Of a stretch of DNA of 43,325 nucleotides, positions 1 through 43,325 are shown in pieces. Under the pieces are notes generated by a model, which was given only the letters and a program-made list of their open reading frames with translations, was not told the DNA's origin and made no database searches. Source of the stretch: Actinomycetota bacterium (GTDB taxonomy: Bacteria > Actinomycetota > Aquicultoria > Aquicultorales > Aquicultoraceae); contig JAGXSZ010000031.1 in NCBI GenBank assembly GCA_018333515.1, positions 81,654 through 124,978 on the forward strand, given 5' to 3'. Position numbers and translations under genes: made by a program. Every line of letters begins with the position of its first letter. The stretch's first letter is position 1.

Positions 1-252
1 GGGTGTCACAGCCTGAACCGGGTAAGTTCGGCTTCGGGTGATTTAAAGATAGACCACCGAGGGCATGTCACAAAAGCCAATATTTCATGTACGCAATGCC
101 ACACGGGCGCGGCCCATCCCAATGTCGGCAAAACCGGCGCGGTGATACCGGCGCGTAAGATGTGTAAGGGCTGTCACGCCACGCGCATGAACGATTGCTC
201 GTTCTGCCATATCAAGAAACACGTGGGGACAAAGGGTTTTGTCCACGACTAG
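1..252 (+). CDS. Hexahaem NapC/NirT-like cytochrome c, 3' part only
   Basis: The window opens inside this gene; the last 83 codons are present in frame from base 1 to TAG. Visible are the GCH tail of a CX4CH site, then CTQCH, CKGCH and CSFCH. It aligns base for base with the end of the next gene at an offset of 738 (for example 190-248 equals 928-986), so it is the first of three tandem paralogues. From those copies I infer a lost N-terminal membrane anchor and three further haem sites. The product should be an extracytoplasmic, membrane-bound electron carrier. Confidence 0.85.
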   Translation, partial: GCHSLNRVSSASGDLKIDHRGHVTKANISCTQCHTGAAHPNVGKTGAVIPARKMCKGCHATRMNDCSFCHIKKHVGTKGFVHD

Positions 253-372
253 CGGAATCAAGCAAATCAACCCCCTGCTGTGCGAATGAAGTCTTGCAAC
301 TATGTAGCAGTTGTCACATAATAAGCGGAACAGACCTATGCTAACAGATGCATCGTGCCAAAGGGGTTTCTA

Positions 373-990
373 ATGTCCGAAGAAAACAGTCAACCTCAAG
401 AAGAACCGACTGCCAAGGAAAAAAAGAGTCTGAAGAAGTACCTCGTCTTGGGTTTCATCGGACTGCTAATAACCTTTCTAGCCATCCCCTACGCCTATAC
501 TTCCAACCCGAAGAGCTGTACCCTCTGCCACAGTATGGATAAATACTACGAATCGTGGCAAAAATCGACACATACCATTGCGGCTAAAAACTGCTTCGAC
601 TGCCATATCGAGCAAGGCGCGGTCAGCCTCTGGATTTACCGGATCAGCTTTTACCGCGAGATATACGCGAGCATAGTCGGCGCCGAACTCAAACCGGCCG
701 GCGCCACCGTGCCCGGTATCGACTCTTGCCAACGGAGCGGTTGTCATAGCCTAAACCGGGTAAGCTCGGCGTCGGGTGATATTAAAATCGACCATCGCGG
801 ACACGTCACCAAGGCCAACCTTTCCTGCATAAAATGCCACCCCGGCGCGGCCCATCCCAATGTCGGCAAAACCGGCGCGTTATTGCCGGCGCGGAAGATG
901 TGTAAAGGCTGTCACGCCGCGCGAATGAACGATTGCTCGTTCTGCCATATCAAGAAACACGTGGGGACAAAGGGTTTTGTCCACGATTAA
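373..990 (+). CDS. Membrane-anchored hexahaem cytochrome c (NapC/NirT-like)
   Basis: 205 residues. A basic N-terminus (about 1-22) precedes one membrane anchor (about 23-43) ending in AYTSNPKS, then CTLCH, CFDCH, CQRSGCH (CX4CH), CIKCH, CKGCH and CSFCH, six haem sites in all. The anchor followed at once by CxxCH and a second CxxCH about 23 residues on is the NapC/NirT/NrfH arrangement, which takes electrons from membrane quinols. I chose ATG 373 because AAGGGG lies six bases upstream; a GTG at 355 in the same frame has no ribosome site. It is the middle copy of a tandem triplication. The redox partner is not known. Confidence 0.85.
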   Translation: MSEENSQPQEEPTAKEKKSLKKYLVLGFIGLLITFLAIPYAYTSNPKSCTLCHSMDKYYESWQKSTHTIAAKNCFDCHIEQGAVSLWIYRISFYREIYASIVGAELKPAGATVPGIDSCQRSGCHSLNRVSSASGDIKIDHRGHVTKANLSCIKCHPGAAHPNVGKTGALLPARKMCKGCHAARMNDCSFCHIKKHVGTKGFVHD

Positions 991-1090
991 TGGGTCGGGC
1001 CACACGCCGGCGTCTCCCATCATGCGCGAGTGCTATAGTCAAGAAGTTGCCCAATAATGACGTCAAGGATGCCCCTTAGTGTTGGTTTAA

Positions 1091-1738
1091 ATGGATGATA
1101 TAAGAGATAATCCCGACAGCGAAAAGCTCATAACCGAAGACGGCGTCGACGAGCGGCCCGACCCGGGCGGTAGCGAGCGCAAAAAACGCGGGGTACTTAA
1201 ATACCTGCTCATTTTGGTTATCGTCTTCTTGGCCGTCCCCTACGCCTACACCTCCAACCCGAAGAGCTGTACCCTCTGCCACGGTATGGAAAAATACTAC
1301 AAGTCGTGGCGGAAGTCGTCGCATTCGGTGGCGGTCAAAAACTGCTTCGGGTGTCACGTCAAGCAAGGCGCGGTCAGCCTCTGGATTTACCGGATCAGCT
1401 TTTACCGCGAGATATACGCGAGCATGGCCGGGGTCGAACTCAAGCCCGCCGGAGCTACCGTGCCCGGTATCGACTCTTGCCAACGGAGCGGTTGTCATAG
1501 CCTAAACCGGGAGAACTCCGCCTCGGGCGATATCAAAATCAATCACCGGATGCATACCACAAAAGTCGACATCGCCTGCATAAAATGCCACCCCGGCGCG
1601 GCCCATCCCGAAGTCGGCGATATCGGTGAACTCACGCCACACCGCAAACTATGCTTTGAGTGCCACCTGTCACGCAAGAACGACTGCGGCTTCTGCCACA
1701 ACAAGCGCTTCTCCGACGCAAGGAGTTACGACCATTAA
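1091..1738 (+). CDS. Membrane-anchored hexahaem cytochrome c (NapC/NirT-like), third copy
   Basis: 215 residues: an acidic and basic cytoplasmic head (1-32), an anchor (about 35-54), then CTLCH, CFGCH, CQRSGCH, CIKCH, CFECH and CGFCH. The order and spacing match the previous gene, including the CX4CH site. Two blocks are identical in DNA (611-674 equals 1362-1425; about 706-760 equals 1457-1511), while the head and last 40 residues have diverged. This suggests recent duplication or gene conversion of the core. A stop codon lies directly before ATG 1091, which fixes the start; no convincing ribosome site is seen. Inferred role is quinol-linked electron transfer out of the membrane. Confidence 0.85.
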   Translation: MDDIRDNPDSEKLITEDGVDERPDPGGSERKKRGVLKYLLILVIVFLAVPYAYTSNPKSCTLCHGMEKYYKSWRKSSHSVAVKNCFGCHVKQGAVSLWIYRISFYREIYASMAGVELKPAGATVPGIDSCQRSGCHSLNRENSASGDIKINHRMHTTKVDIACIKCHPGAAHPEVGDIGELTPHRKLCFECHLSRKNDCGFCHNKRFSDARSYDH

Positions 1739-1790
1739 TAATGTCGCTCGCCTTATTGCCTCATCTAAAAATGTATTCCGGGAGGCTCGC

Positions 1791-1819
1791 TTGTTAATAT
1801 ACGACCGCAATGTTACAAT
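1791..1819 (+). promoter_or_regulatory. Promoter of the dodecahaem gene at 1828 (leaderless)
   Basis: TTGTTA at 1791-1796 and TACAAT at 1814-1819 are 17 bases apart. ATG 1828 lies eight bases past the -10 box, so the transcript would begin at or next to the start codon. Confidence 0.5.
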
Positions 1820-1827
1820 CGAGCAAA

Positions 1828-2877
1828 ATGCGTAAGATAAATTTCCGAAACATAAAATCTAGAATTCGCTTCCCACGCCTCAACCTGCCGGAATCACGAC
1901 AATCTCGCAAGAGGCTTTACGTCAGCGTAGCCGGGGTTGCGGGCATGCTTTTTCTGGTCGCGTTCGGGTACGGTTTCTGGTACACGTCGCAGCCGGGTTT
2001 TTGCGTGAGCTGCCACGAGATGAAGCCGGCGATTAGGGCTTGGAGGACATCGCTTCACTCGGAGGTTACCTGCAACACCTGCCACGCCTCCGGTATTACA
2101 GGTAGCCTTAAGCGGAAAACAAACCTGATAAATGAGGCATACCGGCATTTTACAAAATCGTATGATCCGCAGATAAACCGCGACAGCGAACTGAGCAAGA
2201 AAATTGATAACGACGGCTGCCTCCAATGCCACACGCCGAAACGAATAATCACGCCGCGTAAGTCCCTAATCATGAACCACAATATTCACCTCGAAAAAGG
2301 CGTCAACTGCACGACATGTCATAATCGCGCCGGACATCCCACGAGTCCCGGTTATCAGAACTTCATAAGCATGGACGGGTGCTTCCGTTGCCACGGTCTC
2401 TCAAAAGCCGCCCTGGCACCGGGGAGGTGCGACGCTTGCCACCCGAAAGACCCGAAGGTATTCGACCCCGTTCCGGTCTCACACAAAGTCGGAACATGGC
2501 GAGTGCCCGACCATGGAAAGATAGCGAAGCAAGACACCGCCACATGCTTTATGTGTCACAAGAAAACATACTGTCGAGGTTGCCACGGGGTCGATGTCCC
2601 CCACCCCGAAAAATTCGTCAAGGCGGAGCACGGCTCTTTAGGCAGCAAAAATCCGCAGGTCTGCCGGAAATGCCACCGCGAGAAGGATTTCTGCAACGCG
2701 TGTCACCACAAAGGCTACAATGAGCGATTGGGCGGCTGGGTGTCGATACATAAAAACGTCGTCGCCGTTACCGGCCCCGCGGTTTGCTTTGACTGCCACG
2801 GCCCGACCTACTGCGCCTGGTGCCACGTCCGCGGCGTAAAACAACCCTTGTCCGAGCGACCCGCCAAGAAGCAATAG
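1828..2877 (+). CDS. Membrane-anchored dodecahaem cytochrome c, NapC/NirT-type N-terminus
   Basis: 349 residues from ATG 1828. A basic head (1-30) and one anchor (31-52) lead to CVSCH at 59-63 and eleven more CxxCH motifs (CNTCH, CLQCH, CTTCH, CFRCH, CDACH, CFMCH, CRGCH, CRKCH, CNACH, CFDCH, CAWCH). The first two sites have NapC-like spacing; the rest come as closely spaced pairs, as in the four other dodecahaem proteins of this window. The frame is open to an ATG at 1810, but 1828 fits the promoter at 1791-1819 better. It probably passes electrons from the quinol pool or the hexahaem proteins to surface cytochromes; that is inference. Confidence 0.88.
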   Translation: MRKINFRNIKSRIRFPRLNLPESRQSRKRLYVSVAGVAGMLFLVAFGYGFWYTSQPGFCVSCHEMKPAIRAWRTSLHSEVTCNTCHASGITGSLKRKTNLINEAYRHFTKSYDPQINRDSELSKKIDNDGCLQCHTPKRIITPRKSLIMNHNIHLEKGVNCTTCHNRAGHPTSPGYQNFISMDGCFRCHGLSKAALAPGRCDACHPKDPKVFDPVPVSHKVGTWRVPDHGKIAKQDTATCFMCHKKTYCRGCHGVDVPHPEKFVKAEHGSLGSKNPQVCRKCHREKDFCNACHHKGYNERLGGWVSIHKNVVAVTGPAVCFDCHGPTYCAWCHVRGVKQPLSERPAKKQ

Positions 2878-3047
2878 GCGGTCATGCGGCTGCTCGCCCC
2901 GATTACCGGAATATCGTTGTCTATCCGGCTTTAATCGTTTAGCGCGAGCGACCATGATTACGCTGGTGAGCATTGCGATTGTCTCTTCCGCGTTGCCCCT
3001 ACCACCTAAAAATACACAAGTGCATATTATTCATACTATGTCAATTC

Positions 3048-3076
3048 TTGACAAAGTCTCGTAGTCTGTGTCATAT
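3048..3076 (+). promoter_or_regulatory. Promoter of the TPR-NHL-GerMN module
   Basis: A perfect TTGACA (3048-3053) is followed after 17 bases by TCATAT in an AT-rich stretch. The spacer carries TAGTCTGTG (3062-3070), also found on the - strand inside the palindrome at 11606-11625. The rest of 2878-3101 holds no gene. Confidence 0.45.
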
Positions 3077-3101
3077 TTATAAATAAAAAGGTGGTTTATT
3101 G

Positions 3102-3785
3102 ATGAGCAGAGGGACTCCTTTCCTCCTAAAAGCGATTACGGCGATCTTGGTCTTGGCGGTCGTTGGCACCGGAGGCGCAATCGTCCGCCACGTCGCCTTC
3201 GACAGCAAAGACACAACGCCCCGGACCGAGTCCGAACGCGCTCTTCTTCTCGCAGTGCAAGCGGTCAAAGTCAACCCTAACGATTCACGCGCCAGGATAA
3301 AACTCGCGGCGGTCTATCTGGATATCGGTCGCGTCAACACGGCGGTCAGCGAAGCGCGAATCGCTACGAAGCTCGCTCCCGACGACGCGGAAGCGTTTTA
3401 CATTCTCGGCCTGGCCAACAAAGAAAAGGGAAACCTGACTGAAGCGGCCCGAACTCTCGAAAAAGCCGCCAAGATGGAGGGTAAACTAGCGCCGTTCTAT
3501 CAAACCTGCTGGTCGGAGTTAGCGCGCATCTACTTGAAGCAGGAGAAATACAAGCAAGCAATCAAAGCATACGATGCCGCCTTGGGCTTCGGGCCGGAAT
3601 CGGCTCTGCTCCTCTACGAGATGGGGCTCGTATACGAACAAAGCGGCGATAAGGGCAAGGCTATGGCATATTTCGAAGAAGCACTCCAGTTTGTGCCCGA
3701 CTATAAAGAAGCGCAAGACGCGCTCGCTAAAGTAAAAAAAGAGAAGGCGACCGCGGCTAAGCCGGAAAAGCCCGCGGCTAAATGA
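3102..3785 (+). CDS. Membrane-anchored TPR protein
   Basis: 227 residues. One N-terminal anchor or uncleaved signal (about 8-30) is followed by at least four tetratricopeptide repeats (about 42-205; alanine and leucine at repeat positions, NPND, APDD and GFGPES turns) and an Ala/Lys/Pro tail. AAGGTGG seven bases before ATG 3102 sets the start. TPR domains bind peptides or proteins, so an extracytoplasmic scaffold is likely. It is first in the module TPR-NHL-GerMN-heptahaem cytochrome; paralogues at 13885, 16924 and 25580 also sit beside cytochromes or propellers. A role in cytochrome assembly is inferred. Confidence 0.8.
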   Translation: MSRGTPFLLKAITAILVLAVVGTGGAIVRHVAFDSKDTTPRTESERALLLAVQAVKVNPNDSRARIKLAAVYLDIGRVNTAVSEARIATKLAPDDAEAFYILGLANKEKGNLTEAARTLEKAAKMEGKLAPFYQTCWSELARIYLKQEKYKQAIKAYDAALGFGPESALLLYEMGLVYEQSGDKGKAMAYFEEALQFVPDYKEAQDALAKVKKEKATAAKPEKPAAK

Positions 3786-3813
3786 TTTAAATTTACGGTT
3801 GGAGGTTACTGTT

Positions 3814-5262
3814 TTGGCGACCGAACGGGTAACGATAGATTATACGACGAGGAGATATATCGCGTTTATAGCGGCGCTTCTCATCGCGCTCCTGACGCTG
3901 CTATTCCTCTACTTCGCATTGACGAAACCGCCTGTTTCCACGACAGCCAAGAAGCAGGAGGAGTTTAGGCACCTCTTCTCAATCTATGGTTTTGAGGGCG
4001 ACCTGCTCCGCCGTCCCAGCGGCGTCGCGCTCGACGTCCAGGGACGGATATTCATCGCCGACACGAGCAAACAACGCGTCGTCGTTTTCGACCGGGAGGG
4101 CACATACTTAACCCAGTTCGGCAACCCGGGAACCGGCAAATACGAGTTTAAAGACCCCATCGCGGTCACCGTCTCCGAGGACGGACGCGTCTTCGTACTT
4201 TCAAAGACCTCGAAGAAAGTCGTGGTCTATAACGGCAATTTTGAGGCGATACACGAGATGAAATTTTCCAACGATGAGCCGCCGCTCGCGATGACTATCC
4301 ATAAGGAACGGCTGTATGTTACTACTATCGGCGGCATTATGATAGGCGACCTCCAAGGCAACCTGATAAGCACGCTCGGCAAGCGCGGCATGGCGCCGGG
4401 AGAGTTCCAGCTGCCCGGAGGTATCGTTATCGGCGGCGACGACACCATATACGTCGCCGATAGCTTGAACTACCGCGTGCAGGCATTGAGTAAAGAGGGC
4501 GAGCCTCTCTGGCAATACGGGCAACCCCTCCCCCCCGATAAGGCCATCACCTACCAGGGCAAGGACAGAAAGTTCGGCCTGCCGGCGAGCATAGCGCTAG
4601 ACGATAACGGTCATCTCTATGTCGTCGACGGCCTCAGCAGCGAAATTACACTGCTAGACACAAAGGGTGAGCGCGTCGATACCATCGGCGATATCGGCCA
4701 TGACGACGGCTTCTTCTACTACCCCGCCGGTGTCGCCTACGCCGGCTCCGGGAAGCTCGTCCTGGCGGATAAGTATAACGACCGCGTCCAGGTCTTCCAG
4801 GTGCCGATAGCGATATCCGCGACCGACCGGATCTTCGCATGGGCGCCATACCTGCTCGTACTCTTGATACCGCTCCTGCTCCGGCTCCTTACACGCTCGC
4901 GCTTGCAGGTCGTCGCGACCGAGGATTTCCTCCAGAACGCGATTGCGGGAGATAGCGGAGAGAGTCTGGCAAGCGCGTTTAAGAGACTTGTCGTCCCGCC
5001 ACAGACCGTCGAGCGGATGAGCGACGTGATACCGCGGGCGTTGCGCCTGACTGAGCGAGCGATCAATGAGCGTGAGCTGCAAACGCTCCCGATGCTCTCC
5101 GAGCTAACGGACGGACAAGCGTCCGAACTGGCGCTCGCGCATAGCATCAAAGGCAAGCGGCTTCTGCTGACGGAGTCGCCTCTGCTCAGAAAAGCCGCCG
5201 GCGAGTTAGGCATCGCGACTATGAACTATGCGGAGTTTTCGACCGCATACGGGACGAAGTAG
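3814..5262 (+). CDS. Membrane-anchored NHL beta-propeller with cytosolic C-terminal domain
   Basis: 482 residues. Anchor at about 15-36, then about six NHL blades (about 50-335; recurring RPSGVALD, LPGGIVIG, YYPAGVAY, DRVQVF), a second membrane segment (about 342-360), and a C-terminal domain (365-482). That tail carries VVATED near its start and KGKRLLLTESPLLRKAAGEL near its end, which looks to me like a PIN-type nuclease fold, but I cannot confirm it. GGAGG at 3801-3805 lies eight bases from TTG 3814; the upstream TTG 3799 is part of the ribosome site. The propeller should face outward and the tail the cytoplasm. The propellers at 14608 and 22960 lack this tail. Confidence 0.82.
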   Translation: MATERVTIDYTTRRYIAFIAALLIALLTLLFLYFALTKPPVSTTAKKQEEFRHLFSIYGFEGDLLRRPSGVALDVQGRIFIADTSKQRVVVFDREGTYLTQFGNPGTGKYEFKDPIAVTVSEDGRVFVLSKTSKKVVVYNGNFEAIHEMKFSNDEPPLAMTIHKERLYVTTIGGIMIGDLQGNLISTLGKRGMAPGEFQLPGGIVIGGDDTIYVADSLNYRVQALSKEGEPLWQYGQPLPPDKAITYQGKDRKFGLPASIALDDNGHLYVVDGLSSEITLLDTKGERVDTIGDIGHDDGFFYYPAGVAYAGSGKLVLADKYNDRVQVFQVPIAISATDRIFAWAPYLLVLLIPLLLRLLTRSRLQVVATEDFLQNAIAGDSGESLASAFKRLVVPPQTVERMSDVIPRALRLTERAINERELQTLPMLSELTDGQASELALAHSIKGKRLLLTESPLLRKAAGELGIATMNYAEFSTAYGTK

Positions 5263-5269
5263 GAGAAAG

Positions 5270-5854
5270 ATGTTGATGAAAAGATCGATCGCCTTGCCCA
5301 TATCCATAATCATGCTCCTCCTTGTCGGCGGCGCGTTAGGCTGCGCCGGTTCATCGGACGCCCCGCCGCCGGAGATGACTTTGCCCGATAAAACAAGGAG
5401 TGTATCGGTCTTCTACGCTACCGGCAAGACGCTGGTCGAGGAGCGCCATATCATCGCCGACGATAAAGAGGTCATAAAGACGACTCTCATCGCGTTGCTC
5501 GCCGCTCAACCAAAAAACAACACCGACATAGCGATAGTCCAACCGGAGTGCGACATACTCGCTGTAACCGTAGACGACAAAGGGGCGGCAACGGTCGATT
5601 TCAGCCGCGAAGTGCTCGATTTCGAAGCCTCGAAGAAAGAGAAAGTCCTCGCGTATGGCGCGATCATCGAGACGCTCAAACAGTTCGAGCAGATCAAATC
5701 GGTTAAATTCTCGGTCGAAGGGCAAGAAAAAGGTTCGCTTTCGGGTAAAGATGTACATAGGTTCTGGAACGACGTATCGCTTATCGGCCAACCCTGGAAA
5801 ATAGATCGTAAGCAAACACCGGATGACCAATCGCAAGAAGAGACCTCGAATTAG
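5270..5854 (+). CDS. GerMN-domain lipoprotein
   Basis: 194 residues. A hydrophobic signal ends in ALGC, a plausible lipobox, then a short linker and a GerMN-type domain (about 45-165; pattern VSVFYATG...VVTVDD-like strand...ATVDFSREVLDF). GerMN domains occur in spore-germination GerM and in envelope lipoproteins of non-spore-formers, where their ligand is unclear. GGAG precedes ATG 5270; ATG 5276 is possible. It follows the propeller gene by seven bases and so belongs to its operon, but a new promoter at 5856 starts just after it. Its job in the cytochrome module is unknown. Confidence 0.75.
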   Translation: MLMKRSIALPISIIMLLLVGGALGCAGSSDAPPPEMTLPDKTRSVSVFYATGKTLVEERHIIADDKEVIKTTLIALLAAQPKNNTDIAIVQPECDILAVTVDDKGAATVDFSREVLDFEASKKEKVLAYGAIIETLKQFEQIKSVKFSVEGQEKGSLSGKDVHRFWNDVSLIGQPWKIDRKQTPDDQSQEETSN

Positions 5855-5855
5855 C

Positions 5856-5884
5856 TTGAAGTAACGGTTTATATAATATATAAT
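5856..5884 (+). promoter_or_regulatory. Strong promoter of the heptahaem cytochrome gene
   Basis: TTGAAG (5856-5861), a 17-base spacer and a perfect TATAAT (5879-5884). Transcription should start near 5891 and give a leader of about 250 bases before the start codon at 6143. Confidence 0.65.
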
Positions 5885-5901
5885 AGTCTTGACTACAAAG
5901 T

Positions 5902-5962
5902 ATAGCTAAAAATAGTTCCATAAAGTATGCGCCGCAAAGGTGCGCACGGAACGGCTAGCTAT
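5902..5962 (+). ncRNA. Candidate structured leader RNA (cis-regulatory, class unknown)
   Basis: Three nested helices can be drawn by hand: ATAGCTA (5902-5908) with TAGCTAT (5956-5962); GTTCC (5915-5919) with GGAAC (5948-5952); and GTATGCGCC (5925-5933) with GGTGCGCAC (5939-5947), the last having one A-C mismatch and two G-U pairs around a GCAAA loop. The helices are joined by an AAAAATA/GGC internal loop and a one-sided ATAAA bulge, a layout typical of ligand- or protein-binding RNA. It begins about 11 bases after the predicted start of transcription. I compared it with c-di-GMP-I, c-di-AMP, glycine and cobalamin riboswitches from memory and found no match. Confidence 0.45.
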
Positions 5963-6142
5963 CGAAAACTTACGCTGGTATTTGAGAATTTAAGTGCAAT
6001 GTTGGGCCACTCTATCGACGAACGATGCTTTAACCGCAAGACTCATCGCAGCCGGCATCTTAGCATGCTTCCCCTACATTGATAACCGCATACGTCTGAA
6101 CGGATCCCTTAAGCTTATTCCTAAGGAAAGGAGGTGAGAATT

Positions 6143-7627
6143 ATGAAAAAAGCGATACTATTTGCGTTCGCCGCGATATTCGTGCTTACAATGGCCGGAA
6201 CCGCCTTGGCCGTCAGCCCCACCACTTTTGACACCAACACCGGTTCATCGATGTGGACCTACAAGGATAGGGTCGATACCGCTGCCAAGACCGAGGGTTC
6301 GTACAAGGCGTTTGACGACCAGACAACCAAGATGTACAGCAACCCGCACGGCGGCTACGACACCGCGACCAACAAATGCAAGGTCTGCCATGCGGTCCAC
6401 CGCGCGGAGGGCGCCTACTTCATGTTGCGCTCCGATACGCAGGACGATGCCTGCGACTATTGCCACATCGGAGGTTCGGCACACTCGACTAAGGTCGTCT
6501 ACGACCTCAACGCCGCCGGCAAATCGACACCGAACGGCCACACGATCGGCGCGAGCGCGACTGTTCCTGACAGCTCGGTAAAACAATGGACGGAGCCGGT
6601 TACCCTGACGACGACCGACGCCAGCGGTACCGCCGTCAGCGAGACGGTCGACGTCCGTCGCTACAGCGCCGACCGGAACAAGATGTTCCGCTTCGCCAAG
6701 CACCACGGCCAGAGCGCCGCGGGAGCCAACAGAGCCGGCTACATGCGCATCGGCCCGCTCGCGCTTCGTTGCATGAACTGCCACCAGCCGCACAACGCCG
6801 TCAACATGGTTTGGCGACCGACCGCTCTGGAGACCGAAGCAAAGCTAGCCGGCGGTTACAAGCTGCTGCGGCTGATGCCGTCGGCATCGATTCAGGGGAC
6901 CGCTACGATCGCAGGTCATTACGAAGATTATGATGTGGGTATGCAGACGCATAAGGCGTACACCGAGTACAATCCGGCGGCCGGCAAGGTCTACGTCAAC
7001 GCCGCGAATACGATAAAGGTACCCGAGACCACAATGACGGCATCGAACACCGGCCCGGGCAAGACCATCTACACGGCGTACACGGGTGTTGAGGCTGCTC
7101 ACCAGTACGGCCCGAAGCGCGACCCGCAGACCGTCAACCAGTACACCCTTTCGCCCTGGTGCGCCGACTGCCACAACCTGAACATCGGCTACTGGAAGAA
7201 CACGTCAAACGCGGAACTCGGCTTTAAGAGCCACTCCGACCGGACGCACCCGGCACCGTACACCGGCGCGTACAACGGCCCGGCGCAGTGCTACAGCTGT
7301 CACCGGAACGACCTGCCGATCGTACCGGCAACAGTCCACTATGGTGACCCTGGAGGCTTCTATAAGGGTTGCGAACGTTGCCACTTCGGAACCGGCTCGT
7401 ACAAGGTCGCAAAGGACGACGTCGATGGGGCGGGAACCAAGTCCGACTTCCCGCACAGCGGTCAAGGCAACACGATCAAGTTGCTCGGACCATGGCAGAC
7501 CCAGGCAGATCCGGCGAAAACCACCAACATCTGGATGGATACGACCGGCACAGCTGCCAACGTCACCTCGAACAACCTCGACGGGGTGTGCTTGAGATGC
7601 CACGTTGGTATCGGCACGAACCATTAA
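6143..7627 (+). CDS. Secreted heptahaem cytochrome c
   Basis: 494 residues. A signal peptide (1-23, cleavage after ALA) is followed by CKVCH (79-83), CDYCH, CMNCH, CADCH, CYSCH, CERCH and CLRCH. Two sites extend to CxxCHxxH (CKVCHAVH, CMNCHQPH), as in doubled-CXXCH cytochromes. NPHGGY...NKCKVCHAVH is shared with the cytochromes at 15731 and 17822. Long Thr/Ala/Gly-rich stretches between sites suit an extracellular protein. ATG 6143 lies eight bases past GGAGG within AAAGGAGGTGA, an unusually strong ribosome site, so high expression is likely. It may form filaments like Geobacter OmcS/OmcE; that is inference. A terminator follows. Confidence 0.85.
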   Translation: MKKAILFAFAAIFVLTMAGTALAVSPTTFDTNTGSSMWTYKDRVDTAAKTEGSYKAFDDQTTKMYSNPHGGYDTATNKCKVCHAVHRAEGAYFMLRSDTQDDACDYCHIGGSAHSTKVVYDLNAAGKSTPNGHTIGASATVPDSSVKQWTEPVTLTTTDASGTAVSETVDVRRYSADRNKMFRFAKHHGQSAAGANRAGYMRIGPLALRCMNCHQPHNAVNMVWRPTALETEAKLAGGYKLLRLMPSASIQGTATIAGHYEDYDVGMQTHKAYTEYNPAAGKVYVNAANTIKVPETTMTASNTGPGKTIYTAYTGVEAAHQYGPKRDPQTVNQYTLSPWCADCHNLNIGYWKNTSNAELGFKSHSDRTHPAPYTGAYNGPAQCYSCHRNDLPIVPATVHYGDPGGFYKGCERCHFGTGSYKVAKDDVDGAGTKSDFPHSGQGNTIKLLGPWQTQADPAKTTNIWMDTTGTAANVTSNNLDGVCLRCHVGIGTNH

Positions 7628-7647
7628 GAGTTGTTTTTCACACACAC

Positions 7648-7684
7648 AAAAGGAGGGGCCGGGACACTGGCCCTTCCTCTTTAT
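7648..7684 (+). terminator. Rho-independent terminator of the heptahaem gene
   Basis: AGGAGGGGCC pairs with GGCCCTTCCT around the loop GGGACACT, with flanking A and T runs extending the stem. It ends the first cytochrome module. Confidence 0.85.
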
Positions 7685-7741
7685 GTACGCATTTATAAAT
7701 TAACTGATAGAATATAAGCCGATATACCGGGTAGGAACAAC

Positions 7742-8386
7742 ATGGTGCGAGAGAGACGGAACGATGAAAAGCAAAACCATATAGTGCCGGAGAGACGCGC
7801 TTTCCGCATGCTTCTTCTCCTTGCCATCGTCTCCTCCCTGCTCATGGTCGTAATTATCGCGCTTGAATCCTCGGGCACATCCAGAGTTGAAAGGCCGACA
7901 ACCGCGGCCGACGTAGCAGCGCCGCGCGAAGCAGTCGAACCGCCGGTCGCGCCGGTCACCCTCTTGCCCGAATCGATCCTGCAGTACGCGACGCGGGGGC
8001 GCCAGGCGATACCGGGGTCGGAGTTTCCCGCCGCCGAGGCGATTTACGAGGTATTAGACGCGAATATCGCGCTCGCGACGCCGGTCAATTCGTATGCCAA
8101 GGTCACCTTCTACCCGTCCGCGAGGGAGGCCGAGGAATCCATTTCCGAGGCGTTCAAAGAGAGATTTCCCAAAAGAAACGAAAACCTCTTGATAGGCTCG
8201 ATGGCCATAAGTACCGGGTACGACAAGAGCGAGGGCAGCTATTTTATCGGCTGGACCAGGGAGAATTTCGCGATAACTATCAAGACATCGTTCCTCGACC
8301 ACATTCCGGTCGACAAAAACGGCACCCTACAGAAGCACGCGATGCCCCTCGCGAAAGCCGTTATCGACGAGGCCAAGGTGGAATAA
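7742..8386 (+). CDS. Membrane-anchored protein of unknown function
   Basis: 214 residues: a charged head (1-20), one anchor (about 21-41), a Pro/Val/Ala-rich linker (about 50-75) and a compact C-terminal domain (about 80-214) without cysteines or haem sites. I recognise no family. The C-terminal half (FYPSAREAEESISEAF, then YFIGWTRENFAITI) looks like a small alpha/beta domain. It is first in an operon with the two dodecahaem genes: its stop lies three bases before the next start and its last codons carry that gene's ribosome site. An extended -10 (TGATAGAAT, 7705-7713) is a possible promoter. An accessory role for the cytochrome pair is inferred from position only. Confidence 0.7.
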   Translation: MVRERRNDEKQNHIVPERRAFRMLLLLAIVSSLLMVVIIALESSGTSRVERPTTAADVAAPREAVEPPVAPVTLLPESILQYATRGRQAIPGSEFPAAEAIYEVLDANIALATPVNSYAKVTFYPSAREAEESISEAFKERFPKRNENLLIGSMAISTGYDKSEGSYFIGWTRENFAITIKTSFLDHIPVDKNGTLQKHAMPLAKAVIDEAKVE

Positions 8387-8389
8387 GCG

Positions 8390-9403
8390 ATGAACGCACC
8401 TGTCAGGCCGGATAAAACCGAACAGGTCGACCGCGTCCTGCAAAGGGTCTACTACGGGCTACTCAGCGTCATCTTGGGTCTCTTCGTATACTTCAATATA
8501 GTCGGCGCCCTCGGGGCGATACCCGCCGTATGCGGCGTTTGCCACACGCCTTCGCATACGTCCTTGGCGCAATCTAAACACAGCGACATCGGGTGCGTAT
8601 CATGCCACGCGGGCAACGAACCCTTCGGTATCCTCTCGCAGCGGTTAGCGCTCGCGCGGATGATCCCGGCCCAGCTCAGCGGTATCTACCGAAGACCCGT
8701 CACAACGGTCGTTCCCGCGAAGAACTGCATCAACTGCCACAAGCCTATCGCGACTAAAGTCGTCGAGAGCAAGGCTCTGCGGGTCAGCCACAAGGAGATA
8801 CTGGCGGCAGGCTATGGGTGCGGTGACTGCCACAGCACCGTGGCTCACGGCAAGAGCGCCGCGCGACAGAACTTCGCCGAAATCAGCAAATGCCTGACAT
8901 GCCATAATAATACCACCGCATCGAGCGAATGCGTTTCTTGCCACATCAATGATACCAAACGCGACCCGTCGCATCGCGTCCGGGGCGTGTGGCAGATATC
9001 CCACAGCGAGAATTGGCGCCAGACACACGGCATGGACAATTTGAACACCTGTCAGGCGTGTCATAGCAAATTCTATTGCGGCACCTGTCACAACACCGAG
9101 CTGCCGCACTCGAGTTCCTGGATTGTCTCTCACGGTAAAGAGGTAAAGAACTCGAACGAGGCCGCGGCGGGCTGCAAGCAGTGCCACAGCGAATCATTGT
9201 GCAATAACTGTCATTCGCTCGAGATGCCGCATCCGGGGAGCTTTTTGTCGCGGCATAGCGCCCTCGTCAAAAAAGACGGCGACAAAACCTGCTACCAATG
9301 CCACCTGAAAGAGTCGTGCGCCAGGTGCCATAAGTATCATACCCACCCGGGCATACCCGAGAACAAATTGAAGCTCTTGCGCGAGGAGGCCGGCCTTGAT
9401 TAA
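8390..9403 (+). CDS. Membrane-anchored dodecahaem cytochrome c (NapC/NirT-type)
   Basis: 337 residues: short head, one anchor (about 22-44), then CGVCH at 48-52 and eleven further CxxCH sites (CVSCH, CINCH, CGDCH, CLTCH, CVSCH, CQACH, CGTCH, CKQCH, CNNCH, CYQCH, CARCH). Conserved histidines lie between paired sites (KHSD, VSHKE, AHGK, THGMDN, LPHSSS, MPHPGS) and probably serve as distal haem ligands. AAGGTGG sits eight bases before the ATG. It overlaps the next dodecahaem gene by eight bases, so the two are co-translated and may work as a pair. Confidence 0.88.
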   Translation: MNAPVRPDKTEQVDRVLQRVYYGLLSVILGLFVYFNIVGALGAIPAVCGVCHTPSHTSLAQSKHSDIGCVSCHAGNEPFGILSQRLALARMIPAQLSGIYRRPVTTVVPAKNCINCHKPIATKVVESKALRVSHKEILAAGYGCGDCHSTVAHGKSAARQNFAEISKCLTCHNNTTASSECVSCHINDTKRDPSHRVRGVWQISHSENWRQTHGMDNLNTCQACHSKFYCGTCHNTELPHSSSWIVSHGKEVKNSNEAAAGCKQCHSESLCNNCHSLEMPHPGSFLSRHSALVKKDGDKTCYQCHLKESCARCHKYHTHPGIPENKLKLLREEAGLD

Positions 9404-10577
9404 CGATCTCGACCTCTCCCAGCGCATAAACGATATCTTCGAAGATATTAGATACGTCTTCGGTAATCCCACATACGACACGAACCTCACGATACTGGTC
9501 GCGGTAATGCTCCTGGTCACGCTCGCGCTTCTCTTTGCGCTCGGCTACCTGGCGTACTCGTTCGCCACACGTAAGCGCTTGCGCGTTCGCCTCGAAGTGC
9601 CGGTTAGCGAGAGCCCGTACGCCGCCTGGGGACAGCGCTTTCTTATAGTCGCCGCTGTCGCGCTAACCTTCGTCGCTTTAAGTTCATATACGGCCAGGCC
9701 GAGTTTTTGCGCCAATTGCCATGGCAAGAGCACGGCGGTTATAGCACTCCGGTCCTCGACGCATAAAGGCGTCGAATGCCTCCAGTGCCATCAGCCCGCC
9801 GGTGCCACCGGGGCTCTGTTGCAGAAAATCGATTATTCGAGGTGGCTGTGGGTTTACGCGACGACGAATAAGATAGAGCCGGCGACCGCCTCCGTCGATG
9901 ACGGCGCGTGCCTGCGCTGCCACGGCGAAGTGCGCTCGAAGACGGTAAGCCGCTATTCCATAAGAGTGCGCCATAGCGATTTTTTGCAAGACGGCGCCCG
10001 TTGCGTTGACTGCCATAACACGGTCGCCCATCCCGGTGCGGTCAAACCGGTGCGCGAACCGTCGATGGGCGGCTGCATCAAGTGCCACGACGGCAAGCGG
10101 GCCGCCGCGGAATGCTCTACCTGCCATGAAAAAGATATCGGGACCGCGATTCGAGAGCCCAAGCGCGACCGCATCAAAGCCGGCATCTTCGTCCAATGGG
10201 ACTTCTGCTACCGCTGCCATAAAGAAAAGCGCTGCACGAATTGTCATGGCGTGACGATGCCGCACCCGCCGGACTGGGTTGCCAAAGCAAAACATGCGCG
10301 CCCGGCGTTTACCGACCGAGATGTCTGCTGGCGCTGCCATGATATCCCCTCGGCGCCGCTCCAACCGGCCATGCTCCAATCCTGCCCGTGCCATGGCACT
10401 ATGGAATACCATGGCGCTCAAGAACTCTGGCGGACGAACCATGGCCCGATCGCGCTCGGCAGGCAGCCCGGCGATGGTGAAAACGACTACTGTTACGACT
10501 GCCATAGCGTGCGGCTCTGCGATTTCTGCCATCGCGAGGGCCGATATAAGGCCCGTACCGCGCCGACGCTCGATTGA
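9396..10577 (+). CDS. Dodecahaem cytochrome c with two membrane segments and one CXCH site
   Basis: 393 residues. Two membrane segments (about 31-54 and 82-99) with a basic loop between them, then CANCH at 105-109. There are eleven normal CxxCH sites and one SCPCH (residues 330-333, bases 10383-10394) in tenth place, where the paralogues have CxxCH. One residue is therefore missing between the two cysteines, so haem attachment there may be altered. The TTG start at 9396 follows GGAGG by six bases and overlaps the previous gene. The two-segment anchor is shared with both genes of the 20442-22645 pair. Likely role: electron transfer from quinol to periplasmic or surface cytochromes. Confidence 0.85.
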   Translation: MINDLDLSQRINDIFEDIRYVFGNPTYDTNLTILVAVMLLVTLALLFALGYLAYSFATRKRLRVRLEVPVSESPYAAWGQRFLIVAAVALTFVALSSYTARPSFCANCHGKSTAVIALRSSTHKGVECLQCHQPAGATGALLQKIDYSRWLWVYATTNKIEPATASVDDGACLRCHGEVRSKTVSRYSIRVRHSDFLQDGARCVDCHNTVAHPGAVKPVREPSMGGCIKCHDGKRAAAECSTCHEKDIGTAIREPKRDRIKAGIFVQWDFCYRCHKEKRCTNCHGVTMPHPPDWVAKAKHARPAFTDRDVCWRCHDIPSAPLQPAMLQSCPCHGTMEYHGAQELWRTNHGPIALGRQPGDGENDYCYDCHSVRLCDFCHREGRYKARTAPTLD

Positions 10578-10601
10578 ATAGTCGAAAGGTAAACGGAGGG
10601 A

Positions 10602-11138
10602 TTAAAGAGTCGCCTCGCCCGAGCCTATGAGTGCCCGGATCTTCCATCGCCCATCTTCTTTGACGACACTTATGAGAATCTCAGACTCGGAGTTTTTAGC
10701 GGGGACGACCACTTTACCGGTCGCAGCCGATACGAAGTAAGATTTGTCGATGAAAGTGTACTCGACCGTCGCGGCGTCTTTTGCGAGTTCGGTCACCTCA
10801 AACGCCTGATTCTCATGGATGCGCACCTTGTCTCTCCCCTCTTGTCGCAGTTTAGCGAGTTGTTTTTCGTATGGCGCCAAAAGATTTTCGGAGAAAGCTT
10901 GGTCGTATTCGGCGGAGACGCCCTTGAGCCAGATAGCGATATTTTCCTCGGTCTCGTTGAGAATCTGTCGCCGTACTTTGCCCCGCTCCAGCGGTTCGAG
11001 GCCGTCTTTCGACGGGGCGTTAGCCGTGACGTTCTTGATATCGACATCGACGCCGCCCGAGCCGCATCCTTGGAGAAGAAAGAGTACGACTAGCGATGTC
11101 CCGATGAGAATCGTTGTTTGTGCGTTTCGTCTCAGCAA
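10602..11138 (-). CDS. Secreted lipoprotein, unknown function
   Basis: 178 residues from TTG at 11138. A hydrophobic signal ends in LLQGC, a good lipobox, followed by a helical segment (about 45-110) and a C-terminal half (about 110-178; VEYTFIDKSYF, VVKEDGRWKI) that resembles NTF2-like or DUF4878-type lipoprotein domains, a weak resemblance. AGAGG lies eight bases before this TTG; a GTG at 11147 overlapping the upstream stop is the alternative. It is co-transcribed with the small secreted protein upstream and converges on the dodecahaem gene. No link to electron transfer is visible in the protein itself. Confidence 0.65.
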   Translation of the reverse strand: MLRRNAQTTILIGTSLVVLFLLQGCGSGGVDVDIKNVTANAPSKDGLEPLERGKVRRQILNETEENIAIWLKGVSAEYDQAFSENLLAPYEKQLAKLRQEGRDKVRIHENQAFEVTELAKDAATVEYTFIDKSYFVSAATGKVVVPAKNSESEILISVVKEDGRWKIRALIGSGEATL

Positions 11139-11143
11139 ACCCC

Positions 11144-11566
11144 TCACCTCTTCACGAATGCCGCTTCCACGACCGCACTCTCGAGACCGATACTCTCGGA
11201 TATCGTGCCGCCGTTGATATCGTATGACTTTATCTCGTTCGGTCCGACATCCTTGACCGACACAGTCAGTTCTTTTAAAAGCTTGCCCTGCTTGTTGCGG
11301 ACTTTGACCGCGAGTTTTACATACGAGCACCGCTGTTTGGCGATGTTCTTTACCGACCCGTAGATACGTACAACCTCGTAATCATCGATATAAAAGTTTG
11401 GCTCCTGCACTAAAAGTCGTTCGAATATCGCTTTCTGGTCTTTGATGACCTGGCCCGAGTTCGAGCCCGGCGGCGAGTTCTTTGACTGTCCGGCAAAAGC
11501 CGCCCATCCAAAACCGGCGATAACCGCTACTACCGCCAACACCAAGAGACGCTTGAAAAAACCCAT
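11144..11566 (-). CDS. Small secreted FxLYD-like protein
   Basis: 140 residues: signal peptide or anchor (about 6-25), a short polar linker, then a beta-rich domain (about 55-135) with VVRIYGSVKN...VKLAVKVRNKQGK...VGPNEIKSYDI. This is the pattern of FxLYD/DUF3426-type Ig-like domains found in envelope proteins. It is first of a two-gene - strand operon with the lipoprotein. A perfect TATAAT and a palindrome lie in front of it. Biological role unknown. Confidence 0.65.
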   Translation of the reverse strand: MGFFKRLLVLAVVAVIAGFGWAAFAGQSKNSPPGSNSGQVIKDQKAIFERLLVQEPNFYIDDYEVVRIYGSVKNIAKQRCSYVKLAVKVRNKQGKLLKELTVSVKDVGPNEIKSYDINGGTISESIGLESAVVEAAFVKR

Positions 11567-11589
11567 ACTCTTTCACCATGCCTAATTAA

Positions 11590-11625
11590 ATTATACTATA
11601 TTTTATTTGTAGCACAGACTACAAA
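11590..11625 (-). promoter_or_regulatory. Promoter with palindromic operator of the secreted-protein operon
   Basis: On the - strand TATAAT occupies 11595-11590. The expected -35 position (11618-11613) lies in the centre of a perfect inverted repeat: TTTGTAG at 11606-11612 and CTACAAA at 11619-11625, six bases apart. A dimeric regulator binding here would compete with or assist the polymerase. Confidence 0.5.
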
Positions 11626-11758
11626 CTTTTACAATCTTTGCCGCCATCCTCCATCATGACGAGGGCCGGCGATTTGCGGGCTAAAACGTCCCCAGCCGCG
11701 AAACAGCAGGGGTCTTATAGGATCTTTCAATATAACCGGACGCTTCGGATACTACGAT

Positions 11759-11777
11759 AACATGCTTTAAATATGTT
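11759..11777. repeat. Inverted repeat in the divergent intergenic region
   Basis: TAACAT and ATGTTA are separated by nine bases, between the divergent genes at 11566 and 11815. Possible operator; the rest of this 240-base region shows no gene. Confidence 0.3.
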
Positions 11778-11814
11778 AAGATAAAGCCGGTTATCTTGAA
11801 AAGAGGTGGTAACT

Positions 11815-13842
11815 ATTTCAACGACTCTCGCGCGCGACCCAAAGCGCTTTTGGGGTTTTAATTTCAACGAGTCACTAATCATCGGCTTTGTCGCTCTCTA
11901 TCCGTTACTCGCAAATCCTTTCGCATCGCCGGTCTTTGGGCTACCCAAACTCACCTTTCTTAAGCTGACAGCCGCAGCCATCGCCATAGCGTGGCTCGTT
12001 CGAGTAGCGCGCAAAGGATATTTCGAGCTGCCTAAATCGAGCTTGACCCTCCCCCTCTTAGCTTTTTTCTCAATTACTATTCTCTCCGGCATCCAATCGG
12101 TTCATCCTCTTACCTCGCTCAACGGACAATACGGGCGCTGGGAGGGATTGACGACTACCGCGACCTATTTAATTCTCTTCGCGGCCGCCTACGGTATCGC
12201 GAAAGACAAGGCGAAACACAGGCCGGTCACATTAGCAATAATAGGCTCGGCGGTTGTGGTCTCGCTCATAGCGCTCGTCGAATACTTCTGGACCAACCCA
12301 TACCTGCTGGTAGCGAAGGTCTACTGCGCCGCCGGATTCGGCGAACCCAACCAGTTCGAGGCCGCGCGGAGCATGGCCTCGTTCGGAAACGCGACGTTTC
12401 TCGCCGCGTACCTCGGGATGGTGCTGCCGCTAATCGCCTCGGGTTTGCTTGCAAGCAAGAGGCATATCGCTCCCAAGCCGCTCCTTTACGCGGCCCTGTT
12501 CACGGTGGCGACCTCCCTTATGTTTACATTCGGCAGAGGCGCGTGGCTCGGCGCGGCCGCCGGAATCGCCTTGACCGGCGCTTTGCAACGGAAACACCTG
12601 TGGGCTAGCCGGCATGTGATCGCGATTGCGCTCCTCCTGGTCATAGCGGGCGTTACAATCGTGCAATTTAGCGCCGGCTCATATACCGTCGGCGGCCGGC
12701 TTGCCTCGATTCTCTCCATCGAAGGAAGCACCCTGACGCGAGTTCAGATGTGGGAGTCTTCGCTACCTCTCGTCGCCGAGAGACCGTTTCTCGGAGCGGG
12801 CCCCGACACCTTCAAATATGTCTTTGGGAAATACAAGCCCGAGGGTTGGGTCGAGCACATCTCCGACCCCCTCGTCGACAAGGCGCACAACGAGTTCTTA
12901 CAATTAGCGGTGACGACCGGGCTTGCCGGGCTCGGGGCCTACCTATGGGTACTCGTCGCATTCGCGTGGGCCGGTATCGTCCGAATACGCAAGCTTGAAG
13001 AAGACAACGGCGCATGGCCGGCGGCCGGGGCGATGGGGGCGGCGCTCAGCTTCGCTATTCACCTCCAGTTCAATTTTAGCCACTTCTCGGTCTCCCCTTT
13101 CTTCTGGATAGCCGTAGGTCTGACCGCGGGCGTCTTTGAGGCGAGCGCCCCGCGCAAAACATTTATGCTAAATATCTCGGCACCCGCGCAAGCCGCGACC
13201 CTGAGCCTCCTCGCGATAGCGGCCCTGAGCCTGGCGATCCTAAGCACCGCTCCGCTCATGGCGGATATTCAATTCGCCAAAGGGCGCGAACTGTTGGCCC
13301 AACATAAGCCGGAGCCGGCACTGGCGCGATTCGAGTCGGCTATCGGCATCAACGGCCTCGAACCCACTTACCACGTATCGCTCGGCGAAACCATGCTCCG
13401 ACTCGGAACAAGCAAGAACAGCGGCCGCCACATAAACCGGGGAATAGCCGCATTCGAACAGGCCCGCAAGCTCAATCCATCGGATGAGCAGGTGTATTTC
13501 CGGGCCGGAGCCGCCTTGCTGGAGGCAGGTCGAGGCGGCAGGCATGCGTTGCTGCGCCAAGTGATAACCCAGCACGAACTGGGGCTTGCGCTCAACCCGG
13601 TCATGGTCGACGCCTACATCGATATCGGCGTCGCACACGCTTACTTAAACGAGATCGACGAAGCGATAGGCGCCTGGCAAGACGCCCTTCAAATCGCCCC
13701 CGCCAACGACCGGGCTTATTTCAACCTCGGTTGGGCTTATGAGCAAAAAGGCGACGAGGGCCGGGCGAAAGATGCGTATCTCAAAGCCTATCAGTCGAAT
13801 TCAAAGATGACCGAGGCGAAAGATGCGTATGACCGCTTGTAA
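11815..13842 (+). CDS. O-antigen ligase/polymerase-like membrane protein with C-terminal TPRs
   Basis: About 675 residues. Ten or more membrane segments fill the first two thirds. Within them GRWEGLTT, then a Wzy_C/WaaL-like block (TRVQMWESSLPLVAERPFLG...DKAHNEFLQLAVTTGLAG) carry the conserved Arg, Gly and His-Asn. The last 200 residues are TPR repeats. Proteins of this class transfer or polymerise glycans outside the membrane. The frame opens with a GTG at 11806 inside the ribosome site AGAGGTGG; ATT at 11815 has the eight-base spacing seen in several genes here. It may glycosylate surface cytochromes or make a surface polymer; that is inference. A TPR-NHL-cytochrome module follows. Confidence 0.8.
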   Translation: MSTTLARDPKRFWGFNFNESLIIGFVALYPLLANPFASPVFGLPKLTFLKLTAAAIAIAWLVRVARKGYFELPKSSLTLPLLAFFSITILSGIQSVHPLTSLNGQYGRWEGLTTTATYLILFAAAYGIAKDKAKHRPVTLAIIGSAVVVSLIALVEYFWTNPYLLVAKVYCAAGFGEPNQFEAARSMASFGNATFLAAYLGMVLPLIASGLLASKRHIAPKPLLYAALFTVATSLMFTFGRGAWLGAAAGIALTGALQRKHLWASRHVIAIALLLVIAGVTIVQFSAGSYTVGGRLASILSIEGSTLTRVQMWESSLPLVAERPFLGAGPDTFKYVFGKYKPEGWVEHISDPLVDKAHNEFLQLAVTTGLAGLGAYLWVLVAFAWAGIVRIRKLEEDNGAWPAAGAMGAALSFAIHLQFNFSHFSVSPFFWIAVGLTAGVFEASAPRKTFMLNISAPAQAATLSLLAIAALSLAILSTAPLMADIQFAKGRELLAQHKPEPALARFESAIGINGLEPTYHVSLGETMLRLGTSKNSGRHINRGIAAFEQARKLNPSDEQVYFRAGAALLEAGRGGRHALLRQVITQHELGLALNPVMVDAYIDIGVAHAYLNEIDEAIGAWQDALQIAPANDRAYFNLGWAYEQKGDEGRAKDAYLKAYQSNSKMTEAKDAYDRL

Positions 13843-13884
13843 AATCGGCAAATTTACTTTAATCTTTTCATTGAGGCTCATTGT

Positions 13885-14583
13885 ATGACAATAACTAAAG
13901 ACCCTGAAAACTCCGAATTTTTTAGAGACGGCATCGACGAAGAAACCGACCTACAAAAGCAACCGGAACAAAAGATAAGTATCTGGCTTGCGGGCTCCAT
14001 TATTTTCTTCCTGCTGTTAGTCTTTGTTGTCTCCGCGTTAATAGTCCAGAGGGTATACTTTCAACCACCGGTCGTTCGAACGGCCGTCGAACGAGAGCTT
14101 CTCAAACACAAGACCGCCATTAAGGATAACCCCAACAACGCCGAAGCCTACGTCGGTCTCGCCGGCGTCTATCTCGAAGTGGAGCGGCCCGACAAAGCCG
14201 TCAAAGAACTGGAGAAGGCGCTACGACTCGAGCCTCGCTCTTGGAATGCCCGGTTTGAACTCGGTATGGCGTACGAGGCTCTGGGCAAGCCCGAAGAGGC
14301 CGTGAGCCAGTTTTTGAAAGCGTCCGCCATCGATCCCAACAACGAATACTCCTTCTATCAGCTCGGTAGGCTTTACCATAAGAAACGCGATTACGGGCAG
14401 GCCATACAGGCATATAAGAAAACGCTCAAAGTCAACGCTACCCTAGCCGATGTCCACTACTACCTTGGACAATGCTATGAAAAAACGAACAAGAAATCGC
14501 TCGCGAAACAGGAGTATGAGGAAGCGCTGAGATACGTAGACAGCTATCCCGAAGCTGAAAAAGCCTTGAAGCAATTAGAATAG
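13885..14583 (+). CDS. Membrane-anchored TPR protein
   Basis: 232 residues: acidic head (1-32), one anchor (about 33-55), then TPR repeats from about 70 to 230 (AYVGLAGVYLEVERPDKAV, ARFELGMAYEALGKPEEAV, SFYQLGRLYHKKRDYGQAI, VHYYLGQCYEKTNKKSLAK). The layout is like the protein at 3102, and again a propeller and a secreted cytochrome follow. The start at ATG 13885 has only a weak TTGAGG upstream. Probably a docking or assembly factor outside the membrane; no substrate is indicated. Confidence 0.8.
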   Translation: MTITKDPENSEFFRDGIDEETDLQKQPEQKISIWLAGSIIFFLLLVFVVSALIVQRVYFQPPVVRTAVERELLKHKTAIKDNPNNAEAYVGLAGVYLEVERPDKAVKELEKALRLEPRSWNARFELGMAYEALGKPEEAVSQFLKASAIDPNNEYSFYQLGRLYHKKRDYGQAIQAYKKTLKVNATLADVHYYLGQCYEKTNKKSLAKQEYEEALRYVDSYPEAEKALKQLE

Positions 14584-14607
14584 GTAAGATAGATAGGTCG
14601 AGGAGTT

Positions 14608-15576
14608 ATGCAGAGAATTAGTCTTAGAAGTTTCCTGGTAGCACTACTTGTGATATTGATGATAATGGCGGCGTTGCTGCTCTATCTCTACTTTATCATC
14701 TCGCGTCCGCTAGGCGCGACCGCCGTCGATACCAAGCAGATGAAACATGTCTTCAGCATCTACGGATTCGGCACTAAGACCGACGAGATGTTGTCCCGCC
14801 CGACCGATGTCGCCTTCGACGACAAGGGCAACATCTATATTGCGGACGCCGGCCACGCGCGCGTGCTCATCTTCCGCTCGTCCGGTCAGTTTCTAAGAAA
14901 AGTCGGCAAGAAAGGGTTCGGCAAGGGCGAACTGATGGAGCCGACCGGCGTCACCACATCGAAGGACGGGCGCATCTATGTCGCCGACAAAGCGCTTAGC
15001 AAGGTCGTCGTCTACGACGGAAAAGGTAAATTCCAGAGCGAGTTCAAGGTCATGGTGCCGTTTAAACCGCATGTGGAAAACGGCAAGCTATATCTTACCA
15101 CCTACGGTCACATCATGATCTTCGACCTCAAGGGGCGCCTCCTTACAGAATGGGGCAAGCGCGGCCGCGAGGAGGGAGAATTCGACTGCCCAACCGGCAT
15201 CGCGGTAGACAAAAACGGTAAGGTCTACGTATCCGATACCCTCAATCTAAGAATCCAAGCATTATCGAGAAGCGGCGAGGTGCTGTGGGTAAAAGGTAAG
15301 CCCGCCGCGGACATCAAGGCGGCCGACCGTGCCTTCGGGCTGCCCGCCGGCATGGCGCTGGACGAGAAAAACCTGCTCTACCTGATCGATGCCTTCGATA
15401 ATTCGGTCAAGGTCATCGATGCGAAAGGGAAACAACTGGCGACCTTGGGCAAAAAAGGCGTCAAAGAAGGCGAGTTCAACCAGCCCTCGAGCATCGCATA
15501 TGACCAGAACGGCGTCTTCGCGATTGCGGATAAATTCAACGACCGGGTTCAGGTCGTCAAAATAACCATTGAGTAG
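14608..15576 (+). CDS. Membrane-anchored NHL beta-propeller
   Basis: 322 residues: one anchor (about 10-31), then six NHL blades (RPTDVAFD, EPTGVTTS, CPTGIAVD, LPAGMALD, QPSSIAYD and the closing DRVQVV). The 40 residues after the anchor (KHVFSIYGFG) match the propeller at 3814 (RHLFSIYGFE), so they are paralogues; the second membrane segment and C-terminal domain of that protein are absent. GAGGAG precedes the ATG. It sits between a TPR gene and a secreted hexahaem gene. Propellers of this type bind partner proteins or polymers, so a role in placing or polymerising the cytochrome is plausible. Confidence 0.82.
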   Translation: MQRISLRSFLVALLVILMIMAALLLYLYFIISRPLGATAVDTKQMKHVFSIYGFGTKTDEMLSRPTDVAFDDKGNIYIADAGHARVLIFRSSGQFLRKVGKKGFGKGELMEPTGVTTSKDGRIYVADKALSKVVVYDGKGKFQSEFKVMVPFKPHVENGKLYLTTYGHIMIFDLKGRLLTEWGKRGREEGEFDCPTGIAVDKNGKVYVSDTLNLRIQALSRSGEVLWVKGKPAADIKAADRAFGLPAGMALDEKNLLYLIDAFDNSVKVIDAKGKQLATLGKKGVKEGEFNQPSSIAYDQNGVFAIADKFNDRVQVVKITIE

Positions 15577-15591
15577 GTCTGCGTGTTCGCT

Positions 15592-15643
15592 GCTTGCAAG
15601 GCTCTGGTATGAATTACCATAAAAACCTTGAGCCTATACAAGC
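15592..15643 (+). other. Nested hairpin between NHL and hexahaem genes
   Basis: GCTTG (15592-15596) pairs with CAAGC (15639-15643), AGGCTC with GAGCCT, and TGGTA with TACCA. It may end the upstream transcript (only TTTAT follows) or act on the promoter whose -35 it overlaps. Confidence 0.35.
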
Positions 15644-15656
15644 TTTATGTTAGTAT
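15628..15656 (+). promoter_or_regulatory. Promoter of the secreted hexahaem gene
   Basis: TTGAGC (15628-15633), 17 bases, TAGTAT (15651-15656). The same -35 hexamer precedes the cytochrome gene at 24065. Confidence 0.4.
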
Positions 15657-15730
15657 TGTTGTAGCTAATCACTACGTAAACTCTCAAACATTCGGTTTTA
15701 GTGTAAGCAAGTTTCAACAACGGGTTTTAT

Positions 15731-16639
15731 ATGACATTTTGTAAAAAGAGTTTAGTCCTCGTAGCTTTAGTTCTCAGCCTAATCACAGCAACAGCATCCA
15801 TAGCCGCAGCCGAAGGTTATATTGTCCCACAACAAGCCACCAGCACACCATCGGGTCCGCACGGGGGCTACGTATCGACTTCGAATAAATGCAAGGAATG
15901 TCACGCGGTTCATCTCGCGACAGGCTCCTACATGCTGACGAGAGCCAATACGAGAGCCGAAACGTGTAATTTCTGCCATGGGGTTGCGGGCGCGGGTGTC
16001 GGCACTAAAGTTGCCTTGAACGAGGAAGGCCACGGCCTTACCGCGACCCAGAAAAACGCGGAGACTCTTACCGCGCCGGATGACACGATTAACCCGTACA
16101 CCATTCAGACGAGCAAATGGGGCTGTGTCGAATGTCACTCACCGCATGACAACAAGACCGTTAAACTCGCCGGCAACACCTCGACAAAGCTATTGAAGCA
16201 AGACCCAAACCAGGGCAAGACTTATCTGTATTACAACCCCTCTCTCATTAACACGTCGACCAAAGAGACGACACAAACGTTGTCGCACTGGTGCTCAACC
16301 TGCCATAACGCGAACTTCGGCATGCATACCGACGCTAAGCAAGTTCTCATCAGCGGCACGACACAAACGGCTTACGGCCATGATGTCTCGGGCGCAGGCT
16401 ATACCACCGACACCGCCGGCTTTGCCGTCGTCAAGCCGCTTGACGGCATAAACTCCGGGCCGACCTGCAAACAGTGCCACACCGCAACCGGTACCGGCGG
16501 CAAATTCCCGCACTCATCCGAGAGCACCTCGACTACCGGCGATCCGGTTAGTACCCCGGACATGCTGAAGTCGGGCAGCAAGTCGACCGAACTCGACGGT
16601 GTCTGCAACAGCTGCCACAACACAAAATCGCTCCAATAG
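15731..16639 (+). CDS. Secreted hexahaem cytochrome c, candidate filament subunit
   Basis: 302 residues: signal peptide (cleavage near 27, IAAA), then GPHGGY, CKECH (54-58), CNFCH, CVECH, CSTCH, CKQCH and CNSCH. CKECHAVH and CVECHSPH are doubled-CXXCH style sites. Apart from its signal and last residues it aligns along its whole length with the C-terminal 255 residues of the protein at 17822. Small size, six haems and lack of other domains recall filament-forming cytochromes such as OmcS, though sequence kinship cannot be judged by eye. The ribosome site is weak. It ends the module TPR-NHL-cytochrome. Confidence 0.85.
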   Translation: MTFCKKSLVLVALVLSLITATASIAAAEGYIVPQQATSTPSGPHGGYVSTSNKCKECHAVHLATGSYMLTRANTRAETCNFCHGVAGAGVGTKVALNEEGHGLTATQKNAETLTAPDDTINPYTIQTSKWGCVECHSPHDNKTVKLAGNTSTKLLKQDPNQGKTYLYYNPSLINTSTKETTQTLSHWCSTCHNANFGMHTDAKQVLISGTTQTAYGHDVSGAGYTTDTAGFAVVKPLDGINSGPTCKQCHTATGTGGKFPHSSESTSTTGDPVSTPDMLKSGSKSTELDGVCNSCHNTKSLQ

Positions 16640-16711
16640 GCATCTGGGTCATCTTCCCCCGACTTATTATTTGACTGCTACCCCTACCAGCCCTTATTTA
16701 AAACAGCAAAC

Positions 16712-16740
16712 TTGCTTATGTTTCCAGTTTTTGCGATAAT
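16712..16740 (+). promoter_or_regulatory. Promoter ahead of the TPR gene at 16924
   Basis: TTGCTT (16712-16717), 17 bases, GATAAT (16735-16740). It would give a leader of about 175 bases ending in the terminator-like hairpin at 16862. Confidence 0.4.
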
Positions 16741-16861
16741 ATGGAGTAGTAAGATCCGCAATAGCAATAGTGTTTTGGCGGTGATTGTTTGCCGAATAAC
16801 TTAGGCCACGCACAATTCCTTACTTTCAAAAACTATTTGTCGCAGCAACTTAATATCTCGG

Positions 16862-16897
16862 AAAGCCGGCTACGATTTCGCTATCGTCCGGCTTTTA
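16862..16897 (+). terminator. Terminator-like hairpin 27 bases before a start codon (possible attenuator)
   Basis: AAAGCCGG pairs with CCGGCTTT, with an inner CGAT/ATCG helix, followed by TTTAG. It lies downstream of the promoter at 16712 and upstream of AGGAGG and ATG 16924. It could end read-through from the hexahaem gene or, as part of the leader, attenuate the TPR gene. Confidence 0.55.
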
Positions 16898-16923
16898 GTG
16901 TTGGCTACAGGAGGTCTCGATAA

Positions 16924-17640
16924 ATGCCGGCCACGAACGCATCACAAAACTCTAATCATAAGTACCTGTTTATCGCGGCGGCTCTGGTGGTAATAATAGC
17001 CATTGGCGCATATGCGATTATCGGCAACAACGACAAGAACGGTACCGAACAAGCCAAGGTCTCAAAAGAAGAAGCCGCCAAAGCGCGCGAAAAAGGGCTC
17101 GACTTCTATAAGAAGGGAGACTGGGACAGCGCACTCGATGAGTTTGAGAGAGCGGTTGCGGGAAATCCCGGAGACCTCTACGCGCTGATGCAACTCGCCT
17201 ATACTTACGAACGAAAGGGACAGCTCGACGAGGCCTTCCAGCAGTACGAGGCCCTACTTAACCTCGACGCTAAGTCCGCCGATGCTCACTATAATATGGG
17301 TAGGATTCTGGTGCAAAAGAAAGAGCTTGACAAGGCTATTGTGGAGCTTGAGACGGCGGCAAAAATGAACGCCGACTTCACAGCGGTTCGAGCCGACTTA
17401 GCCGAAGCGTACGTGCGGAAAAAGGAGTTTGAAAAAGCCCTTGCCACATATGCGGAGCTGGAAAAGATCATTACCGTCAGCAGCAGTGACAATATCTACC
17501 TGTCGCACATATTCTACGCCAAAGGCGACATTTACAAAAGAATGGGACAGCGAGCAAATGCAAAAGCTATGTTTACCAAGGCCCTTGAGCTGAACGAGAA
17601 CAACAAGGACGCCTCGACAGCGCTTATCGGCCTCAAATAG
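16924..17640 (+). CDS. Membrane-anchored TPR protein
   Basis: 238 residues: polar head, one anchor (about 14-36), a charged helical linker (about 45-60), then TPR repeats (about 62-235; FYKKGDWDSALDEFERAV, LMQLAYTYERKGQLDEAF, AHYNMGRILVQKKELDKAI). AGGAGG nine bases before the ATG gives a firm start. A 180-base gap without a gene separates it from the hexahaem fusion gene at 17822. No propeller gene is present in this module. Likely an extracytoplasmic scaffold for the neighbouring cytochromes. Confidence 0.8.
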   Translation: MPATNASQNSNHKYLFIAAALVVIIAIGAYAIIGNNDKNGTEQAKVSKEEAAKAREKGLDFYKKGDWDSALDEFERAVAGNPGDLYALMQLAYTYERKGQLDEAFQQYEALLNLDAKSADAHYNMGRILVQKKELDKAIVELETAAKMNADFTAVRADLAEAYVRKKEFEKALATYAELEKIITVSSSDNIYLSHIFYAKGDIYKRMGQRANAKAMFTKALELNENNKDASTALIGLK

Positions 17641-17821
17641 CCGGTTTTTCTAGATGGACCCATCAAAAAATGCAAGACCATGTGTGCAAGAAGCAGTACC
17701 CGAGTGTGTTTGTTGCAGTAAGCTTTTAGCAAGTGCGGTTCCCTAATGGTAGTCTAGGTCGTTGCAGAAGTGATGCACAGAGACGAACGCTTCTTTTGCG
17801 CCCATTTGAAGTTTGGGTGGT

Positions 17822-20356
17822 ATGTCTCAATTTTCGTTGCGTAGCAATAGATTATCATACGATTCATTGACAAAAGCAGCCCTGTTTCTGGGGATTGTTT
17901 TGCTTTTGTTGTTTTTTTCGAGCACTGCAAGCGCTTTTGGAGCCACCGAGGAGACCTTGACCGCCAGCAACCTCCCGCCCGCTAATGCCTCGCATCTGCA
18001 AGGTTCTTCGAACGTCATTGGTGACGTTCTTTATCTTTACGCACCTCTCGGTGATGGCATAACAGTCGCAAATATCACCGTTCGCCAGGTCGGCACCGCT
18101 TTGGATTCAGATATATCTTTGCTGAAGCTGATTCGTGACGTCAACGGCAACAGAGTATACGACGTCGGCACTGATACCATCATCGCCTCAACTACGACCG
18201 CTAGCGGTGTCGCCTCTTTCACCGGTATCAATCTGGCAATCTCATCTAATACAACCGAAACGATCTTGGTGGCATTCGACATATCGGGAAGCGCTAGTGT
18301 GGGCGCGAAGATACAAAGTAACCTTATTTACGCGAGTGGCGATATCGTAGTCGTCGCTCCAGATAAAGTTGCGAACTACGGCAACCTATCTGGCGCCACT
18401 TTAACCATTGAGGACAAGCCGGATACGCTTACTGTGGGACAGAGTACGGTCTCCCCGCGCGACGTCATCGTCGACACCGGCGACCAGCTCATGCAGGTGC
18501 TCGAGGTAACCGTCAATGAAGACAAGGCGAAGTTGACCGCGCTCTCGGTGACGAGGATAGGCACGGCGACCGATAGCGATACCGCCTCGGAAGGCGTTAA
18601 GCTGTGGTACGACGCAGACAATAATGGGGCTGTCTCAAACCCGGACTGGCAGCTCTCGACATCAAAGACCTTTAGCGGTGGTCGTGTAACCTTCGATAAT
18701 ATAAAGCTCGCTGAGATAACAACGGCGACGCCCGCGCGCTTGCTGGTAACCTATAACCTCACCGCGAATGCTACCATCGACCGCACCATCGGCGCCTCGA
18801 TAGAATCGAGCGCGAGTGTCGAGGTAGCGCCGCCGGACCTCAAAGCCCTGACAGCGGAGCCTCTGGCCGGCCCGCTGCACACAATCGCGCCGACACCGCC
18901 GACGGCCCCGACCGGGCTGCAAATCACCGCCGGCGCGAACAGCCGGTTCTCGCTCAGTTGGAAGAGCAACCCGGCAAGCGAAAACGTGAAACACTATAGT
19001 GTCTACCGCTCGACGACAAGCGATGGCCTATTCAGCTTGGTGGGCACAACAACTGTTACCCAATACACCGACACGGTGACGGTATCCGGCAGCTATTGGT
19101 ACAGGCTCGCGGCCGTCAACCGAAGCGGCGAGAGCATCAGGAGCGCGGTGGAGACGGCCAAAAACGTTGACCTTACCATCACGCTGGGTTTGGCGGACAC
19201 GACAACGACCATCGAGAGCGCGGATGCGTCCGTCAAGCTCATCATCCCTCCAAGCACGCGCTACGCGAACAAGACGTTTACGATACGAAGCGCCTCGAGG
19301 CCGCCGGGCGTCAAGATGGTAAGCAGGTTCTACTTCGAGTTGGCAACCGATGCCGTAGAGCCGTTCGACCCATCATTGACGCTAATCATGAAATGCATCA
19401 ACCCGGTCGATGAATCGGTCGCCATCTATCACTTCAATGACGCGAACAAGTGGGAAGGCGTAACCGGCGGCACCTACATCTACGACGGTTATCCCGACAA
19501 TTACGACGTCGGCTATACCAACATAACGAAGTTCTCAGGCTACGCTGCGGCAGACTTGGCGTTTGGCGGGTATAACTACCCGCAACAATACACCGCCAAG
19601 CCGAAAGGCCCGCACGGCGGCTACGCCGACACGACCAACAAGTGCAAAGAGTGCCATGCGGTGCATCTCGCAACCGGCAGCTATAAACTGACGAGAGCGA
19701 GTTCGCACGGCGAGACGTGCGCGTTCTGCCACGGTATTGGCGGCACGGCAAGCGTCACCGTCATACTCGATGCCGAAGGTCATGGGCTCTCGCCAAGCGA
19801 ACAAGCCGGCATGATAATCGCGCCCGGCGACACCCATCCGGCTTATACCAAAAACGCCTCGTCGTGGGGTTGCCTGGAGTGCCACTCGGTACACGACAAC
19901 AAAACAGTAAAACTAGCCGGTCTTAGCTCGAACAAACTGCTCAAAGCCGACCCGAACCCCGCCAAGAGCGGTGGTTACAGCTACTACACGCCGGTCGAAG
20001 GTGAAACGACACAGACGGTAAGCCAGTGGTGCTCCGCGTGCCACAACGCTAATTTCGGTGCGAGCAACGACGGGAAACCGGTCCTTAAGGGGTCGGTATC
20101 CGCGACCGTCTTCGGACATGCGTCGTCGAGTCACGGCATGACGACTACACCTGACGGAAGCCCGCGGGTAACGCTTGATGACGGGAAAAACAATGGCCCT
20201 ACCTGCTACGATTGCCATAAGGCAGACGGCAGAACAGGCGTAAACGAATTCCCGCATTCGTCCGGCGCGGCTCCATCGATGCTCAAAGCCGGAAGCAACG
20301 CCTTGCAGTTAGACAATGTCTGCGTCGGATGCCATAGGACTTCTTCCCTGCCCTAA
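17822..20356 (+). CDS. Surface hexahaem cytochrome fused to Ig-like and FnIII domains
   Basis: 844 residues: signal peptide (cleavage near 38, ASA), two related beta-sandwich domains (about 42-195 and 196-350; SDISLLKLIRDVNGN, LWYDADNNGAV), a fibronectin type III domain (about 358-446), a ZU5-like domain (about 450-575; VKLIIPPSTRYANKTFTI), then a hexahaem domain (about 581-844) with CKECH, CAFCH, CLECH, CSACH, CYDCH and CVGCH. That last part is a full-length paralogue of the cytochrome at 15731. ATG 17822 follows GGGTGG. The beta domains probably form a stalk holding the haem domain at the surface, or a cap joining a filament to the cell or a mineral; this is inference. Confidence 0.85.
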   Translation: MSQFSLRSNRLSYDSLTKAALFLGIVLLLLFFSSTASAFGATEETLTASNLPPANASHLQGSSNVIGDVLYLYAPLGDGITVANITVRQVGTALDSDISLLKLIRDVNGNRVYDVGTDTIIASTTTASGVASFTGINLAISSNTTETILVAFDISGSASVGAKIQSNLIYASGDIVVVAPDKVANYGNLSGATLTIEDKPDTLTVGQSTVSPRDVIVDTGDQLMQVLEVTVNEDKAKLTALSVTRIGTATDSDTASEGVKLWYDADNNGAVSNPDWQLSTSKTFSGGRVTFDNIKLAEITTATPARLLVTYNLTANATIDRTIGASIESSASVEVAPPDLKALTAEPLAGPLHTIAPTPPTAPTGLQITAGANSRFSLSWKSNPASENVKHYSVYRSTTSDGLFSLVGTTTVTQYTDTVTVSGSYWYRLAAVNRSGESIRSAVETAKNVDLTITLGLADTTTTIESADASVKLIIPPSTRYANKTFTIRSASRPPGVKMVSRFYFELATDAVEPFDPSLTLIMKCINPVDESVAIYHFNDANKWEGVTGGTYIYDGYPDNYDVGYTNITKFSGYAAADLAFGGYNYPQQYTAKPKGPHGGYADTTNKCKECHAVHLATGSYKLTRASSHGETCAFCHGIGGTASVTVILDAEGHGLSPSEQAGMIIAPGDTHPAYTKNASSWGCLECHSVHDNKTVKLAGLSSNKLLKADPNPAKSGGYSYYTPVEGETTQTVSQWCSACHNANFGASNDGKPVLKGSVSATVFGHASSSHGMTTTPDGSPRVTLDDGKNNGPTCYDCHKADGRTGVNEFPHSSGAAPSMLKAGSNALQLDNVCVGCHRTSSLP

Positions 20357-20441
20357 CCGGACCCGCGATTGGTAATGCGATTCTTCGGTCGTTTTCAACT
20401 CCCTCAGAATGACGGATTGTCGATGTATGTGTGATGGAGTA

Positions 20442-21569
20442 CTAATTCTTCAACGGTTTTGCCTTTTTAATGGGATTTTTGAGGGTATAATCGGTCGTCT
20501 CCTTGTGGCAGATGAGACAAAACTCCTCCGACCGGTGGCAATTTTGGCACGATGCGGCGGATACCTTCGAAGCGGGACCATGCCGCTTTACCCAACCTGT
20601 GCCGTGCGGCGAATCCGCGTGACATTCCCGGCAGTGCGCCGGCTGATGGCACTCCGCGCAGAGTTTCTTGCTCACAAAACCTTCTGTGGCGTGTTTTCCC
20701 GTCTTCCAGTCGTTGGGGTGCGGAATCGGCAGAGTATGGCATTCGAGACATCTCTTGGTCGAATGGCAATTGCCGCAGGTTATCTTGTCCGGCAAACTCG
20801 CCGCCGGATACTCATCCCTCTTGATGCTCGTAGGAATCTCACCGGTACTCAGATGGCAAGTCGCGCATTCGGCCGATGCCTTCTTCTGGTTGTGGCAATC
20901 GACGCACCGGCTCATGCCGAAGTTGTCGAGCTTCCGCTTCTCAACATGGAAGAGAGTTTTGGATGAATGGCAGTCCATGCATTTAAAACCCGCCTCTATC
21001 GGTTCTTTGTGCTCCATCTTGACGATACGTTTAGCCCGAACCCGCAAGAGCACGTCGCTGTGACAGCGCAGGCACGCTTCATTCGATATCGATCCTTCGC
21101 TCACTTCGCCGACCATCTCGGATTTTGCGATCGCCATCTCTACCAGCTGTAACTTCTCGATGAAGACGCCGGAAATACCGGGTTCCTGGTGGCAACCGGC
21201 ACAAGATACTTCTTTATGGACGGTCTTGCTCGCGTTCTTATACGCGGGCTGCATCTCGTGGCAGCTAGCGCAAAACTCCTGTTTCGATGAGTAAAACATC
21301 GCGGCGCCAAGCGTGCCGATGGTAAACAAGCCGGCGAGCGCGCCGGCGATATAGCGAATCCGAATGCTTCGACGTAGCTTTTTCTCCTCCACGTGACGCA
21401 ACGGTTTCTCGCTCGGGTGAACGAAGAATATGGCGATTGTGACGAGGACTATAAAGATGACGAGGATGCCGAGGCCAATTAGGACCGGTATCTCCCTCAT
21501 ATGAAGTTCTGGCTGGCGTACAGCGTCGATCATGCGATCGATTAGGCCGCCGATGACCGGTTCGCTCAT
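20442..21569 (-). CDS. Dodecahaem cytochrome c with two membrane segments
   Basis: 375 residues: membrane segments at about 27-49 and 73-93, CASCH at 100-104, then CAGCH, CLRCH, CMDCH, CVDCH, CATCH, CGNCH, CLECH, CAECH, CRECH, CQNCH and CLICH. Order and spacing match the + strand protein at 9396, whose tenth site is CPCH where this one has CRECH. A Lys-rich tail ends the protein. Its ATG overlaps the stop of the upstream dodecahaem gene (ATGA), so the two are translationally coupled. Proposed role is quinol-linked electron export. Confidence 0.88.
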   Translation of the reverse strand: MSEPVIGGLIDRMIDAVRQPELHMREIPVLIGLGILVIFIVLVTIAIFFVHPSEKPLRHVEEKKLRRSIRIRYIAGALAGLFTIGTLGAAMFYSSKQEFCASCHEMQPAYKNASKTVHKEVSCAGCHQEPGISGVFIEKLQLVEMAIAKSEMVGEVSEGSISNEACLRCHSDVLLRVRAKRIVKMEHKEPIEAGFKCMDCHSSKTLFHVEKRKLDNFGMSRCVDCHNQKKASAECATCHLSTGEIPTSIKRDEYPAASLPDKITCGNCHSTKRCLECHTLPIPHPNDWKTGKHATEGFVSKKLCAECHQPAHCRECHADSPHGTGWVKRHGPASKVSAASCQNCHRSEEFCLICHKETTDYTLKNPIKKAKPLKN

Positions 21570-22645
21570 TCCTTACCCTTCTCGTTATCCGCGTCGCCGC
21601 AACGATGGACATGTTTTTCATGGCACGATTTGCAATCTTTTGCGGAATGGCACGACAGGCACACCTTCTCGCCCACCAATCTCTCTTGCACGACGTGGGT
21701 ATTTATCCACAATGGTCTATGCGGCATCGTAACCTTGTGGCACCCGCGGCAGAGGCTCTCTTCCTTATGGCACATCCGGCAGTCTTCAGGGTTGCGCTTA
21801 GCTTCTTCGCCATGAATATAGGGCCAGCCTTCCGGGTGCGGGACCGCCGAGTGGCAACGCTCGCAATCTTTTTCAAAATGGCACGATTTGCAGATTGAAA
21901 GGCTCCTTGAGCCATGAAGTTTCGGCCAATTCTCATCGTGGTTGATACCCCAGGTCTGGGCGGGCTTCATGCCCAGCCAGACGCTGTCGAGGTGACATGT
22001 CTCACATCGCGCGGACGCCTCCTCGTCATTATGGCAAGAACTGCACTTCTCCATCATCGAAACCTTATTGGCAGCCGGTTTTCGACTGTGGGCCACTCCG
22101 TCGTGACAGTCAACGCAATTAATTCCGGCTTCAATTATCTCCCGGTGGCTCACCATCACTTTGAATTTTGTCTTAACACCGCGCACAACATCATCGTGGC
22201 AACTTAGGCAGTTCTTGTTATCGACGGGCGATTTCATCGAGAGGCGGAAGTCGCCGTTTATATAATTATAAAACATCCTTCCCTGCTCGAGCTTTTGAAT
22301 GGGCAGACTCATGACACTGGCCTTCTTATGACACGCGGAGCAGATAATCCCATTGTGCCGAGATGCCCGCAGCTCCTTGGATGCGGCTTTCATCGGGTGG
22401 CAGGCCTGACAAGCAATGGGATGAGATGTAAGCGACGATACGATGACGAGTACGGCCAGAATGGTCGCGAGAAAAAGGGGTATCGGCAAGCCGTATAGGC
22501 GTTCGATGCCGAACTTGTCGAGCAGGCTCCGAACGACAAAATAGAAGATCGTAAGAAAGACAAAGGCTAAAGCCAGCGACACGATTACGACATCAGCGTC
22601 ACTAAACCTGTCCAATAAGACCTTGATATCCGTAGGCAATGCCAC
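21566..22645 (-). CDS. Dodecahaem cytochrome c with two membrane segments
   Basis: 359 residues: membrane segments at about 19-38 and 54-73, CQACH at 79-83, then CSACH, CLSCH, CVDCH, CSSCH, CETCH, CKSCH, CERCH, CRMCH, CRGCH, CLSCH and CKSCH, and a charged tail. The distal-histidine pattern (VSHRE, AHSRK, KLHGSR, VPHPEG, MPHRPL) resembles that of the protein at 8390. The start is GTG 22645 or TTG 22639; AGGAAG lies just upstream. A TATAAT on the - strand (22669-22664) may be its -10 box, though no clear -35 is seen. First gene of a two-gene operon that mirrors 8390-10577. Confidence 0.87.
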   Translation of the reverse strand: MALPTDIKVLLDRFSDADVVIVSLALAFVFLTIFYFVVRSLLDKFGIERLYGLPIPLFLATILAVLVIVSSLTSHPIACQACHPMKAASKELRASRHNGIICSACHKKASVMSLPIQKLEQGRMFYNYINGDFRLSMKSPVDNKNCLSCHDDVVRGVKTKFKVMVSHREIIEAGINCVDCHDGVAHSRKPAANKVSMMEKCSSCHNDEEASARCETCHLDSVWLGMKPAQTWGINHDENWPKLHGSRSLSICKSCHFEKDCERCHSAVPHPEGWPYIHGEEAKRNPEDCRMCHKEESLCRGCHKVTMPHRPLWINTHVVQERLVGEKVCLSCHSAKDCKSCHEKHVHRCGDADNEKGKE

Positions 22646-22959
22646 TTCCTAAATACCACCAATATTATAAGATTACCTGCTGACCGCCGTATTTGTTAGA
22701 GCGAGGGTCTCGATGTGTAAGGGATGGCGTTGCTATAAACCAGCGGCATCGTGCATATGAATTATATCACAAACCGACTGCCTGCCGCATGCTTTTGGCA
22801 AAGACCTCTCTGTTATAAGACCAACCCGCCATATGTCGTTTGCGGGCGCCGATAAACCTCGTGATTAGCGATAAAATATGAAGTCTGTACGCGGCCATAA
22901 CGCTGTGTATCCCGATTATGTTATTATTAAGCCGAAAGTATCCTCAAGGAGTGAACGAT

Positions 22960-23925
22960 ATTAACAGGCGGCTCTTCGCGACCATCATCTTTCTGATAAC
23001 GCTGCTCGGCACGGCCGGCATCCTCTATTACTCCGTCGCTAACGTGGCGGACAACGAAGACCCGAAACCGGCCCTCAAGAGCAACGCGCCCACCTTTGAT
23101 TCTACTATTGCAGGCAAAAACGAGGCGCAACTTAGCGGTCCGCTAAACCTTGTCTATAGCGACGGCTTGCTATTCATAACAGACACCGAAAACCTACGCC
23201 TTGCCGTATATTCACAGACCGGGTCGTTTAAACGCACGATTGATTTGCGGGCGGAAAACATCGCGATTAAACCTCTCGGGATAACCATAGACGAAAAACG
23301 GCGCCTCTATGTATCGGTTTCGCAAGGCTCCGACAACACTATCCTCGTGTTTGACAGAAGCGGACGTTTCCTCTACCGATTCCCCGAAGACGCCGGGAAC
23401 TCCGGTTCTTATATCACACCCGGAAAAGCGATGGCGCTCTTTGCCCATGGCGACAAACTATATGTGACCGACATAGTCGACCATGACATCAAAGTCTACA
23501 GCTTAGAAGGAGACCTCGTCACCCGGTTCGGCCGACCCGGTTCGGCCAAGGGCGAGTTTTTGTACCCTAACGGCATAGCGGCCGATAATAGCGGAAAAAT
23601 ATTTGTAAGCGACTCGAACAATGCGCGCGTGCAGGTCTTTGCCGCGAACGGCGAGTTCCTCCGCCTCTTCGCGCAGCCCGGCGGCGACGCGCTGGCTTTG
23701 CCGCGGGGTATGGCATTAGACGGCAAAGGAAGGCTCCATATCGTCGACACCCTAAAACATAAAGTCTTTGTCTTCACAAAAGAGGGTCGCTTTCTATATT
23801 CATACGGCAAGTTCGGAACAGACGATGGCGGCTTATCTTACCCGAACGGAATTGCCATAGACACGACGAGCGGCAAGATATATGTGGCGGACAAGACCAA
23901 TAACCGCGTCTCGGTTTGGGAGTAG
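22960..23925 (+). CDS. Membrane-anchored NHL beta-propeller
   Basis: About 321 residues from ATT 22960: one anchor (about 6-27), then NHL blades (GPLNLVYS, KPLGITID, YPNGIAAD, LPRGMALD, YPNGIAID), closing with NNRVSVWE. The frame is open to an ATG at 22918, but that has no ribosome site, while AAGGAG (22946-22951) lies exactly eight bases before ATT 22960 and the anchor begins right after it. It diverges from the dodecahaem pair and precedes a secreted cytochrome. The 270-base divergent gap upstream shows no further gene. Confidence 0.8.
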   Translation: MNRRLFATIIFLITLLGTAGILYYSVANVADNEDPKPALKSNAPTFDSTIAGKNEAQLSGPLNLVYSDGLLFITDTENLRLAVYSQTGSFKRTIDLRAENIAIKPLGITIDEKRRLYVSVSQGSDNTILVFDRSGRFLYRFPEDAGNSGSYITPGKAMALFAHGDKLYVTDIVDHDIKVYSLEGDLVTRFGRPGSAKGEFLYPNGIAADNSGKIFVSDSNNARVQVFAANGEFLRLFAQPGGDALALPRGMALDGKGRLHIVDTLKHKVFVFTKEGRFLYSYGKFGTDDGGLSYPNGIAIDTTSGKIYVADKTNNRVSVWE

Positions 23926-23961
23926 AACTTGGTCTCCCCAGTCGAACTTGCCTCACCTATA

Positions 23962-23990
23962 TTGAGCAAGCCGCCGATAATTGATATATT
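23962..23990 (+). promoter_or_regulatory. Promoter of the Ig-pentahaem gene
   Basis: TTGAGC (23962-23967), 17 bases, TATATT (23985-23990). The transcript would start at a small hairpin, GGAGG (23997-24001) with CCTCC (24009-24013). Confidence 0.5.
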
Positions 23991-24064
23991 AGAGTTGGAG
24001 GTATTTCGCCTCCCTGTAGTGTTTTTGGTCGATTTTTGGCCATTGCAGAAGGAGCTACGTAAGG

Positions 24065-25336
24065 GTGACAGCTCGGCTTAGATTATTTCGTAAATCCGCC
24101 TTCATCTCACCATTAACCGTTTTCATACTAATAGCGGGCGCAATGTTCCTAGCCCTCTTGTCGCCTGCTACGGTGTGGGCGGGCACGATATCGGTCAGCT
24201 CCGAGCCGGCCGCGCGAGGAAGCGTGACCCCGGGCACGGGTAAGCTGCTTATGCAGCGGCTGGTGCTGCGAACCGATGCCGGCACAGCGCAATGGTCTGC
24301 TATAAAACTGAGCGAGTTCGGAACGAGCGACGCCAGCCCCACAATCGAGGCGGTCACTATCTACAAAGAGACAAACGGCGTTGGCGACCTGCAGTTTAGC
24401 GGCACCGCCGACACGACGGTCAGCGCGTCGCCCCCCACATTCGGCGCGGATGAGACGGTCTTTACGTTCGGCGCGGCGCAGGCTTTAAGCGAAACCCCGC
24501 AGACGTTCTATATCGTCTACAAAGTAAGCAAGCTGGCGAATACCAGCGGTGGTCGAACTATCGGTTCGCGGTTGAGCGACCAGACCTATATAATCGCCGA
24601 CAGCACAGTCGGGGCCTTCACCAACCTGCAATCGAGAGAGCTGACGCTGGTCTCCTCGGCGCACGCGACCGACGCCAACCCTAGTCCCTTCTCGTCGACG
24701 ACCAACCTTTGCCAAACCTGTCACGCGGTCCATCTCGCGCCTGATTTCGGGCCCGAGTTCAACCTTACCGGCGGCGACAGGACCCGCCGGATTCTAAAGC
24801 AACCCTATTTCGAGAGCCCCGCGGTGCTCAACTACTACCCGTCCGACACCTATAACGCCCTCTGCTTTAGCTGCCATGACGGAACCGGCTCGAACATCGA
24901 TATCAAATCCAAGTACAATTCGACCAATCCCAATATCAAGTACCCTGGCCACCGCACCAAACGAGAATCGACCGAGACCGTCGGTTACAAACCGCCGAAC
25001 GCGCCGCCCAACAAGTATTTTGTCGGCACAAAATTGCCCTGTATGCTCTGCCATGACATACATACGTCGAACCGGAAAAGCCACAAGATGCTCGCCGACA
25101 AACTCTATGAATATGCGGTCGCCCAAGGCTGGCAAGACCCAAATGATAACGGCCGAATCGATTCGACAAATGACGAGATGTGCGTCGTCTGCCATATGCG
25201 CCCGAATGAGACGACACGAACCGCGATGATCGTCTTCGGCTACCGGTTGATCCTGCCCTCAAAACCAGGACATGACGCAAACATCTCGGGCTGCACGAAT
25301 TCTTTGTGCCACGGGAACGTCCACGAACTCAACTAA
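24065..25336 (+). CDS. Secreted Ig-like domain plus pentahaem cytochrome c
   Basis: 423 residues: signal peptide (cleavage near 39, VWA), an Ig-like beta domain (about 42-200) related to those in the protein at 17822, then CQTCH (near 217), CFSCH, CMLCH, CVVCH and a final CTNSLCH. The last is a CX4CH site, as in the hexahaem genes at the left end. CQTCHAVHLAPDF recalls the CHAVHLA motif of the other secreted cytochromes. GTG 24065 follows AAGGAG by ten bases. With the propeller before it and a TPR gene after it, this is the fourth copy of the module. A surface-exposed electron carrier is likely. Confidence 0.82.
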   Translation: MTARLRLFRKSAFISPLTVFILIAGAMFLALLSPATVWAGTISVSSEPAARGSVTPGTGKLLMQRLVLRTDAGTAQWSAIKLSEFGTSDASPTIEAVTIYKETNGVGDLQFSGTADTTVSASPPTFGADETVFTFGAAQALSETPQTFYIVYKVSKLANTSGGRTIGSRLSDQTYIIADSTVGAFTNLQSRELTLVSSAHATDANPSPFSSTTNLCQTCHAVHLAPDFGPEFNLTGGDRTRRILKQPYFESPAVLNYYPSDTYNALCFSCHDGTGSNIDIKSKYNSTNPNIKYPGHRTKRESTETVGYKPPNAPPNKYFVGTKLPCMLCHDIHTSNRKSHKMLADKLYEYAVAQGWQDPNDNGRIDSTNDEMCVVCHMRPNETTRTAMIVFGYRLILPSKPGHDANISGCTNSLCHGNVHELN

Positions 25337-25382
25337 GACTAAGCACGAATGACTCTTGCATGCAATACCCCGCCGCGTCTGC

Positions 25383-25388
25383 TACAAT
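25383..25388 (+). promoter_or_regulatory. Possible extended -10 promoter before the TPR gene
   Basis: TGCTACAAT fits an extended -10 element; a perfect TATAAT also occurs at 25530-25535 without a good -35. Bases 25337-25579 contain no gene. Confidence 0.3.
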
Positions 25389-25579
25389 GGTTATGGTTAG
25401 ACCTTTGTTGACGCACGACGCCTCACGCAAACCACCAATCGGTACCGAACTGCGCACGTGAGGACACGCCTGCAAAATCACAGCACGCTTAGGGCACAAA
25501 ACGGATACCCGAAGGTGTAAGCATTCCGTTATAATATGGGCGCCGCATAGTAAATCGTAGTTTTTTCGGAGGAATTAGC

Positions 25580-26371
25580 TTGGGCAAGCGCGCTTCAATC
25601 AGAAAGGATCGGACGCAACGAATACAACCCGGTATCGGTAAAGCGGTCGTCATAACGCTCGCCGTGCTGATTTTAATATCGCTATTAGGGGTGGGCGTAA
25701 GATTCTTCTCGAAAGGGCCCGCAACCGATTTAGCCCCCCAACAAAATGCCGACCAGCCGATTATCGATGGTAAGCAAGCAATCATAGAGAAGTACAATAA
25801 AGGCGAGTTCGTCGAGGTCATCCCAAGCCTGGAGAAGTATCTCTCAGGAAACCCGAACGACCAAGAAGTGCGGGAACTTCTGGCGTCGGCGTATCTCTTG
25901 AGCGGCAACGGGGCCCGCTCGGTCCAGGAATACCAGACCATCCTCAAGTCAAAACCCGGCGATGCTGATACCCTATATAAAATCGGCGTAGTCTTGCAGC
26001 ACATGGACAGGGGCAACGAGGCGATAACTTACCTCAATCAAGCGGTTAAGGCAGCGCCGGATGTGATTCTTTTCCACTCCGAGTTAGCCAGAGCCAACAC
26101 CAGGGCGAAGTTTTACCGAGAAGCTATCGAAGAATGGAAGATAGTCCTCAATCTCCTGCCTCCCGCCGACAAGGCCAGGGCAAGCGCGCTCGCGGAGGTC
26201 GCAAATGTCCACATACTCCAAGGCGAATTCGCGCTCGCCAAAGAGGCTATCGCGAACGGCTTGAAGATCGAGCCGGCGAGCGACGCGCTTTTAGAGCTTG
26301 AAAAAAAACTAGGTGGACAAATCCAGGTCGAGCCGGCGCCGAGTTTAGAGGAGACCGCCGGTGGAAATTAG
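25580..26371 (+). CDS. Membrane-anchored TPR protein
   Basis: 263 residues: basic head, one anchor (about 22-43), then TPR repeats (about 66-235; VRELLASAYLLSGNGARSV, TLYKIGVVLQHMDRGNEAI, FHSELARANTRAKFYREAI) and a short acidic tail. TTG 25580 lies seven bases past GGAGG. It overlaps the Ig-rich surface protein gene by 11 bases, so the two are co-translated. That coupling suggests the TPR protein helps export or display its partner. Confidence 0.8.
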   Translation: MGKRASIRKDRTQRIQPGIGKAVVITLAVLILISLLGVGVRFFSKGPATDLAPQQNADQPIIDGKQAIIEKYNKGEFVEVIPSLEKYLSGNPNDQEVRELLASAYLLSGNGARSVQEYQTILKSKPGDADTLYKIGVVLQHMDRGNEAITYLNQAVKAAPDVILFHSELARANTRAKFYREAIEEWKIVLNLLPPADKARASALAEVANVHILQGEFALAKEAIANGLKIEPASDALLELEKKLGGQIQVEPAPSLEETAGGN

Positions 26372-28661
26372 ACAGCTTCGCCCGTTGTGCTTGCGCTCAC
26401 TAAAACTTCTAATCGCCGTCTTCTTGATCATCACGGGCGCTCAAGGCTCGGCGGCGGCGAGCCAGGTTATAGTAAACGGCTCCTTCGAGAAGGACCTCGG
26501 TGAATGGCGGGTACGTGAGGTGACCAAGGGAGCCGTCTTCCAGTGGGATGAGGCCGGAGCCGGCGCCGATGGCGGGGCTCTTTTCAAGACGACAGGCCGG
26601 AGCCGGCGGGGTGAGACGCAAGCCAGCCAAAACAAGTGGGTTCATATCGAGTCCGGAAGCCGAGGCTTGCTAAGATTTTCATGGAAAAAGAATTGGTCGG
26701 CAATCCTCCCGATAGAGCACAAAGTCTACGTCAACCTGATAAAACCCGACCAAACCGTCGCGTCGATTTGGTCGAACAAGACGCTCCTCAACGACAACAC
26801 CTGGCGAGTCGAGTCGATAGACGTCAGCCGCTTTCTCGACCAGAAGGGGCAGTATTCCCTGGTAGTAGGAGCGTCTTTTGAGAACGGCAAGGCCAACAAC
26901 GCCGCCACTTACGCATGGTTCGACAACGTTAGCCTGGAAGTCTCGAACAGCATGCTCAAAGGACCAAAGACCTCTTTTTTAATGCCGTCCGGCCGCGATA
27001 AGATAGTCGGCAAAACATACCTGGTCACAGGTATCGCTCACGACGATATCGGCGTCTCGAAAGTGCGGGTGGCTATCGAGCGCCTCTACGACAACACCTA
27101 CTGGAACGGAAATAGCTGGGTGGCGACCGAGTTCTGGAACGAGGCTAAGTCTTCCGGTTCCAGCGGAAACACCGTCGCGTCCTGGAGGTATAAATGGCAG
27201 TTGCCGACGAGCGATGGCGCCCTCTACAGGCTCTACGCGCGCACCGAGAACATCACTTCAAACACCGAGCTGACACCGGCTGAAAGTATCGCCCAGGTCG
27301 ACAATGTCGGCCCGACCGGCAGCATCTATGTCGAAGGCGAAGCCGAGTACGTAAATACCGAAGCGGTACGGATCGATATCGATATAAAGGGCGCGACTAA
27401 GATGCGATTCAGCGCGGACGACGCGAAGACTTGGTTCCCCTGGGAAAGCTACAAGGCATCGAAGAAGCTGACACTGCCGGAAGGCGACGACACAAAAATC
27501 GTCACCGCGCAATTCAAGGACGACTCCGGCAACAGCTACCAGATATCCGATAGCATCATCCTCGACACGACGCAACCGGTGACCAGGCATATCTTCCCCG
27601 CGCAAAAAGCCAAGAATATCTCGACAGATTCGAGCGTCGGCGTGGTGTTCTACGAAAAGATGGCTCCCTGGAGCTTCCGGAACGACGGCACGGAACTCGG
27701 CTCTACCTTCTATCTCAAGCAAGGTTCGCGCTGGGTGGCGGCTAAGGTATCATATGACGACAAAACCAAGACCGCGAAGCTCGTCCCTTACGGCCCGCTG
27801 GATTCAGGCACGACCTATACTGTCCACCTTAAAGACCTGATTAAGGATAAGGCCGGCAATTCGCTTGCCGCTAATTTTTCGTGGGACTTTACGACCAGCG
27901 GCTCATACACGTCCCTTTTTAAGGAAACGGTCGGCGCCGTGGGCGGCACTATTCATGGCGGCGACCAATCGATAAGCCTCGAAGTGCCCGCCGATGCGCT
28001 GACGGCGGAGACACTCCTCACCATCGAGGAGCTGAGAGATAAGAAAGTACCCCCGATGAAGGGTATGACCAGGTATAGCCCGGTATACCAGCTGTCGCCC
28101 AAAGAGCTTCCTTTCAACACGGCGGCGCTGCTGAAAATAAAATACAGACAGGATGAAGTCCATAATCCGACCGAGCTGCGACTAGTCTCCTTCGATGAAG
28201 AACGGGAGAAGTGGTTGCCGGTGCAAAACGCGGTAATCGACCTGGTCAACAGCCAAATAACAGCCAAAATAACAAAACTGATGACCGTCACCGTGACCGC
28301 CCAGGACGATGCTTCACCGCCCTCGACCACTATTATAGCGCCGACCGGCGCCTCTGAGATTACGGGAAGACTCTTCAATATCTTCGGCGTATCGCGCGAC
28401 AATTCCGGTATCGCCCGCCTGGATATATCGATAAGGCGCCAATCCGACAACGCCTACTGGACCGGCTCCGAGTGGCAGCCGACGGAAGTTTGGCTGAAAA
28501 CAAAGGTGGTAACCGAGAAAGACCGCTCCAAGGCAACCTGGTCTTACGGTTGGCGGCTCCCGGACAACAAGTTCACGGTCTATGAGATACGCGCTCGCGC
28601 GACGGACAAGAGCGGCAACGTGGAGTCAAACGCCGACCTGGTACGGGTACGGTTGAGGTAG
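26361..28661 (+). CDS. Large secreted Ig-rich surface protein
   Basis: 766 residues: signal peptide (cleavage near 33), a jelly-roll or carbohydrate-binding-like N-terminal domain (about 35-195; VNGSFEKDLGEW...YAWFDNVSLEV), an Ig-like module (about 210-320), an intermediate domain, an SbsA/Big_5-like domain (about 410-515; TQPVTRHIFPAQKAKNISTD), a ZU5-like domain (about 520-630; ISLEVPADALTAETLLTIEE) and a second copy of the Ig module (about 655-766). The two copies share YWNGNSW/YWTGSEW and W(R/G)LP motifs. No haem sites. GTG start after AGGAG. Likely an adhesin or sheath protein displayed with the cytochromes; the ligand is unknown. Confidence 0.75.
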   Translation: MEIRQLRPLCLRSLKLLIAVFLIITGAQGSAAASQVIVNGSFEKDLGEWRVREVTKGAVFQWDEAGAGADGGALFKTTGRSRRGETQASQNKWVHIESGSRGLLRFSWKKNWSAILPIEHKVYVNLIKPDQTVASIWSNKTLLNDNTWRVESIDVSRFLDQKGQYSLVVGASFENGKANNAATYAWFDNVSLEVSNSMLKGPKTSFLMPSGRDKIVGKTYLVTGIAHDDIGVSKVRVAIERLYDNTYWNGNSWVATEFWNEAKSSGSSGNTVASWRYKWQLPTSDGALYRLYARTENITSNTELTPAESIAQVDNVGPTGSIYVEGEAEYVNTEAVRIDIDIKGATKMRFSADDAKTWFPWESYKASKKLTLPEGDDTKIVTAQFKDDSGNSYQISDSIILDTTQPVTRHIFPAQKAKNISTDSSVGVVFYEKMAPWSFRNDGTELGSTFYLKQGSRWVAAKVSYDDKTKTAKLVPYGPLDSGTTYTVHLKDLIKDKAGNSLAANFSWDFTTSGSYTSLFKETVGAVGGTIHGGDQSISLEVPADALTAETLLTIEELRDKKVPPMKGMTRYSPVYQLSPKELPFNTAALLKIKYRQDEVHNPTELRLVSFDEEREKWLPVQNAVIDLVNSQITAKITKLMTVTVTAQDDASPPSTTIIAPTGASEITGRLFNIFGVSRDNSGIARLDISIRRQSDNAYWTGSEWQPTEVWLKTKVVTEKDRSKATWSYGWRLPDNKFTVYEIRARATDKSGNVESNADLVRVRLR

Positions 28662-28673
28662 GCGTCCTGACTT

Positions 28674-30329
28674 CTAGGAAGCTTTAACGGCCAGGGTCGA
28701 GGAATAAAACTGGTGGTTATTTCTGCCCTGTTCTTTGGCGTAATACAGGGCTGCGTCCGCGTTCTTAAGAAGAAAACGCGCGTCTTGGCCATGATTTGGA
28801 TAGAGACTGATTCCGATACTAGTCGTGATATGGAATTCGTGTCCATCTAAATCAAATGGTGGCCTCATAGCTTCAAAGATTTTCTGAGCGACTTGCGACG
28901 CATCTTTTGCGCAATCTATCTGCGTCAGGAGCAATACAAACTCGTCGCCGCCGAAACGGGCGATAAAATCACTTTCGCGGAGGCATTCTTTTAGCCTGCC
29001 GCTAACGTCTTGCAATAGCTGATCCCCCACGCAATGCCCGAGCGTATCGTTGACCGTTTTGAAGTTATCCAGGTCAAGAAAGATTACAGCCATCATTTCC
29101 TGGTTTCGTTGCGCCAGCATTATCGCCGAGTTGAGCTGTTCGGTAAAGAACATTCGATTGGGCAGGTCGGTCAGTGAATCATAATAAGCCATATGCTCGA
29201 TGATCTTTTCGCTTCTCTTACGCTCAGTGATATCACGTGAAATACCTAGCACGGCGCTTATCTCTCCCGCCTCATTACGGATAGGAGTCAATCTCGTTCC
29301 AATCCAAAGCTCTCCCCTCGCTAACGGCAGTGCGCTCTCGCCATAGAACGGTTTGCCGTGTTTCATAACATCGCCGAGACTCTCCCCAAGCTGCCGTGCG
29401 GTCTCAGGCGGGAAAAAGTCTTCGACTGAAAGGCCTACGGCTTCGTCCTGATTAAGCCCTATATGCTCAGAGACGAAGTAATTTACATATTCGATATATC
29501 CGTCTCTATTTATGATGAAGATCATGTCATGCGCCGCTTCGGCCAGTGTCCGGTAGCGTTCCTCGCTTGCCTTAAGAGCCTCTTCGGCGCGTTTGCGCCG
29601 GGTGATATCTTCAAAGCTTTCGACGCCGCCGACTATATTGCCCTTCTCGTCTCGGAGCAGATCGAGGTTTTTCGCGGCCGTAAGAAGCGCCCCGTCTTTT
29701 CTGCGGATCGTGCATATCTTGCCGATAATAGGCTCGACGAGTTCGCATTGGAACAGGCCGCATTTCGTCGAGCACGGCGACATGGCAAAGACAGTGCAAT
29801 TCTTGCCCATGACCTCCTCGGCACGATAGCCGGTGATTTCCTCGGCCTGCTTATTGAAGCTGGTAATGTTGCCGTTTGTGTCCACAGTGAAGATAGCGCT
29901 CGGTACAAGCCTGAATATATGCTCGGCCCAATCCCTGGAAGCACGAAATGCCTGTTCGGTCTTGCGCCGCTCAGTGATGTCGGTGACGATGAGCAGGCAC
30001 GCCTCCTTGGCGTCATACACAGTCGAGCTTCCCCTGATCTCAACCGGAATCAAAGTCCCGTTCTTGCGGCGCAAAGTCGCGTCGCAGACAAAATTTTGCC
30101 CCTGCCGCGATTGATTCCGTGTCGAGGCGCTATGTTCGGATAACGACGCCCCGGAATCGAGTCGTTCGACATTCATCCCTATTAGGTCTTTAGCCGGATA
30201 ACCGGTAAGCTCTTCCGCCTTTTTGTTCGCTTCCAGCAAAACGCCCTTCTCATCGAGGAGCAAGACGGCTATGTTCGCACCGTTGATGACCGTTTGATAT
30301 CTATTTTGGGACGATTGATTACTCGACAT
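28674..30329 (-). CDS. Diguanylate cyclase, PAS-PAS-PAS-GGDEF
   Basis: 551 residues, no membrane segment, so cytosolic. Three PAS domains (about 8-120, 130-245, 255-372), each ending in a DIT(E/R)R linker, then GGDEF (about 378-540). The catalytic GGDEF is intact at 460-464, and RESD at 451-454, five residues upstream, is the product-inhibition I-site. It should make c-di-GMP from two GTP. The second PAS holds a cysteine cluster (C178, C186, C190, C195, C206; CSTKCGLFQC) that could bind metal or sense redox state. ATG 30329 follows AAAGGAGG. It converges on the surface protein and may tune surface or cytochrome functions. Confidence 0.92.
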   Translation of the reverse strand: MSSNQSSQNRYQTVINGANIAVLLLDEKGVLLEANKKAEELTGYPAKDLIGMNVERLDSGASLSEHSASTRNQSRQGQNFVCDATLRRKNGTLIPVEIRGSSTVYDAKEACLLIVTDITERRKTEQAFRASRDWAEHIFRLVPSAIFTVDTNGNITSFNKQAEEITGYRAEEVMGKNCTVFAMSPCSTKCGLFQCELVEPIIGKICTIRRKDGALLTAAKNLDLLRDEKGNIVGGVESFEDITRRKRAEEALKASEERYRTLAEAAHDMIFIINRDGYIEYVNYFVSEHIGLNQDEAVGLSVEDFFPPETARQLGESLGDVMKHGKPFYGESALPLARGELWIGTRLTPIRNEAGEISAVLGISRDITERKRSEKIIEHMAYYDSLTDLPNRMFFTEQLNSAIMLAQRNQEMMAVIFLDLDNFKTVNDTLGHCVGDQLLQDVSGRLKECLRESDFIARFGGDEFVLLLTQIDCAKDASQVAQKIFEAMRPPFDLDGHEFHITTSIGISLYPNHGQDARFLLKNADAALYYAKEQGRNNHQFYSSTLAVKAS

Positions 30330-30380
30330 GCTGCCTCCTTTAGTGTTATATCGGCAGTATTGCGATTCGCTAAATCCTGT

Positions 30381-30408
30381 TTTACCCGCTTATTCATAGG
30401 AGGGTAAA
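30381..30408. repeat. Inverted repeat upstream of the diguanylate cyclase
   Basis: TTTACCC (30381-30387) and GGGTAAA (30402-30408), 14 bases apart, lie about 50-80 bases before the cyclase start. Possible operator. The rest of 30330-30580 shows no gene. Confidence 0.35.
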
Positions 30409-30581
30409 TCTTGCACGGTTCGACTTTTTAAGGCCGACATCACACACTCCAAGCATTAGCGGTACGGAAGCGGTGCCGGCGACGGGCTGACCCGGCGGAT
30501 ATGCTCTCCGGAATATCTAGAACTTGTCATCTGCGCTCGCATAACATCGCTCGGGGCGCAACTTTTTGGCGTAAAAGCAAG

Positions 30582-30611
30582 AAGCCGCCAACTTCTTGCT
30601 GGCGGCTTTTG
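30582..30611 (-). terminator. Hairpin terminator next to tRNA-Phe
   Basis: AAGCCGCCA pairs with TGGCGGCTT around an eight-base to nine-base loop. It lies about 20 bases past the 3' end of tRNA-Phe; a T run follows on the + side, so it may work in both directions. Confidence 0.6.
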
Positions 30612-30630
30612 ATATTTATACCGTTACAAG

Positions 30631-30706
30631 TGGTGGCCGGGGACGGACTTGAACCGCCGACACGGGGATTTTCAGTCCCCTGCTCTACCAACTGAGCTAC
30701 CCGGCC
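30631..30706 (-). tRNA. tRNA-Phe (GAA)
   Basis: 76 bases including an encoded CCA. Acceptor GGCCGGG pairs with CCCGGCC; D-arm AGCTCAGTTGGTAGAGC; anticodon loop CTGAAAA with GAA; T-arm GGTTCAAGTCC. Confidence 0.97.
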
Positions 30707-30863
30707 TTTTTCAAATATTAAGACCGACATTTAGCCGGTCTTATAGCTACCTTAATAGATTACGAGAATCGATAGAAAAAATCAAGGTTTATGGCATTTT
30801 CACGCATTATCACCTGCATAATGCGTGACGGCGGCCTGCGCTACATAGCTTTTCTGTGAAATC

Positions 30864-30892
30864 CTGACATTATCCCGTGTATTGGCTATGAT
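30864..30892 (+). promoter_or_regulatory. Promoter of the radical SAM gene (leaderless)
   Basis: CTGACA (30864-30869), 17 bases, TATGAT (30887-30892). ATG 30899 lies six bases past the -10 box, so the mRNA should start at the start codon; no ribosome site is present. Confidence 0.65.
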
Positions 30893-30898
30893 GTAATT

Positions 30899-32179
30899 AT
30901 GCCCGAAACAGCGGTCGTCTTTATAACCGGAAATAACAATAAATACAGCTTGGCCGCTCTAGTCGGAGCGCTCGAAAGCACGCCCTCGACCGCCGCCGTG
31001 CCCGTCCATTTCTTGCCGGGAAAAAACCTTGAGCTGCTTTGCGAGAGCATCCGGCCCTTAGCCGAGATCCACGAGCGGCTGCTCGTCTGTTTTTCATTCG
31101 CCACCACCGGCATAGTCGCCGTACACACAATATTGAGAGCGCTACGTATGCATTTAAACCCAAGTGGCATCGTCTACATGGCGGGCGGCCCACACCCCAC
31201 CGGCGACCCCGCAGGGACACTAGCGCTCGGTTTCGACATCGTCGTCGTCAGCGAGGGCGAAGAGAGCTTGCCCGAGCTGGTGGCCGCGCTATCCGCGGGT
31301 AACCCTGTCGACGAGATAAAAGGAATCGCGCTTCAGCGCAACGGCGAGGTCTTAAAGACGGCAAAGAGGCCGCCGGTCGAGCTCGACCGGTTCGCCCCGT
31401 TTTCGGTGGCGCGCAACCGACTCTCCCCTATCGAGATTAGCCGCGGCTGCCCGTTCGCGTGCCGGTTCTGCCAAACATCCTACATCTTCGGCACCAGGAT
31501 GCGCCACCGCAGTATCGACGAGATAACAAAACACATCGCCCTTAGCAAAGCCAACGGCACGCGCGACTTCCGGTTCATCTCGCCCAACGCCCTCGCTTAC
31601 GGCTCGGCCGATGGACGGAGTGTCGATTTTGAGGCGATTGAAGAGCTGCTCAGAGCCGCTTCGGCGATTACCGGGCGTGAACACCTCTACTTCGGCTCGT
31701 TTCCGTCGGAGGTGCGCCCAGAGGCCATCTCTAAAGAAGCCCTCGAGCTTATCACGACCTATGCAGCGACCAAGATGGTCGTCATCGGAGCGCAGAGCGG
31801 AAGCCAGCGTATTCTGGACAGCTTAAACCGGCGCCACACCGTAGATGATGTCAGCAAAGCCGTCGCGCTCATCCTCGAAGCGGGGCTAACCGCGAGTGTC
31901 GACTTTATCTTCGGGCTGCCCGGCGAGACCGACGACGACAAACGGCTCTCTATAGAGATGATTGAAGAGCTCACCGCGATGGGCGCGCGCGTCCACAGCC
32001 ACACATTCATACCGCTTCCGGGAACGCCCCTTGCCGAGAGCGCGGCCGGTGTGGTCGATGAAGAGCTCGCCCGCTACCTGAGCCGCCTGGCCAACAAGGG
32101 ACTCCAGTTCGGACAGTGGAAAAAGCAGCAGCGCCTCGCCGAAGAGTCGACTAGCTTTAGAAGCGGTTTTACCGGTTAG
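30899..32179 (+). CDS. B12-binding domain/radical SAM protein
   Basis: 426 residues. The N-terminal third (about 1-135) has the alpha/beta pattern of a cobalamin-binding-like domain (VYMAGGPHPTGDP, VVVSEGEES), but no DxHxxG motif. The radical SAM core follows, with CPFACRFC (CX3CX2C) for the 4Fe-4S cluster and GLPGETDDD and PLPGTPL blocks typical of B12-dependent and MiaB-like members. It resembles the small TIGR04013-type family, whose substrate is unknown to me. The start is ATG 30899, at or next to the predicted transcription start. A terminator follows, so it is a single-gene unit. Confidence 0.85.
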   Translation: MPETAVVFITGNNNKYSLAALVGALESTPSTAAVPVHFLPGKNLELLCESIRPLAEIHERLLVCFSFATTGIVAVHTILRALRMHLNPSGIVYMAGGPHPTGDPAGTLALGFDIVVVSEGEESLPELVAALSAGNPVDEIKGIALQRNGEVLKTAKRPPVELDRFAPFSVARNRLSPIEISRGCPFACRFCQTSYIFGTRMRHRSIDEITKHIALSKANGTRDFRFISPNALAYGSADGRSVDFEAIEELLRAASAITGREHLYFGSFPSEVRPEAISKEALELITTYAATKMVVIGAQSGSQRILDSLNRRHTVDDVSKAVALILEAGLTASVDFIFGLPGETDDDKRLSIEMIEELTAMGARVHSHTFIPLPGTPLAESAAGVVDEELARYLSRLANKGLQFGQWKKQQRLAEESTSFRSGFTG

Positions 32180-32188
32180 CTGCTATTT

Positions 32189-32209
32189 GGCCCGCCTGGG
32201 CGGGTCTTT
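32189..32209 (+). terminator. Terminator of the radical SAM gene
   Basis: GGCCCGC pairs with GCGGGTC around a four-base loop and is followed by TTT. Confidence 0.75.
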
Positions 32210-32222
32210 GCCGTTTTCGGCG

Positions 32223-32251
32223 TTCACGAAGAGCCAAACTTTGTGTATGAT
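32223..32251 (+). promoter_or_regulatory. Promoter of the Nudix gene
   Basis: TTCACG (32223-32228), 17 bases, TATGAT (32246-32251), the same -10 as the radical SAM gene. Confidence 0.5.
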
Positions 32252-32295
32252 GAGAAATAGACGCGCATCGAATTAGCAGCCAAGGAGTGGTAATC

Positions 32296-32736
32296 ATTAA
32301 GGTTAGGCCCGCGATCGCGTTAATCGCCGATGATAAAGTTCTGCTGATGAGATATCGTTACGACCAGACCGACGTCTGGGGTATACCCGGCGGCGGTGTG
32401 GCCGACGGTGAAACGCTCATCGAAGCGCTCGTGCGCGAGATGGACGAAGAGCTTGGCGTGCAGATAGAGGTCGAAGGCCTGCTATGCCTGGCCGAGACGG
32501 AGCCGGCCGGCAAGGTCAAACACACGCTCCACAGCGTCTTCTACGGCCGCGTAAAAAGCGGCGTGGCGGCGCTAAACCCGGTCCACACGACCGCCCTCTC
32601 GCTGGAATGGGTTCCGGCAAGCGAAATCGGCGGACTTGTATTATATCCACCGATTAATGATACGCTCTTTGGCGCCCTGCATGAGAGGCGCGAACCTGTC
32701 TACCTGGGGATTATCGCTCGACCCTGGTATGGTTAA
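32296..32736 (+). CDS. Nudix hydrolase
   Basis: 146 residues from ATT 32296. The Nudix box is complete: GGGVADGETL, then EALVREMDEELGV, fitting GX5EX7REUXEEXGU. This binds the metal that cleaves nucleoside diphosphate-linked substrates. WGIPGG precedes the box. The exact substrate cannot be read from the sequence; ADP-ribose, NDP-sugars or damaged nucleotides are all possible. The frame opens with GTG 32287, which is itself inside the ribosome site AAGGAGTGG; ATT 32296 has the eight-base spacing. It converges on purE. Confidence 0.85.
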   Translation: MKVRPAIALIADDKVLLMRYRYDQTDVWGIPGGGVADGETLIEALVREMDEELGVQIEVEGLLCLAETEPAGKVKHTLHSVFYGRVKSGVAALNPVHTTALSLEWVPASEIGGLVLYPPINDTLFGALHERREPVYLGIIARPWYG

Positions 32737-32753
32737 CTCTTGATGCTTATTCC

Positions 32754-33269
32754 CTAAGCCAGACCTAGTTCGGCCTTTATCTTCTTCGATTTTTCCTCGA
32801 GTTTTTCGCGGTTTGATACGCGTTTGTCATCTAGGCGTTTCGCGAGTTCGGCATCGCCGACCGCGATTATCTGGCAAGCCAAGAGCGCCGCGTTGACCGC
32901 GCCATCGACGGCGACTGTCGCAACCGGAATACCCGGCGGCATCATGACCGTCGAATAAAGGGCATCGACGCCCTTGAGCGCCCCCGATTTTATGGGCACC
33001 CCTATAACCGGTAAGGTCGTATTAGCCGCGACCACGCCGGCCAGGTGGGCTGCCATGCCGGCGGCGGCGATGATAACCGCAAGGCCGCGCTCGCGAGCTG
33101 TCCTGGCATACTCAGCGGTCTTGTCGGGCATGCGGTGCGCGGACGAGATGTTGAGTTCATAAGCCACGCCCATCTCCTTCAAGGTCTCAGCGGCTTTTTC
33201 CATAACGGAGAGGTCGCTGTCGCTCCCCATCAGGATACCGACACGTGGCGACGATTCATTATGATGCAT
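32754..33269 (-). CDS. purE: N5-carboxyaminoimidazole ribonucleotide mutase PurE
   Basis: 171 residues, usual length for the class I mutase, which converts N5-CAIR to CAIR in purine synthesis. Family motifs: GSDSDLSVM (substrate phosphate), SSAHRMPD with the catalytic histidine, AAAGMAAHLAGVVAA, LPVIGVP and GIPVATVAVDGAVNAALLA. SAHRMP replaces the usual SAHRTP. ATG 33269 follows GGAGG by six bases. No purK gene adjoins it, and the purFMNH operon lies 4.5 kb away. A PurBox-like repeat is just upstream. Confidence 0.95.
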   Translation of the reverse strand: MHHNESSPRVGILMGSDSDLSVMEKAAETLKEMGVAYELNISSAHRMPDKTAEYARTARERGLAVIIAAAGMAAHLAGVVAANTTLPVIGVPIKSGALKGVDALYSTVMMPPGIPVATVAVDGAVNAALLACQIIAVGDAELAKRLDDKRVSNREKLEEKSKKIKAELGLA

Positions 33270-33291
33270 AGTATTCCTCCATTCGCATTAG

Positions 33292-33314
33292 CCGAATCTA
33301 AAAAGCCTGTTCGG
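33292..33314 (-). promoter_or_regulatory. PurBox-like operator of purE
   Basis: CCGAA (33292-33296) and TTCGG (33310-33314) form an inverted repeat, and the - strand reads CCGAAC at its 5' side. CCGAAC is the core of the PurR PurBox of Bacillus. The site lies about 25-45 bases before the start codon. The same core occurs before purH. Confidence 0.4.
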
Positions 33315-33390
33315 GCGCATCGCCCTCACATTTAATTCATCCCCTAGAACGTTCAATCTATTCTCTGTTTGCCATTTTCAGTGCTGCGAA

Positions 33391-33414
33391 AAAGCCACCC
33401 GAAAAGGTGACTTT
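33391..33414 (-). terminator. Terminator of tRNA-Asp
   Basis: On the - strand AAAGTCACC pairs with GGTGGCTTT (one mismatch) and is followed by further T bases. Confidence 0.75.
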
Positions 33415-33416
33415 CA

Positions 33417-33492
33417 TGGCGGGAGCGACGGGATTCGAACCCGCGATCACCGGCGTGACAGGCCGGGATGTTAACCGCTACACTACGCCCCC
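33417..33492 (-). tRNA. tRNA-Asp (GTC)
   Basis: 76 bases with encoded CCA. Acceptor GGGGGCG pairs with CGCTCCC (one G-T), anticodon loop CTGTCAC with GTC, discriminator G, T-arm GGGTTCGAATCCC. Confidence 0.97.
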
Positions 33493-33583
33493 AAGTATTT
33501 CGTTAACGGCTTTTCTGAACGCCTCGTACTTCCTACCTAGCAAGCAGTTCTCGGAAACATCCTCGTAGAAATAGCCAAAGAGA

Positions 33584-33612
33584 ATTATACCGTCTTTCAT
33601 TGCGTATTGCAA
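33584..33612 (-). promoter_or_regulatory. Promoter of tRNA-Asp
   Basis: On the - strand TTGCAA (33612-33607), 17 bases, then a perfect TATAAT (33589-33584), about 85 bases before the mature tRNA. Confidence 0.55.
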
Positions 33613-33615
33613 CTG

Positions 33616-33767
33616 CTAAGACCCCTTAGCACGCGTGATCGAACCGCCCTTCACCTGCGCCGAAATGAGTAAGACATCCCGAAGCTCCTCAAGAAAGCGC
33701 TTATTGCCGCAAATAAACCGAACCGTTAGAAACTGCCTGAGCTTATCGTACCTCTTTTCAAGCTAAA
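33616..33767 (-). pseudogene. Possible gene remnant, family unknown
   Basis: A - strand frame without a start reads LEKRYDKLRQFLTVRF, ICGNKRFLEELRDVLLISAQ and VKGGSITRAKGS before TAG; an in-frame TAG also interrupts it at the 5' side. The composition looks like real protein (amphipathic, charged), but I recognise no family. The rest of 33493-33800 shows no other gene. Confidence 0.3.
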
Positions 33768-33800
33768 GACGAAAACCCACACGGCCGCCTCCATGTCAGA

Positions 33801-34064
33801 CTATTCATAATGTGTCCACATCCTGATGACTTTCACCGTCTTGATATCATCGAGAACCTGGTAGACCAGGCGATGTTGTATGTTGATTCGTCTGGAGTAA
33901 GCGCCGGAGAGGTCACCCATGAGCTTCTCGAACGGCGGTGGGTTCCGGTAATGGTCTTCTCGGAGGACATCCAATAGGCGAGTGGCCTGGGCCTTAAGGT
34001 CTGATTGTGCTATCTTCGCAGCGTCCTTCTGAGCCTGTTTTGTAAAAACTAGGCGCCGGCTCAC
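33801..34064 (-). CDS. yoeB: YoeB-family mRNA interferase toxin
   Basis: 87 residues, standard length. It shows the RelE/YoeB fold residues E46, R65 and the C-terminal H85-Y86 (RMWTHYE), which match E46, R65, H83 and Y84 of E. coli YoeB. Such toxins cut mRNA in the ribosomal A site. The GTG start overlaps the antitoxin stop (GTGA), the usual coupling that keeps antitoxin in excess. Seemingly intact. Confidence 0.92.
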   Translation of the reverse strand: MSRRLVFTKQAQKDAAKIAQSDLKAQATRLLDVLREDHYRNPPPFEKLMGDLSGAYSRRINIQHRLVYQVLDDIKTVKVIRMWTHYE

Positions 34065-34303
34065 CAGCCGGGCTCCTCATCGCACTCCTCGACAGGAGTC
34101 TTAAGACCAGTCCCGATGGATTCTCGCATGCCGGGTATCGACGTAAGATACAAAGTCTCTTGGATCGCTCGCCAGTCCTCCTCGGAGACGAGAACCGCCG
34201 AATTCCGCTTACCTACGATCTGAATGGGTTCGTGCGTCTCCTTTACCTCGTCAACCAGCTTATATAAGCGTTTTCTTGCTTCTGATGCTGATAACGTTGT
34301 CAT
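34061..34303 (-). CDS. yefM: YefM/Phd-family antitoxin
   Basis: 80 residues. The N-terminal DNA-binding part (SASEARKRLYKLVDEV...EPIQIVGKRNSAVLVSEEDW) is typical of Phd/YefM; the acidic C-terminus (VEECDEEPGW) should wrap the toxin. AAGGAGG precedes ATG 34303. It is expected to repress its own operon through the inverted repeat just upstream. Confidence 0.92.
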   Translation of the reverse strand: MTTLSASEARKRLYKLVDEVKETHEPIQIVGKRNSAVLVSEEDWRAIQETLYLTSIPGMRESIGTGLKTPVEECDEEPGW

Positions 34304-34320
34304 TTACGCCAACCTCCTTT

Positions 34321-34360
34321 GCGTACCACATATCGTACGCTAGCCTTGCGCCTATGTCAA
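34321..34360 (-). promoter_or_regulatory. Promoter and operator of yefM-yoeB
   Basis: On the - strand a perfect TTGACA (34360-34355), 17 bases, TACGAT (34337-34332). A perfect inverted repeat, GCGTAC (34321-34326) and GTACGC (34335-34340), covers the -10 box, as expected for autorepression. Confidence 0.65.
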
Positions 34361-34698
34361 GTCATATTGATGGCGAGCGGCTGCTCAATCGTTTCTTCGT
34401 CGAAGCCGATGATTTTTAGAAACGCGGTCACCACGCGCGGGTCAAACTGTGCGTCCGAGCAGCAGAGAAGCACGCTGATGGCGAGTCCTGGCCTTAATCC
34501 CGCCGGGTAGGCTCTATCCGAGGTCATGGCATTGTAGGGATCCAAAATCGCGACGATACGAGACTCGATGGGGATGTCCTCACCAGTAAGTCGGTCGGGA
34601 TAGCCGTACCCGTTCCAGCGCTTGTGATGATGACGATAAGCGACGCGATATGCTGAATGGTTCAAGAAAGAGGCACCGGGCAGTTTTTGCCCGATCAT
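34357..34698 (-). pseudogene. Truncated HD-GYP phosphodiesterase
   Basis: 113 residues matching only the C-terminal part of an HD-GYP domain: HHHKRWNGYGYPDRLTGEDI holds the GYP signature, followed by RIVAILDPYNAMTSDRAY and the FDPRVVTAFLKI helix. The HD metal-binding half and any sensor domain are missing, so c-di-GMP hydrolysis is not expected. No ribosome site precedes ATG 34698. Its 3' end runs into the yefM promoter. Probably a relic broken by insertion of island genes. Confidence 0.7.
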
Positions 34699-34724
34699 CT
34701 TCTATCCATTTGTTATGCGATTTG

Positions 34725-34745
34725 AAGTAAATTATTTACTTGACT
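34725..34745 (+). promoter_or_regulatory. Palindromic operator and -35 of the RHH-methyltransferase operon
   Basis: A perfect 17-base palindrome (AAGTAAAT, T, ATTTACTT; 34725-34741) overlaps TTGACT (34740-34745). TAACTT lies 17 bases on. TTACTT half-sites and a GTTAC/GTAAC repeat continue toward the ATG at 34776. Confidence 0.5.
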
Positions 34746-34775
34746 TACTTTGGTTACTAAGGTAACTTTACTAAT

Positions 34776-34982
34776 ATGAATACGACAGCCAAATCTAAGC
34801 CTAAGAAAACATTTCCGCTTGAGATTGAAGAAAGTCTGCACAAAGCTCTCAAGCACAAGGCTATTGAGTCGGATATGTCTCTTCATGCATACATCATTGA
34901 CGCGCTGGTTTCGAGAGTCAATGAAGAAACCGCCAATTATAACGCCGGTGGAAAAACGGAAGAAAACCGGTGGAAAAAGTGA
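34776..34982 (+). CDS. Ribbon-helix-helix (HicB/Arc-like) small DNA-binding protein
   Basis: 68 residues: a basic tail (1-12), a beta-strand (KTFPLEIEE), then two helices (SLHKALKHKAIESDM and SLHAYIIDALVSRVNEE), the RHH layout of HicB-, CopG- and Arc-like proteins. It overlaps the methyltransferase gene and has a palindromic site before its promoter. It probably controls the operon, taking the place of the C protein of some restriction-modification systems; that is inference. It might instead be an orphan antitoxin, as no toxin gene adjoins it. Confidence 0.7.
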   Translation: MNTTAKSKPKKTFPLEIEESLHKALKHKAIESDMSLHAYIIDALVSRVNEETANYNAGGKTEENRWKK

Positions 34983-35926
34983 AAACTTCCACTGAATCCA
35001 TCAACTGCTTTCAGTCAGATATATTTTCCGGAACTGGCCCGGTTCAGATTATCCACGGTGACGTTCGGCAGAAACTTGCTCTGATCCCAAACGATATCTT
35101 TCACTGCTGCGTCACTTCTCCTCCCTATTGGGGGATGCGTGATTACGGGTGCGAGGGGCAAATAGGGGCAGAGACGGAGATCAATGACTATATCGCGCAT
35201 CTGGTCGAAGTATTTCGTGAAGTTCGGCGAGTGCTGCGGTCCGATGGCACTCTCTGGCTCAATATAGGCAACACATATACGTCTGGTGGAAGAGCCTGGC
35301 GTCAATCGGATGCAAAAAACATGGGACGTGCAATGTCCTATCGCCCCGACACCCCGACGGGGCTTAAGCCCAAAGACCTGATTGGTGTTGCCTGGATGCT
35401 GGCTATGGCACTTCAACTCGATGGCTGGTATCTGCGCTCAGATATCATCTGGTACAAACCAAACTGCCAGCCCGAGTCGGTCAAAGACAGGGTAACCGTG
35501 TCGCATGAATACATTTTTATGCTTTCAAAGAGCGAAAATTACTATTTTGATCAGGCGTCAATTAAAGAGCGAACAGCTGACGGCAAGTCCCTCAAAAACA
35601 AGCGGACCGTTTGGCAAATCAATACAGAGCCTTGCAAGGAAGCCCACTTCGCCGTCTTTCCGAGAGCATTGGTTCGCCCCTGCATCCTAGCAGGCTCACC
35701 AAAAGATGGATTGGTGCTGGACCCCTTCTTCGGCAGTGGCACTGTGGGAGTGGTGGCCATTGAGACGGGGCGCAGGTGCGTCGGCGTAGAACTGAAAGCC
35801 GCCTATATTGACATTGCCAAGCAACGCCTGTCGACGGTTACACCAACTCTCGATCCTGATTTTGCTGCAGGGAGTCAAACTGCCAAGAAGCATGAACCTT
35901 ACATAACCCCTTCTTTAGGCTTTTAA
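34970..35926 (+). CDS. Site-specific DNA methyltransferase, beta class
   Basis: 318 residues. Motif IV TSPPYWGMRDYG comes first and motif I DPFFGSGTVG near residue 250, the order of beta-class amino-methyltransferases (N4-cytosine or N6-adenine). SPPY with WGMRDYG favours N4-cytosine. The middle (about 110-230) is the likely target-recognition region. The GTG start at 34970 overlaps the RHH gene by 13 bases; GTG 34979 with GGTGG upstream is also possible. Its 3' end overlaps a converging candidate endonuclease by 89 bases, so the three genes probably form a type II restriction-modification system. Confidence 0.85.
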   Translation: MEKVKTSTESINCFQSDIFSGTGPVQIIHGDVRQKLALIPNDIFHCCVTSPPYWGMRDYGCEGQIGAETEINDYIAHLVEVFREVRRVLRSDGTLWLNIGNTYTSGGRAWRQSDAKNMGRAMSYRPDTPTGLKPKDLIGVAWMLAMALQLDGWYLRSDIIWYKPNCQPESVKDRVTVSHEYIFMLSKSENYYFDQASIKERTADGKSLKNKRTVWQINTEPCKEAHFAVFPRALVRPCILAGSPKDGLVLDPFFGSGTVGVVAIETGRRCVGVELKAAYIDIAKQRLSTVTPTLDPDFAAGSQTAKKHEPYITPSLGF

Positions 35927-36623
35927 TCTGCAATTTACGTTCTCCGCCTCCATCAAAGTAGAGGCTGAAAAGAAGCTCCCCGGCATTTTCAACAAAACAG
36001 TACCCGGGTTTTGGGTATTGGACGCTTTCTGTCCTCATCTCAAATCGCCCCGCTGATGCTTTTTCCAGCAGCTTCTTTGGTATTTCAACAAGTTCATACA
36101 GGTAATCTGGTTCGCCCTTTCTCAACGCCCGCAACACTAAAATACGGTCAATGCCTGCAAGGTTATCCAGAAACTGTTGACAAAGACCAACCAAATCATT
36201 TGGGTCATCTCCCCATTGCCCACCACCAAGCTCCATAAATTTTGAGATATGCAGAATATCAGCACGAATAGCTTTAGCGGCCTCGGTCTTGAGTGAGACA
36301 TTGTTCTCGCTTATCTTTATGTCATAGCCTCGTCTACCTCGTTGCGCCAACTCTGCCGTCACGCCTGATGCGCGAAGAACAGCCTCCAAAGCAAACTCAA
36401 ACTTATCCTTGGAAAAAGGCTCTCTTGAAAAGCAGTGATGAATTCTCAAGATGTCTCCAAAGTCCAACAGGGCAGATTCCGATATGACATCCGAATCAGA
36501 CACCCTCGCGATTGTCCAAGGTTGCGAGAATACCTGCACCATATTCTGAACAAGAGCAAGCCGGTAGTCGCTCAACTCCGGTATTTCTGCAATTAACTGC
36601 GTGATTTTCTCTTCGCGAGTCAT
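35838..36623 (-). CDS. Candidate type II restriction endonuclease
   Basis: 261 residues from ATG 36623 (GTG 36659 is possible upstream). I do not recognise the exact family. YDIKISENNVSLKTEAAK near residues 110-127 fits a PD-(D/E)XK-like core, an Asp followed by a strand ending in Ser-Leu-Lys, as in several type II enzymes. The protein has no membrane or signal segment. It converges on the methyltransferase and overlaps it by 89 bases, a position typical of a partner endonuclease. The cut site cannot be read from sequence. Base composition is AT-richer than the surrounding genes. Confidence 0.6.
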   Translation of the reverse strand: MTREEKITQLIAEIPELSDYRLALVQNMVQVFSQPWTIARVSDSDVISESALLDFGDILRIHHCFSREPFSKDKFEFALEAVLRASGVTAELAQRGRRGYDIKISENNVSLKTEAAKAIRADILHISKFMELGGGQWGDDPNDLVGLCQQFLDNLAGIDRILVLRALRKGEPDYLYELVEIPKKLLEKASAGRFEMRTESVQYPKPGYCFVENAGELLFSLYFDGGGERKLQIKSLKKGLCKVHASWQFDSLQQNQDRELV

Positions 36624-36659
36624 ATTAGCACAGTCCCCTTCATGACCATTGTTTTGCAC

Positions 36660-36885
36660 AACAGCGCCATTCTATCAAACAGCCCAGACTGCAACTGAAA
36701 TTTGCCTTATCTTTGTAATTGCCTTTATTTTTTCGCATAACGATGTCTATATTGATTCATATAATACTCCAAACTTGTTACCAGTATTATATAAGAGACC
36801 TGCAAAAAATGTCACCTGCAGTTAAATCAATGCTAAATGCATCTGTTTTGATAAAATGCTCGTTTACTATAGCGTCTTATACAGA
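36660..36885. other. AT-rich stretch without a gene
   Basis: This stretch is much richer in A and T than the window average. An open frame on + (36719-36982) has no ribosome site or family features and overlaps the recombinase remnant, so I do not call it. The stretch may hold the endonuclease promoter on the - strand. Confidence 0.4.
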
Positions 36886-37140
36886 TCAATATATAACCCT
36901 CCTTGCAACCGCCTTATTTAACCTTATGGTATATCTAACGGGCTGCAAAACCCGTTGGCCGCAATTTAGGACACGTGAGTAAACCATTGTCGTTTTCACG
37001 CCCTTGCGATGCGGGAGTTCTAGGAGTGTTCGGATATCAAAACCGCCTTGCAACAGGTGAGTTGTGAAGAAGTGCGCGAGAGTTAGTCCTTGAGCAACAA
37101 CATGATGACGCGGGTAGCAATGTAACTTAAGGACATTCAC
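36886..37140 (-). pseudogene. C-terminal remnant of a tyrosine recombinase/integrase
   Basis: 84 codons. The core reads THLLQGGFDIRTLLELPHRK, then GVKTTMVYSRVLN, close to the end of XerC/D- and integron-type integrases (ATHLLE.GYDIRTVQELLGH..V.TTMIYTHVLN). The last catalytic His and the nucleophile Tyr are recognisable; the N-terminal domain and the first Arg are absent, and LGH has become LPH. It lies 47 bases from tRNA-Val, the sort of gene such enzymes use as attachment sites, and marks the edge of an eroded island. Confidence 0.75.
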
Positions 37141-37160
37141 GATGAAGGTTATAGAAAAGA

Positions 37161-37183
37161 GAAAACCCCAGCAGAACTGGGGT
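37161..37183 (-). terminator. Terminator of the tRNA cluster
   Basis: On the - strand ACCCCAG pairs with CTGGGGT around five bases, followed by TTTTCTCTTTT, just past tRNA-Val. Confidence 0.85.
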
Positions 37184-37186
37184 GTG

Positions 37187-37258
37187 TGGGAGTTACAGGA
37201 TTTGAACCTGTGGCCCTCTGCTTGTAAGGCAGACGCTCTCCCGCTGAGCTAAACTCCC
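37187..37258 (-). tRNA. tRNA-Val (TAC)
   Basis: 72 bases, no encoded CCA. Acceptor GGGAGTT pairs with AACTCCC, anticodon loop CTTACAA with TAC, T-arm AGGTTCAAATCCT. Confidence 0.95.
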
Positions 37259-37262
37259 ATTA

Positions 37263-37373
37263 ACGGGCGAAATACGCACTGGCGCCCTTTTCGATTCTCG
37301 GTTAAATCGCTCTGGGCGATTCTTCCCTAAACTTCGTGCCCTTGCAGGAGGAATATTTAAAGCAATTCCTCCT
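37263..37373 (-). other. Hairpin-rich spacer between tRNA-Glu and tRNA-Val
   Basis: Three hairpins: GGGCG/CGCCC (about 37264-37287), AATCGC/GCGATT (about 37304-37322), and AGGAGGAAT/ATTCCTCCT (37346-37373). They may guide processing of the tRNA precursor or be relic attachment or repeat sequence. Confidence 0.4.
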
Positions 37374-37393
37374 GTGTTGCCTCACTTCGTTCG

Positions 37394-37466
37394 TGCCCCC
37401 AGGGGAATTCGAATCCCCGCCGCCGCCTTGAAAGGGCGGTGTCCTAGGCCCCTAGACGATGGGGGC
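37394..37466 (-). tRNA. tRNA-Glu (TTC)
   Basis: 73 bases, no encoded CCA. Acceptor GCCCCCA pairs with TGGGGGC, anticodon loop CTTTCAA with TTC, T-arm GGGGATTCGAATTCCCC. It starts one base after tRNA-Lys ends. Confidence 0.95.
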
Positions 37467-37467
37467 A

Positions 37468-37543
37468 TGGTGAGCCGTGAAGGGCTCGAACCTTCGACAC
37501 CCGGATTAAAAGTCCGGTGCTCTACCAACTGAGCTAACGGCCC
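37468..37543 (-). tRNA. tRNA-Lys (TTT)
   Basis: 76 bases with encoded CCA. Acceptor GGGCCGT pairs with ACGGCTC (one G-T), anticodon loop CTTTTAA with TTT. First of the Lys-Glu-Val cluster. Confidence 0.96.
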
Positions 37544-37703
37544 AAGTCATTTAGGTATAAATGCCTTGAACAAAAATATTGTAGCGGCACACGCTATACC
37601 GCTACAGCAAAAGTTATGATACTACAGGTTAATGCCGGATGTCAATCCTATAATCGCCGCACCAGCCAAACCTCTCCGCACAAACCGATACGCCCTGCCT
37701 CGC

Positions 37704-37736
37704 GAAAAAGGCTGGGTTTACAAGTAAGCCCAGCCT
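37704..37736 (-). terminator. Terminator of the purine operon
   Basis: On the - strand AGGCTGGG pairs with CCCAGCCT, with extra inner pairs, and is followed by TTTTT. It lies about 20 bases past the purH stop. Confidence 0.85.
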
Positions 37737-37754
37737 AAAATACTAAGCCCTTTT

Positions 37755-39305
37755 TTAGTGGCGGAAATGGCGCTTGCCGGTGAAGACCAGCGCGATGCCG
37801 TGCTCGTTGGCCGCCGCGATGACCTCGTCGTCGCGGACGGAACCGCCCGGCTCGGCGATACACGCCGCGCCCGCCTCGACCGCCGCATCAAGACCGTCCC
37901 TAAACGGGAAGAAAGCGTCCGATGCCACGACCGCGCCTTTGACTTTGTCGCCGCCCTTGCGCGCCCCGAGCCAAGTCGAGTCGACCCTGCTCATCTGGCC
38001 GGCGCCGACGCCGACGGTCGCCCGGTCTTTGACGTAGATGATGGCGTTCGACTTGACGTGTTTCGCGACCTTCCAGGCAAAGACCATGTCTTTCCACTGC
38101 GCGTCGGTCGGCTTGACCTCGCTGACCACCTGCCAGTTGGCGGCGGACTCTTCGATGTTGTCGAAGTCCTGCACGAGAACCCCGCCGTCTACCCGACGCA
38201 GGTCGCGCCCGAAGTAGGTCTTCTTGGTTACGCCGCCGGTATCGATTAGCCTGAGGTCCGACTTTCTCGTCAAGACATCGAGCGCTTCCTGGTCGTATCC
38301 TGGGGCGATGACGACTTCGATGAATATCCGCGCAATCTTCTCGGCGGTCGCCTTATCTACCATCTGGTTGACGGCGACAATGCCGCCGAACGCCGATATG
38401 GTGTCGCTTTCATACGCTTTCTGGTACGCGTCGGCGAGATCGGAGCCGACCGCGCAGCCGCACGAGTTGTTGTGCTTGATGATGGCGCACGCGGGCTCTT
38501 CGAACTCACACGCCAAGCCCCACGCCGCATCCATATCCAAGATATTGTTGTAAGAGAGCTCTTTGCCGTGGATTTGCTTGAAGTTGACCAGCGCGTCCTC
38601 CGGGGCGCCCGCCTGGCGATAATACGCCGCTTTCTGGTGCGGGTTCTCGCCGTAGCGCGGCTCCATTATCTTTTCGAAGGTGTAGCTTACGACATCCGGG
38701 AACTCGTCTTTTCCCGCCAGATATTGGGCGATGGTCGAGTCGTACTGTCCGGTATGCTTAAAAGCCGCCCGGCAGAGCGCGAAGCGTGTATCCCGCCCGA
38801 TAGCCCCGTCGTTCGCCTGCATCTCATCGATAATCTTCGCATACCACATCGATTCCACGACGACCGCCACGCCCTCGAAGTTCTTAGCCGCCGCCCGAAT
38901 CATCGTCGGCCCGCCGATATCGATATTTTCAATCGCGTCATCGAGCACGACATCGGGTTTAGCGATGGTCGCCGCGAAGGGATAGAGATTGACGCAGACC
39001 AGATCGATGGGGCCGATACCGGCCTCTTCTATCTGGCGCATGTGGTCCTCTTTTCTGCGGTCCGCCAAGATGCCCCCGGCGATTTTGGGATGCATGGTCT
39101 TGACGCGCCCCTCCATCATCTCGGGAAAACCCGTGTAGTCGGAGACCTCGATGACCTCGATGCCGGCATCGCGCAGCGCCTTGGCGGTACCGCCGGTCGA
39201 GAGAATCTCTACGCCAAAGGTCGACAAGCCTTTTGCGAACTCGACGATTCCGGTCTTATCCGAGACGCTTACAATCGCTCTTTGAATCTTGATTTTATCT
39301 ATCAT
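37755..39305 (-). CDS. purH: Bifunctional AICAR transformylase/IMP cyclohydrolase PurH
   Basis: 516 residues, usual length. It carries the last two steps to IMP. The N-terminal cyclohydrolase (about 1-195) has [31 protein letters not shown] and NLYPF. The transformylase (about 200-516) has [17 protein letters not shown] with the catalytic Lys-His pair, SDAFFPFRD and the C-terminal GKRHFRH. NNSCG replaces the usual TNPCG. GGAGG precedes the ATG. Last gene of the purF-M-N-H group, 169 bases after purN with a possible promoter of its own in between. Confidence 0.97.
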
Positions 39306-39376
39306 CCATCGCCTCCTATAGTCAACGTTTACGTTTTACTCAACACTTATGCTTACAAGCGAATATTCCACTAAAG

Positions 39377-39402
39377 ATTATACTTTAAGCTTGAAGGTTC
39401 GG
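39377..39402 (-). promoter_or_regulatory. Possible purH promoter with PurBox-like core
   Basis: On the - strand CCGAAC (39402-39397) sits where a -35 would be, with a perfect TATAAT at 39382-39377. ATAGCCGAACCTT matches the Bacillus PurBox pattern AWWWCCGAACWWT at 11 of 13 places. AACGTTTACGTT nearer the start is a further small inverted repeat. Confidence 0.4.
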
Positions 39403-39474
39403 CTATGGAAGTTGCGATAGTTTTTGTTACGAACTAACAGCGGCTCGCGTGCGGTTCATGACATGACCACGCCC

Positions 39475-40072
39475 CTACTCCTTAATCCGCACTTTCCTAC
39501 CGACGACCTCCAGGCGGCCCTCGGAGTAGAGCTTGATGGCTTCGGGCAGTATCCGGTGCTCGATTTCGTGGACTCGCGCAGCGAGCGTCTCTTCGGTATC
39601 GTCTTCGCGAACGGCGAGCGCTTCCTGGAGGATTATAGGGCCTTCGTCGAAGACCTCGTTGGCGAAGTGTACGGTGACCCCGGCGACCTTTACGCCATAG
39701 TCGAGGGCGTCTTTGATGCCGTGGGCGCCGGCGAAAGAAGGCAGAAGCGCCGGGTGGAGATTGACGACCCGGTTTACGTAGGCATCGAGAACCTCTTTGC
39801 CGAGAAGGCGCATGTAGCCCGCCATCACGACCAGCTCGACGTCGTGCTCTTTGAGCGTGTCCCGAATCGCGCTGTTGTAGGACGCCTCGTCGGCGAAGGC
39901 TTTGCGCGGCAAGACGACGCGCGCTATGCCGTGCTGCTCGGCGCGGACCAGGCCGTAAGCGTCGGCGCGGTTGCTGATGACGACCGCGACCTCGGCCCCG
40001 AGTTCGCCGGCCTCGCAGCTGTCGATGACGGCCTGCAGGTTCGACCCGCTTCCCGATATCAAAACACCGAGC

Positions 40073-40083
<11 letters not shown>
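39475..40083 (-). CDS. purN: Phosphoribosylglycinamide formyltransferase PurN
   Basis: 202 residues. It transfers a formyl group from 10-formyl-THF to GAR. Seen: [13 protein letters not shown] (phosphate loop), [28 protein letters not shown] with the catalytic Asn and His, and [14 protein letters not shown] with the Asp. The usual lengths and motifs suggest an active enzyme. It overlaps the end of purM by 11 bases. Confidence 0.96.
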
Positions 40084-41111
<1,028 letters not shown>

Positions 41112-41119
<8 letters not shown>

Positions 41120-42563
41120 CTACCTTGGCTTGCTCCTCTTCCAGCATCAACTTGGTTATCTTTAAGTCATCCGGCACATCGACCGGATAATTTCCGTCAA
41201 AACACGCGAGACAGAAGTCCTCGCGTTTATTACCGGTCGCCCTGACCAGTCCTTCGAGGCTTAAGTAGCTCAGACTGTCGGCCCCGATAAATTTACGTAT
41301 CGCCTCATTGGTGTTGACCGCGGCTACGAGCTGGCCCTGGTCGGCCGTGTCGATACCGTAGAAGCACGGCCACTCGACCGGCGGCGAACTGACGCGCATA
41401 TGGACCTCGGTCGCGCCCGCCTCGCGCAGCATCGCCACGAGCTTCTGGCTGGTGTTGCCGCGCACAACGCTGTCATCGACGACGACTACCCGCTTGCCCT
41501 TGACTACTTCGCTAAGCGGGTTGAGCTTGAGCTTTATGCCGACCTGGCGTATCGTCTGCGTCGGCTGTATAAAAGTCCGCCCTATATAGCGGTTTTTTAC
41601 GAAAGCTTCGCGATATGGGATACCCGATTCCTGCGAATAGCCGATTGCCGCCGGCACCCCTGAATCCGGCACCCCGGTGACGAGGTCGGCGTCGCAGGGA
41701 GCCTCTTTGGCCAGCTCGATACCCATCGCCTCGCGCGCGCTGTAGAGCAGCCGCCCGAGAAGTTTGGTGTCGGGGCGGGCAAAATATATAAACTCAAATA
41801 TACAGAGCGAAGATTTCTTGGGCTCGGCGCCTTGTTCGCTGCGCAGCCCGTTTTGGTCGATGATGATAAGCTCACCCGGTGCGACATCTCGAACATACTC
41901 CGCGCCGACGATGTCGAGCGCGCAGCTCTCCGAAGCGACGACATAATGCTCGCCGCGTTTACCGATGACCATCGGGCGTATGCCGTACGGGTCGCGCATG
42001 CCGTAGAGGGTCTGCTCGGTCAAGATGAGGACGGAGTAAGCCCCGTTTATCATCTTCATAGTCTCTTTGATGGCCTGCTCGATTCCCATCCCCTGGTCGG
42101 CCCGCGACGCCACGAGCGACGCGATGACCTCGCTATCGGAGGTCGACCGGAAACGGATGCCCTCTTTGCGCATATCTTCGCGGAGTTCTTGCATGTTGAT
42201 GAGGTTGCCGTTGTGCGCGAGCGCGACGCTCCCGCCGCTGAAGGTCTTATAGACCGGCTGCGCGTTCTCCCACAGGCTCGAGCCCGTCGTGGAATAGCGC
42301 ACGTGCCCTATCGCGATATCGCCCTGGAGTGTGCCGAGGTTGCGCTCATCAAAGACCTGCGTCAAAAGACCCATGTCTTTATAGATGATGGTGGACTGCC
42401 CGTCCGAGACCGCCATGCCGGCGCTCTCCTGTCCCCGGTGCTGGAGAGTGTGCAACCCGAAGTAGGTCAGCCTGCTAACATCCTCTCCGGGCGCGTATAT
42501 CCCGAAGACTCCACAGGCCTCTTCGGGCTTGTCGGGCCGATTGTCGTCAAACTCAGAACTCAA
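41112..42563 (-). CDS. purF: Amidophosphoribosyltransferase PurF, Fe-S type
   Basis: 483 residues. It commits PRPP and glutamine to purine synthesis. Cys17 in [11 protein letters not shown] is the glutaminase nucleophile after a short propeptide, and HRGQES, HVRYST and HNGN complete that domain. The PRPP loop is [14 protein letters not shown]. Cysteines at [14 protein letters not shown] and FCLACF fit the 4Fe-4S ligands of the B. subtilis type, which is oxygen-labile and suits an anaerobe. The TTG start follows GAGGAG by six bases. First gene of the operon; I find no convincing promoter upstream. Confidence 0.97.
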
Positions 42564-42655
42564 CGTTTTCTCCTCGCGGATTTAGTGACTATAGAATAGC
42601 AGATATCTTTGGTGAGATACAGGTGTAAGCTTACAGGGGATGTAGCCGGCTTTGG

Positions 42656-42789
42656 TTAGAGGAGCTTGGCATTCGCAGGATGATTTTCTTACCGTCCCCG
42701 TTGGGACCAAGCAATCCGAAGATACCTTCCCCGATAACCAGGTCGATACCTTTGAGCGCTTCGATATTGTGGTCGGAATGGGGCGAAAT
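42656..42789 (-). pseudogene. Remnant of an ABC-transporter ATPase
   Basis: A - strand frame reads ISPHSDHNIEALKGIDLVIG, then EGIFGLLGPNGDGKKIIL. This is the start of an ABC ATPase up to a damaged Walker A (GPNGAGKTT has become GPNGDGKKI). A stop precedes it, and no Q-loop, signature or Walker B follows. Bases 42790-43061 hold nothing I can identify. Confidence 0.65.
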
Positions 42790-43061
42790 TTACAGTCTGT
42801 TCCCCTGTACTGGCTCGGCGGCTCCTTCTCTTGAGAAATCGAATTTGTGATCTGCTATTTCTCCGAGTAGCATAGTTGTATCAAAATCATCAAAAAACCC
42901 TGATCTAATGTTCCTTCGTCAACATAAGGTGTCTGAAGGGCAGCTTTTAGGCAAAAGTGGCTTTTCTCACGGTAGTTATTGGCAAACAGAAGTGCTCTAG
43001 CAGCATGAAACATGGACTCCAATGAAGCTAAGCTCTTCTAACCCCATTTTAATTGATTGAT

Positions 43062-43325
43062 TTATTTCTTTTCTGCGTTAACTACACTACTTATTGCATC
43101 ATAACTATCCTTCTCCACTGCTTGAGGTGTTGGGATTTGGCTAAGTGGCGCAGGGATATAAACAACTCCCCCATCAGGCGCACCATTTTGTTCAAAATAA
43201 AACTTCAACGAATCAGGAATAAGCTTCCCGTGAGAATCAAGTGTGCCTGCAACCTTAACCCGCACAACACCTGTCTGATCGGTATTGATACACTGGTTTA
43301 ATTCCTGGCGCCAAATCTCGATATC
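43062..43325 (-). CDS. Unidentified protein, C-terminal part, cut by the window edge
   Basis: 87 residues open to the right edge. Visible: IWRQELNQCINTDQTG, VRVKVAGTLDSHGKLIPDSL, KFYFEQNGAPDGGVVYIPAP and a polar tail ending NAEKK. No family recognised; the VAGTLDSHGKL turn suggests a beta-rich domain. A GTG at 43265 could begin a shorter protein, but the open frame upstream argues for a longer one. Confidence 0.5.
   Translation of the reverse strand, partial: DIEIWRQELNQCINTDQTGVVRVKVAGTLDSHGKLIPDSLKFYFEQNGAPDGGVVYIPAPLSQIPTPQAVEKDSYDAISSVVNAEKK

Follow-up and report, generated by a model that had tools for sequence, protein, structure and literature searches.

Multihaem cytochrome genes in the actinomycete genome analysed here are grouped with genes for TPR proteins and, usually, NHL propellers, and each of these sets is rather likely to be a module for the secretion and assembly of a single extracellular multihaem cytochrome, with the cytochromes of one type (E) being made as selenoproteins by readthrough of an in-frame UGA codon. 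The new part is this UGA-containing fifth module and not the TPR+NHL pairing. The original prediction knew of no description of the pairing in a Gram-positive-like lineage, but a paper on Dethiobacter alkaliphilus, from a Gram-positive-type lineage, already reports multihaem clusters that contain NHL and TPR genes (PMC10376724). The E-type cytochromes, if true selenoproteins, would constitute a selenoprotein family that is new to extracellular electron transfer. More broadly, the range of cytochromes related to OmcS, and of a conserved neighbourhood for their assembly, is extended to a monoderm phylum, the Actinomycetota, and the TPR protein, the propeller and the ligase become testable partners for cytochrome export.

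The window (i.e., the whole stretch of DNA that was analysed, 43,325 nucleotides) corresponds to positions 81654-124978 of contig C31 in a 2.33-Mb, 40-contig genome of a Candidatus Aquicultor-like actinomycete; its module-B propeller shares 94% identity with Candidatus Aquicultor records. The class of Candidatus Aquicultor is Candidatus Aquicultoria, within the phylum Actinomycetota. The ORFs within window positions 1-28661 contain 98 haem motifs (95 CxxCH and 3 CX4CH), close to the approximately 99 counted earlier, and the membrane cytochromes of the window, all NapC/NirT-like, comprise two 6-haem and five 11/12-haem proteins. The four predicted sets of TPR protein, NHL propeller and secreted cytochrome proved to be real, as judged from ORFs and Pfam matches, with set C lacking the propeller. 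For that set, the haem part of the predicted secreted cytochrome was recovered, fused to extracellular domains, so that the protein is not a plain secreted cytochrome. The features, in window coordinates, are as follows.

355..990 (+): 6-haem membrane cytochrome, NapC/NirT-like, with 5 CxxCH and 1 CX4CH (PF03264, 2.7e-12; motif count)
1091..1738 (+): 6-haem membrane cytochrome, NapC/NirT-like paralogue (PF03264, 6.2e-9)
1810..2877 (+): 12-haem membrane cytochrome, NapC/NirT-like (PF03264, 7.8e-17)
3099..3785 (+; alternative start at 3102): module A membrane-anchored TPR protein (TPR_2, 7.5e-20; weak match to CcmH/CycH TPR, 3.3e-7)
3799..5262 (+): module A NHL propeller, with N-terminal membrane helix, propeller, second helix and PIN-fold C terminus (NHL, 7.6e-27)
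5228..5854 (+): module A Germane-domain lipoprotein (PF10646, 4e-15), also a neighbour of the A-type NHL gene in relatives
6134..7627 (+): module A secreted 7-haem cytochrome (signal peptide, 7 CxxCH; profile tie to B type, E ~1e-35)
8390..9403 (+): 12-haem membrane cytochrome, first member of a pair kept beside modules
9396..10577 (+): 11-haem membrane cytochrome, second member of that pair (PF03264, 1.8e-12)
11806..13842 (+): membrane protein of the Wzy_C (O-antigen-ligase) type that carries TPR at its C terminus and lies upstream of module B (PF04932, 3.5e-19), a neighbour kept in relatives
13885..14583 (+): module B membrane-anchored TPR protein (TPR_17, 8.5e-27)
14608..15576 (+): module B membrane-anchored NHL propeller (NHL, 2.7e-30)
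15731..16639 (+): module B secreted 6-haem OmcS-like cytochrome (profile A5 to OmcS, 5.1e-13, all six haems; shuffle control)
16924..17640 (+): module C membrane-anchored TPR protein (TPR_2, 1.5e-20), in relatives also downstream of the B cytochrome
17813..20356 (+): module C 847-amino-acid surface protein that combines an fn3-like stretch with a 6-haem OmcS-like domain at its C terminus (B-type profile, 1e-110, residues 569-847)
20442..21569 (-): 12-haem membrane cytochrome of a pair (ORF and haem motifs)
21566..22645 (-): 12-haem membrane cytochrome of the same pair; a corresponding divergent pair lies within the D-type loci of relatives
22918..23925 (+): module D membrane-anchored NHL propeller (NHL, 4e-29)
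24065..25336 (+): module D secreted 4(+1)-haem cytochrome (ORF, motifs)
25580..26371 (+): module D membrane-anchored TPR protein (Pfam)
26361..28661 (+): module D large secreted Ig-like (Big_5) protein, after the TPR gene (PF13205, 4.4e-18); D-type loci of relatives have an ORF of 768 to 780 amino acids here

These sets are not chance groupings, since every NHL repeat in the genome falls inside one of them: the whole 2.33 Mb contains 11 NHL repeats (PF01436), all in four proteins, of which three are encoded in the window and the fourth in a fifth set (E) on contig C7, adjoining a Wzy_C ligase gene and a 12/10-haem pair. The UGA-containing fifth module, being outside the window, was invisible to the original prediction. 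The co-occurrence of TPR, NHL and cytochrome genes in related genomes, on which that prediction had been made to depend, was found to be conserved. A module propeller was detected, at E≤1e-20, in 34 of the 36 genomes of the class, and the arrangement occurs in some families outside the class as well. For the 68 distinct NHL genes whose surroundings were read, a TPR gene was located at most three genes away on the same strand in 59 cases, and a multihaem gene in 54; both were nearby in 46 cases, and 13 of the other 22 NHL genes were located near a contig or locus end. Within the family, approximately 45 NHL genes were counted by hand across 11 genomes, and only one complete neighbourhood (G008:C13) lacked both multihaem and TPR neighbours, a further NHL gene without them (G010:C162) lying in a neighbourhood cut by the contig end. 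With the cytochrome as the starting point, an NHL gene was adjoining in 7 and a TPR gene in 6 of 16 loci outside the class; neither adjoined the E-type UGA cytochromes in loci of f55 genomes (L127). A search for plasmid-borne relatives found none. Among relatives, the module types breed true. A-type loci contain the Germane lipoprotein and the 7-haem cytochrome, and in B-type loci Wzy_C is located upstream, followed by the 6-haem cytochrome and a downstream TPR gene. D-type loci are made up of an 850-amino-acid 6-haem protein, a divergent 12-haem pair, the NHL propeller, a 4-5-haem cytochrome, the TPR protein and a protein of ~770 amino acids, and E-type loci of cyclophilin, TPR, NHL, a split cytochrome and spermidine synthase.

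The cytochromes of types A, B, C and E have a motif in common (PHGGY..CxxCHxxH / CxxCH / CxxCHxxH / CxxCH). A profile of 41 B-related sequences (A5), searched against the PDB, had OmcS (6ef8) as its best match (5.1e-13, residues 8-406), to be read with the caveat that multihaem profiles match other cytochromes too, and the six CxxCH motifs of the B/C type were collinear with all six OmcS haems over the whole length. In a control in which the haem motifs of OmcS were fixed and the rest was shuffled, none of 1000 shuffles scored as high as the observed 51 bits, the maximum being 37 bits, or 43 bits with the neighbouring His also fixed. Invariant in all 41 sequences were the PHGG His and the CHxxH His at haems 1 and 3; the conserved non-motif His residues of the B type are H44, H61, H139, H261 and, in part, H101. 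The top PDB matches of a smaller profile (A3) were OmcE (1.6e-6) and OmcS (2e-4). Single-sequence PDB searches gave no useful match, and the AlphaFold2 model of cytochrome B was weak (pLDDT 66), with no match to that weak model in Foldseek. Since the A-type profile alone matched OmcS no better than shuffles did, and the E-type profile had no match in the PDB, we claim direct OmcS homology for types B and C only. By profile comparison, these two are related to OmcS remotely, over the full length and haem by haem. The suggested likeness to the filament cytochromes of Geobacter is therefore upheld as remote homology for B and C, and reaches types A and E only by way of the B-type profile (about 1e-33 to 1e-37). 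Homology by itself does not identify wires: OmcS alone among its Geobacter paralogues is known as a wire-former (PMC12977616; 2026). That the present cytochromes might form filaments is a hypothesis drawn from sequence.

The E-type cytochromes appear as two ORFs in the same frame, the first with 4 haems and the second with 3, and in all split copies these are separated by a TGA stop whose position does not vary (YGHDxxxRH-TGA-[AGS]R...GPxCRNCH). Readthrough yields a single 7-haem chain, with both flanks conserved in sequence and length and with a common RGLP C terminus. When the flanks were fixed by pattern and the codon at the site was left free, 25 sequences were found to carry TGA (18), TGC (6) or TGT (1) and no other codon; on a tree of 26 sequences (19 Sec and 7 Cys forms), at least five changes are forced. 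An in-frame UGA whose homologues have Cys at the corresponding position is one mark of a bacterial selenoprotein, and this is what the E-type cytochromes display. Copies with UGA are also present in a distant family of the same phylum (L116, L118). In the genome under study, three copies have UGA and one has TGC; natural Sec and Cys versions would thus coexist in one genome, which would make the role of selenium in the haem chain directly testable. One cluster on contig C23 of this genome encodes tRNA-Sec (anticodon TCA, 76.4 bits), SelB, SelA and SelD. The UGA forms have a SECIS-like hairpin with a GGA loop ~23 nt downstream of the UGA, its sequence being absent from the f55 copy L118. The Pro-Glu codons of the hairpin are CCG GAG in 16 of 16 UGA forms versus 1 of 7 Cys forms with the same protein sequence (Fisher, 7e-5), and the local folding energy is -7.2 versus -4.2; because the sequences are related and the Fisher and Mann-Whitney values treat them as independent, these p values are indicative. 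No match of the E-type proteins to NF040886 (the ExtKL model) was found at E 0.1, nor to TIGR04315. Very probably, then, as far as sequence can tell, the E-type proteins are a new family of selenocysteine-containing multihaem cytochromes distinct from ExtKL; we count the family as new because it falls outside both the ExtKL and the tetrathionate reductase families. As the Sec directly follows a conserved His, it may tune that haem or be a redox site. A search for UGA-interrupted cytochromes in all fetched loci returned none from the window's own modules. Separately, an apparent TGA that separates two membrane cytochromes (L023, L127) resembles the normal end of a gene and was rejected as a case of recoding.

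In the working of the modules as we envisage it, the membrane pairs of 12/11-haem NapC/NirT-like cytochromes would oxidise quinols and pass electrons outward. The TPR protein would hold the apocytochrome for haem loading, a role suggested by its weak likeness to CcmH/CycH (CcmH/NrfG-type) TPR, and the membrane propeller would dock the completed cytochrome on the outer side of the membrane. Once secreted, the cytochromes might assemble into an OmcS-like chain or into a conduit that spans the wall. The modules would have been duplicated and specialised as units (A with 7 haems, B with 6, C as a fused surface protein, D with 4-5 and E on C7), and in the E type ribosomes would read the UGA as selenocysteine, directed by the hairpin just downstream, to give the 7-haem chain. 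We further speculate, while regarding it as rather unlikely, that the E-type proteins contain selenium and serve as OmcS-like subunits of a nanowire or wall conduit, in which Sec, by the haem-ligating His, tunes or catalyses extracellular electron transfer, the TPR protein and PIN-tailed propeller of each module building one wire. As a guess from gene position only, the Wzy_C proteins might glycosylate the secreted cytochromes.

That the E-type UGA is instead a true stop, with the downstream ORF translated by restart as a separate 3-haem protein, is very improbable. An ATG does follow within 3 to 4 codons of the UGA in most copies, but the residues between the two are conserved, with synonymous change; moreover, the position of this ATG varies (L015), and it is absent from one L164 copy, in which immediate restart is unlikely because the codons just past the UGA include no ATG, GTG or TTG. 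The candidate restart Met is internal in the Cys forms, and the repeated switching between UGA and Cys, like the fixation of the hairpin codons in UGA forms only, also argues against a stop. A wider alternative, quite conceivable if short of probable, takes the TPR and NHL proteins to be general cytochrome-maturation factors and envelope scaffolds, and the cytochromes to be monomeric terminal reductases or wall-bound shuttles rather than filaments. The sub-threshold match of the TPR proteins to the model for CcmH/CycH TPR is consistent with this, as are the fn3, Ig-like and beta-helix domains, of the sort typical of proteins displayed at the surface, that are fused to the module C cytochrome and to other copies, and OmcS homology is no proof of a wire (PMC12977616); every cytochrome type, however, is accompanied by a TPR and an NHL type of its own, which would be superfluous for a general maturation factor, and the B-type members span all of OmcS.

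A third reading concerns the A- and E-type NHL proteins, in which the propeller is followed by a second membrane helix and then a C-terminal PIN-fold domain (window 4903-5259 in module A). The AlphaFold2 model of this region has a pLDDT of 91.9, and Foldseek matched it to PIN domains. With such a domain past the second helix, these two types may not be fully described by the original prediction's "export or polymerisation factors". They could be transmembrane sensors, with an outer propeller that senses the cytochrome or a ligand and an inner PIN fold that controls RNA or protein targets. The order of N-terminal helix, propeller, second helix and PIN fold, conserved in 18 homologues, would suit such a sensor, but we regard the idea as unlikely: no PIN-fold residue is invariant across the 18 homologues, which makes nuclease activity doubtful, and the B- and D-type NHL proteins do without the domain. 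Given this lack of an invariant residue, the modelled domain is probably one that binds rather than cuts.

Returning to the reading of the sets as secretion-and-assembly modules, the Dethiobacter authors' guess on secretion and positioning matches ours; the module structure, the link to OmcS and the selenocysteine have no description in the accessible text of their paper (PMC10376724). The B/C cytochromes resemble OmcS of Geobacter sulfurreducens in their six haems, in the order of these and in the His sets at haems 1 and 3, but they are smaller or larger and belong to a monoderm phylum; a TPR partner, a PIN-tailed propeller, a Wzy_C ligase and Sec are all unreported for OmcS in the available parts of the literature. 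The osc operon of Geobacter, according to citing papers, has dedicated folding and secretion genes, and companions that may be comparable, namely cyclophilin (peptidyl-prolyl isomerase), spermidine synthase and NHL, are found in E-type loci, with the Geobacter gene identities taken from those papers. In E-type loci, spermidine synthase is located between OmcS-like cytochromes; in Geobacter, the spermidine synthase gene GSU2502 is located, by locus number, between the OmcS-type genes omcT and GSU2501. Beta-propeller proteins also adjoin extracellular multihaem cytochromes in the islands of Desulfovibrio ferrophilus, one of which also has a PPIase, and in the OmcE locus of Geoalkalibacter; these organisms, in contrast, are Gram-negative, and no TPR partner was noted in those clusters. 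Finally, selenocysteine-containing multihaem cytochromes are already known, namely, ExtKL (GSU2937/2936, NF040886) and a Sec-containing octahaem tetrathionate reductase; the accessible part of a 2026 list of such proteins has no OmcS-like entry. Both share with the E type a multihaem cytochrome with an in-frame UGA, but in ExtKL the five haem motifs are N-terminal and the C-terminal part is like nothing characterised, whereas the haems of the E type flank the Sec.

The source genome (G000) holds three UGA-containing copies of the 7-haem E-type cytochrome, in which UGA is predicted to encode selenocysteine (Sec), as well as a form with Cys at the same site.

L005 (G000:C7:55000-74999) 6123-8447, minus strand: UGA form
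L005 1199-3556, minus strand: UGA form
L141 212-2455, plus strand: UGA form
L140 698-2998, minus strand: Cys form

Another E-type copy, at L017 12198-14465 on the plus strand, is fused, 755 aa long and lacks the YGHD..RHU segment, but masked runs in its locus make this copy uninterpretable. The SelD match in G000 (G000:C23:59610-60527, minus strand) runs across one TGA, so this protein may contain Sec too.

Two kinds of gene adjoin the modules.

Window 11806-13842, plus strand: Wzy_C O-antigen-ligase-type protein with TPR tail
L005 14344-16419, minus strand: the same type
L005 4205-5917: membrane-fused spermidine synthase

The Wzy_C proteins, which recur beside modules, possibly glycosylate the cytochromes. 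The synthase, present at 17 E-type loci, adjoins only E-type modules among the loci compared; in Geobacter, a spermidine synthase, GSU2502, falls by locus number between OmcS-type genes. At L005 18766-18895, minus strand, the sequence matches the group II intron model D1-D4-3 with a score of 52.5 bits.

A- and E-type NHL proteins share a PIN-fold domain after the second membrane helix, with no Pfam match and no invariant residues. An OmcS-like 6-haem domain also terminates two giant surface proteins, following fn3, Ig-like or beta-helix domains.

Window 4903-5259, plus strand: PIN-fold domain, C-terminus of A-type NHL protein
L139 7149-12182, minus strand: giant protein, 1678 aa
L133 9634-13752, plus strand: giant protein, 1373 aa

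Genes putatively assigned by eye flank the cytochrome region.

Window 28674-30329, minus strand: PAS-GGDEF protein
Window 32754-42563: purine-synthesis genes PurE, PurH, PurN, PurM and PurF
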